A DNA stretch of 64,000 nt from Deroplatys truncata (Eukaryota; Arthropoda; Insecta; Mantodea; Mantidae): positions 61,084,001-61,148,000 of the forward strand of contig CM060989.1 in NCBI GenBank assembly GCA_030765065.1, written 5' to 3'. Each line of letters opens with the position of its first letter. Position 1 is the stretch's first letter. The notes beneath the pieces were generated by a model. The model did not search any database and was not told where the DNA came from. It worked only from the letters and a program-made list of their open reading frames with translations. Shown here in pieces: positions 1 through 64,000 of the stretch. The position numbers were made by a program, and so were the translations under genes.

Positions 1-56
1 TGATAATTTGTTGAATGTAACCGAATATTATATTATTGCATTTATTTTTTCTGCAG
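1..56 (+). other. 3' end of an intron of Sap130 with splice acceptor
   Basis: AT-rich sequence ending in a T-rich tract and CTGCAG immediately before the coding exon; the acceptor AG is at 55-56. The donor lies outside the window. Confidence 0.75.
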
Positions 57-206
57 GGGAATATGCAAAGGAGTAAAGTGATAAAGGATCAAATGCAGGA
101 GGCAAAGGCCCAAGTGATGAAGATATTTGACCATAAAGGGCATGTTACTGATATCATCAGTCGTTGCTCTAACAAGCGTTCCCTGAAGAAGCGAGATAAA
201 TCGTGA
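57..206 (+). CDS. Sap130: Last coding exon of SAP130 (SIN3-associated protein)
   Basis: A polypyrimidine tract ending in TTTTTTCTGCAG supplies a splice acceptor at 55-56. The exon then reads 49 codons in phase 0 to a TGA at 204-206. The peptide begins GNMQRSKVIKDQMQEA, has MKIFDHKGHV in the middle and ends in a basic tail (KRSLKKRDKS). From memory of the family, vertebrate SAP130 ends with a closely similar block (GNMQR.K...DQ..EA....L.VLDHK, then a lysine-rich tail), so I assign this as the C-terminus of SAP130, a scaffold subunit of the nuclear SIN3-HDAC co-repressor complex. The rest of the gene lies upstream of the window. The exon has no frame damage, which fits a functional host gene. 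A retrocopy is unlikely because an intron border is present. The match is from recall, not from an alignment. Confidence 0.82.
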   Translation, partial: GNMQRSKVIKDQMQEAKAQVMKIFDHKGHVTDIISRCSNKRSLKKRDKS

Positions 207-1299
207 ACTGTACCTAGATTACACAAAGTGCTTTATGTTGTGTAGTTTACATATGTTTTATGTCCGAGAGGTGCAAATTTGAAATATTGTTGTAATTATA
301 TACTTAGTACAAGTAGTTGATAGCATTTTGTTTGATATCCTGTTCTTCATAGCCATGCTTCTTGATGTAACCTGTTAGATCCTTTTACTTATCTTTGTCA
401 AAAGGATCTTGTCTAATTGAAATAATTCAAATAGCTGAAGATTCCTGAGTGAAATTCATACTATAGGAATTACTATTGTTTTTCATTCTGTGAATGAGTA
501 GTTTGTGGCTTATATGCAGGAGTAATCTCTGGTGTACTAAAGTGGGCTATGAATAACACAAACATGAAATTTTTTTTTTAGTTTGAAATTTATTTTGTAT
601 GAGTTCTGCTCTCCTAAATCCAAAAATATCCTCCCTCCACCCTCTCCATAGCATGTTCATTTCTTATTAACTTATTTGTAGTTAAAAAGGCTGCAAAAAT
701 TGAGGAAGGCATCTTTGTAGGGTAGCAGATCAGGGAGCAACAAGGGATTTTTTGAAAAGATCAACATCCTTTAACTCTCTGACTGCAATATGTTTTCCTA
801 AACTGCTGATGGATTTTATGATGTGACATTTTAAGTTCTAAGAAAGGTTACCACAAAAGGATTGTTACATACATGGCATAAAAACTTTAATTTTCCTCTT
901 TCAAATGGTATATTGTGACTGTCCGGCTTTCACTATCACTTCACTTTCCCTTGCGACATAGTGGTGTAATGAAATATGCACAAAGCAGTCTCTTCTTCGT
1001 TTTGCTTCACTTACTGGGGCAACGAACACAAGACCTCTAATCTCTTGCAGTTGCAGTGCTCACTTAGGTCACAAGCTCACTCATAGAACCAGCATTTTGT
1101 TGCATCAAGTACAACACATTAACTCACCAACCAGTTCATTTGCGACCATGTTCGCTCATGTATGCTGCTGGAATTTTTGAGAGAGTTCTAGAATGTTGTG
1201 GGAGGCGGGTAGAAAGAAGCCTCCATCAGAATCTACTTATCTCAGTGCTTCTGGTATTATTGCTGAATAAGAGCGCTGCTATGTCTACTTAGCTCTTCA
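207..1299 (+). other. Probable Sap130 3' UTR and downstream AT-rich DNA
   Basis: AT-rich sequence with no coding similarity and no long ORF. It should begin with the 3' UTR of Sap130, but I see no canonical AATAAA close to the stop codon, so the transcript end cannot be placed. Nothing else was recognised. Confidence 0.5.
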
Positions 1300-1905
1300 A
1301 CCAGCCCCTTGGAGACTTAGATGGGATAGTTGAAGCCCTCACCGCTGGTTGTCCCGAGCTTCTTGGCAATAAGATGGTCCACCATCAGTTTCCCTTGGGG
1401 TTGATGCTGAATGTGTTGCACCACACTGTTGATATAGGTCAGAGGTGGCGAAAACGTGACTCGCGAGTTATTTTGACTCGCAGGCGCAGGTTCTCTCTCT
1501 ACAACCGTCTGTTTGATTTTCACATGCTACTGAGTGCTGCAGTGCGTGTTGCATATTTGGTGACTCGCGGAAGGAAGGCGTTTTCGCCACCCTTGATATA
1601 GGTGATAACCTTATATGCCATTTCAGAAATGTTGCAGCTTCTGCACACCTTCCTTAAGTTCTCATGGGACGATAAAGCCATACGAGGTTATCTTCCTGGA
1701 TATTGTTTTCCAAACAATCATTACGACCCTTCATCCAGTCATTTGCCAGCTTCAGGTGCTCACTGGCGAGATGGTGGATGTCTTCTAGTCTGTCAGCACT
1801 CCAACATAATCCATTGCTGATTGTTCCGCATCAGGAGGCATACCGATCATCACATGGTAGTCCTAGTTTCCATCCAAATACCATGTTGGCCGGTGTCATT
1901 TAACT
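1300..1905 (-). mobile_element. Fossil Ty3/gypsy-type LTR retrotransposon fragment (pol, integrase C-terminal part)
   Basis: Read on the minus strand, the stretch recalls the C-terminal end of Ty3/gypsy integrase: a TPANMVFGWKLGLPCD-like block near 1850-1895, a NLVWLYRP-like block near 1660-1680, and a final segment between 1317 and 1430. It is a short, old, broken fragment with no LTRs in view. A hAT MITE (1440-1595) has inserted into it. Family assignment rests on recalled integrase motifs only. Confidence 0.6.
1440..1595. mobile_element. Non-autonomous hAT MITE, copy 1 (156 bp, TSD ATATAGGT)
   Basis: The element starts CAGAGGTGGCGAAAACG and ends CGTTTTCGCCACCCTTG, so its ends are ~17-bp imperfect terminal inverted repeats of the CARRGGTGGCGAAAACG type. 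It is flanked by a perfect 8-bp direct repeat ATATAGGT at 1432-1439 and 1596-1603, the target-site length of hAT transposons. The interior has no coding capacity, so mobility would need a transposase in trans. A second copy of the same family lies at 46679-46832. It sits inside an LTR retrotransposon fossil. Confidence 0.9.
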
Positions 1906-2105
1906 TAACCTAACCAATTATACTACTTTCATTACACTTCACATTAATTTCTCATTTAATTTTAATTCACTTCACTGCATTAATTTAACCATTTTAATTA
2001 ACTTCAATTATTTTATCACTTAATTTTAATTTCACAGTAATTATTTTAAAATTAATTCTCCTATATATCACTTCACTTTTCCCTATCAATATTACAATAC
2101 TTAAC
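1906..2105. other. AT-rich spacer
   Basis: Low-complexity AT-rich DNA with recurring TTAATTTTAATT and ACTTCA words; no gene. It begins with a short CTTAACCTAACC motif that is too brief to be telomeric. Confidence 0.6.
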
Positions 2106-3700
2106 ACCACCTACAGGACTACAGCACCCCCAGGAGACTCAGACCAACCTATCCCCAGCAGCGTCACATCAAGCGCAGGTGCCCTAACCAAGGACCTGAA
2201 GCTCCACAACATGCTCTTCATTCGCAGCCCAGTCCCAGGAGCCCCAGACCAGGCTTGCCCTGCAGTCCAACACCCAGTCATAAAATCCCAGCCCAGGACT
2301 TGCAACCCCAGTACTGGCAGTGCAATCTCAGCTCGGGGCCTGTACCCTAGCCCAGAAACTGCAGCCCGAGCCCTGTGGCCTCAGATTAATCCCTGTCGTT
2401 CCAGCCCCAGCCCAGCAGTTTCAGACCAGGCTCTGCACTTAACACCACTAGGCCGACACTGGAGCCCAGACCATACAGTCGCAGGCTAAGCCCTCCACAC
2501 ACAGCAGCTAAAGCACAAGCCCTGTAGCCTTATTATAAGCCATGTATCCCAGCAGTATAAGCTCAGGCCCTGCAGCCCCAGCAGATCAAGGCAGGACCAG
2601 CGCAGGCCTTGCACATCCCAAACCGTGCATCTCCAGAACCTCAGCACTCCCAGCCCAGGCTAAGCCCAATAGGCCCAGAAGAGGTGCTGCAGGCCCAGCC
2701 CTTGCTCTGCAGGCGCTTCAGCCCTAGCCAAGAATCCTGCAGTCTCAGACCAGACCCTACCACCCACCTGGTGTCCTGCTGCCTTAGTGCACCAGCTCCA
2801 GCCCAAGTTCTGCAACTACAGCAACCCCAGGCCAGTCCTTGCAATGACAAGTACGGCCCCATACGCTAGCAGCTGCAAACAGGCCGTCCACACACAGCAG
2901 TACAAGTCCTGTGGGCCTCCTCCAGGTAAGCTCATACTGAGTCCCAGCCTCTGCGCCAAAGGCAACCAGATCCTGGGTCCCACACTAGTACTGCCCCCTG
3001 GCGTCAGTACACCTGCTGGGACCCGTCCCGTGGTGAGCCAAGCCCAGCCGCTGGAATCTAGCCACGCTCAGCCCCTGAGCCCCAGGCATTATCCTGGGTA
3101 CTAGCCTAGCCTCTGTGTTGCCGCCCAGTACACCTACCCAGCTCAGCCCTTCTGCCCTAGCCTCTGAGCCGGGGTACAACCCGGCGCAGGCCAGCCTACA
3201 CTCTGGTCCCCAGAATTTAAACCCCAGGCCTTAGGACCCATAGTAGTCCCAAGGCCAATGCCCAGCTCCTGGCCAGAGCCTAGCCCAGCCACAATATTAA
3301 TTTTGGGAATTAATGATAGGTTTTCTTTCCTTTGAAGTTTTAAAAGTTATTTATTCTTATTTTTGGTTTACAAGACCAGTGTTTTTTAGAGCCGGATGAT
3401 CTTCAAATTCTAATTATGCTTTATTGGGAAGTTTGCCGAAGCACAGCTGCTGGGACACTGCACAGAGCCGAGTCCAGCACAGTTCCTGGTCACCAGACTA
3501 GCCGCTGTGCCCCATCCCAGGCTCATCGCCCAACTCAGCCCAGCACGTGGGCCTTGGTCTAGAGCAGAGCCCCTGGACCCAGATGGGCCTCAGTCCAATC
3601 CCTGGTCTCCAGCCCCTGAGCCCCGGCCTTGGCTCACAGGCCAGTCCAACCCGTAGACCCAGCCTAGAGCCTGGGCACCCCGTCCAAACCAGTCCAGTTA
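2106..3700. repeat. Degenerate GC-rich CCAG-type tandem repeat region
   Basis: About 1.6 kb in which words such as CCCAGCCCAG, GCCCTGCAG, CTGCAGCCC and CCAGACCAGG recur at irregular 12-40 base spacing. Composition jumps from AT-rich to strongly C-rich on the plus strand. No exact period survives by eye, so this looks like an old, decayed minisatellite. An AT-rich island without recognisable content lies at about 3290-3425. Short ORFs on both strands follow from the biased composition; none resembles a protein. Confidence 0.6.
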
Positions 3701-3744
3701 CTGCAGTCGACTGTGAGTGGTCGACATCAAGGGAGTTGTGTCGT

Positions 3745-3948
3745 GACGTGTCTAGCCACTCCAATTGTCTCGACTACAGGCAATCCGTTTGTGTCGACCA
3801 GTCACTCCCTTTGTCACTTGTCCAGTCACATCCTGTGTCTCGTGTCTAGTCAATCCATGTAGGCCAGACACTCCCTTTGTTTCATGTCCAGCCAAGCCTT
3901 TGTGTCGGCCAGACACTTGCTTTGTCTCGATTCCAGTCACTCCCTTTG
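3745..3948 (+). repeat. Diverged left edge of the 24-bp minisatellite
   Basis: Units with the CACTCC(C/A)TTTGTGTC pattern are present but heavily mutated (GTCTAGCCACTCCAATTG, GCCAGACACTCCCTTTGT). They are clearly related to the main array but much less uniform, as expected at an array edge where homogenisation is weak. Confidence 0.8.
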
Positions 3949-4249
3949 TGTCTAAAATTGAAATTGAGTTATATTTATGGATTCTCTTTAACTACTGTGG
4001 TCCTTGGCGTCCCATTCTATATTGGGCGTGAAAAACCGGTAATTTTGCTTACAGACCTCTTTATCAGGCTTGAGGTTCTTTTACGTGATGTAAATCCACG
4101 ACACGGAACCACCGACTTTACTTCCCTTCCGAAGAAAGTCGTGCTAAGGTCTTCTACGCCCGAAAAAATCCACCTTTCTCCGCCGGGTTTGAAACCACGA
4201 CCTCGGGAACTAGAGGCTAGAATGGTAACCACTACGCTACAGGGGACGA
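3949..4249 (-). mobile_element. tRNA-derived SINE (family A), copy 1, inserted in the array
   Basis: On the minus strand the element begins CGTCCCCTGTAGCGTAGTGG. A polymerase III A box (TAGCGTAGTGGTTA) lies at 4226-4239 and a B box (GGTTTCAAACC) within 4183-4196, spaced as in a tRNA. The remaining ~200 bases are the SINE body, ending in an AT-rich tail that contains TTTATGGATTCTCTTTAAC on the plus strand. A ~75-80% similar copy lies at 44038-44330 and a 3' fragment at 56176-56219. TCCCTTTG occurs on both sides (3941-3948 and 4250-4257), but every array unit carries this word, so the target duplication is ambiguous. Confidence 0.85.
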
Positions 4250-5884
4250 TCCCTTTGAGTTGAGTCCAGTCACTGCCTTGTTGTGAACCAGTCGCTCCCT
4301 TTGTCTCGTCTCCAGTCACTTCCTAGGTGTCGGCCTGTCATTCCCTTTGTCTCGACTCCAGTCACTCCCTTGCTCTCGTGTCCAGTTACACCCTTTGTAT
4401 TGGCCAGTCACTCCCTTGATTTCGCCTCCAGTCACTCTCTTGGTCTCGACTCCAGTCACTCTCTTGGTCTCGACTCCAGTCACTCCACTGGTCTCTCCTC
4501 CAGTCACTCCCTTGGTCTCGCCTCCAGTCACTCCCTTTGTCTCGCCTCCTCTCACTCCCTTTGTCTCGCCTCCAGTCACTCCCTTTGTCTCGTATCCAGT
4601 CACTCCCTTTGTCTCGCCTCCTGTCACTCCCTTGGTCTCGTATCCAGTCACTCCCTTGGTCTCTCCTCCAGTCACTCCCTTGGTGTCGCTACAGTCACTC
4701 CCTTTGTCTCGTCACTCCCTTGGTCTCGTATCCAGTCACTCCATTGATATCGCTTCCAGTCACACTCTATGTCTAGTCTCCAGTCACTCCCTTTGTCTAG
4801 CCTCCAGTCACTCCCTTGGTATCGACTCCAGTCACTCCCTTGGTCTCGTATCCAGTCACTCCCATGGTCACGCGTCCAGTCACTCCCTTGGTCCCGTATC
4901 CAGTTGGTCCCGTATCCAGTCACTCCCTTGGTCTAACCTCCAGTCACTCCCTTGGTCTAACCTCCGGTCACTCCCTTGGTCTCGACTCCAGTCACTCCCT
5001 TGGTCTCGTATCCAATCACTTCCTTGGTCTCGCCACCAGTCACTCCCTTGGTCTCGACTCCAGTCACTCCCTTGGTATCGACTCCAGTCACTCCCTTGGT
5101 CTCGTATCCAGTCACTCCCTTTGTCTCGCCTCCAGTCACTCCCTTGGTCTCGTCAGCAGTCACTCCCTTGGTCTCGCCTCCAGTCACTCTCTTGGTATCG
5201 CTTCCTGCCACTCCCTTGGTCTCGCCTCCAGTAACTCCCTTGGTATCGACTCAAGTCACTCCCTCGGTCTCGTATCCAGTCACTCCCCTGGTCTCGCGTC
5301 CAGTCACTCCCTTGGTCTCTCCTCCAGTCACTCCCTTGGTGTCGCTCCAGTCACTCCCTTTGTCTCGACTCCATTCACTTCCTTGGTCCCGAAACAATCC
5401 ACTCCCTTGGTCTCGCCTCCAGTCACTCCCTTTGTCTCGCCTCCTGTCAATACCTTGGTCTCGCGTCCAGTCACTCCCTTGGTCTCGACTCCATTCACTC
5501 CCTTAGTCTCGAAACCAGTCACTCCCTTGGTCTCGCCTCCTGTCACTCCCTTGGTATCGACTCCAGTCACTCCCTTGGTCTCGCTTCCAGTAACTCCCTT
5601 GGTATTGACACCAGTCACTCCCTTGGTATCGACTCCAGTCACTCCCTTGGTCTCGTCTCCAGTCACTCACTTGGTCTCGTCTCCAGTCACTCCCTTGCTC
5701 TCGTCTCCAGTCACTCCCTTGGTCTCGTATCCAGTCACTCCCTTGGTCTCGTATCCAGTCACTCCCTTGGTCTACTCCCCAGTCACTCCCTTGGTCTCTC
5801 CTCCAGTCACTCCCTTGGTGTCGCACCAGTCACTCCCTTTGTCTCGACTCCATTCACTCCCTTGGTCTGGAAACCAGTCTCTCC
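4250..5884 (+). repeat. 24-bp minisatellite, CT-rich orientation, segment 1
   Basis: Head-to-tail 24-bp units with core GTCACTCCCTTGGTCTCG and a variable remainder, most often CCTCCA. On the plus strand the units are CT-rich. The first ~200 bases are more diverged. In translation the frames read as octapeptide repeats (VTPLVSPP, SHSLGLAS, LQSLPWSR), which accounts for the long ORFs here. The segment ends abruptly at a LINE fragment near 5885. Confidence 0.97.
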
Positions 5885-6505
5885 CATTGAGGGAGCAATG
5901 CAGAAGAGCTAACTAAATATTGCCGATTAAGCCAATCGTAAAATATCGCGAAAGACGGGTGGTCAGGTAAGCTGTAGAGTCGACAGGCATAGCTGCAAAA
6001 AAGCATCTCACGCTTGAAGGACAGCCGAGGCTCTGGTGCTTTAGCATATAGGCACGGTACAGGGCTGGTTGGAAAGGCCCCTTTAGCGACTCGTATGCAC
6101 CATGGTGAATGGCATTCAGTCGACGTAATACAGACGGACGCGCTGACGAATAGACAATACACCCGTAATCAAGCTTGGATCGGACTAAGAGCGATAAAGA
6201 TGTAGAAGGACGGTCCGTTCAGCTCCCCAGGATGTGCCACTTATAGCACGTAAAAGATTAAGAGAACGGCCACACATGATTTTAAAAAGGAAATGTGAGA
6301 AATCCAGCTCAGCTTTCGATCAAACATCAACCCCAAAATTTCACCTCGCCTGGAAATGGAAGGACCTCCAACCCAGGATGGAGAGAAGGCGAAGGGAAAG
6401 CCTTCCGGCGCAAGAAATTGATGCAGACGGATTTCTCGGGGGAGAACTTAAAAGCCCTTGGCGTTACTCCAGGCGTAGAGACGGTCGATACAGCTCTGGA
6501 GACTA
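5885..6505 (-). mobile_element. LINE fragment (jockey/I type), RT thumb region, embedded in the array
   Basis: On the minus strand, motifs typical of the region downstream of the RT active site of jockey/I-type LINEs occur in order: LQSCIDRLYAWSNAKGF, then FSPEKSVCINF, FWGLMFDRKLSW, SWGAERTVLLHLYRSLI, RSKLDYGCIVYSSARPSVL, KGAFPTSPVPCLY and YACRLYSLPDHPSFAIF. The reading frame shifts at least twice (near 6450 and near 6080-6100), so it is a pseudogene. RT catalytic motifs, EN and 3' UTR are absent. Both sides join 24-bp units directly, with no clear target duplication. Orientation and family type match the 5' LINE half at 39621-42585; the two may be parts of one insertion split by array growth. 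Confidence 0.85.
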
Positions 6506-9500
6506 ACTTGGTATCGTTTAGTCACTCCCTTGGTCTCGCCTTCAGATAATCTCTTGACTCGCCTCCAGTCACTCCCTTTACCTCGCCTCCAATCACTCCC
6601 CTGATCTCGCCTCCAGTTACTCCCTTTCTCTCCTTCAGTCACTCCCTTGTTATCGACTCCAGTCTCTCCCTTGGTATCGACTCCAGTCACTGCCTTGGTC
6701 TCCTCTCCAGTCACTCCCTTGGTCTACTCCCCAGTCACTCCCTTGGTCTCGCCTCCAGTCACTCCCTTGGTCTCGTATCCGGTCACTCCCTTGGTCTCGC
6801 CTCCAGTCACTCCCTTGGTCTCGTATCCGGTCACTCCCTTGGTCTCGCCTCCAGTCACTCCCTTGGTCTCGTAACCAGCCACTTCCTTGGTCTCGTCTCC
6901 AGTCACTCCCTTGGTTTCAAAACCAGTCACTCCCTTGGTATAGCCTCCCGTCAATACCCTTGTTCTCGCGTCCAGTCACTCCCTTGGTCTCGCGTCGTCA
7001 CTACCTTGGTCTCGAAACCAGTCAGTCCCTTGGTCTCGCCTCCTGTCACTCCCATGGTATCGACTCCAGTCACTCCCTTGGTCTAGCGTCCAGTCACTCC
7101 TTTGGTCTCGTCACCAGTCACTCCCTTGGTCTCGCGTCCAGTCACTCCCTTAGTCTCGCGTCCAGTCACTCCCTTGGTCTCTCCTCCAGTCACTCCCTTG
7201 GTCTCGTCATCAGTCACTCCCTTGGTCTCGCGTTCAGTCACTCCCTTGGTCTCGCCTCCAGTCACTCCCTTGGTATCGACTCCAGTCACTCCTTTGGTCT
7301 CGCTTCCAGTCACTCCCTTGGTATTGACAGCAGTCACTCCCTTGGTCTCGCATCCAGTCACTCCCTTTGTCTCGCCTCCTGTCACTCCCTTGGTCTCGTA
7401 TCCAGTCACTTCCTTGGTCTCTCCTCCAGTCACTCCCTTGGTGTCGCTCCAGTCACTCCCTTTGTCTCGTCTCCAGTCACTCCCTTTATCTCGTCTCGTC
7501 ACTCCCTTGGTCTCGCGTCCAGCCACTCCCTTGGTCTCTCCTCCAGTCACTCCCTTGGTCTCGAAACCAGCCACTCCCTTGGGTCACCTCCAGTCACTAC
7601 CTTGGTCTCTGCTCCAGTCACTCCCTTGGTCTCGAAACCAGTCACTACCTTGCTTACGTCTCCAGTCACTCCCTTGGTCTCGCCTCCAGTCACTCCCTTG
7701 GTCTCGCCTCCAGTCACTCCCTTGGTCCCGTCTCCAGTCACTCCCTTGGTCTCGTATCCAGTCACTCCCTTGGTCCTGCCTCCAGTCACTCCCTTGGTCT
7801 CGTCACCAGCCACTCCCTTGGTCTCTTCACCAGCCACTCCCTTGGTCTCGTCACCAGCCACTCCCTTGGTCTCTTCACCAGTCACTCCCTTGGTCTCGTC
7901 TCTAGTCACTCCCTTGGTCTCGAATCCAGTCACTCCCATGGTCTCGAAACCAGTCACTCCCTTTGTCTCGCCTCCTGTCAATACCCTTGGTCTCTCGTCC
8001 AGTCACTCCCTTGGTCTCGCGTTCAGTCACTCCCTTGGTCTCGCCTCCAGTCACTCCCTTGGTCTCGCCTCCAGTCACTCAATTGGTCTCGTCTCCAGTC
8101 CACCCCTTGGTCTCGTCTCCAGTCACTCCCTAGGTCTCGCCTCCAGTCACTCCCTTGGTCTCGCCTCCAGTCACTCTATTGTTCTCGCTTCCTGTCACTC
8201 CCTTGGTCTTGCCTCCAGTTACTCCCTTGGTCTCGCCTCCAGTCACTCCCTTGGTCTCGCCTCCAGTCACTTAATTGGTCTCGCGTGCAGTCACTCACTT
8301 GGTCTCGCGTCCAGTCACTCCCTTGGTCTCTCCTCCAGTCACTCCCTTGGTCTCGTCTACAGTCACTCCCTTGGTCTTGTATCCAGTCACCCCTTGGTCT
8401 CGCGTCCAGTCACTCTTTTCTCGTCTCCAGTCACTCCTTTGGTCTCGCTTCCAGTCACACCCTTGGTATTGACACCAGTCACTCCCGTGGTCTCGCCTCC
8501 AGTCACTCCCTTGGTCTCGCCTCCAGTCACTCCCTTGGTGTCGCTCCAGTCACTCCTTTTGTCTCGTCTCCAACACTCCCTCGGTCTCGCCTCCAGTCAC
8601 TCCCTTGGTCTCGCGTCCAGTCACTCCCTTGGTCTCTCCTCCAGTCACTCCTTTGGTGTCGCTCCAGTCACTCCCTTGGTCTCCTCTCCAGTCACTCCCT
8701 TGGTCTCGCGTCCAGTCACTCCCTTGTCGCTCCAGTCACTCCCTTTGTCTCGTCTCCAGTCACTCCCTTTGTCTCGTCTCCAGACACTCCCTGGGTATCG
8801 ACTCCAGTCACTCCCTTGGTATCGACTCCAGTCACTCCCTTGGTTTCGCCTCCAGTCACTCCCTCGGTCTCGTCTCCATTCACTCCCTTGGTCTCGCCTC
8901 CTGTCACTCCCTTTGTCTCGCCTCTTGTCACTCATTTGTCTCGCCTCCAGTCACTCCCTTTGTATCGCCTCCAGTCACTCCCTTTGTCTCGCTTCCTGTC
9001 ACTCCCTTGGTCTCGCTTCCTGTCACTCCCTTGGTCTCGCCTCCTGTCACTCCCTTGGTCCCGTCTCCAGTCACTCCCTTGATCTCCTCTCCAGTCACTC
9101 CCTTGGCCTCGTCTCCAGTCACTCCCTTGGTCTCGCCTCCGGTCACTCCCTTGGACTCCTCTCCAGTCACTCCCTTGGTCTCGTCTCCAGTCACTCCCTT
9201 GGTCTCGCCTCCTGTCACTCCCTTTGTCTCGCATCCAGTAACTCCCTTTGTCTCGCCTCCTGTCACTCCCTTGGTCTCGCTTGCAGTCACTCCCTTCGAC
9301 TCGCCTCCAATCACTCTCTTCGTCTCGCCTCCTGTCACTCCCTTGGTCTCACCTCAAGTCACTCCCTTGGTCTCGACTCCAGTCACTCCTTTTGTCTCGC
9401 CTCCAGTCATTCCCTTGGTCTCGCCTCCAGTCACTCCCTTGGTCTCGTCTCCAGTCACTCCCTTGGTCTCGCTTCCAGTCACTCCCTTGGTCTCGCCTCC

Positions 9501-10440
9501 AGTCACTCCCTTTGCCTCGCCTCCAGTCACTCCCTTTGTCTCGCCACCTTTCACTCCCTTTGTCTCGCCACCTGTCACTCCCTTTGTCTCGCCTCCAGTC
9601 GCTCTCTTGGTCTCGCTTGCAGTCACTCCCTTGGTCTCGCCTCCAATCACTCTTGGTCTCGCCTTCAGTCACTCCCTTGGTCTCGTCTCCAGTCACTTCC
9701 TTTGTCTCGCCTCCAGTCACTCTCTTTGGCTCGCCTCCTGCCACTCCCTAGGTCTCGCCTCAAGTCACTCTCTTGGTCTCGACTCCAGTCACTCCCTTGG
9801 TCACGACTCCAGTCACTCCTTTGGTATCGACCCGTCACTCCCTTGGTCTCGCTCCCAGTCACATTGTTGGTCTCGCCTCCAGTCACTCCCTTGGTCTCGC
9901 CTCCTGTCACTCCCTTTGTCTCGCCTCCTGTCACTCCCTTTGTCTCTCCTCCAGTCACCCTTTGTCTCGCCTCCTGTCACTCCCATGGACTCGCCTCCAG
10001 TCACTACCTTGGTCTCGCCTCCAGTCATTCCCTTGGTCTCGTCTCCAGTCGCTCCCTCGGTCTCGCCTCCAGTCATTCCCTTGGTCTCGCCTACAGTCAC
10101 TCCCTTGGTCTCGATTCCAGTCTATCCCTTGGTATCGACTCCAGTCACTCCCTTGTTCTCGTATCCAGTCACTCCCTTGATCTCGCTTCCAGTCACTCCA
10201 TTTGTCTTGCGTACAGTCACTCCCTTGGTCTTGTCTCCAGTCATTCCCTTGTTCTCTCCAGTCACTCCCTTGGTCTCGCTTGCAGTCACTCCCTTTGTCT
10301 CGCCTCCTGCACTCCCTTTGTCTCGCCTCCAGTCACGCCCTTTGTCTCGCCTCTAGTCACTCCCGTTGTCTCGCCTCCAGTCACTCCCTTGATCTCTCCA
10401 GTCACTCCCTTGGTCTCGTCTCCAGTCACTCCCTTTGTCT
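6506..10440 (+). repeat. 24-bp minisatellite, CT-rich orientation, segment 2
   Basis: About 164 units continuing the plus-strand orientation of 4250-5884. Single-unit variants recur: TCGCCTCCA, TCGTCTCCA, TCGACTCCA, TCGTATCCA, TCGCGTCCA, TCGTCACCA and TCGAAACCA. A 1,183-codon ORF (6960-10511) arises because the period is a multiple of three; small indels make the frames switch among the three octapeptides, which argues against protein selection. The segment ends at the polarity switch near 10440. Confidence 0.97.
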
Positions 10441-12196
10441 CCTGTGACTGGAGTCGATACCAAGGGAGTGACTGGAGTCGATACCCAGGGACTGACTGGA
10501 GACGAGACTAAGGGAGTGACTGGACGCGAGACCCAGGGGTGACTGGAGGTGAGACCAAGGGAGTGACTGGTTTCGAGACCAAGGGCGTGACTGAAGACGA
10601 GAGCAAGTGAGTAACTTGAGAGGAGACCAAGGGAGTGACTGGAAACGCGACCAAGGGAGTGACTGGAGCGACACCAGGATAGTGACTGAGACGAGACCAA
10701 GGGAGTGACTGGAGCGACATCAAGGGCGTTACTGGAGACGAGACCAAGGGAGTGACTGGTGACGAGACCAAGGGAGTGACTGGTGACGAGACCAAGGGAG
10801 TGACTGGAGGCGAGACCAAGGGAGTGACTGGAGTCGATACCCAGGGAGTGACTGGAGCGACATCAAGGGAATGACTGGACACGAGACCACGGGAGTGACT
10901 GGAGGCGAGACCAAGGGAGTGATGGACGCGAGACCAAGGGAGTGACCGGAGACGAGACCAAGGGAGTGACTGGAGCGACACCAAGGAAGTGACTGGAGGC
11001 GAGACCAAGGGAGTAACTGGAGACGAGACAAAGGGACTGACTGGAGCGACACCAAGGGAGTGACTAAAGGCGAGACCAAGGGACTGACTGGAGGCGAGAC
11101 CAAGGGAGTGAATGGTATCAATACCAAGGGAGTGACTGGAAGCGAGACCAAGGGAGTGACTGGAGACGAGAAAAGGGAGTGACTGGACGCGAGACCAAGG
11201 GAGTGACTGGATAAAAGACCAAGGCAGTGACTGTAGACGAGACCAAGGGAGTACTGGAGGAGAGACCAAGGGAGTGACTGGAAACGAGACCAAGGGAGTG
11301 ACTGGTGACGAAACCAAGGGAGTGACTGGACGCGAGACCAAGGGAGCGACTGGAGTCGATACCATGGGAGTGACAGGAGGCGAGACCAAGGGAGTGACTG
11401 GACGCGAGAACAAGGGTATAAACAGGAGGCGAGACAAAGGGAGTGACTGGAGGCTATACCAAGGGAGTGACTGGTTTTGAGACCAAGGGAGTGACTGGAG
11501 ACGAGACCAAGGGAGTGGCTGGTTACGAGACCAAGGGAGTGACGAGAGGAGACCAAGGGAGTGACTGGTGACGAGACCAAGGGAGTGACCGGTGACGAGA
11601 CCAAGGGAGTGACGACGCGAGACCAAGGGAGTGACTGAACGCGAGACCAAGAGAGTGACTGGAGACGAGACCGAGGGAGTGCCTGGAGTCGATGCCAAAG
11701 GAGTGACTAGAGTCGATACCCAGGGAGTGACTAGAGACGAGACAAAGGGAGTGACTAGAGCGACACCAAGGGAGTTACTGGAGGAGAGACCAATGGAATG
11801 ACAGGAGGCGAGACCAAGGAAGCGACTGGACGCGAGACCAAGGAAGTGACTGGAGAAGAGACCAAGGGAGTGACTGGACGCGAGACCAAGGGAGTGACTG
11901 GAGACGAGACCGAGGGAGTGACTGGAGACGAGACCAAGGGAGTGACTGGACGCGAGACCAAGGAAGTGATTGGAGACGAGACCAAGGGAGTGACTGGAGG
12001 CGAAACCAAGGGAGTGACTGGAGGCGAGACCAAGGAAGTGACTGGAGTCGATACCAAAAGAGTGACTGGAGTCGATAACCAGGGAGTGACTGGAGACGAG
12101 ACAAAGGGAGTGACTGGAGCGACACCAAGGGAGATACTGGAGACGAGATCAAGGGAGTGACTGGAGCTACACCAAGGGAGTGACTGGAGGAGACAC

Positions 12197-15100
12197 CAAG
12201 GGACGGACTGGACACGAGACCAAGGGAGTGACTGGACACGAGACCAAGGGAGTGACTGGACACGATACCAAGGGAGTGACTGGAGGCAAGAACACGGGAG
12301 TGACAGGAAGCGAGACCAAGGGAGTGACTGGTGTCAATACCAAGGGAGTGACTGGTGTCAATACCAAGGGAGTGACAGGAACCGGGACCAAGGGAGTGAC
12401 TGGAATCGATACCAAGGGAGTGACAGGAGGCGAGACCAAGGGGGTGACTGGTTTCGAGACCAACGGAGTGACTGGAGGAGAGACTAAAGGAGTGACTGGA
12501 GTCGATACACAGGGAGTGACTGGATGCGAGAACAAGGGTATTGACAGGAGGCGAGACAAAGGGAGTGACTGGAGGCTATACCAAGGGAGTGACTGATTTT
12601 GAGACTAAGGGAGTGACTGGAGGCGATACAAAGGGAGTGAGTGGAAGCGAGACCAAGGGAGTGACTGGAGGCGAGACCAAGGGAGTGACTGGATGCGAGA
12701 CCAAGGGAGTGACTGGAGGCGAGACCAAGAGAGTGACTGGAGACGAGACCGAGGAAGTGACTGGACACGAGACCAAGGGAGTGACTGGAAACGAGACCGA
12801 GGAAGTGACTGGAGGCGAGACCAAGGGAGTGACTGGAGTCGATACCCAGGGAGTGACTGGAGACGAGACCGAGGGAGTGACTGGAGACGAGACCAAGGGA
12901 GTGACTGGTGACGAGACCAAGGGAGTGACTGGAGTCGATACCCAGGGAGTGACTGGAGACGAGACCAAGGGAGTGACTGGAGTCGATACCATGGGAGTGA
13001 CAGGAGGCGAGACCAAGGGAGTGACTGGTGACGAGACCAAGGGATTGACTGGAGGCTATACCAAGGGAGTGACTGGTTTTGAGACCAAGGGAGTGACTGG
13101 AGAGGAGACCAAGGGAGTGACTGGAGAGGAGACTAAGGGAGTGACTGGAGTCGATATCAAGGGAGAGACTGGAGTCGATAACAAGGGAGTGACTGGCTTC
13201 AATACCAAGGGAGTGACTGGAAGCGAGACCCCGGGAGTGACTGGAGTCGATATCATGGGAGTGACTGGAGACGATACCATGGGAGTGACTGGAGTCGATA
13301 ACAAGGGAGTGACTGGAGAGGAGGCCAAGGGAGTGACTGTTGTCGAGACCAAGGGAGTGACTGGACGAGAGACCAAGGGAGTGACTAGAGACGAGACAAA
13401 GGGAGTGACTGGAGCGACACCAAGGGAGTGACTGGAGGAGAGACCAAGGGAGTGACTGGATACGAGACCAAGGGAGTGACTGTAGTCGATACCATGGGAG
13501 TGACTGGAGACGATACCATGGGAGTGACTGGAGAGGAGACCAAGGGAGTGACTGGTGACGAGACCAAGGGAGTGACTGGACGCTAGACCAAGGGAGTGAC
13601 TGGAGTCGATACCATGGGAGTGACAGGAGGCGAGACCAAGGGAGTGACTGGACGCGAGACCAAGGGAGTGACTGGATGCGAGAACGAGGGTATTGACTGG
13701 AGGCTATACCAAGAGTGTGACTGGTTTTGAGACCAAGGGAGTGACTGGAGGCGAGACCAAGAGAGTGACTGGGGAGTAGAGCAAGGGAGTGACTGGATAC
13801 GAGACCAAGGGAGTGACTGGAGAGGAGACCAACGGAGTGACTGGAGTCGATACCAAGGGAGTGACCGGAGTCGATACCAAGGGAGAGACTGGAGTCGATA
13901 ACAAGAGTGACTGGTTTCAATACCGAGGGAGTGACTGGAAGCGAGACCAAGGGAGTGACTGGAATCGATACCAAGGGAGTGACAGGAGGCGAGACAAAGG
14001 GAGTGACTGGAGACGAGACCGAGGGAGTGACTGGAGGCGAGAACAAGGGAGTGATTGGAGGCGAGACCAAGGGAGTGACTGGAGGCGAGACCAAGGGAGT
14101 GACTGGAGGCGAGACCAAGGGACGGACTGGACACGAGACCAAGGGAGTGACTGGACACGAGACCAAGGGAGTGACTGGACACGATACCAAGGGAGTGACT
14201 GGAGGCAAGAACACGGGAGTGACAGGAAGCGAGACCAAGGGAGTGACTGGTGTCAATACCAAGGGAGTGACAGGAACCGGGACCAAGGGAGTGACTGGAA
14301 TCGATACCAAGGGAGTGACAGGAGGCGAGACCAAGGGGGTGACTGGTTTCGAGACCAACGGAGTGACTGGAGGAGAGACTAAAGGAGTGACTGGAGTCGA
14401 TACACAGGGAGTGACTGGATGCGAGAACAAGGGTATTGACAGGAGGCGAGACAAAGGGAGTGACTGGAGGCTATACCAAGGGAGTGACTGATTTTGAGAC
14501 TAAGGGAGTGACTGGAGGCGATACAAAGGGAGTGAGTGGAAGCGAGACCAAGGGAGTGACTGGAGGCGAGACCAAGGGAGTGACTGGATGCGAGACCAAG
14601 GGAGTGACTGGAGGCGAGACCAAGAGAGTGACTGGAGACGAGACCGAGGAAGTGACTGGACACGAGACCAAGGGAGTGACTGGAAACGAGACCGAGGAAG
14701 TGACTGGAGGCGAGACCAAGGGAGTGACTGGAGTCGATACCCAGGGAGTGACTGGAGACGAGACCGAGGGAGTGACTGGAGACGAGACCAAGGGAGTGAC
14801 TGGTGACAAGACCAAGGGAGTGACTGGAGTCGATACCCAGGGAGTGACTGGAGACGAGACCAAGGGAGTGACTGGAGTCGATACCATGGGAGTGACAGGA
14901 GGCGAGACCAAGGGAGTGACTGGTGACGAGACCAAGGGATTGACTGGAGGCTATACCAAGGGAGTGACTGGTTTTGAGACCAAGGGAGTGACTGGAGAGG
15001 AGACCAAGGGAGTGACTGGAGAGGAGACTAAGGGAGTGACTGGAGTCGATATCAAGGGAGAGACTGGAGTCGATAACAAGGGAGTGACTGGCTTCAATAC

Positions 15101-16034
15101 CAAGGGAGTGACTGGAAGCGAGACCCCGGGAGTGACTGGAGTCGATATCATGGGAGTGACTGGAGACGATACCATGGGAGTGACTGGAGTCGATAACAAG
15201 GGAGTGACTGGAGAGGAGGCCAAGGGAGTGACTGTTGTCGAGACCAAGGGAGTGACTGGACGAGAGACCAAGGGAGTGACTAGAGACGAGACAAAGGGAG
15301 TGACTGGAGCGACACCAAGGGAGTGACTGGAGGAGAGACCAAGGGAGTGACTGGATACGAGACCAAGGGAGTGACTGTAGTCGATACCATGGGAGTGACT
15401 GGAGACGATACCATGGGAGTGACTGGAGAGGAGACCAAGGGAGTGACTGGTGACGAGACCAAGGGAGTGACTGGACGCTAGACCAAGGGAGTGACTGGAG
15501 TCGATACCATGGGAGTGACAGGAGGCGAGACCAAGGGAGTGACTGGACGCGAGACCAAGGGAGTGACTGGATGCGAGAACGAGGGTATTGACAGGAGGCG
15601 AGACAAAGGGAGTGACAGGAGGCTATACCAAGAGTGTGACTGGTTTTGAGACCAAGGGAGTGACTGGAGGCGAGACCAAGAGAGTGACTGGGGAGTAGAG
15701 CAAGGGAGTGACTGGATACGAGACCAAGGGAGTGACTGGAGAGGAGACCAACGGAGTGACTGGAGTCGATACCAAGGGAGTGACCGGAGTCGATACCAAG
15801 GGAGAGACTGGAGTCGATAACAAGAGTGACTGGTTTCAATACCGAGGGAGTGACTGGAAGCGAGACCAAGGGAGTGACTGGAATCGATACCAAGGGAGTG
15901 ACAGGAGGCGAGACAAAGGGAGTGACTGGAGACGAAACCGAGGGAGTGACTGGAGGCGAGAACAAGGGAGTGATTGGAGGCGAGACCAAGGGAGTGACTG
16001 GAGGCGAGACCAAGGGAGTGACTGGAGGCGAGAC
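12197..16034. repeat. Tandem pair of 1.92-kb segmental duplications inside the array
   Basis: 12197-14115 and 14116-16034 are direct copies of a segment close to 80 units long. The word GGACGGACTG appears at 12201 and 14120 (offset 1,919). The interval 12541-13431 matches 14436-15326 (offset 1,895) with one amino-acid difference over 296 codons in the shared frame. The offset returns to 1,919 by 13704/15623. The 24-base changes in offset show single-unit loss and gain after the duplication. Confidence 0.9.
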
Positions 16035-16390
16035 CAAGGGAGTGACTGGAGTCGATACCAAGGGAGTGACTGGAGTCGATACCCAGGGAGTGACGGGAGA
16101 CGAGACAAAGGGAGTGACTGGAGCGACAATAAGGGAGTGACTGGACGCGAGACCAAGGGAGTGACCGGAGACGAGACCAAGGGAGTGACAGGAGCGACAC
16201 CAAGGGAGTGACTGGAGGAGAGACCAAGGGAGTGACAGGAGGCGAGACAAAGGGAGTGACTGGAGACGAGACCGAGGGAGTGACCGGAGTCGATACCAAA
16301 GTAGTGAGTGGAGTCGATACCAAGGGAGTGACAGGAGGCGAGACCAAGGGAGTGACTACAAGGGAGTGACAGGAAGCGAGACAAAGGGAG

Positions 16391-19300
16391 TTACTGGAGG
16401 CGATACAAAGGGAGTGACTGGAGGCGAGACAAATGAGTGACAAGAGGCGAGACAAAGGGAGTGACAGGAGGTGAGACCAAGGGTGTGACTGGAGACGAGA
16501 CCAAGGGGGTGATTGGAGAGGAGTCCAAGGGAGTGACCGGAGGCGAGACCAAGGGAGTGACTGGAGAGGAGATCAAGGGAGTGACTGGAGACGGGACCAA
16601 GGGAGTGACAGGAGGCGAAACAAAGGGAGTGACTGGAGGCGAGACAAAGGGCGTGACTGAACGCGAGACAAAGGGAGTGACAGGAGGCGAGACAAAGGGA
16701 GTGACTGGAGGCGAGACCAAGAGAGTGCCTCGTTTCGAGACCAAGGGAGTGACTGCAAGCGAGACCAAGGGAGTTACTGGAGGCGAGACCAAGGGAGTGA
16801 CTGGAGGCGAGACTAAGAGAGTGACTGCAAGCGAGACCAAGGGAGTGACTGGAGAAAGACCAAGAGAGTGACTGGAGACGAGACCAAGGGAGTGACCGGA
16901 GTCGATACCAAGGTAGTGAGTGGAGTCGATACCAAGGGAGTGACAGGAGGCGAGACCAAGGGAGTGACTGCTGCGAGACCAAGGATGTGACTGGAGACGA
17001 GACCAAGGGAGTGACTGGAGAGGAGTCCAAGGGGGTGACCGGAGGCGAGAAAAAGGGAGTGACTGGAGACGAGACCAAGGGAGTGACTGGAGGCGGGACC
17101 AATGGAGTGACTGGAGTCGAGACCATTAGAGTGTCTTGAGGCGAGACCAAGGGAGTGACAGGAGGTGCGCCAAAGGTAGTGACTGGAGGCGAACAAAGTG
17201 AGTGACTTTAGACGAGACCAAGGGAGTGACTGGAGGCAAGACCAAGAGAATGATTGGAGGCGAGTCCAAGGGAGTGACTGGAGGCGTGACAAAGGGAGTG
17301 ACTGGAGACGAGGCCAAGGGAGTGACAGGAGGCGAGACAAAGGGAGTGACTGGAGACGAGACCAAGGGAGTGACTGGAGCGAGACCAGGAGAGTGACTGG
17401 AGGCGAGACCAAGAGAGTGACTGGAGGCGAGACCAAGCGAGTGACTGCAGGTGAGACCAAGGGAGTGACTGCAAGCGAGACCAAGGGAGTGACTGGGTGT
17501 GAGACAAGGGAGTGACTGGAGTCGATACCAAGAAAGTGACTGGAGTCGAGACCAAGAGAGTCTTGAGGCGAGACCAAGGGAGTGACAGGAGGTGCGCCAA
17601 AGGGCGTGACTGGAGGCGAGAAAAAGGGAGTGGCTGGAGGCGAGACCAAGAGAGTGACTGGTTTCGAGACCAAGGGAGTGACTGCAAGCGAGACCAAGGG
17701 AGTGACTGGAGGCGAGACCAAGGGATTGACTGGAGGCGAAACTAAGAGACTGACAGCAAGCGAGACCAAGGGAGTGACTGGAGAGAAGAACAAGGGAGTG
17801 ACTGGAGACAAGACCAAAGGAGTGACTGGAGACGAGACCAAGGGAGTGACCGGAGTCGATACCAAGGTAGTGACTGGAGTCGATACCAAGGTAGTGACTG
17901 GAGTCGATACCAAGGGAGTGACAGGAGGCGAGACCAAGGGAGTGACTGTTGCGAGAACAACGGAGCGACTGGAGGCGAGACCTAGGGAGTGCCTGGATGC
18001 GAAACCAAGGGAGCGATTGGAGGCGACACAAAGGCAGTGACTGTACGCGAGACCAAGTGAGTGACTGGAGGGATGACCAAGGGAGTGACTGGAGGCGAGA
18101 CCATGGGAGTGACAGGAGGCGAGACAAAAGGGAGTTTCTGGAGGCGACACCAAGAGAGTGACTGAAGGCGAGACCAAGAGAGTGACTGGAGGCGAGACAA
18201 AGGGAGTGACAGGAGGCGAGACAGAGGGATTGACTGGAGGCGTGGTCAAGGGAGTGACTGGAGGCGTGAATAAGGGAGTGACTGGAGACGAGACCAACGG
18301 AGTGACTGGAGAGGAGACCAAGGGAGTGTCTGCATACGAGACCAAGGTAGTGAGGAGTCGAAACCAAGGAAAAGACTGAAGTCGAAACCAAGGGAGGACT
18401 GGAGGCGAGACAAAGGGAGTGCCTGGAGCGACAAGGAGGTGCCTGGAGGTGATACCAAGGGAGTGACTGGAGGCGAGAGCAAGGGAATGACTGGAGACGA
18501 GACCAAGGGAGTGACTGGAGAAAGGACCAAGGGAGTGACTGGAGGCGAGACCAAGGGAGTGACTGGAGACGAGACTAAGTGAGTGAGTGGAGACGAGACA
18601 AAGGGGGTAATTAAAGGCGAGACCAAGGGAGTGAAAGAAGACTAGACAAAGGGAGTGACTAGTGTCAATAGCAAGGGAGTGACTGCAGGCGAGACCAAGA
18701 GAGTGACTGGTTTCGAGACCAAGGGAGTGACTGCAAGCGATACCAAGGGAGTGACTGGAGGCGAAACTAAGAGTGACTGCAAGCGAGACCAAGGGAGTGA
18801 CTGGAGAGAAGAATAATGGAGTGACTGGAGACAAGACCAAGGGAGTGACTGGAGACGAGACCAAGGGAGTGACCGGAGTCGATACCAAGGGAGTGACAGG
18901 AGGCGAGACCAAGGGAGTGACTGCTGCGAGAACAAGGGAGCGACTGGAGGCGAGACCTAGGGAGTGCCTGGAAGCGAAACCAAGGGAGCGATTGGAGGCG
19001 ACACAAAGAGAGTCACTGTACGCGAGACCAAGTGAGTGACTGGAAGCGTGACCAAGGGAGTGACTGGAGGCGAGATCATGGGAGTGACAGGAGGCGAGAC
19101 AATGGGAGTTTCTGGAGGGGACACCAAGAGAGTGACTGAAGGCGAGACTAAGAGAGTGACTGGAGGCGAGACAAAGGGAGTGACAGGAGGCGAGACAGAG
19201 GGATTGACTGGAGGCGTGGTCAAGGGAGTGACTGGAGGCGTGATCAAGGGAGTGACTGAGATGAGACCAAGGGAATGACTGGAGGCGTGATCAAGGGAGT

Positions 19301-22300
19301 GACTGAGATGAGACCAAGGGAGTGACTGGAGTCGAAACCAAGTCAAAGACTGAAGTCGAAACCAAGGGAGGACTGGAGGCGAGACAAAGGGAGTGCCTGG
19401 AGCGACACCGAGGTGACTGGAGGTGATACCAAGGGAGTGACTGTAGGCGAGAGCAAGGGAATGACTGGAGACGAGACCAAGGGAGTGACTGGAGACGGGA
19501 CCAAGGGAGTGACTGGAGACGAGACTAAGTGAGTGGAGACGAGACAAAGGGGGTAATTAAAGGCGAGACCAAGGGAGTGACAGGAAACTAGACAAAGGGA
19601 GTGACTAGTGTCAATAGCAAGGGAGTGACTGGAGTCGAGACCAAGAGTGTGACTGCAAGGGAGTGACTGGAGGCGAGAACCAGGGAGTGACTGGAGGCGA
19701 GAACCAGGGAGTGACCGGACGCGAGACCAAGTGTGTGACTGGAGGAGAGACCAAGTGTGTGACTGGAGGAGAGACCAAGGGAGTGACTGGAGACGAGACC
19801 AAGGGAGTGACTGGAGATGAGACCAAGGGAGTGACTGGAGGAGAGACCAAGGGAGTGACTGGAGACGAGACAAAGGGAGTGACTGGAGCGACACCAAGGG
19901 AGTTACTGGAGGAGAGACCAAGGGAGTGACGGGCAAGACCAAGGTAGTGACTGGAGACGATACCATGGGAGTGACTGGGGTCGATAACAAGGGAGTGACT
20001 GTTGTCAATACCAAGGGAGTGACTGGAAGCGAGACCAAGGTAGTGACTGGACGCGAGACCAAGTGAGTGACTGGAGGCGTGACCAAGGGAGCGACTGGGG
20101 ACGAGACCAAGGGAATGACTGGAGGCGAGACCAAGAGAGTGACTGGAGGTAAGACCATGGGTGTGGCAGGAAGCGAGACAAAGGGAGTGAGTGGAGGAGA
20201 GACAAAGGGAGTGACAGGAGGCGAGAATAAGGGAGCGACTGGAGGCGACAGAAAAGGGAGTGACTGTAAGCGAGACCAACGGTGTGATTGGAGACGAGAC
20301 CAACGGAATGACTGGAGGCGAGACCAAGAGAATGACTGGAGGCGAGACCATGGGAGTGACAGGAGGAGAGACAAAGGGAGTGACAGGAGGCGAGACCAAG
20401 GGAGTGACTGGAGGAGGTAAAAAGGGAGTGACTGGAAGCGAGACCAACGGTGTGACTTGAGACGAGACCAAGGGAGTGACTGGAGGCGATACAAAAGGAG
20501 TGATAAAGGCGTGGCTAAGGGAGTGACTGGGGGCAAGACCAAGGGAGTGACTGGAAGGCGAGACCAAAGGAGTGATTGGAGGCGAGACCAAGGGAGTGAC
20601 TGCAAGCGAGACCAAGAGAGTGACTGGAGGCGAGACCAAGGGAGTGACAGGAGGCGAGCCAAAGGGAGTGACTGGAGGCGAGGCAAAGGGAGTGACTGGA
20701 GACGAGACCAAGGGAGTGACTGGAGGCGAGACCAAGGGAGTGACAGGAAGCGAGACCAACGGAGTGACTGGAGACGAGACCAACGGAGTGACTGGAGGCG
20801 AGACCAAGGGAATGATCTGAGGCGAGACAAAAGGAGTGACTGGAGTCGATACCAAGGGAGTGACTGGAGTCGAGACCAAGAGAGTGACTTGAGGCGAGAC
20901 CAAGGGAGTGACCGGATGTGCGCCAAAGCGAGTGACTGGAGGCGAACAAAGTGAGTGACTTGAGACGAGACCAAGGGAGTGACTGGAGGCGAGACCAAGA
21001 GAGTGATTGGAGGCGAGTCCAAGGGAGTGACTGCAAGCGAGACCAAGAGAGTGACTGGAGGCGAGCCAAAGGGAGTGACTGGAGGTGAGACAAAGGGAGT
21101 GACTGGAGACGAGACCAAGGGAGTGACAGGAGGCTAGCCAAAGGGAGTGACTGGAGGCGAGACAAAGGGAGTGACTGGAGTCGAGACCAAGAGAGTGAGT
21201 GGAGGCGAGACCAAGGGAGTGACAGGAAGCGAGACAAAGGGAGTGACTGGAGGCGATACAAAGGGAGTGACTGGAGGCGAGACAAATGAGTGACAAGAGG
21301 CGAGACAAAGGGAGTGACAGGAGGTGAGACCAAGGGTGTGACTGGAGACGAGACCAAGGGGGTGATTGGAGAGGAGTCCAAGGGAGAGACCGGAGGCGAG
21401 ACCAAGGGAGTGACTGGAGAGGAGATCAAGGGAGTGACTGGAGACGGGACCAAGGGAGTGACAGGAGGCGAAACAAAGGGAGTGACTGGAGGCGAGACAA
21501 AGGGCGTGACTGAACGCGAGACAAAGGGAGTGACAGGAGGCGAGACAAAGGGAGTGACTGGAGGCGAGACCAAGAGAGTGCCTCGTTTCGAGACCAAGGG
21601 AGTGACTGCAAGCGAGACCAAGGGAGTTACTGGAGGCGAGACCAAGGGAGTGACTGGAGGCGAGACTAAGAGAGTGACTGCAAGCGAGACCAAGGGAGTG
21701 ACTGGAGAAAGACCAAGGGAGTGACTGGAGAGGAGTCCAAGGGGGTGACCGGAAGCGAGAAAAAGGGAGTGACTGGAGACGAGACCAAGGGAGTGACTGG
21801 AGGCGGGACCAATGGAGTGACTGGAGTCGAGACCAATAGAGTGTCTTGAGGCGAGACCAAGGGAGTGACAGGAGGTGCGCCAAAGGTAGTGACTGGAGGC
21901 GAACAAAGTGAGTTACTTGAGACGAGACCAAGGGAGTGACTGGAGGCAAGACCAAGAGAGTGATTGGAGGCGAGTCCAAGGGAGTGACTGCAAGCGAGAC
22001 CAAGAGAGTGACTGGAGGCGTGACAAAGGGAGTGACTGGAGACAAGACCAAGGGAGTGACAGGAGGCGAGACAAAGGGAGTGACTGGAGACGAGACCAAG
22101 GGAGTGACTGGAGGCGAGACCAAGAGAGTGACTGGAGGCGAGACCAAGAGAGTGACTGGAGGCGAGAACAACAGAGTGACTGGAGGCGAGACCAAGAGAG
22201 TGACTGCAGGCGAGACCAAGGGAGTGACTGCAAGCGAGACCAAGGGAGTGACAGGACGTGAGACAAAGGGAGTGACTGGAGGCTAGACAAAGGGAGTGAC

Positions 22301-25300
22301 AGGAGTCGAGAAAAAGGGAGTGAACGGAAGCGAGACCAAGGATGTGACTGGAGACGAGACCAAGGGAGTGACTGGAGAGGAGTCCAAGGGGGTGACCGGA
22401 GGCGAGAAAAAGGGAGTGACTGCAGACGAGACAAAGGGAGTGACTGGAGACGGGACCAATGGAGTGACAGGAGGCGAGACAACGGGAGTGACTGGAGGCG
22501 AGACAAAGGGCGTGACTGGAGGCGAGAAAAAGGGAGTGGCTGGAGGCGAGACCAAGAGAGTGACTGGTTTCGAGACCAAGGGAGTGACTGGAGGCGAGAC
22601 CAAGGGAGTGACTGGAGGCGAAACTAAGAGACTGACAGCAAGCGAGACCAAGGGAGTGACTGGAGAGAAGAACAAGGGAGTGACTGGAGACAAGACCAAA
22701 GGAGTGACTGGAGACGAGACCAAGGGAGTGACCGGAGTCGATACCAAGGTAGTGACTGGAGTCGATACCAAGGGAGTGACAGGAGGCGAGACCAAGGGAG
22801 TGACTGTTGCGAGAACAACGGAGCGACTGGAGGCGAGACCTAGGGAGTGCCTGGATGCGAAACCAAGGGAGCGATTGGAGGCGACACAAAGGCAGTGACT
22901 GTACGCGAGACCAAGTGAGTGACTGGAGGCGTGACCAAGGGAGTGACTGGAGGCGAGACCATGGGAGTGACAGGAGGCGAGACAAAGGGAGTTTCTGGAG
23001 GCGACACCAAGAGAGTGACTGAAGGCGAGACCAAGAGAGTGACTGGAGGCGAGACAAAGGGAGTGACAGGAGGCGAGACAGAGGGATTGACTGGAGGCGT
23101 GGTCAAGGGAGTGACTGGAGGCGTAATCAAGGGAGTGACTGGAGACGAGACCAACGGAGTGACTGGAGAGGAGACCAAGGGAGTGTCTGCATACGAGACC
23201 AAGGGAGTGAGGAGTCGAAACCAAGGAAAAGACTGAAGTCGAAACCAAAGGAGGACTGGAGGCGAGACAAAGGGAGTGCCTGGAGCGACAAGGAGGTGCC
23301 TGGAGGTGATACCAAGGGAGTGACTGGAGGCGAGAGCAAGGGAATGACTGGAGACGAGACCAAGGGAGTGACTGGAGAAAGGACCAAGGGAGTGACTGGA
23401 GGCGAGACCAAGGGAGTGACTGGAGACGAGACTAAGTGAGTGAGTGGAGACGAGACAAAGGGGGTAATTAAAGGCGAGACTAAGGGAGTGACAGGAGACT
23501 AGACAAAGGGAGTGACTAGTGTCAATAGCAAGGGAGTGACTGGAGGCGAGACCAAGAGAGTGACTGGTTTCGAGACCAAGGGAGTGACTGCAAGCGATAC
23601 CAAGGGAGTGACTGGAGGCGAAACTAAGAGAGTGACTGCAAGCGAGACCAAGGGAGTGACTGGAGAGAAGAATAATGGAGTGACTGGAGACAAGACCAAG
23701 GGAGTGACAGGAGGCGAGACCAAGGGAGTGACAGCTGCGAGAACAAGGGAGCGACGGGAGGCGAGAACCAGGGACTGACTGGAGGCGAGAACCAGGGAGT
23801 GACCGGACGCGAGACCAAGTGTGTGACTGGAGGAGAAACCAAGGGAGTGACTGGAGACGAGACCAAGGGAGTGACTGGAGATGAGACCAAGGGAGTGACT
23901 GGAGCGACAACAAGGGAGTGACTGGAGACGAGACAAAGGGAGTGACTGGAGCGACACCAAGGGAGTTACTGGAGGAGAGACCAAGGGAGTGACAGGCAAG
24001 ACCAAGGTAGTGACTGGGGTCGATAACAAGGGAGTGACTGGTGTCAATACCAAGGGAGTGACTGGAAGCGAGACCAAGGGAGTGACTGGACGCGAGACCA
24101 AGTGAGTGACTGGAGGCGTGACCAAGGGAGCGACTGGAGACGAGACCAAGGGAATGACTGGAGGCGAGACCAAGAGAGTGACTGGAGGTGAGACCATGGG
24201 AGTGGCAGGAAGCGAGACAAAGGGAGTGAGTGGAGGAGAGACAAAGGGAGTGACAGGAGGCGAGACAAAGGGAGTGACAGGAGGCGAGAATAAGGGAGTG
24301 ACTGGAGGCGACAGAACAGGGAGTGACTGTAAGCGAGACCAACGGTGTGACTGGAGACGAGACCAACGGAATGACTGGAGGCGAGACCAAGAGAATGACT
24401 GGAGGCGAGACCATGGGAGTGACAGGAGGAGAGACAAAGGGAGTGACAGGAGGCGAGACCAAGGGAGTGACTGTAGGCGGTAAAAAGGGAGTGACTGGAA
24501 GCGAGACCAACGGTGTGACTTGAGACGAGACCAAGGGAGTGACTGGAGGCGATACAAAAGGAGTGATAAAGGCGTGGCTAAGGGAGTGACTGGGGGCAAG
24601 ACCAAGGGAGTGACTGGAAGGCGAGACCAAAGGAGTGATTGGAGGCGAGACCAAGGGAGTGACTGCAAGCGAGACCAAGAGAGTGACTGGAGGCGAGACC
24701 AAGGGAGTGACAGGAGGCGAGCCAAAGGGAGTGACTGGAGGCGAGCCAAAGGGAGTGACTGGAGGCGAGGCAAAGGGAGTGACTGGAGACGAGACCAAGG
24801 GAGTGACTGGAGGCGAGACCAAGGGAGTGACTGGAAGCGAGACCAACGGAGTGACTGGAGACGAGACCAACGGAGTGACTGGAGGCGAGACCAAGGGAAT
24901 GATCTGAGGCGAGACAAAAGGAGTGACTGGAGTCGATACCAAGGGAGTGACTGGAGTCGAGACCAAGAGAGTGACTTGAGGCGAGACCAAGGGAGTGACA
25001 GGAGTAGAGACCAAGAGTGTAACTGCAAGGGAGTGACTGGAGGCGAGAACCAGGGAGTGACTGGAGGCGAGAACCAGGGAGTGACCGGACGCGAGACCAA
25101 GTGTGTGACTGGAGGCGAGACCAAGGGAGTGACTGGAAGCGAGATCAAGGGAGTGACTGGAAGCGAGATCAGGGAGTGACTGGATACGAGAACAAGGGAG
25201 TGACTGGAGGCGAGACCAAGGGAGTGACTGCAAGCGAGACCAAGGGAGTGACAGGAAGCGAGACAAAGGGAGTGAGTGAAAGCTAGACAAAGGGAGTGAC

Positions 25301-27989
25301 AGGAGGCGAGAAAAAGGATGTGACTGGAGAGGTGTCCAAGGGAGTGACTGGAGACGAGACCAAGGGAGTGACTGGAGACGAGACCAAGGGAGTCACTGGA
25401 GACGAGACCAAGGGAGTGACTGGTGACGGGACCAAGGGAGTGACAGGAGGCGAGACAACGGGAGTAACTGGAGGCGAGACAAAGGGCGTGACTGGAGGCG
25501 AGACAAAGGGCGTGACTGGAGGCGAGACAAAGGGCGTGACTGGAGGCGAGACAAAGGGAGTGACTGGAGGCGAGACCAAGAGAGTGACTGGTTTCGAGAC
25601 CAAGGGAGTGACTGGAAGCGAGACCAACGGAGTGACTGGAGGCGAGACCAAGGGAATGACTGGAGGCGAGACAAAAGGAGTGACTGGAAGCGAGACCAAG
25701 GGAGTGACTGGAAGCGAGACAAACGGAGTGACTGGAGGCGAGACCAAGGGAATGACTGGAGGCGAGACAAAAGGAGTGACTGGAGGCGTGGCCAAGGGAG
25801 TGACTGGGGGTGAGTTCAAGGGAGTGACTGGAGTCGATACCAAGGGAGTGACTGGAGTCGATACCAAGGCAGTGACTGGAGTCGAGACCAAGGGAGTGAC
25901 TTGAGGTGAGACCAAGGGAGTGACAGGAGGCGAGCCAAAGGGAGTGACTGGAGAGACAAAGGGAATGACTGGAGACGAGACCAAGGGAGTGACTGGAGGC
26001 GAGACGAAGAGAGTGATTGGAGGCGAGTCGAAGGGAGTGACTGCAAGCTAGACCAAGAGAGTGACTGGAGGCGAGACCAAGAGAGTGACAGGAGGCGAGA
26101 CAACGGGAGTGACTGGAGGCGAGACCAAGAGAGTGATTGGAGGCGAGACCAAGGGAGTGACTGCCGGCGAGACAAAGGGAGTTACTGGAGGAGACAAAGG
26201 GAGTGACAGGAGGCGAGACAAAGGGAGTGACAGGAGGCGAGACCAAGGGAGTGACAGGAGGCGAGACCAAGGGAGTGACAGGAGGCGAGACCAAGGGAGT
26301 GACAGGAGGCGAGCCAAAGGGAGTGACTGGAGGCGAGACAAAGGGAGTGACTGGAGGCGAGACCAAGAGAGTGATTGGAGGCGAGACCAAGAAGTGATTG
26401 GAGGCGAGACCAAGGGAGTGACTGCAGGCGAGACAAAGGGAGTTACTGGAGGCGAGACAAAGGGAGTGACAGGAGACGAGACAAAGGGAGTGACAGGAGG
26501 CGAGACCAAGGGAGTGACTGGAGAGGAGTCCAAGGGAGTGACCGGAGGCGAGACCAAGGTAGTGACCGGAGACGAGGCCAAGGGAGTGACTGGAGAGGAG
26601 ATCAAGGGAGTGACTGGGGACGGGACCAAGGGAGTGACAGGAGGCGAGACAAAGGGAGTGACAGGAGGCGAGACAAAGGGAGTGACTGGAGGCGAGACCA
26701 AGGGAGTGACTGGTTTCGAGACCAAGGGAGTGACTGCAAGCGAGACCTAGGGAGTGACTGGTTTCGACACCAAGGGAGTGACTGCAAGCGAGACCAAGGG
26801 AGTGACTGGAGTCGAGACCAAGGGAATGATCTGAGGCGAGACAAAAGGAGTGACTGGAGTCGATACCAAGGGAGTGACTGGAGTCGAGACCAAGAGAGTG
26901 ACTTGAGGCGAGACCAAGGGAGTGACCGGATGTGCGCCAAAGCGAGTGACTGGAGGCGAACAAAGTGAGTGACTTGAGACGAGACCAAGGGAGTGACTGT
27001 AGGCGAGACCAAGAGAGTGATTGGAGGCGAGTCCAAGGGAGTGACTGCAAGCGAGACCAAGAGAGTGACTGGAGGCGAGACCAAGGGAGTGACAGGAGGC
27101 GAGCCAAAGGGAGTGACTGGAGGTGAGACAAAGGGAGTGACTGGAGACGAGACCAAGGGAGTGACAGGAGGCTAGCCAAAGGGAGTGACTGGAGGCGAGA
27201 CAAAGGGAGTGACTGGAGTCGAGACCAAGAGAGTGAGTGGAGACGAGACCAAGAGAGTGACTGGAGGCGAGACCAAGGGAGTGACAGGAAGCGAGACAAA
27301 GGGAGTGACTGGCGGCGATACAAAGGGAGTGACTGGAGGCGAGACAAATGAGTGACAAGAGGCGAGACAAAGGGAGTGACAGGAGGTGAGACCAAGGGTG
27401 TGACTGGAGACGAGACCAAGGGGGTGATTGGAGAGGAGTCCAAGGGAGTGACCGGAGGCGAGACCAAGGGAGTGACTGGAGAGGTGATCAAGGGAGTGAC
27501 TGGAGACGGGACCGAGTGACAGGAGGCGAAACAAAGGGAGTGACTGGAGGCGAGACAAAGGGCGTGACTGGACGCGAGACAAAGGGAGTGACTGGAGGCG
27601 AGACCAAGAGAGTGCCTCGTTTCGAGACCAAGGGAGTGACTGCAAGCGAGACCAAGGGAGTTACTGGAGGCGAGACCAAGGGAGTGACTGGAGGCGAGAC
27701 TAAGAGAGTGACTGCAAGCGAGACCAAGGGAGTGACTGGAGGCGAGACCAAGAGAGTGACTGGAGGCGAGACCAAGAGAGTGACTGGAGGCGAGACCAAG
27801 CGAGTGACTGCAGGTGAGACCAAGGGAGTGACTGCAAGCGAGACCAAGGGAGTGACTGGGTGTGAGACCAGGGAGTGACTGGAGTCGATACCAAGAAAGT
27901 GACTGGAGTCGAGACCAAGAGTGTCTTGAGGCGAGACCAAGGGAGTGACAGGAGGTGCGCCAAAGGTAGTGACTGGAGGCGAACAAAGT
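16391..27989. repeat. Older higher-order repeat copies of the array
   Basis: A block first seen at 16437-16871 recurs at 21290-21724 (offset 4,853) with only a few differences and again, more altered, from about 27360. A second anchor, whose translation starts MREQRSDWRRDLGSAW, occurs at 17949, 22807 and 28911. Segments near 20067-20954 recur at 24106-25000 (offset 4,039-4,063). Copies here are shuffled by internal deletions and gains, so borders are approximate. Confidence 0.75.
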
Positions 27990-30900
27990 GAGTGACTTGA
28001 GACGACACCAAGGGAGTGACTGGAGGCAAGACCAAGAGAGTGATTGGAGGCGAGTCCAAGGGAGTGACTGCAAGCGAGACCAAGAGAGTGACTGGAGGCG
28101 TGAAAAAGGGAGTGACTGGAGACGAGACCAAGGGAGTGACAGGAGGCGAGACAAAGGGAGTGACAGGAGACGAGACCAAGGGAGTGACTGGAGGCGAGAC
28201 CAAGAGAGTGACTGGAGGCGAGACCAAGAGAGTGACTGGAGGCGAGAACAACAATGTGACTGGAGGCGAGACCAAGAGAGTGACTGCAGGCGAGACCAAG
28301 GGAGTGACTGCAAGCGAGACCAAGGGAGTGACAGGACGCGAGACAAAGGGAGTGACTGGAGGCTAGACAAAGGGAGTGACAGGAGTCGAGAAAAAGGGAG
28401 TGAACGGAAGATAGACCAAGGATGTGACTGGAGACGAGACCAAGGGAGTGACTGGAGAGGAGTCCAAGGGGGTGACCGGAGGCGAGAAAAAGGGAGTGAC
28501 TGCAGACGAGACCAAGGGAGTGACTGGAGACGGGACCAATGGAGTGACAGGAGGCGAGACAACGGGAGTGACTGGAGGCGAGACAAAGGGCGTGACTGGA
28601 GGCGAGAAAAAGGGAGTGGCTTGAGGCGAGACCAAGAGAGTGACTGGTTTCGAGACCAAGGGAGTGACTGCAAGCGAGACCAAGGGAGTGACTGGAGGCG
28701 AGACCAAGGGAGTGACTGGAGGCGAAACTAAGAGACTGACAGCAAGCGAGACTAAGGGAGTGACTGGAGAGAAAAACAAGGGAGTGACTGGAGACAAGAC
28801 CAAGGGAGTGACTGTAGACGAGACCAAGGGAGTGACCGGAGTCGATACCAAGGGAGTGACTGGAGTCGATACCAAGGGAGTGACAGGAGGCGAGACCAAG
28901 GGAGTGACTGTTGCGAGAACAACGGAGCGACTGGAGGCGAGACCTAGGGAGTGCCTGGATGCGAAACCAAGGTAGCGATTGGAGGCGACACAAAGGGAGT
29001 GACTGTACGCGAGACCAAGTGAGTGACTGGAGGCGTGACCAAGGGAGTGACTGGAGGCGAGACCATGGGAGTGACAGGAGGCGAGACAAAGGGAGTTTCT
29101 GGAGGCGACACCAAGAGAGTGACTGAAGGCGAGACCAAGAGAGTGACTGGAGGCGAGACAAAGGGGGTGACAGGAGGCGAGACAGAGGGATTGACTGGAG
29201 GCGTGGTCAAGGGAGTGACTGGAGGCTTGATCAAGGGAGTGACTGGAGACGAGACCAACGGAGTGACTGGAGAGGAGACCAAGGGAGTGTCTGCATACGA
29301 GACCAAGGGAGTGAGGAGTCGAAACCAAGGGAAAGACTGAAGTCGAAACCAAGGGAGGACTGGAGGCGAGACAAAGGGAGTGCCTGGAGCGACAAGGAGA
29401 TGCCTGGAGGTGATAACAAGGGAGTGACTGGAGGCGACAGCAAGGGAATGACTGGAGACGAGACCAAGGGAGTGACTGGAGGCGAGACCAAGGGAGTGAC
29501 TGGAGACGAGACTAAGTGAGTGAGTGGAGACGAGACAAAGGGGGTAATTAAAGGCGAGACCAAGGGAGTGACAGGAGACTAGACAAAGGGAGTGACTAGT
29601 GTCAATAGCAAGGGAGTGACTGGAGGCGAGACCAAGAGAGTGACTGGTTTCGAGACCAAGGGAGTGACTGCAAGCGATACCAAGGGAGTGACTGGAGGCG
29701 AAACTAAGAGAGTGACTGGAGACAAGTCCAAGGGAGTGACTGGAGACGAGACCAAGGGAGTGACAGGAGGCGAGACCAAGGGAGTGACTGCTGCGAGAAC
29801 AAGGGAGCGACTGGAGGCGAGACCTAGGGAGTGCCTGGAAGCGAAACCAAGGGAGCGATTGGAGGCGACACAAAGGGAGTCACTGTACGCGAGACCAAGT
29901 GAGTGACTGGAAGCGTGACCAAGGGAGTGACTGGAGGGGAGACCATGGGAGTGACAGGAGGCGAGACAATGGGAGTTTCTGGAGGCGACACCAAGAGAGT
30001 GACTGAAGGCGAGACTAAGAGAGTGACTGGAGGCGAGACAGAGGGATTGACTGGAGGCGTGGTCTAGGGAGTGACTGGAGGCGTGATCAAGGGACTGACT
30101 GAGATGAGACCAAGGGAGTGACTGGAGTCGAAACCAAGTCAAAGACTGAAGTCGAAACCAAGGGAGGACTGGAGGCGAGACAAAGGGAGTGCCTGGAGCG
30201 ACACCGAGGTGACTGGAGGTGATACCAAGGGAGTGACTGTAGGCGAGAGCAAGGGAATGACTGGAGACGAGACCAAGGGAGTGACTGGAGACGGGACCAA
30301 GGGAGTGACTGGAGACGAGACTAAGTGAGTGAGTGGTGACGAGACAAAGGGGGTAATTAAAGGCGAGACCAAGGGAGTGACAGGAAACTAGACAAAGGGA
30401 GTGACTAGTGTCAATAGCAAGGGAGTGACTGGAGTCGAGACCAAGAGTGTAACTGCAAGGGAGTGACTGGAGGCGAGAACCAGGGAGTGACTGGAGGCGA
30501 GAACCAGGGAGTGACTGGAGGCGAGAACCAGGGAGTGACCGGACGCGAGACCAAGTGTGTGACTGGAGGCGAGACCAAGGGAGTGACTGGAAGCGAGATC
30601 AAGGGAGTGACTGGAAGTGAGATCAGGGAGTGACTGGATACGAGAACAAGGGAGTGACTGGAGGCGAGACCAAGGGAGTGACTGCAAGCGAGACCAAGGG
30701 AGTGACAGGAAGCGAGACCAAGGGAGTGACAGGAAGCGAGACAAAGGGAGTGAGTGAAAGCTAGACAAAGGGAGTGACAGGAGGCGAGAAAAAGGATGTG
30801 ACTGGAGAGGTGTCCAAGGGAGTGACTGGAGACGAGACCAAGGGAGTGACTGGAGACGAGACCAAGGGAGTCACTGGAGACGAGACCAAGGGAGTGACTG

Positions 30901-33713
30901 GTGACGGGACCAAGGGAGTGACAGGAGGCGAGACAACGGGAGTAACTGGAGGCGAGACAAAGGGCGTGACTGGAGGCGAGACAAAGGGCGTGACTGGAGG
31001 CGAGACAAAGGGAGTGACTGGAGGCGAGACCAAGAGAGTGACTGGTTTCGAGACCAAGGGAGTGACTGGAAGCGAGACCAACGGAGTGACTGGAGGCGAG
31101 ACCAAGGGAATGACTGGAGGCGAGACAAAAGGAGTGACTGGAAGCGAGACCAAGGGAGTGACTGGAAGCGAGACAAACGGAGTGACTGGAGGCGAGACCA
31201 AGGGAATGACTGGAGGCGAGACAAAAGGAGTGACTGGAGGCGTGGCCAAGGGAGTGACTGGGGGTGAGTTCAAGGGAGTGACTGGAGTCGATACCAAGGG
31301 AGTGACTGGAGTCGATACCAAGGCAGTGACTGGAGTCGAGACCAAGGGAGTGACTTGAGGTGAGACCAAGGGAGTGACAGGAGGCGAGCCAAAGGGAGTG
31401 ACTGGAGAGACAAAGGGAATGACTGGAGACGAGACCAAGGGAGTGACTGGAGGCGAGACGAAGAGAGTGATTGGAGGCGAGTCGAAGGGATTGACTGCAA
31501 GCTAGACCAAGAGAGTGACTGGAGGCGAGACCAAGAGAGTGACAGGAGGCGAGCCAAAGGGAGTGACTGGAGGCGAGACAACGGGAGTGACTGGAGGCGA
31601 GACCAAGAGAGTGATTGGAGGCGAGACCAAGGGAGTGACTGCCGGCGAGACAAAGGGAGTTACTGGAGGAGACAAAGGGAGTGACAGGAGGCGAGACAAA
31701 GGGAGTGACAGGAGGCGAGACCAAGGGAGTGACAGGAGGCGAGACCAAGGGAGCGACAGGAGGCGAGCCAAAGGGAGTGACTGGAGGCGAGACAAAGGGA
31801 GTGACTGGAGGCGAGACCAAGAGAGTGATTGGAGGCGAGACCAAGAGAGCGATTGGAGGCGAGACCAAGGGAGTGACTGCAGGCGTGACAAAGGGAGTTA
31901 CTGGAGGCGAGACAAAGGGAGTGACAGGAGATGAGACAAAGGGAGTGACAGGAGGCGAGACCAAGGGAGTGACTGGAGAGGAGTCCAAGGGAGTGACCGG
32001 AGGCGAGACCAAGGTAGTGACCGGAGACGAGGCCAAGGGAGTGACTGGAGAGGAGATCAAGGGAGTGACTGGGGACGGGACCAAGGGAGTGACAGGAGGC
32101 GAGACAAAGGGAGTGACAGGAGGCGAGACAAAGGGAGTGACTGGAGGCGAGACCAAGGGAGTGACTGGTTTCGAGACCAAGGGAGTGACTGGTTTCGAGA
32201 CCAAGGGAGTGACTGCAAGCGAGACCAAGGGAGTGACTGGAGTCGAGACCAAGGGAGTGACTGGAGGCGGGACCAAGAGAGTGACTGCAAGCGAGACCAA
32301 GGGAGTGACTGGAGACGAAACCAAGGGAGTGACTGGAGGTGCGCCAAAGGTAGTGACTGGAGGCGAACAAAGTGAGTGACTTTAGACGAGACCAAGGGAG
32401 TGACTGGAGGCAAGACCAAGAGAGTGATTGGAGGCGAGTCCAAGGGAGTGACTGCAAGCGAGACCAAGAGAGTGACTGCCGGCGAGACAAAGGGAGTTAC
32501 TGGAGGAGACAAAGGGAGTGACAGGAGGCGACACAAAGGGAGTGACAGGAGGCGAGACCAAGGGAGTGACTGGATAGGAGTCCAAGGGAGTGACCGGAGG
32601 CGAGACCAAGGTAGTGACCGGAGACGAGGCCAAGGGAGTGACAGGAGAGGAGATCAAGGGAGTGACTGGAGACGGGACCAAGGGAGTGACAGGAGGCGAG
32701 ACAAAGGGAGTGACTGGAGGCGAGACAAAGGGCGTGACTGGAGGCGAGACAAAGGGAGTGACTGGAGGCGAGACCAAGGGAGTGTCTGGTTTCGAGACCA
32801 AGGGAGTGTCTGGTTTCGAGACCAAGGGAGTGACTGCAAGCGAGACCAAGGGAGTGACTGGAGAGGAGACCAAGGGAGTGACTGGAGAGGAGACCAAGGG
32901 AGTGACTGGAGACGAGACCAAGGGAGTGACTGGAGTTGATACCAAGGGAGTGACAGGAGGCGAGACCAAGGGAGTGACTGGAGGCGAGATAAAGGAAGTG
33001 ACAGGAGGGGAGACAACGGGAGTTACAGGAGGAGATCAATGGAGTGACTGGAGACGGGACCAAGGGAGTGACTGGAGGCGAGACCAAGGGAGTCACTGGA
33101 TACGAGACCAAGGGGGTGACTAGTTTCGAGACCAAGGGAGTGAATGGAGGCGAGACCAAGGGAGTGAATGGATGCGATTCCAAGGGAGTGACCGGAGGCG
33201 AGACCAAGGGAGCGAATGGAGAGGAGACCAAGGGAGTGACTGGAAGCGTGACCAAGGGAGTGATTGGATACGAGACCAAGGCAGTGACTGGATACGAGAC
33301 CAAGGCAGTGACTGGATTCGATACCAAGGGAGTGACTGGAGTCGATACCAAGGGAGTGACTGGAGGCGAGACTAAGAGAGTGACTGGATGCGAGACCAAG
33401 GGAGTGACTGCAAGCGAGACCAAGGGAGTGACTGGAGACGGATCCAAGGGAGTGACTGGAGACGAGACAATGAGAGTGACAGGAGGCGAGACAAAGGGAG
33501 TGACAGGAGTTGAGACCAAGGGATAGACTGGAGGCGAGATAAAGGGAGTGACTGGACGCGAGACCAAGGGAGTGCCTGGACGCGAGACCAAGGGAGTGCC
33601 TGGACGCGAGATCAAGGGAGTGACTGGAGTCGAGACCAAGGGAGTGACTGGAGTCGAGACCAAGGGAGTGACTGGAGGCGAGACCAAGAGAGTAAATGGA
33701 AGCGATACCAGGG
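27990..33713. repeat. Higher-order repeat copy A (5.72 kb)
   Basis: This block is repeated directly downstream as 33714-39157. Matching landmarks keep a constant offset of 5,724 from 28016/33740 to 30139/35863, then 5,437 from 31270/36707 to 33526/38963. Translated frames across the two copies are identical over hundreds of codons apart from isolated changes, so the duplication is recent relative to unit divergence. Confidence 0.9.
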
Positions 33714-36700
33714 GAGTGACTTGAGACGACACCAAGGGAGTGACTGGAGGCAAGACCAAGAGAGTGATTGGAGGCGAGTCCAAGGGAGTGACTGCAAGCG
33801 AGACCAAGAGAGTGACTGGAGGCGTGAAAAAGGGAGTGACTGGAGACGAGACCAAGGGAGTGACAGGAGGCGAGACAAAGGGAGTGACAGGAGACGAGAC
33901 CAAGGGAGTGACTGGAGGCGAGACCAAGAGAGTGACTGGAGGCGAGACCAAGAGAGTGACTGGAGGCGAGAACAACAATGTGACTGGAGGCGAGACCAAG
34001 AGAGTGACTGCAGGCGAGACCAAGGGAGTGACTGCAAGCGAGACCAAGGGAGTGACAGGACGCGAGACAAAGGGAGTGACTGGAGGCTAGACAAAGGGAG
34101 TGACAGGAGTCGAGAAAAAGGGAGTGAACGGAAGATAGACCAAGGATGTGACTGGAGACGAGACCAAGGGAGTGACTGGAGAGGAGTCCAAGGGGGTGAC
34201 CGGAGGCGAGAAAAAGGGAGTGACTGCAGACGAGACCAAGGGAGTGACTGGAGACGGGACCAATGGAGTGACAGGAGGCGAGACAACGGGAGTGACTGGA
34301 GGCGAGACAAAGGGCGTGACTGGAGGCGAGAAAAAGGGAGTGGCTTGAGGCGAGACCAAGAGAGTGACTGGTTTCGAGACCAAGGGAGTGACTGCAAGCG
34401 AGACCAAGGGAGTGACTGGAGGCGAGACCAAGGGAGTGACTGGAGGCGAAACTAAGAGACTGACAGCAAGCGAGACTAAGGGAGTGACTGGAGAGAAAAA
34501 CAAGGGAGTGACTGGAGACAAGACCAAGGGAGTGACTGTAGACGAGACCAAGGGAGTGACCGGAGTCGATACCAAGGGAGTGACTGGAGTCGATACCAAG
34601 GGAGTGACAGGAGGCGAGACCAAGGGAGTGACTGTTGCGAGAACAACGGAGCGACTGGAGGCGAGACCTAGGGAGTGCCTGGATGCGAAACCAAGGTAGC
34701 GATTGGAGGCGACACAAAGGGAGTGACTGTACGCGAGACCAAGTGAGTGACTGGAGGCGTGACCAAGGGAGTGACTGGAGGCGAGACCATGGGAGTGACA
34801 GGAGGCGAGACAAAGGGAGTTTCTGGAGGCGACACCAAGAGAGTGACTGAAGGCGAGACCAAGAGAGTGACTGGAGGCGAGACAAAGGGGGTGACAGGAG
34901 GCGAGACAGAGGGATTGACTGGAGGCGTGGTCAAGGGAGTGACTGGAGGCTTGATCAAGGGAGTGACTGGAGACGAGACCAACGGAGTGACTGGAGAGGA
35001 GACCAAGGGAGTGTCTGCATACGAGACCAAGGGAGTGAGGAGTCGAAACCAAGGGAAAGACTGAAGTCGAAACCAAGGGAGGACTGGAGGCGAGACAAAG
35101 GGAGTGCCTGGAGCGACAAGGAGGTGCCTGGAGGTGATAACAAGGGAGTGACTGGAGGCGACAGCAAGGGAATGACTGGAGACGAGACCAAGGGAGTGAC
35201 TGGAGGCGAGACCAAGGGAGTGACTGGAGACGAGACTAAGTGAGTGAGTGGAGACGAGACAAAGGGGGTAATTAAAGGCGAGACCAAGGGAGTGACAGGA
35301 GACTAGACAAAGGGAGTGACTAGTGTCAATAGCAAGGGAGTGACTGGAGGCGAGACCAAGAGAGTGACTGGTTTCGAGACCAAGGGAGTGACTGCAAGCG
35401 ATACCAAGGGAGTGACTGGAGGCGAAACTAAGAGAGTGACTGGAGACAAGTCCAAGGGAGTGACTGGAGACGAGACCAAGGGAGTGACAGGAGGCGAGAC
35501 CAAGGGAGTGACTGCTGCGAGAACAAGGGAGCGACTGGAGGCGAGACCTAGGGAGTGCCTGGAAGCGAAACCAAGGGAGCGATTGGAGGCGACACAAAGG
35601 GAGTCACTGTACGCGAGACCAAGTGAGTGACTGGAAGCGTGACCAAGGGAGTGACTGGAGGGGAGACCATGGGAGTGACAGGAGGCGAGACAATGGGAGT
35701 TTCTGGAGGCGACACCAAGAGAGTGACTGAAGGCGAGACTAAGAGAGTGACTGGAGGCGAGACAGAGGGATTGACTGGAGGCGTGGTCTAGGGAGTGACT
35801 GGAGGCGTGATCAAGGGACTGACTGAGATGAGACCAAGGGAGTGACTGGAGTCGAAACCAAGTCAAAGACTGAAGTCGAAACCAAGGGAGGACTGGAGGC
35901 GAGACAAAGGGAGTGCCTGGAGCGACACCGAGGTGACTGGAGGTGATACCAAGGGAGTGACTGTAGGCGAGAGCAAGGGAATGACTGGAGACGAGACCAA
36001 GGGAGTGACTGGAGACGGGACCAAGGGAGTGACTGGAGACGAGACTAAGTGAGTGAGTGGTGACGAGACAAAGGGGGTAATTAAAGGCGAGACCAAGGGA
36101 GTGACAGGAAACTAGACAAAGGGAGTGACTAGTGTCAATAGCAAGGGAGTGACTGGAGTCGAGACCAAGAGTGTAACTGCAAGGGAGTGACTGGAGGCGA
36201 GAACCAGGGAGTGACTGGAGGCGAGAACCAGGGAGTGACTGGAGGCGAGAACCAGGGAGTGACCGGACGCGAGACCAAGTGTGTGACTGGAGGCGAGACC
36301 AAGGGAGTGACTGGTGACGGGACCAAGGGAGTGACAGGAGGCGAGACAACGGGAGTAACTGGAGGCGAGACAAAGGGCGTGACTGGAGGCGAGACAAAGG
36401 GCGTGACTGGAGGCGAGACAAAGGGCGTGACTGGAGGCGAGACAAAGGGAGTGACTGGAGGCGAGACCAAGAGAGTGACTGGTTTCGAGACCAAGGGAGT
36501 GACTGGAAGCGAGACCAACGGAGTGACTGGAGGCGAGACCAAGGGAATGACTGGAGGCGAGACAAAAGGAGTGACTGGAAGCGAGACCAAGGGAGTGACT
36601 GGAAGCGAGACAAACGGAGTGACTGGAGGCGAGACCAAGGGAATGACTGGAGGCGAGACAAAAGGAGTGACTGGAGGCGTGGCCAAGGGAGTGACTGGGG

Positions 36701-39157
36701 GTGAGTTCAAGGGAGTGACTGGAGTCGATACCAAGGGAGTGACTGGAGTCGATACCAAGGCAGTGACTGGAGTCGAGACCAAGGGAGTGACTTGAGGTGA
36801 GACCAAGGGAGTGACAGGAGGCGAGCCAAAGGGAGTGACTGGAGAGACAAAGGGAATGACTGGAGACGAGACCAAGGGAGTGACTGGAGGCGAGACGAAG
36901 AGAGTGATTGGAGGCGAGTCGAAGGGATTGACTGCAAGCTAGACCAAGAGAGTGACTGGAGGCGAGACCAAGAGAGTGACAGGAGGCGAGCCAAAGGGAG
37001 TGACTGGAGGCGAGACAACGGGAGTGACTGGAGGCGAGACCAAGAGAGTGATTGGAGGCGAGACCAAGGGAGTGACTGCCGGCGAGACAAAGGGAGTTAC
37101 TGGAGGAGACAAAGGGAGTGACAGGAGGCGAGACAAAGGGAGTGACAGGAGGCGAGACCAAGGGAGTGACAGGAGGCGAGACCAAGGGAGCGACAGGAGG
37201 CGAGCCAAAGGGAGTGACTGGAGGCGAGACAAAGGGAGTGACTGGAGGCGAGACCAAGAGAGTGATTGGAGGCGAGACCAAGAGAGCGATTGGAGGCGAG
37301 ACCAAGGGAGTGACTGCAGGCGTGACAAAGGGAGTTACTGGAGGCGAGACAAAGGGAGTGACAGGAGATGAGACAAAGGGAGTGACAGGAGGCGAGACCA
37401 AGGGAGTGACTGGAGAGGAGTCCAAGGGAGTGACCGGAGGCGAGACCAAGGTAGTGACCGGAGACGAGGCCAAGGGAGTGACTGGAGAGGAGATCAAGGG
37501 AGTGACTGGGGACGGGACCAAGGGAGTGACAGGAGGCGAGACAAAGGGAGTGACAGGAGGCGAGACAAAGGGAGTGACTGGAGGCGAGACCAAGGGAGTG
37601 ACTGGTTTCGAGACCAAGGGAGTGACTGGTTTCGAGACCAAGGGAGTGACTGCAAGCGAGACCAAGGGAGTGACTGGAGTCGAGACCAAGGGAGTGACTG
37701 GAGGCGGGACCAAGAGAGTGACTGCAAGCGAGACCAAGGGAGTGACTGGAGACGAAACCAAGGGAGTGACTGGAGGTGCGCCAAAGGTAGTGACTGGAGG
37801 CGAACAAAGTGAGTGACTTTAGACGAGACCAAGGGAGTGACTGGAGGCAAGACCAAGAGAGTGATTGGAGGCGAGTCCAAGGGAGTGACTGCAAGCGAGA
37901 CCAAGAGAGTGACTGCCGGCGAGACAAAGGGAGTTACTGGAGGAGACAAAGGGAGTGACAGGAGGCGACACAAAGGGAGTGACAGGAGGCGAGACCAAGG
38001 GAGTGACTGGATAGGAGTCCAAGGGAGTGACCGGAGGCGAGACCAAGGTAGTGACCGGAGACGAGGCCAAGGGAGTGACAGGAGAGGAGATCAAGGGAGT
38101 GACTGGAGACGGGACCAAGGGAGTGACAGGAGGCGAGACAAAGGGAGTGACTGGAGGCGAGACAAAGGGCGTGACTGGAGGCGAGACAAAGGGAGTGACT
38201 GGAGGCGAGACCAAGGGAGTGTCTGGTTTCGAGACCAAGGGAGTGTCTGGTTTCGAGACCAAGGGAGTGACTGCAAGCGAGACCAAGGGAGTGACTGGAG
38301 AGGAGACCAAGGGAGTGACTGGAGAGGAGACCAAGGGAGTGACTGGAGACGAGACCAAGGGAGTGACTGGAGTTGATACCAAGGGAGTGACAGGAGGCGA
38401 GACCAAGGGAGTGACTGGAGGCGAGATAAAGGAAGTGACAGGAGGGGAGACAACGGGAGTTACAGGAGGAGATCAATGGAGTGACTGGAGACGGGACCAA
38501 GGGAGTGACTGGAGGCGAGACCAAGGGAGTCACTGGATACGAGACCAAGGGGGTGACTAGTTTCGAGACCAAGGGAGTGAATGGAGGCGAGACCAAGGGA
38601 GTGAATGGATGCGATTCCAAGGGAGTGACCGGAGGCGAGACCAAGGGAGCGAATGGAGAGGAGACCAAGGGAGTGACTGGAAGCGTGACCAAGGGAGTGA
38701 TTGGATACGAGACCAAGGCAGTGACTGGATACGAGACCAAGGCAGTGACTGGATTCGATACCAAGGGAGTGACTGGAGTCGATACCAAGGGAGTGACTGG
38801 AGGCGAGACTAAGAGAGTGACTGGATGCGAGACCAAGGGAGTGACTGCAAGCGAGACCAAGGGAGTGACTGGAGACGGATCCAAGGGAGTGACTGGAGAC
38901 GAGACAATGAGAGTGACAGGAGGCGAGACAAAGGGAGTGACAGGAGTTGAGACCAAGGGATAGACTGGAGGCGAGATAAAGGGAGTGACTGGACGCGAGA
39001 CCAAGGGAGTGCCTGGACGCGAGACCAAGGGAGTGCCTGGACGCGAGATCAAGGGAGTGACTGGAGTCGAGACCAAGGGAGTGACTGGAGTCGAGACCAA
39101 GGGAGTGACTGGAGGCGAGACCAAGAGAGTAAATGGAAGCGATACCAGGGGAGTGAC
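33714..39157. repeat. Higher-order repeat copy B (5.44 kb)
   Basis: Direct tandem copy of 27990-33713. It lacks a net 287 bases (close to 12 units) around 36290-36420, where copy A has extra units at about 30585-30900; one extra unit has been gained nearby. The A/B junction near 33713 joins GCGATACCAGGGGAGTGAC to TTGAGACGACACC, whereas the second occurrence of the first word (39139-39157) continues into ordinary units. Confidence 0.9.
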
Positions 39158-39620
39158 TGGAGTGGAGACCAAGGGAGTGACTTGAAGCGATACCAAGGGA
39201 TGACTGGATACGAGACAAAGGGAGAGACTGGAGGCTAGATCAAGGGAGTGACTGGAGGTCAGACCAAGGGAGGGACTGATAGCGAAACCTAGGGAGTGAC
39301 TGGAGACGGTACAAACGGAGTGAGTGGAGACGAGATCAAGGGAGTGACTGGTGACGAGACCAAGGAAGTGACTGGAGGCGGTACCAAGGGAGTGACTGGA
39401 GACGAGACCAAGGGAGTGCCTGGAGACGAGACAAAGGGAGTGACTGGAGGCGAGACAAAGCGAGTGACTGGAGGCGAGACCAGGGGAGTGACTGGTGGCG
39501 AGACCAAGGGAGTGACTGGAGGAGAGACCAAGGGAGTGACTGGAGGCGAGACCAAGGAAAAGACAGGAGGCGAGACAGAGGTTGACTGGAGGGGAGACAA
39601 AGGGAGTGACTGGAGGCAGC
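39158..39620 (-). repeat. Diverged right edge of the minisatellite
   Basis: Units become irregular (CAGACCAAGGGAGGGACTG, GCGAAACCTAGGGAG, GGAGGCAGCACCTAG) and the last recognisable unit ends at about 39614-39620, where LINE coding sequence begins on the opposite strand. Confidence 0.8.
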
Positions 39621-40766
39621 ACCTAGAGTGTTAGCGATGGCAACCATCCACTATGGTAGCATAGGGAACCTGAAGGCCAGACATAGTACAATGCGACACT
39701 TTACCGGAGAAGCGACAAAGTTTACCCCAAACAATAAATGAAGGATGAAGCGAATAAAAGACTCGACAAAACGAGTCCAGGACTCCTTCATGCTATCCTG
39801 AATAATACGAGCGCTGGCGCGCGACTGTTTAAAAGTAACCAAATTATCAAGTGTAGGATGTCGCCGAAACACCCTAAGCGCAGCTCTACGGGCATGAACG
39901 GCCCGACTGTCCTCAGTCAAGCACGGAACAGGAATACGCCGAGGGTGGGAGGACGAACGGGAAATTGTGCGTTCGGCGGCAGACAGCTCGTAAAGGTTAG
40001 GTGCTGCACCATTTGGTTAACGTCAGGGAAGGGCTGGTCCACAAAAGACACGAGGCTGGGATACAGTCTCCAGTCGGCTTTATGAAATTGCCAGATAGGT
40101 GCTCTGGAATGCTGGACGTGGTGAGACATAAGGGAAACGATGCAAGGGTAATGATCGCTGTAGTGGGTGTCAGCGACGACGTTTCAGACGGCAAGCAAGC
40201 TGGATGGAGCAAACGGCAAGGTCCATGTGAGAGAATGTACCAGAAGAATCATGAAGAAAGGTAGGCTTACCTGTATTGAGGTTGAACTGAGCAAAACTGT
40301 TGGAGAGAAGCGTTTCCTTTGTACAGGCCCCAGGCGAACCCCACAGGGAGGTGATGGGCATTAAAATCTTCCAACAGAAGAAATGGCGTTGGGAAAACGG
40401 ACAGGAGATTTAGAATGTCTGCGTTAGCGAGGGGAGACGATGGAGGTGAATATACGGAGCAAACAGAGAAGAAATAGCCGGGTAATAGAAACCTAACGGC
40501 AACAGTTTGCAAGTCAGACGTAAGTGTGAGAGTCAGAAAATGAACGTCGTTACGCACTAATAGCATGACACCTCCATGAGCAGGAGTACCCTCATCCGAT
40601 GCAAGATCATAGCGAACCGGAGCATACCCTCGGAGATCAAAAGGATCGTAGGGCGAAGTTTGGTCTCGTGCAAACACACGACCATAGGTGAATGGGAACG
40701 AAATAAAAGTTGTAGTACCGCCCTATGCGATCGTACACCACGTAAGTTCCAGACCAGGATAGCCAT
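39621..40766 (-). pseudogene. LINE ORF2 N-terminus: endonuclease domain plus linker, truncated
   Basis: ORF2 starts MAILVWNLRGVRSHRAV at 40766. Endonuclease landmarks follow: the catalytic-Asn block VWNLRG, the Glu block CLHETKLRP, VYSPPSSP, EDFNAHHLP (usually GDFNAHH; Glu replaces Gly here) and SDHYPC near 40150. After the domain comes the post-EN linker (RRHPTLDNLVTFKQSRA, MKESWTRFVESF, near 39750-39880). The protein would nick target DNA to prime reverse transcription. The domain is spread over at least three frames, and the gene ends at the array border before the RT fingers, so it is non-functional. Confidence 0.82.
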
Positions 40767-41109
40767 GAATAAAAGGGATAAACTTCCTACTTAGAAGGGC
40801 GGCTCAAAATAACCTTCTGCTTAACCTTGGCGCTCGAGCACTTGGTATGGAGTTGGTGAGGCTCCATAGGCTCTTCGAAGGGAGGGCCCACGCGCTCAGT
40901 ACCAGAAACCGATTCAAGCGCCGAGAATCGGTGCTGGGTGGCAATGGTGACGGGTGCCGCTGAACCGGCTTGTCCCAGGAGGGTCCTTAGGACCAGCTTT
41001 AGAGCGCTTGATAAGTGTGCCAGAGATGGACGGCCGGATGGTCCTTGCGGTCAAGGCAGTCATGGTCCAGGTCTGAGTTTCGGCATCCTACCGGGGAACT
41101 GGCGAGGCA

Positions 41110-41970
41110 ACAACAGAGCTGAATGAACACGATCGCAGGAGGGCAGGTTGGCGCGTATGGTAACGCCTCCGGGCTTCAGCGAAGGACAGTTTCTCCTTTA
41201 CCCGAATCTTCTGGATTGCATTCTCGTCCAAGTACCGCGGACAGTCGGTAAATGACTCAGAATGAGACCCTTTGCAATTAACGCAGACGGGGCTGATGAA
41301 CAGGTACCATCGTGTGAGGGCTGACTACATGAGCCACAGATGGAAACGGCACTCTTACAAGAGACTTGCGTATGCCGAAAACGTTGGCATTTAAAACAAC
41401 GCAGAGGTCTCGGAATATGGGGTCTCACCGCAATTCGTTCCTACCCTCCTGAAATACTCTGGGCAGATCGACGCCATCGAAGGTTAGAAACAGGGCACGA
41501 GTGGGTGAATACACTCCGTCGCGTTTAGCCTGCACACGATTAACCGCTGTTACCTTTTGATCAGAAAGATGTTAGACCAGTTCATCGTCCGACATATCAC
41601 CGAGGCTGTGAGTGGTGACGACGCCTCGACAGGAATTCAAGGTGCGGTGCTTCTCAACACGGATGGGATAACCGCGGAGAAGCGTGGCGCGCAACAATAT
41701 CTTACTTTGTTGATCGGACTTGCTTTGTACTAACAATGAACCATTTCAAAGGCGAGTGCAGGACGGAAACTAACCAGCAATAGCGTCAATGCCCTTCTGA
41801 ATAATAAAAGGTTTCACCTTCTCAGAAGTTTGTCCTTCCTCTGTTCGTGTAATGACTAAGTAACAACCAGATGTCTCTGGTGGTACTTCTGTTATCAAAC
41901 TTTTTCAGCGCTTCTTCGAAATAATGGAGAAAGAGGGTTCCATAGCGAAAGAAAACCTCCACCATTACAA
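41110..41970 (-). pseudogene. LINE ORF1 (gag-like, Pre-C2HC and zinc knuckles), broken
   Basis: On the minus strand the sequence follows the usual jockey-type ORF1 order: CYLVITRTEEGQTSEKVKPF (near 41800-41860), IQKGIDAIAG, LLVQSKSDQQSK, TLLRGYPIRVEKHRTLNS, VTAVNRVQAKRDGVYSPTRA, LFLTFDGVDLP, then PHIPRPLRCFKCQRF followed by Cys/His knuckles (CFKCQRFRHTQVSC, CGSCSQPSHDGTC) near 41310-41430. The protein is an RNA-binding chaperone that packages LINE RNA into an RNP. In-frame stops and at least one frameshift between the LTFDG block and the knuckle domain show it is inactive. Confidence 0.8.
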
Positions 41971-42585
41971 ACGTCTCCGACCTCGGGCTCCGACTTCCCG
42001 GGCGTTACCCCGGCTTGGGCGAGTGGCCTATCTATACCAGTCTTACCCCAGGGTCACACCTCCCAGAACATAGACAGAGGGACCCAATGGCCGTGGGAAG
42101 GTAGCAGCTCATGCAATGGCCCCCCACGGGACTGCAGTTGAACAGCGGATACGAACACGCCTACATGACCCCGGGTGGTGGGGATGACGCCATTACCCAC
42201 TCACCCAGCTGCGCACCCAGTGTGCGAGTATCCGTCAGGATGTGTCCACGGAGGATTAAAATAAATAGAATGGTAAAATAAACCAAAAAGTGCGTGGGTG
42301 TTTCCCACGCAAGCTAGGCCGGCGAGGAAGAAAAATAGATGTGTGAATGAATGGATGTGGTGAGAATTGTTCGGAAAGAGACTAGACAAGAAAGAAACGA
42401 TGGCGAGGGGCGGCATGGAACGAAACGCAAGGAACGCACGAGAGCCTACTTTGAGTCCCCCGGTCACGAGGACGAACCCACCTCGACCGGACGAGGGTGG
42501 AGGGATGATGATGGCGATGAGAGGCTTGGGTACTCCCGGTACGCCAAACTCGTACTCACATAAGGTGAGCCCCTGGGGGGCTCTA

Positions 42586-42690
42586 AAAGTGTGAAGACAG
42601 CTTCTCTTATATGTGCAGCAGTATAAGTAATTGTGGATGATTATAGCATTTCTTATATTAATTCCATTTTATTTCTTATTTCTTTTCAAT
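42586..42690. other. Short unique spacer
   Basis: AT-rich spacer between the presumed LINE 5' end and the 47-bp repeat. A GAGCCCC/GGGGCTC hairpin at about 42567-42583 marks the LINE 5' end region. Confidence 0.4.
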
Positions 42691-42795
42691 GTCTCTCTCT
42701 CTCAAAACAATATGAAGCATTCAACACATGATACAAGACAGTCAACATTTTACTAGTTGGAATGGAAGAAGTGATGTGATATAATTAACATGTGA

Positions 42796-43615
42796 TGATG
42801 ATGATGATGAGATGGGGTTTAAGGGCGCTCAACATCTAAGGTTATTAGCGCCCTCACAATGTATAAAATATAAAAAGTTAAAAGGCAAAAATTAAAATAC
42901 CACACACAAACCCGCTTGGTCGAAAACAGTAAAACCAACAGACCAAATTCTAAAAACCACCACACTAAAATCATTGTCAAAAAGAGTAAAACGACATGTC
43001 AAGTGCTGTAGAACCCATGGGACATGAGCGCCATATGTCCACTGGGGAGAAGAGCCCCATTAAAAAGATAATATAAAAACACACAGCTAAAAGGCGCTCA
43101 GCGCATCATATGCGTCGGTTAAAACTAATGTCGCTGATAAAACGTAAAAGACATTCTAACGCATGCGCGTCACCTGCCAAAACGTTGGCTATGCCAACAG
43201 GCAGACCCAAGCGAACGCGCAATGGAGATAAAACTTGACACACTGTTAAAATGTGATGCACCGTTAATGGCATATAACACCGATCACACAGTGGTGCGGG
43301 GTCACCACTAAGCAGGTATCTATGACTAAAAAGGCAATGTCCGATTCGTAAACGAGCTAAAAGTACCTCTTCCCGACGACACGAACGAGAAGAGGTACCC
43401 CAGACTAACGGGATAGGCTTAACCTCCCGCAACTTGTTCCCCCGGAGGGCCGTCCACTCATCCCTCCAAATCGAGAGGATGCGGCTACGTAAAATAACAA
43501 ACAAATCTGTGGAGGGAAAAACAGAGGTAAAATATCTGGGTAATAAAATCGCCGATCTGGCAGCGGCGTCGGCAGACATTACCGGAGATGCCCACATGAC
43601 CTGGAAGCCACAATA
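42796..43615 (-). mobile_element. 5'-truncated LINE (I type): RNase H end, zinc-knuckle tail and 3' UTR
   Basis: An 820-bp insertion flanked by the 9-bp direct repeat AACATGTGA (42787-42795 and 43616-43624). Minus-strand reading begins inside RNase H: WLPGHVGISGN, then after a frame change ADAAARSAI (together the usual ...HVGI.GNE.AD.AA motif), followed by the C-terminal domain RLRIGHCLFSHRYLL and APLCDRCYMPLTVHHILTVC (Cys/His cluster). Coding ends at 43106 and about 310 bases of 3' UTR follow, containing the GGGCGCTCAACATC motif and ending in (ATC)n, read as TGATGATGATGATGA on the plus strand. It is a dead-on-arrival copy produced by incomplete reverse transcription. It may belong to the same family as the LINE pieces at 39621-42585 and 5885-6505. 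Confidence 0.88.
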
Positions 43616-44037
43616 AACATGTGACTCGCTCATCTGCAGTGTAACAAGTGATATGTAACAATCAGCATTTGACTACACCAACTGTAGAAAAACAAGTGAT
43701 ATGATACAGTCATTGCATGTCTGACTCCAGATGCACTGTAACAAGTGATGTAACTACACCAACTTCATTGGAGCACGTGATACGGCATGATGCAGGCATC
43801 ATGTGATTGACTGCACTGCATTGTAACAAGTGATAAGAAACAATCAACATGTGAACAGCTGTAGTAGAACAAACAATATGATAGTCATCAGTGACTGACT
43901 ACAGTTGCCATGCAACAAAAGATATGAGACAATCAACATGTGACTATACCAGCTGTAGAACAATTTATATGAGACAATCAACATGTGACTATACTAGCTG
44001 TAGAACAATTTATATGATACAATCATATGACTGACTG

Positions 44038-44330
44038 AAATTTAAATTGACTTTTATTTATGGAAGCTCTTTAACTACTATGGTCCTTAGTGTCCCATTC
44101 TATATTGGGCATTAAAGACCAGTAATTTTGCTCAGAGGTCTCTTTACCAGCCTTGAGGTTCTTTTACGTGCCATAAATGTACGACACGGGACCACCGGCT
44201 TTATTTCCCTTCCGAAGGAAACCATGCTAAGGATTTTATGCCCAAAAAAATCCATCACCCTCCACCAGGTTTGAACCTGTGACCTCGGGAACTAGAGGCT
44301 AGCATGGTACCACTAGTCCACGGAGGACGA
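44038..44330 (-). mobile_element. tRNA-derived SINE (family A), copy 2
   Basis: Minus-strand SINE beginning TCGTCCTCCGTGGACTAGTGG. B box GGTTCAAACC at 44265-44277; the A box is slightly altered. The body parallels 3949-4249 throughout (GGTCCTTAG, CCCATTCTATATTGGGC, TTGAGGTTCTTTTACGTG on the plus strand). It is flanked by CATATGACTGACTG (44024-44037) and CATATAACTGACTG (44331-44344), a 14-bp target duplication with one mismatch, although the host minisatellite has similar words. Confidence 0.87.
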
Positions 44331-44600
44331 CATATAACTGACTGCATCTGCCATGTAACAGTGATATGAGACAATCAACATGTGACTACACCAGCTGTAG
44401 TAGAACAAGTGATATGAGAGTCAACACGTGACTGACACCATCTTCAGTGGAAAATGTGATATGAGACTAAAATATGAGAATAAAATTGTGACTGACAGCA
44501 GCTGCAGTGGAATAAGCAATAAGAGACCATCAACATGTTTCTGACAACAGCTCCAGGGGAAATGCAATATGATACGCTGAACTTGCGGTTGATTAGCAAT

Positions 44601-46678
44601 GTCTATGTATCCACATTTTGCAGAAGTCTGTACCAAATCATACTATTCCTGCATATACCCCAGAGAAGTTTATCCGAAGTTAGCATATTTTAAGATTCTC
44701 CAAGTGTTTCAGCTAAGACAATAGGAAAAATCTATGTTACAATTACAAGGTTTTGTCTACCCACTCCTTAACAAACTATTCTTACAAACCCTTATTCTTT
44801 CAGTTACTTAAATTATTACTCTAGATAAAAGTTTGCCGAAATTGTTTCATTACAAATTTGTTTAAGGTAGCCTGAAATTATAGTCAAATCGTAAAGAAGT
44901 GGGTCACAATATGTTGGGTTTAAAACTGTAGACTTTTTGCATGACATCACAAGATACAAATGAATGGTGCCCTCCAAATAAAGTAGAACAACTCTCCAAA
45001 ATTTAAATTAATAGCAACCAATATCATGGTGGTAATCAATTCCACAAAAAAAGTTTACTTCATATAAATGACATCTTTAATGAAAGCTGGACTGATAATC
45101 TTTTTGTCTTATATATACTATGTATCAGCAATGCAAAATTATATAAATTTCATTCAAAATGAAGAGGCATTCAAAGTATATTCAGTGAAAATTGAAAATT
45201 AACATTCCTTTAACCATGCAAATATCTAAAATATTTAGTTTGGATTGGAGAAATTACATTGAAATTCTGTGTGTTTGGTCTTTGTGGGATGCCAAACTTG
45301 AATGCCAAGTTGAGTATTTTGTTCTACTTTTTGTTTTTGAGTTATGGTATTGTCACAGACCCATTTTACTGTAATAGCTGTGTTGTTGGACCTCAAAATT
45401 TATTTTAGGATAAATCTGGTAGCATTTTTGGTTGGAATATACTACTTTCTCCACCTACTACACTTAGTGGTATTGAAAGTAAAATGCACATATGAGAGCA
45501 GGGCAAGCACTCTGTCCTTCTTTGTTATGCTTGAATATAACATCAGATTTTCTGAAGGCTAAAAGCACTACTCCACTCTTCACAATACTTAATCAACTGT
45601 GAAAACCTTTTACTTTTGTTTTATTATGGTGACTATGAACAGTTACTTAAAATCTCTGCTGCTACTGGAACGGAACCAAAGTCAGTTGCAACTTCAGTTC
45701 TGATCCTGATATAGGTTTAACTATACTTGCCTGTGAGTTTACATTGTGATTGTTGCTAAAGTAAATAAAAAGATTTTGTATAATCTAGATATACTGAATA
45801 AACTTTTTCAATCCGTTCACTTCTGTCATGTCAGGATTGTTTATAAAATCACTTCAAATGTGTAATTATGTGACTATTATCATGAACACTTCATTTCACT
45901 TTATTTAAAATGCAAAAACAATATTATAAAACACAACTTGCTTAAATTATGTATATGCTTATTCACATGTCACTATGGTGCTTTTGCTTTGTTTTGTCTT
46001 AATTCACTACTGGATGTGTAAATTATCACAATATACTCATATAATAATTACACTTGTTGCTTTATTTGAGAAAGTCTTTTGCTCTTCTTTCTTTTATGTT
46101 TGTCTTCAGGTATTTCATCGTTTAATATCAACAGTCACAAGCAAACTGATGCTTAAGCATTCCTAGTACCTCCTTTTGTACTCCTCAGATCTTTGTGAAA
46201 TCATTCCCTTGCTTTTCACTAAAATCCTAGGTAAGGAAGTAATCTAGGTGAGAAAACAGAAAATTAATTTTGAGACTCATATTACAAACAAGTCCCTTGT
46301 ATGCTTCAAGCATGTTAGCCACAATGTTTCAATAATTAGGAATCCTTATTGTTACCAAGAAATTTTGAAACAACTTTACAGAAAGATATCCATGCAGTTT
46401 TCTCCCTTCATCCTAGTGTTTTTATATGCTGCATCAGAACATCAGCTTTGTTACATATTTATATACTGGGGTGGGGCCAAAAGGTTTTGCAGCTAAAATA
46501 TTAAATTTAGTTACCCCGGCATAAACATTGGGGGATATAGCTGCAGCAGCAACGAGAGGACTAGTAACCTTAATATACATTTTAAAGTAGGCGTGGGATA
46601 TTCATAACAAAAATACATTGGTTTCACATTAATACATTACCTGTGATTTATTAAACATTTGACATGGTGCCTCTACAT
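44601..46678. other. AT-rich unique DNA, nothing recognised
   Basis: About 2.1 kb, strongly AT-rich. Short ORFs (for example 45192-45374, 45344-45562, 45975-46166) have hydrophobic, low-complexity translations and no recognisable domain. Weak AATAAA words occur near 45772 without an associated gene. Confidence 0.5.
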
Positions 46679-46832
46679 CAGAGGTGGCAAAAAAGTGCTT
46701 CGCAAGTTATTTTGACTCGCAGGCGCCGTTCCCTCTCTCCAACCGTCCTTTTGTTTATCACGTGCTATGGGTGATGCAGTGTGTGTTGCATATTTGGTGA
46801 CTTGCGGAAGGAAGTCGTTTTCGCCACCCTTG
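46679..46832. mobile_element. Non-autonomous hAT MITE, copy 2 (154 bp, TSD CTCTACAT)
   Basis: Starts CAGAGGTGGCAAAAAAG and ends CGTTTTCGCCACCCTTG. A perfect 8-bp duplication, CTCTACAT, lies at 46671-46678 and 46833-46840. The interior matches copy 1 (1440-1595), including TTATTTTGACTCGCAGGCGC and TTGCATATTTGGTGACT. The target fits the nTCTAnAn preference known for part of the hAT superfamily. Confidence 0.92.
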
Positions 46833-46840
46833 CTCTACAT

Positions 46841-48629
46841 CATTCACAAAAGATTACAGAATAGACATTTGAGGGAGATTTTCCACACACACGAAACACA
46901 CACACTACATACACAACCACTCGCCCTGAAGAGACACACACGACTGACACCATTAAACAAAGAAGCTAGTACCTCACACCCTTTCCTCTCTCCACCCCTG
47001 ATTAGGAGGTAGGGAAAGAAATGCCACGTTGGATGAAATTCAAACTCCCAATCAAAATAAGTATACCCAACAATGTCATGCTACAAAGTAATAATGTGTC
47101 TGATGCAACAATGCACACACATACATGCTACAATATCAGGATCACTAGATATATCTTCTTTTAATTTTGCTTCAGATCGTAGTGGAAAGTTCTCACATAT
47201 ATATTTAAAGTAGTCTCTTTCCTATTTAAAGCCTCCAGAAATTGCTTCCTTAAGCCACGTGAAGAGGTGACAGCACAACTTTAGAAGGACTCTCAAGTCT
47301 TTAGCATATAACATTCTTAAAACTGACTTCCAAATTTTCTCAGCTGGCCAGCCATTCTTAGTCCACTGATCAACTTGTTCCCTGCTACCTAACAAAGAAA
47401 GCATTGAAATTTGGTAAACCAGAATGTTGAAAATCACCATAAACTTGCCAGCTGTGTTTACTGTACTTCAGTTGCAATATCAGCAGCTCTGAATTTCTGC
47501 ATGGTTGTTTGAGGATCACTGAATAGGCAATGGGCATTGAACCAATAGCATTTCCGTTATGAAGTTAAACTTCACTTAGAAGCATCAATAAAGTGTGTAT
47601 TCACTTAGGTCATAATTTGGAAGTGCAAGTTCTATCACATTTCTGCAATATATAACATGGCCAACCTTCAGAGAAAAAGAATTTAAAATCTCTTAAGCAT
47701 TGTTGGTACAAATTGATTGATGTTTCTGAGCATAGTTGATCTTTTCCTTGAAGTCTAGAACCTAACAACACAACTAACCTTTTTGGGAAGGCAAGATGTC
47801 ACTAGATCATTTAACTCACTCTGGTTAAAACACTCGCATAGTTCCTGATACAACTTGTTTAAAGAACTGTGTTACACTGCTTATGTTCAGAGAATGTTCC
47901 ATAGCTAACACTAATACAGGATATGACAAAATGAATATAGTCATGGATACAACTTGATCAAGAATTCCACCGTGTGGAAAAATGTTACATAGCTAATACT
48001 AACAAGTAAAACATGAGAGATTGTGGACAAAGCTTAATCTAGGTGCTTATCTCAGGTAGTATGTAGAAGAAAAGTCCCCATCTGCTCCATTCTGTAACAG
48101 AATAATCCATTTGTACACTACACAGTCTAACCTTAACATGATTCTCTTCAGGAAACAGGTTTACAACTGTGGGTAGACTGCATGGATTTTCCATAAATGA
48201 CAAATTACTTCACATATAAAGCATAGAAGAATGTTAACCAATGAATTAGATGAACAATTTGTAGAATATAAGCTAGTATAAAACTTTGAATTTTGAAAAT
48301 TATACTAAACATTATTTTATTATCAGTTTGGCAAATTAAGGTTTGTTAAATGTACTTATTTCTTCAGAAATTCTGTACCTGTGTATGACATTTCTATTCT
48401 TTTAAACAAAAAACCTATTTCTAAAGTGTTGGTAATGAAATTGTGTCTATAATCTGCAACAATTAAGTTTCTAGTTTATTGTGTACTTCAACATGTGCAT
48501 AGAATGAGTTGTTTGTTGAATCCAAATAACAAACACCATGAAGACATATACTGCCTTCCAGTACATAGTCAGAGAAGGTAGAAAACTGGAATCTGTTTAC
48601 TATTTTAACAGCATTATAATATATGCATT
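46841..48629. other. AT-rich unique DNA with a CA-rich tract
   Basis: A short ACACAC-rich stretch lies at 46885-46920. The rest is AT-rich with no confident gene. A minus-strand coding-like segment (about 47140-47450) is listed separately. Confidence 0.45.
47140..47450 (-). pseudogene. Coding-like relic, unidentified
   Basis: On the minus strand one frame reads for about 100 codons with a single internal stop (47222-47224): MLSLLGSREQVDQWTKNGWP, then LFTWLKEAISGGFK, stop, and on the other side ERDYFKYICENFPLRSEAKL. The amphipathic, charged composition looks like a once-real globular protein, unlike neighbouring AT-rich ORFs. I recall loosely similar strings in uncharacterised insect transposon-associated proteins but cannot name a family. 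It could be chance. Confidence 0.3.
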
Positions 48630-50062
48630 TTATATGGGAAGCATGCCTAACAACGTTTTAAAATGTTTAGCAGGAATAAAATGGGGTGAAAACATGGACC
48701 TCCTTAATAATACATATAAAACATACATAAAACCTAACCTATTGTATGGAGGAGAACTACTACAAACAGTAAACAAGAGACTTAAATGTAAACTAAAAAT
48801 TTCACAAAATAATTCACTAAGAATAATAACAGGAGCTGTAAAAACAACACCAATTAATGTACTACAAAACTTCACAAAAAACATGGCTATAGAATTGGAA
48901 CACGAGTTGAAAGCAATTACTCTAGCACAAAAACTGCAAGTCAATAGAAACAGATACAAGTGGTACCACACAGCAGATACTATAAGTAATTTAAAAACTC
49001 AAGCTTCAGAACATATATTAATAACTTAAAATACAAGAATATAATTGCAACAGAGGTAACGAGTCCAATAGAATATATTGATATACAATATCAGAATGAC
49101 CAATACACAAACAAAACAATATACCGGATGAAATGAGAGCCATAGCAATAGCTACAGAAAATGAAAGATACCCAGAAAAAGAATGGCTCCGAATATATAC
49201 AGATGGATCCCTCATCAATAAAAAGAATGCTGGTGCACGAATATACTGTAAACATTTTGCACAGTATCTAACATTAGATGAAACGTCAAACCCTATAATG
49301 GAGAATTAACAGCTATAAAAAGCAGCATTACAGATCATTTTATATAGACCATACATAAAACAAAAAATAGTCATCTTATCAGACTCAAAATCAGACATGG
49401 ATGGAATAGTAAATTACAATAATAAAACAACAAGAAATATTAAAGAAATAAGAAGCCTAATTAAAACAGTTGAAACTAGAAATCATGTCACTCTACAATG
49501 GATCCCAGCTCATGTTGGACTTTTGGGCAATGAACATGCGGATCAATTAGCAAAGAAAGGTGCAATACAACAAACAAAACCTGTAGGACAAATAGAAATA
49601 AACAAACAATTAAATAACATTAAACAACATTTCAAAAGACAGCAGAGACTTGATGAAGAAGATAAATTAAAGGATCAAGATTATAAGAATATTAAAGATA
49701 GAGTTGATATACAAAAAATGCCAAAAAAGACTGCAGTGGCCTTATTTAGGATGGCACCTGGCCAAGATTTCCTCACAGAACACCTCTACAAGATAGGATG
49801 CCTACTTACATCCAAGTGCACTCTCTGTGAAGAAGATGTTATCCTGAACAAACAACATCTCGCCAAATGCAAAGGCTTTAAAAGTGATAACTTACAGACT
49901 TTATATTGGGAAGCCAGAGGGAAAATTATGCAGATCAATTAATCCCCAGTGCCAATGGTGAACAACATTTTATATAGTGCAAAAAGTGCATAAATTTTAT
50001 TAAAAGCAGGCTTGGGTGTTTTCTTACCTCAAAATTGCCCATATTTTCAATGCAATAAAGCC
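48630..50062 (+). mobile_element. 5'-truncated LINE with RNase H (RT thumb to 3' end)
   Basis: Plus-strand, AT-rich element. The RT thumb is at 48640-49029 (LKCLAGIKWG, NTYKTYIKPNLLYGGELLQT, NNSLRIITGAVKTTP). After a frame change, RNase H follows at about 49180-49560: RIYTDGSL (Asp), GELTAIK (Glu), ILSDSKSD (Asp) and WIPAHVGLLGNEHADQLAKK (final Asp), so all four catalytic acidic positions are still readable. The C-terminal Cys/His domain (GCLLTSKCTLCEEDVILNKQHLAKC) is at 49790-49870. Coding stops at 49942 and a CAATAAAGCC motif lies near 50051. EN and the RT core are missing and the frame is broken at least twice, so it is inactive. It is a different family from the GC-richer LINEs nearby. 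Confidence 0.85.
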
Positions 50063-50559
50063 TTCATTCAACAAAAGGTGAGCTAACATTTCTGGCCTTG
50101 CAGAACACACAATGCATAATTTATTAGTAATATTTACAATTTAATGAGGAGGAATTCCATCTCACTCTTACTTATCACAGCAGTTTTAAGGAAACCCTAA
50201 GTGATGCAGTCAGAAAATCCCATTTGTATCTTTTTGTATGTTTTCCAACTTTATACACCATTTAGAGTTTAGCATTCAGATTCTTCTTGCTGTGTAAACT
50301 GCAATGCAAATTTTCAGAATGGAAATGTACCAAAGAGTTGTTTTATATGTAGACAGAATATCAATACTCCAAATGTGTGATTATAACTGATAATGTGACT
50401 GTCATGAACTGAATTAAATTTGTAAATCTTTTTATACACAATCCTTTTTTTATAATATTTCCCTTATATAAACTAACTTAACCTATGTACAAATTTTCTG
50501 GCCATCGTGTTCTACCTATACTGCTCATTTTGCCTGTCACCCTGGCCTTATAACTCAAC
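50063..50559. other. AT-rich unique spacer
   Basis: No recognisable feature. Probably contains remnants of the 3' ends of the flanking LINEs. Confidence 0.4.
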
Positions 50560-53005
50560 TGAGCAGCCCTTTGCTACCCTTAATCACCTATGATCCACCC
50601 TTCCTCCTTCATTTGCCTTTCTACCCTTCTTATCTCCTTTACTTTTCTAATCCATTTCTCCTTTGTTTTCCTTAAAAGCTCCCACATATTCTTATTCTTC
50701 TTTTCCTGTCAACATTTTAATTGCTACTATTTTTCCATCTATTTTTTCGCACTTTTCCTCCCATACTTTTTGTCTCCACTCTGCTAATTCTTTGCATTCT
50801 GTCATATAATGCTCTATGCTTTCACTGCCTCTGCATAGTTCACAAATTCCACTTTTTCTGCCTCTTAGCCCTCTCAGGTACATCAATCCTGTTCTCATCC
50901 ATGCAAATGCTTCTTTTTCCACTCTAATTACAATAATCCATGTAACCTTTTCTTCCAGATTTCCTTTTTACTAACCTATAAAACCCTAGTGATTTTTTAT
51001 TCTCTAAGCTTCCCCAGATCTCCTGTCTTTCAATGTCCTCCACTCCGTTTCTTACTGTTATCCAGAAGTCATTGCTATTTCTTCATCCTGCTCTCCAAAT
51101 ATCTCCCATTTCTATCTTCTCTATAATTTTGTCTACCCCTGCCCACCAGCTATTTTCATTTATTGTACTCCTTTGTTGGTTCATACAAATCTTTAAAATT
51201 TCCCCTTCATATTTTTTCAAGCATCTAAAGCAAAATTTCAATATACTTTCCAATATCACTCCTTTTCCTTCTGTCCTTCCTAATTCCACTAACTCTACTT
51301 CCTCTGGTGTTGATCTTGATAACCACAATAATTCTTTACAAAACATTCTGTAGCTCTGGTCTATTTTTCTGCTTAATTCAGATCCCCTCCCTCCCAAATT
51401 TCAACTGCATATAGCATTCTTGTTTCTACCAATGCCTGATACCTTCTTTCCATACATTTAGTCAGTATTTCTAATTTATATTTGCACATCCTTACTCCTA
51501 TCATTGCCGCCTTTCCTTTGGCTATAACTTTCCTGCTATGCGCCACCCATTCTCCAACACTGCTCATCCTCACCCCTAAATAATCAAACTCCTGGACAAC
51601 TTCTAACTTTAAACTCCCCATCTGCTATTTCTCTTGTTTTTTTTACTTTCTCTACTACGTATAGTAAGTAGGGGAAGTATTGCATTCCACCCAAAAATTC
51701 GATACCGAGATTTCACCGGAAATACATGTTTTGAGACCACCTGAATCCAAAAGAAGCATTTTTGGAAACATGTCCGTGTGTGTGTGTGTGAACAGCATAA
51801 CTCAAAAACGAACAGTCGGATAAGCACCAAACTTAGTATTTAGGTTCAGTATCTTCCAGAGATGCGACACGAAGGTTTTCAAGCAAATCCCCCCACCCCA
51901 GACTACCCTTTACATGGAAGATTTTTCGAAAATTTTAATTTTCTAAAAAATGGCTCTAACGATTTTGATGAAAATATCATATGTTTAAGATAATGTCATG
52001 AGAAATGAAATGTATATCTCGAATTTTCTGGGAATGTCTCCAAAAGTATTCTTCATTTTGAACGACTTTTGCATAACTGGTAAACCATAAGAGATAGACA
52101 AAATTTTACTACACAAAAAATGTAGATCGCATTAAAATACACAACTTATGTCATATACATTTCTTTTGTTGAGTGAACCGTTTTCGAGATATTGCTTGTT
52201 ATTTCCTTAAATTTTACAGTACTTATACTTCTTCTCAAATTCGTTATTCATTTTTTTATGTCCTGGACATGCAAAGAGAATGGAATGCGCCACATAGCAA
52301 CCAGCGTTAAAATATTTGACTATCGCTTAAAAGCTACCATGTTTCTCTTGCATCTACAAGAAAATTACCAATAAGGTTGACATCTCGATATCTCGATTAA
52401 CATGAAGCATATGGAGAATAGCCGTTTGTAAAAATAGATTGTACAAGAGTAGAGAAAGTCATGTGAGTGTAACACATCAGATTTTTTTTAATTTATTTCC
52501 TCACTTAAATATCGTAATTTCTGATTTGTTTACATTTACTTTAATTCCTCATTCTTAGCAGAATTCCTGTATTCCATTGATTGCTTTCTGTAGCCCAATT
52601 ACAGTTATAGCCCCAACCATTCGATCATCCATGTATAGTAAAGCTGGTATCTCTCTATTTGCTATTATGGGACAGTGCAGACGTTTTGTTTCACTCTATC
52701 TGATATGTCATATATCAATATATGAAATAATATGGGATTTAATTTGCATCCTTGTCTTAATCCTACGTTTTGCTCAGTCATTTCTGTAATTCCATTACAT
52801 CTACATCTTATACAAAATTTTATATCTTTTGTAAATCTTCCTGATTTCTTTTATAAAGTTTTCACTTACCTCTTTCCTTCTTAATTTACAAGCTAATGCT
52901 TTTCTATTTAGTGTATCAAATGCTTTTTCGAAATCTGCAAAAAGACATGTATATTCTTCATCAAAGTTGAAATAGGACAATCTTAACAGTGAAGAAGTCA
53001 ATGAT
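50560..53005 (-). mobile_element. Degraded LINE (RT core to C-terminal zinc knuckle), interrupted by another element
   Basis: Read on the minus strand from about 53005: an RT motif CLFADFEKAFDTLNRKALAC (52840-52960), then GLRQGCKLNPILFHILIYDI (52690-52760), then LLYMDDRMVG as the RT catalytic box (about 52620-52650), and VNVNKSEI (about 52510). The sequence then jumps over an insertion (51645-52459) and resumes with EFDYLGVRMSSVGEWVAHSR (51510-51600), ALVETRMLYAVEIW, STPEEVELVELGR, and a terminal Cys/His cluster CELCRGSESIEHYMTEC (50780-50860). Multiple stops and frame changes show an old inactive copy without EN. It is not clearly jockey type; the clade is unassigned. Confidence 0.8.
51645..52459. 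mobile_element. 815-bp unclassified element with 12-bp terminal inverted repeats
   Basis: The segment begins ACTTTCTCTACT (51645-51656) and ends AGTAGAGAAAGT (52448-52459), exact inverted repeats. It interrupts the LINE RT reading on both sides. Inside are a GTGTGTGTGTGTGTGAACAGC tract near 51776 and the phrase AACTCAAAAACGAACAGTCG; no coding sequence was found. T8 runs (51637-51644 and 52482-52489) lie near both ends, but the right run is 22 bases beyond the inverted repeat, so the exact end and target duplication are unclear. Probably a non-autonomous DNA transposon. Confidence 0.6.
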
Positions 53006-53019
53006 AAAATAAATGAGTC

Positions 53020-53280
53020 AAATGATATTAAAAGCCTTTAATTACATCATGGTGGTAAAATCTGGACGATTGTTTTGAGACTTCAAGGTCTCATCTTCTG
53101 CAGGAATTGGAAACGACTGACTCTCGCTCCACGATACAAATTGTATCTAACCCATGTGGACGATTGGAAGGACCTCAGGTGGTAGTTTTTATAACTGCTG
53201 AAGGTGAACCAGATGGCTATACCAGATCTCTTGTAGTATAGTGGAACTAGAAGTAGGATGAGCTCCATCGTATATTCTTG
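53020..53280 (-). mobile_element. Possible Penelope-like terminal remnant with hammerhead-like fold
   Basis: On the minus strand near 53070-53110 the sequence reads GATGAGACCTTGAAGTCTC followed by AAAAC: a GAGAC/GTCTC stem-loop between a GATGA box and an AAAAC box. This resembles the degenerate hammerhead core (CTGATGA-stem-GAAAC) found in Penelope-like element ends. The adjacent ORF (53083-53268) has no recognised domain. The core is imperfect, so this is tentative. Confidence 0.25.
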
Positions 53281-56175
53281 CTTAGATACTTATTTATTAT
53301 AGCCTTTATTATAATACATTATCTAGACTGTCAAAGCAGACTCTCATTTCATCTGTATAAAACAGAATATATGTTCTCCTGTTAGAGAACTATTTCCAAA
53401 AATGAAACTGGCAATATTTATATATTATATGTGTATTTTGAAGCACTGTTAAATTTGGATCCCCATTTGGTGATGATTTATTTATTTTAACAGTCCACAT
53501 AGTTGATATCTGTAACAGAGTCCTTCCATTAAATTGTTTAACTTCAGTCTTTAGGCACTTCCTTTTATTGCTGTACTGCCTTTCCCTTCTCCCCCCTTAT
53601 CTTATAAATGCACAAAGTCCATAATTCTTTGTATGAATTATTACAAAACTTTTTCTTTTATGCCATTGTTTCTGATCAAATGTATACAGTAAGTTCATCA
53701 GAAAAGCATATTCTGTTTACGCTTGGACTACTAAATGACAATGTTTTAAAATACAATATTTACAAAGTATTTCTTTCCTTATTTTTTAGGCAAAATAAAC
53801 GAATGTTATTTGCTTACAAACCATAATTTAGAGTTATAAGTAGAGACAATTAAAACAAGTTAGCAATCTGATGCATTTTTTCTACATAACTTACCATCAT
53901 AACTATACAGAGTTTCAGTGGAAGTTCTTTGCAGCCATCATTGTTCTTCTTTAATTCCTATTTTGGTTTCAATTTCACCATCTTAATTGCTTTTATTATG
54001 TCCCGTTACAGGATCTTTTTCAAAAACTTTTCTTTGATTTTGCGAATAAAAGTTTGAAACCTGTCTCTCCTGTTTAATTTATGTTTTGGTATATATATCA
54101 CAGTCTCTGCCACTTGTAATAGTTTCATTCCCAAATTTCTTTTACTAGATCCTTGGTAAAAAGCTTTCCATTATTCTGTAAACAAAAGTCTCAGAAACAA
54201 CGCTCTCCTTTGATTTTGATATCCATTGTACTATAGTTGTTGCAAATGAAAAGTTCTGTTCTTAAATTTCATTAGCAAATCTGTGAAAAAAGTACATTAT
54301 TAGTGGCATGAAAGCTTTTATGCATTTTATATCTGGATAGATGAAATTAAAGTGCATTTAAAGTAATGGAAAGAAAGCCAAGAACCAAGTAACAATAGTA
54401 ATCTGTGGCAATAGGGTTCAAACAAAGGTGCAACAAATCTGCTGTTGATATATCAGTACAGATAATCCCATGCTACCCTAATTAGACTGTAACTGAAATA
54501 AGTAAGCTTAATCAGGGTATCAATGGGTTATAGAGAGAGGAATAAAATATTTATAGATATATTTACTTATGTACCAAGCTAATTAGAAATTTATGTATCA
54601 GAGAAATGCTGAGATTGTCAACAGACAAGTGCACTCTATGCTGCTGACCTAGCAAAAATCACACTGTAAAATCAAGGCTACAGCTCTGAATTATCCAAAG
54701 ACCATGTGACTTGTTTCCCAGGTTGTACAAAGCAGGATACCCTCCTGGCTACTTCAGAAATCTTATTTAAATATAGCTGCACGAGTACATCGTAAACTTT
54801 AAAAATTAATTTAAAATCAACCAATAAACTTTTTTTCCTGAAATTTTGGCCTGCATGATATTGCAAGCATTGATTGACTAATTGTAATGCCTAATATGAT
54901 TGTTGGATATGGTAGATCTCAAAATAGTTCTCCAAATGAAGGGCGACACAAGAATTGTTATGCTGTCAAACACTTTCAATATTTTCTTTCCTACTATAGC
55001 ATAAAATGCATCTTATTGTTCCTTTTTTTTTTTCTCTTTCTCTCTTGTCTGCTGTTTGAAAAGGGGTACTGTTTTAGCTTTCAGTTTCAATAAAGTATCC
55101 CCAGCTGGAGGTCAATTTCTTATTATTCAACTCTGATAGTGTTAAACTTTGAAGCATCTGATGAGCGTTGTTGGTTCTAAAGTGTATTTGGTCATTTTCT
55201 AACCTGTCATGCTGTGAAGCACAATGAAACAACTGAATATGCACATCCCTAGTTGATAGAAAAATATTTCTTTGTAACCTTTAGCCATGTTACATGAACC
55301 AAGCTGTCACCTAAAGTAAATTAAATCCTGGAAAAGGGATACACTGAATGCAAAAAACATTTAAAAAATAAATTGTTGGACTTATTTTTCTGACTTATTG
55401 AATTAACACACACAATTATGGCTCAAAAAGAGTTTCATCACAGAATTATATATTGGAAATTATATTACATATATATTCCATGACAGCAAAATCATTTTGA
55501 AGTTTGCATACTTGTTTCATACCAACTGAACATCAGTTAAAAAGCAAAGGTTTAATAATGAGGTGTAGTGTTCAAATTTTATACATTGCATAGCAATATT
55601 TTTCCATTGTAAACAACTATACGTTATATATACATGACACTACTTTAGTGTAAAACAAGAAGGTAAATGTAGGCCAACAGGCCATATCAAGCCACAATGA
55701 ACTGCTAGATCCTGTGGTTCCTAGTTTTAATAGGAAATTTGGTGAATGTTAGCTTGTGAATGCAATAGGAATGAATTTTAAATACTGAATCCAGAGTTCT
55801 GAAAATCTTGGTAGCTTAAAACTGACAAAGAACAATGAGAAATTATGCATGTTGGTAGCTAACATAGTTTGAGTAGGAGATGAGTTTAGGTGTTAGATCA
55901 TTATGAGTCACCGGGTTTCAAAATTTAACTGTGTATATGTACATGAAATTATATTACTAAAGATTATATCCCACATTAAGTACCACCATTATAGAAATTG
56001 AGCATAGGCCATTGCATTGACAGGCACAGTGAATCACTGCTGTGTGCATGTGTGTGTGAGAGAGATGGAATGGGAAAGAATATTTGATAGCCATATGTAG
56101 ATGAAGGGGTAACATAGAGAAGGATAATGCAAGACAGTGTAAGAAGATGTGCAGAAGAGGACAGGGAAAAAAGCA
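53281..56175. other. AT-rich unique DNA, nothing recognised
   Basis: About 2.9 kb of AT-rich DNA with scattered short ORFs (53608-53826, 54678-54866, 54887-55093) lacking domain signatures. A T-rich/CT tract lies near 55021-55050, and a GT/GA microsatellite (TGTGTGCATGTGTGTGTGAG) near 56041. Confidence 0.5.
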
Positions 56176-56219
56176 TTGAACTTTATTTATGGACTCTCTT
56201 TAACTACTATGGTTCTTAG
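56176..56219 (-). mobile_element. 3' end fragment of SINE family A (copy 3)
   Basis: 44 bases (TTTATTTATGGACTCTCTTT and onward to GGTTCTTAG) match the 3' ends of the SINEs at 3949-4249 and 44038-44330. The match stops at 56219 where another SINE begins. Confidence 0.75.
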
Positions 56220-56220
56220 C

Positions 56221-56670
56221 ACTGAGCAGGATGGTTCAGGGAGTTATGTTTGTACCCCGCATTTGGGAAGTCATGGGTGCAATTCCTGTGGCTGACCTTT
56301 CTGATCCATGGTATTTTTTTGGGGGGGGGGAGAGGGTTTCCCCTGGGTTGCCAGGTGAATGCTGAGAAGGACCCTTACATCTCCTGAATTTCCTGTCCCT
56401 CCATTTCATTAATCCTTCACTCCATTTAGCTTGTTTCAAGGTTGGAAGTGTCGGCAATGGAGTTTAGGTGCAGCATAGCAGGGGAAAAGGGTGCTCTCTG
56501 TGAACCTTCTCTGTCCCTCAGCCTTCAGCTGGGGTATAAGGACCACTCCTGTGGGAGTTTATATTTGAAAACTTCAGGAATCCTGTCATTGCTGTGCCAT
56601 CACCCCTGGTTCTGGCTGCCCGGTGCCTCCCTTCACCACATCCATTCCTCCCGGGGGTGCCTATTGTAGA
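56221..56670 (+). mobile_element. Probable tRNA-derived SINE (family B)
   Basis: The head (GAGCAGGATGGTTCAGGGAG) resembles a tRNA 5' arm with an A-box-like TGGTTCAGGGAGTTA. GGGTGCAATTCC at 56275-56286 is a B box one base from the consensus. A G-run (56321-56330) and a C/T-rich body follow. The 3' end is not defined; 56670 is where the GC-rich body gives way to AT-rich DNA. It adjoins a truncated SINE A, giving a composite. Confidence 0.55.
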
Positions 56671-57940
56671 TGAAGTTGCCCAACTATGAACCTACTCAAA
56701 CTCAAGGTATGAATTCAAAACTCACAACTGATTACAAAAACATCCAACTATAAAGAAATTGTAGAAAATTCCCTGCGTCCAGTTCCAGTCAGAACCTCCA
56801 AGAAAAAGTAATCATATGAGTGTCCACCTGCTTATTTCAAAGATTTTACTACTTAAAAGAAATTAGGAGAAGCAAATGATGCAAACATGAAATCTTTATT
56901 TGCATCTTTCCAAGGTAAACTTGCTATTGATATGATTTTGTACATCGAAGATCTAAAAGTTTGTTTAGTTTAAAACATTTGGAATGTGTTTAATGAAACC
57001 TACCTAAAGTTATATGTGCCACTTTACTTACATTATCACAACAATCAAATGCACTATTGTTATACAGTTGAAACCTAACATTGCTAGAACAGTAAATGAT
57101 AAAATTAATGTTTAAAACAAACTATGTAGGGCTATGCTCAGATACAGATATAAAATTAAAACAAATTTCACAGAAGATTTCTTTTGCATTGCACATACTT
57201 TAAAAGCTTTACTGTTTTGGTGTTATTGAGAGGGGGGAATTTCGGTCCTCCCTTCTCCGTAATATAAACATTGGTAATATTTTCATACTTAACTTCTGAT
57301 TAATTTGGTAACAAATAGAACCTTAGGGAAGGAAAACGCATATAATAATGGGTTTAAGATGATATGTGCGTACTTAAGAAGGCTCTAAACCACCCACCCA
57401 CCTGCTTTGAAAGACTTGTTAAATAGTAATATCATTGAATGTTAACGGCACTATTGCTCTTAGGTGGTCTTCATTAAAAACGCTGAAAAAAGTAATATAG
57501 AATGGTCTAAATTACCTTGTGAGGTTATAAGTAGATGTGACCTCGCCAATAGTTGGTGCCCATCTGCTTGTCCTTTTTAGGGGTTTTACTTTTATAGGAA
57601 AATTGCGATGTAAACACAACAAACGTAGCCAACTTCCCGCTAATACAGACTCTCAATGGGAAGTGCCAACGTAACTAACAAGTGAAAATCCGCGAAATAA
57701 GCGATGCAACGATGCGTCGTTATTACTTTTTCTTCATTTTGTATAGCCGCTCACAAAAACGCAACGCATTCAGAGAAGCAGCGCATAACAGGAAAGAAGA
57801 TGTGCACAGGCTGTGAAAATAGCATATACACCGTTACAAAAGACTACTTAGGTATTGAAAACTTGCAGTCCCTGCAGGAATTGCATGGAATATGCATGGT
57901 GCAGCTTGGAATAATCAACGAAGTAACTATCTATGATTTA
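56671..57940. other. AT-rich unique DNA with one uncertain ORF
   Basis: No confident gene. A plus-strand ORF at 57704-57964 (86 codons; GKKMCTGCENSIYTVTKDYL near its middle) has a CxxC and mixed composition and might be a first exon, but no domain is recognisable and it runs into repeats. A 21-base segment (57453-57473) recurs inverted at 62497-62517. Confidence 0.35.
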
Positions 57941-57943
57941 TGC

Positions 57944-58057
57944 AACCTAAGCTTATATATATAAAAACCTAACCTAAGGCTAACCTTCTGTGAATTCAGA
58001 AACTTAAGCTTACATATAAACCTAACCTAAGGCTAACCTTACTGAATTCAGAAACCT
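57944..58057. repeat. 53-bp tandem duplication
   Basis: Two adjacent copies containing AACCTAACCTAAGGCTAACC and GAATTCAGAAAC (57966-58003 and 58019-58055), each preceded by an AAGCTTA(T/C)ATATA word. Two near-perfect copies only. Confidence 0.85.
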
Positions 58058-58163
58058 AAAAAATCAATTAACCTAAAATAAGAAGTAATTAAGAACGCAC
58101 ACCGATATCTTACCGGCTTTGGCGGCATTACTTATTCATATGTTGCCAGCATTGCGTTAGAGC

Positions 58164-58227
58164 TAGAGAATGACATACAGTGACATCTGTAGGGCTAGAG
58201 AATGACACAGAGTGACATCTGTAGGAC
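58164..58227. repeat. 32-bp tandem duplication
   Basis: GCTAGAGAATGACA...GTGACATCTGTAGG occurs twice in a row with two base differences, just upstream of the jockey LINE 5' end. Confidence 0.85.
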
Positions 58228-58280
58228 ATTAAGACATCACTTCCATCGCTGTTGCAGTTTGCAGTCGAGAACAAAGCAGC

Positions 58281-59011
58281 GTGCTGCCCGATTGGCTGCA
58301 GGGGGTGTGCAGCTCCGGCTACGCCCATTCTGTAACTAGAAGGCACATTCCGCCGATTATCGTGGATGACTTCGCGGTGTCCATTGGCTTCCTTAGGGAG
58401 GTCATGCCGACCCTTAGTGGAGCGTGCGCGGTACGGCGAAATAAAAGCCGCTTTGTTTTCCAGGCGAAAGTAGCCGGTGATTATACTCTTCTCTTACAAC
58501 ACCTAAAGAGGAGGGGAAGTCCCCACTTTACCTACGGGTTGGACAAAACCCAACCCGTGATCTGCGGAGAGTCATTCGTGGTCTTCCGGTACGCAGCGGT
58601 GGGAGATTGGTGAAGCAGCTCACCAGGCCTGCTACCAACGGGCAAGGGCCCAAAGTCCCCATCCACCTCTTCTTAGTTGTAGTAGAGCGGGCCAACGACC
58701 CGGAGGCCAAGATTGATGGAGTCACTTCCATCTGTTACCTCCGGGTTAACGTAGAACCATCCTGTGGCTCTGGCGGACCTCCCCAATGCCACCGGTGTCT
58801 GAGTCACTTTTGCCACCGCAACCTGCGCTGCTTAAGGTGCGGTGGAGCTCACCCAAAGGAGATCTGCCCCCGTACTCTTGACGATGTGCCGACGTGTGCG
58901 AACTGCAAGGGCGAGTACGTTGCCTGGTACGGAGGCTACCCCACCAGGAGGGCGATGATTGCCTCCAGGAGACCAGCACCTGACATCAACCAGAGCAGGC
59001 AACCGCCTTAA
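58281..59011 (+). pseudogene. Jockey ORF1 (Pre-C2HC, zinc knuckles), frameshifted
   Basis: The first part (58281-58613) reads IPPIIVDDF, VMPTLSGACAVRRNKSRFVF and HLKRRGSPHFTYGLDKTQP, the N-terminal half of the Pre-C2HC region. A frame change near 58600 leads into the second part (58607-59011): KVPIHLFLVVVERANDPEAK, DVTSICYLRV-like VTSICYLRVNVEPSCG, then QCHRCLSHFCHRNLRCLRCG and CANCKGEYVAWYGGYPTR, the zinc knuckles and tail. The protein binds LINE RNA in the RNP. One frame change is visible; otherwise the domain order is complete. Confidence 0.8.
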
Positions 59012-59560
59012 CCAGCCAAGATAACCCAACCGGGCCCTTCATCTTCGGAACAACCAAGACAACAGGATCAAACACCACGACCGCAACAGCAGCAACTCTC
59101 ATATGCCGCAGTGACACAGAGGGCCGCAGATGGCCCCGGCAGATCACGGGCTCATACATAACAATCACCCCAACTACAACACCAGTTCCAGCCCCCGGAC
59201 TGAACCCCGCCCCAAAAGGGCAAGGGGACGCCGGGCGACTCAGGAGCCGAGTTCAGATCCCGTCTCCCCGCGCGACCGTGGTACTTCCACGCGAGCGGGA
59301 CAGTCGGGGGCGGGGCAAGGCACTGATCAACCGGCGCCTCAGCGCCCTTCACCTACCATCCTTCCAAGACCAACCCCACTCCACCCTCTGTCCCACAGTA
59401 TCCTGATGTGATTGCGTGTCTGCAGCAGTTGCTGCAACCCACGGCCAGCGCATCTGTGATCTGCTGGTCAGATTCCTCTCCGCCACCGACCCGGCCGCAA
59501 AGATTGCTATAGCCATGGAAGTGCTTGCTTTCTTCTCCAGCGTCACCCGCAAGGGACAAA

Positions 59561-62030
59561 ATGGCGAATCGTAATGGGCTTCGCACCTCATTCCGGTTCG
59601 CGTTTTGGAACGCGTGGTCTGGCGCTCCAGGGGAACGAGCTCCAGCACTTTGCCGCCTGCATGCACTGGGTGTCATCTTAGTCTCGGAAACACATCTCCG
59701 TCCAAATACCTCATTCCGTCTACCGGGCTTCAACTGCCTCAGGACAGATCGTGTGGGCCGCCAAGGAGGCGGCACAGTGGTCTTCCTGAAGAGCAGCGTA
59801 GTCCACCGACCCATTCACCTCCCTCCACTTCAAACCCTAGAGACCACGGCTGTTTTTGTTGACCTCGGCGGGACAGAAGTCTTGATGGTGTCTGTATATC
59901 ACCCTCCTCGGAGGCAGTTTGTAGCCATTGACTACCATTCCATTTTCGCCCTACATCCTGACATCATTATGGCCGGGGACTTCAATGCCAGGCATCCGCG
60001 TTGGCATTGCGGCCCCCGACCGAATGCTCGAAGCAATGATATTATTCGCATGGTAGACCCGGACCCTCAGCTCAGAGTAGAGGGTCCCTGGCAACCCACC
60101 CACCATCCACGAGGTCAAGGACGGGCAACTGTTATTGACTTCGTGATCACCAAGCACTTCCCCTTTCATACGTCACTCACTTCGATCAATGCACTTCATT
60201 CAGACCACAATCCGGTGTTGGCTGAAGTTAACACCCGGGTTGCCAGTCATGCCCGTGATGTTGACTGGGACTGTGTAAGGCATTGCCTCAACGTCTCCAT
60301 CCTGCCTAACTCAAGAATCACCGACATCCCATCCCTAGAGGCTGTGGTCTCTTCCTTCACTTCCACCGTGGTGAAAACTGCCCAAAACCTGACTGTTCTC
60401 ACCCCTCCGCCCCTACACCCAGATATTCTACCTGTAGAACTTATCCTTCTCATTCGACAATCCTGGGCAGCCCGCAGACTGCGGTATCAACAGTACCGCA
60501 CGGCTCAAAATCGAGAGTTTCTGAGGCGCTTGCGCCGAGAAGTCAGGGTCCGCCTTCGCGAGCTCAGAGTGCGCGCGTGGGAGGACAGGATGGCTCGCAC
60601 GAACATCGAGGGTGCAGACGTGTGGCAGATCACCAAAAGGCTTCGGAACCGACGAGGCCAATACACCTCGCCGCTCCAAGGCACCCTAGGCCTGGCCTAT
60701 GAACCTCAAGCCAAATCTAATGTATTTTCGGACTGTCTTGAGCGAACCATGAGGCCCCGAGATGATCCCCAGGACGACGCCTTCTCCGAGCACATGTCAG
60801 GAAGTTCGCTGATTCGTTCAGCGTCCCCTGGACGAGGCGGCTCGGCCTCCTGTCGTCAAACTCAGCGAAGTCCAAGGCGCAATCCGGCGTCTCAACACCA
60901 AAAAGGCTGCGGGACCTGACGGGCTCACATCCGCCATGCTCTGCCGCCTTCCCTTCCGAGCCGTTCTCTTTCTTACAAAGGTCTTCAATATGTGTCTCGC
61001 CCTATATCACTTCCCACGTGAGTGGAGAGAGGCAAGGGGGATCTGCATCTTGAAGCCGGGGAAAGACCCGGTTCACCCCTCCAATTACCGCTCCATCAGT
61101 CGCCTGTCAGTTCTCTCGAAAGTTTTCGAGAGGCTAGTACTTGCCCGCTAGTCCCCTGTACTGGGTGACATTCACGCAATACCTGACCACCAGTTTGGGT
61201 TTCATCCTGGGCACTCGACCCCAACAGCTGCTGCGAGTGGTGGAAGGCCTTCTCCACGACCTGGCATGCGGGTCTCCTATACAAGCTTATTCAGCTGGAA
61301 CTGCCACCGCACTACATACACTTTTTACACTCATACTTCAGACACCAAACTTTTTCTGTTTCAGTTGGGAGTACAAATCAACACACAAGCCAATACGAAG
61401 CGGAGTCCCCGAAGGTTCTGTATTATCCCCTACGCTCTTTAGCGTGTATGTGGCCGACATATCAGCAGAGCAGCACGTCAATATAGCCCAGTATGCTGAT
61501 GACGTGCTGCTATACTGCACAAACACATCCTCACAGAGCCTTCAATCCAATTCAGCGACACCTCCGCCTCATCCAAGAGTGGTGCAGGCGTTGGCGATTG
61601 TCCATCAACCCGTAGAAAAGCCACACCATTCTGTTTACACAGCGCCGCTTCCCCGCCAACTTCCCCTCATTTACCTATCTCCGACGTAGGATAGAGTGGA
61701 CGATTTTCATTTCCTATTTGGGTGTTCAGCTAGATAGACGTCTAACTTTCGGGGTCACATCGCGGATCTCTCGCGTCGGAGCATGGCGGCTACGGCCTCC
61801 CTGTGCCCCATGCTGGGATCCGTGATGCCGATACCGCTTAAGTTGCATCTCTCCAGAGCACTTACAGTCCCCGTCCTGCTTTACGCCTGCGAGATCTGAG
61901 GCATGGCCGCAGACTCCAGTCTGCTCCGACTGCAGCGGGTACAGAATAGGAGACTTCGAGCCATATATTCTGTATGCCGGCTTTTCCCGTGAGACTACTT
62001 CATGAAGCCTCATCTCTTCCATACCTGGAG
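59561..62030 (+). pseudogene. Jockey ORF2 (endonuclease and reverse transcriptase), broken
   Basis: I place the start at the ATG at 59561 (MANRNGLRTSFRFAFWNAWS), because the endonuclease opens immediately after it. Endonuclease residues: FWNAWS, VSETHLRPN, SVYHPP, AGDFNARHPRW and HSDHNPV (60200-60225). The open frame runs to 60919. RT then continues in other frames: WREARGICILKPGKDP, NYRSISRLSVLSKVFERL (61085-61140), QFGFHPGHST-like 61190-61220, GVPEGSVLSPTLFSVYVADI and the catalytic box AQYADDVLLY (61486-61515), then the thumb YLGVQLDRRLTF (about 61710). There are several frame changes and stops, so it is non-functional. Confidence 0.85.
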
Positions 62031-62160
62031 GATGAAATTAGGCGCCGGGCTAAAAAAAACTATACGACCAGTTGCCATTCCATCGGAGTGCCCTCGTTCG
62101 GTCTCTAGGGGACTATAACCCCAGAGAACGCCGCTTGAGGCGTCACCGGGTTCCCCGCAT

Positions 62161-63378
62161 GGCATGGGGGCACCCCCGATAACAAAGGAGTTACTCCAAC
62201 CAGCAGCAAAATCTGAACTCCTTATAGTCCTACTATGAGTTGCTTGGTAAATTCAAAATTTAATCCAAAACAATTTCGATATTACCATCCACCAGCGATG
62301 TACTAGGGCCATTGCACCCTGATCTGCAGTCGTCGAGGAGCTCAATGCTACCTCCTATCACCCCCACAACCTCAGTCTCAACCGTCATCCTGCAAACCCC
62401 TTTCCTACCTACCAGTGGTTAAACCCTAGCAAGGGTAGGTACACTAGATAACACTTCTTCGGGCTGTCCTCAGCCTGCCAACATGCTTCGGGCTATTGAA
62501 GACCACCTAAGAGCAATTTACCCAATGTTAACAAATGATCCATTTTGTAAATACTTGCATGCATGGAGGAAGCTGCCATTCCAAAATATTTTAGTGTAAT
62601 CCACGAGAATATCAACGTTAGTGACAAATGTTGAATCCAGTTCATATACACACACTAACATTAATCTTACCTCCAATAAATCTCAAAACCATTAGACCCT
62701 TTGGCTTTACTACAGCTCATTGTGTGTCATTCTTTCCCACAGTATTGTTTGCCCAAATACTGGTGACCGTTCTGAACTAAGACATGAATTACAATAGCCT
62801 CAAAGTGCCCACTACTGACCAAACCATAAGTCAATCAGGGAAGGTATGTATGGCAGTATGTTGTAAACATTTTACGTTAACTAATACACCTAAACATTAA
62901 GTGATGCCTGAAAACTAATCTATATGGTAGCTGAACAATATTTGGAACAGTGATGTGTTCAGTGTTCATGTAATAAAATCAAAACATTGAACTATGTTGC
63001 TTGTAGCTTATGCAATCAGATACAGTCCTGCATTTATTCCTTGCCATATTTCTTCCTGCATGTTCAGCGACTCGGGAGTGTGTAATGACTTACAATACAA
63101 ATAGAATACTGCCTAAATAATTCATTATTGCAATTGATAGCATTCTAACAGACACTGTGTTTGTAGATCTCTAAGGTTCAGACTTCTCCAAAATTGATCA
63201 TTTGAGGTTATGAAATGTAAAATACTTTTGTAAAACCGTTTGTGTAAAATGTAAGGTAATGTTGCTGCCAGCCTCTCCCTGTCCTACGTCACCGTATACT
63301 GCCAACACGATAAATTAAAACATCGCTAGAAATACGCGAGTGGCAGTACCGCATTATGAGGATGATGTTGGCATTACG
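62161..63378. other. Unique DNA, nothing recognised
   Basis: 62161-62520 may include the 3' UTR of the jockey LINE. Then AT-rich DNA without ORFs. 62497-62517 is the inverted partner of 57453-57473. Confidence 0.45.
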
Positions 63379-63384
63379 TATAAA
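63379..63384 (+). promoter_or_regulatory. Possible TATA box upstream of the transposase ORF
   Basis: TATAAA lies within the palindromic context GGCATTACGTATAAATGCC, 39 bases before the ATG at 63423. A (GA)n tract follows. Position is plausible for a core promoter, but this rests on the motif alone. Confidence 0.3.
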
Positions 63385-63422
63385 TGCCGACGAGAGAGAG
63401 AGGGCGCGGGAAAGTCATCAAA

Positions 63423-64000
63423 ATGGCTAATTGGGGTGAGTTTTCAACTGTGCCGCAGGCGGAGGTGATGGAATTTCAGGAAGTTTCATTGGAGGATTGG
63501 AAGGATAGAGGATCTTCTGGACGCCCTTGTTACTCCGGAGCTTGCTCTGAAGTGGTGTGCTCGTCGGCGATCGTGCAGAACATGGCACGATGCAACAGAT
63601 GTGATCGTCCTTGTCGTCTCCAGGTCCACGGCCAAAGCCGGAGTTGCTCTCAGTGCAGATCGAAGAGAAGTGTGAGGTATGCCTCTTTCTTCGAACGAAG
63701 CAATCTGGAGATTAAACAAATTCTGGCATTCATGTTCTGCTGGCCGTCGGATTACCTGCAATATCAATGTGCCCATGAGTCCGGCGTTGATCACTGGCAC
63801 ACGTCGGTGGATTGGGCCAACTACTGCCGCGAGGAGTGCGAAATGCATTTGGAGAGGCATGCCTCACAAATTGGCGGTTGCGACGAGAATGGCGTCCCCC
63901 TGACGAGTCCAAATAATTCCACCGAAAATACCACCATGGTCAGTGGAGGGAAGGACACTGGGTCTTCGGTGGAGTGGAAAGAAGATCGGCCAAGTGCTTC
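63423..64000 (+). CDS. Merlin/ISXO2-type (IS1595-like) DDE transposase, N-terminal part, runs off window
   Basis: Open from the ATG at 63423 (context TCAAAATGGC) to the window end, 192 codons without a stop. A zinc-ribbon-like C-x2-C pair occurs at residues 57/60 and 75/78 (CNRCDRPC..., CSQC), followed by RYASFFERSNLEIKQILAFM and TSVDWANYCREECEMHL, which match the N-terminal half of ISXO2/Merlin transposases (zinc ribbon, FE.SNL...I, VDW...R..C). The next expected block, IDES plus RKYHRG and EGQWVFGG, is present but in another frame: DESK at 63902 and RKYHHGQWREGHWVFGGVER at about 63920-63980, with an in-frame stop just after DESK. Thus the copy probably carries a frameshift near 63895. Element ends (short TIRs, 8-9 bp TSD) cannot be seen. 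A domesticated or spliced gene is possible but less likely. Confidence 0.7.
   Translation, partial: MANWGEFSTVPQAEVMEFQEVSLEDWKDRGSSGRPCYSGACSEVVCSSAIVQNMARCNRCDRPCRLQVHGQSRSCSQCRSKRSVRYASFFERSNLEIKQILAFMFCWPSDYLQYQCAHESGVDHWHTSVDWANYCREECEMHLERHASQIGGCDENGVPLTSPNNSTENTTMVSGGKDTGSSVEWKEDRPSA

Follow-up and report, generated by a model that had tools for sequence, protein, structure and literature searches.

Four described systems come closest to the array analyzed here. In Tribolium castaneum, TCAST satellite units occur outside heterochromatin near genes as independent insertions, and extrachromosomal circles have been proposed as the vehicle (available portions of PMC5844308 and PMC3411249). 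Foldback elements such as Tetris and Galileo carry internal tandem repeats in opposite orientation and can seed satellites; the accessible text on Tetris gives target duplications of 8–10 bp (PMC4079207). In Lathyrus, satellites derive from tandem repeats internal to retrotransposons, arrays lie beside retroelement sequence, and short and long arrays coexist in one family (PMC7004042, in the part available). Lastly, in vertebrate genomes double-strand breaks can capture chromosomal DNA, which leaves extra DNA at the break without signs of transposition (PMC2671141, excerpted text). Scattered satellite arrays near genes are known, although the route by which they move is seldom read directly.

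The window, a 64,000-nucleotide stretch of the Deroplatys truncata genome, contains 1,455 whole 24-bp units of GTGACTGGAGGCGAGACCAAGGGA within positions 4265–39613 (unit decomposition), which span about 34.7 kb (34,726 bp) and match the roughly 1,450 units of the preliminary description. The Tandem Repeats Finder run proposed there recovered 24-bp arrays in three stretches (4288–5868, 6520–10441, and 10444–39617), with units arranged head to tail and 88–90% identical to the consensus. Blocks A (4265–5882; 68 whole units) and B (6504–10441; 164 whole units) lie on the minus strand and read CCAGTCACTCCC on the plus strand, and block C (10444–39613; 1,223 whole units) lies on the plus strand and reads GTGACTGGAGGCGAGACCAAGGGA. 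The unit orientation flips at 10442 (switch at 10442–10443), where a long hairpin is predicted for the surrounding DNA (−38.2 kcal/mol, z −9.3); no inverted repeats of 40 bp or more were found inside block B alone. The outer edge (3745–3952, minus strand) is degenerate, with eight units that are 74% identical to their own consensus and read CCAGTCAC on the plus strand. The stretch from 3745 to 39620 is not one unbroken array because a SINE-like repeat (3953–4250) and a 621-bp retroelement piece (5883–6503) split the run. Hence, the array of about 35 kb reported earlier is real, but its continuity is not, given the strand flip and the two insertions.

The 24-bp unit is also dispersed in the genome. 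A 35-mer of the unit gave 470+236 matches genome-wide at up to three mismatches (window included), and chance is excluded because the same pattern read backwards gave 0+0. A 601-bp query gave at least 129 matches outside the window. When matches within 30 kb were merged, these searches resolved at least 17 further clusters with the 24-bp unit, a lower bound, spread over six chromosomes. The chromosome of the window (C15), which makes up 3.1% of the genome, holds 6 of the 17 other clusters among the matches listed, an excess with P of about 9e-6 that rests on those matches and on a query taken from C15 itself. The family is found at several sites in the genome and has unit variants of its own. 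At unit position 11, for example, G is the commonest base in the window and in segment L046, A in each of the ten remaining segments sampled elsewhere, and T in the eight-unit window edge. The window array is the most uniform among the large arrays of the family that we examined. What had been taken for one uniform minisatellite at a single locus is instead part of a dispersed family, with a strand switch and retroelement patches. A full-text literature search of the unit strings retrieved papers whose titles have other subjects (for example, polymorphisms in human DNA-repair genes), consistent with the earlier suggestion that the unit was undescribed. Searches on satellites, their dispersal, filler DNA, and inverted arrays returned related work, with no title among the records retrieved naming this 24-bp family. 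The window array is a member of a new 24-bp satellite (minisatellite) family, albeit of an already known type. It resembles TCAST in its dispersal yet differs from what the available TCAST text describes in its 24-bp unit and in arrays of up to tens of kb.

Strand switches are present in 6 of 18 clusters (the window, C15:108.23, C15:54.57, C13:38.01, C13:63.56, and C13:90.16), although some clusters were read only in part. Together with the long hairpins predicted at the window switch and at the L039 switch, they invite comparison with a foldback transposon, the more so as Tetris-type elements carry tandem repeats within inverted repeats and can seed satellites (PMC4079207, accessible portion). 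However, the switches occur in both polarities, several clusters show only one unit strand (L043/L044, L046, and L071–L074), and the borders of eight clusters, inspected by eye, share no common terminus. The family thus departs from Tetris and Galileo, as far as their available descriptions go, in that no conserved termini or target duplications were found where these could be read and in switching both ways. The two readable empty sites show target loss rather than the 8–10 bp duplications given for Tetris in the text available (PMC4079207). A foldback element was considered because of the strand switches; it is weakened by the target loss at L046 and L071 and is quite improbable.

Copies of host transposons served as empty-site controls and revealed array insertion with small target loss. 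In L046, a 17-unit array sits inside a multicopy transposon and has replaced about 26 bp of target that are retained in all 11 homologous copies (L057–L067), with no target-site duplication. In L071, an insertion of about 20 units is missing roughly 20–27 bp relative to three of three copies, an estimate less exact than at L046 because these copies are only about 70–73% alike. Both readable empty sites therefore show a target loss of roughly 20–30 bp without target-site duplication. This target loss sets the two insertions apart from the homologous or transposon-type entry described in the available TCAST text. Other junctions carry short shared sequences: the transposon/array junction in L072, where the remainder of the transposon is absent, has AGTCA common to both parents, and the window border at 39614 has AGGC common to array and retroelement. 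A 19-kb array at C15:73.56 is flanked on both sides by the 7-base AGTTCCG, a possible but unproven target-site duplication; its empty site was not readable in the three copies compared. No empty site was found for the window array, and the two clean insertions lie elsewhere in the genome. The L046 array has no outstanding donor (best match 88.9%, within a continuum of 855 long alignments), and the window array was rejected as its direct donor because no match stood out.

The small target loss and lack of target-site duplication at these two short arrays favor capture at DNA breaks over transposition. We consider it reasonably probable that the family is a dispersed satellite whose array pieces are captured at breaks and then grow by blocks, without a sequence-specific function. 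Array pieces, free or copied, would be joined into chromosome breaks through end joining. This parallels the break captures of chromosomal DNA in vertebrate genomes (PMC2671141, excerpted text), the captured DNA being a satellite in the case of the 24-bp family. The comparison allows break capture to be tested concretely as a way for satellites to spread in large genomes.

We also identified retroelement sequences in and beside the array. The SINE-like repeat at 3953–4250 has a tRNA-like B box (by eye) and relatives at 44031–44330 in the window and in L041 (two matches at 79–81%). The piece at 5883–6503 (minus strand), with array on either side, comes from the C-terminal reverse-transcriptase region of a non-LTR retroelement. 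It is 83.4% identical to L040 2524–3143 and 89.8–91.7% identical to L025–L038; in the relative L025, the RVT_1 domain matches the upstream part (E 3.8e-14) and, below the cut-off, the part covering this piece (5.1e-4). At the other end, the array border cuts a 5′ part of a non-LTR retroelement (39614–42187, minus strand) with the endonuclease region and upstream sequence, whose 5′ end reads to about 42580 (by eye against L003). This part is 88.1% identical to L040 4022–5387 and 84.7% to L040 5503–6675 and has a weak Exo_endo_phos_2 match (E 0.0028, below the cut-off). A 5′-truncated 3′ end from another copy of the same family (42802–43612, minus strand; 83.5% to L040 1216–2029) adjoins the array and lies outside it. 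The non-LTR family to which these pieces belong is abundant in the genome.

The order of the two larger pieces, their common strand, and the 879-bp gap between the matching L040 parts made it convincing at first that the array had grown inside one retroelement copy, with 33 kb of repeat replacing about 880 bp of the reverse-transcriptase gene. Subfamily comparison weakened this reading. The L025–L038 copies, which are 89.8–91.7% like the reverse-transcriptase piece, have endonuclease parts only 81.7–84.9% like that of the window, and the L010–L023 copies, which are 85.1–88.2% like the endonuclease piece, have reverse-transcriptase parts 67.0–87.5% like that of the window. Furthermore, the best-40 lists for the two pieces, with 40 copies scored per piece out of some 6,000 first-look candidates in a family where chimeric copies exist, have no copy in common, and the array extends beyond the reverse-transcriptase piece on its far side. 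Among the copies scored, the differing relatives point to two different retroelement copies, and growth within a single one is unlikely. A scan of L040 found no array of the 24-bp unit, so an origin from this element like that described in the available Lathyrus text (PMC7004042) is not supported.

Some R1-clade elements target repeats, and a full-length copy of the non-LTR family, flanked by 15-bp duplications (GATATAAGGGAGTGA), lies within the C15:108.24 array. However, only 1 of 15 3′ flanks is in 24-bp repeat, and that copy was chosen for lying in an array. We rejected array-specific insertion on these flanks, as insertions are not concentrated in the repeat, and targeting of the repeat by this family is highly improbable.

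The array itself bears signs of growth. A block of about 5.5 kb is duplicated in tandem (28031–39136, plus strand): 28031–30562 returns at offset 5724 with 1 mismatch in 2,532 bp and 30964–33699 at offset 5437 with none in 2,736 bp, or 1 mismatch in the 5,268 bases compared overall. A second near-identical duplication has its source at 12380–14106 (plus strand; offsets 1895 and 1919), with a single mismatch in each of the two stretches compared (1,287 bp and 373 bp). Adjacent units have an identity of 0.822, and units at other lags about 0.81. Block duplications that are near-identical while adjacent units are 82% alike suggest recent growth by blocks rather than by unit slippage. A mis-joined repeat graph could also yield 2,736 mismatch-free bases in an otherwise diverged array, and part of the array length, mainly the 5.5-kb duplication, would then be an assembly error. 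We regard this as unlikely, for the wider copies differ (30817–34115 versus 36254–39551, 97.2% over 3.3 kb with gaps) and the offset is 5724 in one part but 5437 in the other. The copy-number change proposed in the preliminary description finds only indirect support, in the near-identical duplicated blocks inside the array.

Under break capture, a captured array may grow by unequal exchange or by break-induced copying of 2–6 kb blocks, accompanied by occasional inverted joins. A more tentative, doubtful extension treats the family as a mobile satellite without a transposase, a recurrent break filler mainly on its own chromosome, in a self-feeding cycle. Inverted joins would create hairpin-prone centers that lead to breaks and repair, which in turn could drive block growth and the uptake of retroelement pieces.

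The unit length corresponds to eight codons, and the open frames reach 1,742 amino acids, as might a coding minisatellite for a serine/threonine/proline-rich octapeptide, or a relic of one. Open frames in blocks B and C are longer than in most unit-order shuffles; the observed length was reached in 1/300 and 5/300 shuffles in two blocks and in 114/300 in the third. A column-shuffle null (0/40 and 4/200 reaching the observed length) is flawed in that it scatters multi-base gaps, and the unit-order shuffle was used instead. However, long open frames come free because the consensus is stop-free in all three CCAGTCAC-strand frames, and block C stops are spread evenly over these frames (61, 68, and 61). 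Length changes, furthermore, shift the frame in 137 of 146 length-changed units (109+20+8) and keep it in 9. Coding by the array is unlikely, and a coding repeat was rejected on these frame-shifting lengths; even as a relic, it is very improbable. The open-frame excess in two blocks is not predicted by break capture and counts against it.

The neighboring host gene is confirmed as Sap130 by its last exon (51–206, plus strand; Pfam SAP130_C, E 3.4e-8, 33.4 bits against a cut-off of 27), which ends in a stop codon at about 204–206. The surroundings, described earlier as euchromatin-like, are not plain gene-rich DNA, as several further retroelement pieces lie around the array. The array probably has no sequence-specific function and is at most a passive, unstable block near Sap130; sizeable as it is, such an array is not very unusual in an animal genome rich in transposons. 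For Sap130, it is mainly a caution that the neighboring array is old and patched.

TRF and wrap-around unit decomposition resolved the 24-bp array near Sap130 into block A (4265–5882, 68 whole units) and block B (6504–10441, 164 whole units) on the minus strand and block C (10444–39613, 1,223 whole units) on the plus strand. The blocks total 34,726 bp and their units are 88–90% identical to the consensus. Decomposition also identified a degenerate edge of eight units (3745–3952). The adjacent Sap130 exon is real, and the whole units (68 + 164 + 1,223) bear out the count of about 1,450 in the preliminary description. That description captured the array itself but overlooked the strand switch (10442), a SINE-like repeat (3953–4250), and a 621-bp retroelement piece (5883–6503).

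The unit belongs to a dispersed family. Among the matches listed, a 601-bp array query returned 129 outside the window, in 14 clusters, and a 35-mer pattern of the unit added three clusters. These clusters, at least 17, lie on chromosomes C15 (6), C13 (4), and C16 (4), with the remainder on C5, C11, and C6; DNA from 13 of the 17 was examined, whole or in part. Their consensus units are identical or differ at one to three positions. The arrays differ in age: identity to an array's own consensus falls from 92% in L046 to 75% in L041 and L042 (stretches from other clusters). The C15:73.56 array runs for ~19 kb on a single strand, and that at C13:90.16 extends beyond the examined stretch. Strand switches occur in at least 6 of the 18 clusters (window counted), a lower bound because some clusters were not traversed end to end. 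Folding predicted strong hairpins at the switches (z = −9.3 in the window and −7.9 in L039, from another cluster) and none in array interiors (z = −0.5 and −0.3).

Two clusters allow comparison with uninterrupted copies of the host sequence. L046 carries 17 units within a multicopy transposon and lacks ~26 bp of target that all 11 array-free copies compared have kept; no target duplication was found against these copies. Likewise, ~20 units in L071 replaced roughly 20–27 bp relative to 3/3 copies, which are more distant than those of L046, again with no target duplication. At the transposon/array junction of L072, AGTCA is common to both parents and the remainder of the transposon is absent beyond the array; AGGC is shared at the window's right array border. 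We infer that array pieces may be captured at chromosome breaks by end joining, by way of circles, or by copying.

The pieces at 5883–6503 and 39614–42187 match a single non-LTR retroelement family. In a relative of the first piece, the reverse-transcriptase domain is recognized upstream (E = 3.8e-14) and falls below the cut-off in the part covering the piece (E = 5.1e-4); the window's endonuclease stretch matches Pfam only weakly, below the cut-off (E = 0.0028). The counterparts of both pieces lie 879 bp apart in another genomic copy (L040), a spacing that at first suggested that the array grew within one retroelement copy. However, the most similar copies differ between the two pieces (40 copies scored per piece, from 5,362 and 6,066 first-look candidates). 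This subfamily comparison speaks against growth inside one copy, though not decisively, because the copies scored were few and included chimeras. In 4 of the 14 copies close in sequence to the window's endonuclease piece (L010–L023), the reverse-transcriptase part is only 67–68% like the window's, which suggests chimeric subfamilies. The C15:108.24 array contains a full-length retroelement flanked by a 15-bp duplication, and true retroelement insertions are therefore recognizable in this setting. A retroelement preference for the array was rejected, as only one of 15 three-prime flanks lay in array and that one (C15:108.24) had been picked for being there. Further retroelement remains occur at 49319–49939 and 59513–60916 (RNase H, E = 1.2e-10; endonuclease, E = 1.9e-12).

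Neighboring units of block C are scarcely more alike (82.2% identity) than more distant ones (~81%) and are therefore not renewed one by one. Among stretches chosen for high identity, 28031–30562 recurs at offset 5724 (1 mismatch in 2,532 bp), 30964–33699 at offset 5437 (0 in 2,736 bp), and 12380–13666 and 13734–14106 at offsets 1895 and 1919 (one mismatch each). The wider copies 30817–34115 and 36254–39551 are 97.2% identical. If the assembly is right, the array has recently grown by blocks.

A coding role is unlikely because 137 of the 146 units with an altered length introduce a frameshift. Open frames exceed most unit-order shuffles in blocks B and C (their length was reached by 1/300 and 5/300, respectively) but not in block A (114/300). 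For this excess we can offer nothing beyond a stop-free consensus and block duplication.

A full-text search returned the unit strings in 8 papers, whose titles are unrelated. Judged by these titles and by excerpts on the closest known kinds, namely dispersed (PMC5844308, PMC3411249), foldback-derived (PMC4079207), and retrotransposon-derived (PMC7004042) satellites, the 24-bp satellite adds a new family to a kind already known. Its insertion sites are unusually readable.

Other repeats occur near or within the arrays. Between Sap130 and the array, the GC-rich interval 2100–3720, with many CAGCCC-like words and weak periodicities of 20, 14, and 19 bp, may represent an older repeat that has since decayed. 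A 94-bp AT-rich sequence close to the window array (3293–3386) is 93.6% identical to one within the C15:73.56 array (L044, 3588–3679) and could be a short mobile element. A second degenerate tandem repeat of ~45–48 bp (42600–44600; TRF 43922–44025 and 44360–44467) contains a truncated retroelement copy and a SINE-like repeat. In L039 (2–364), two copies of a 183-bp tandem repeat directly adjoin the C15:108.23 array.
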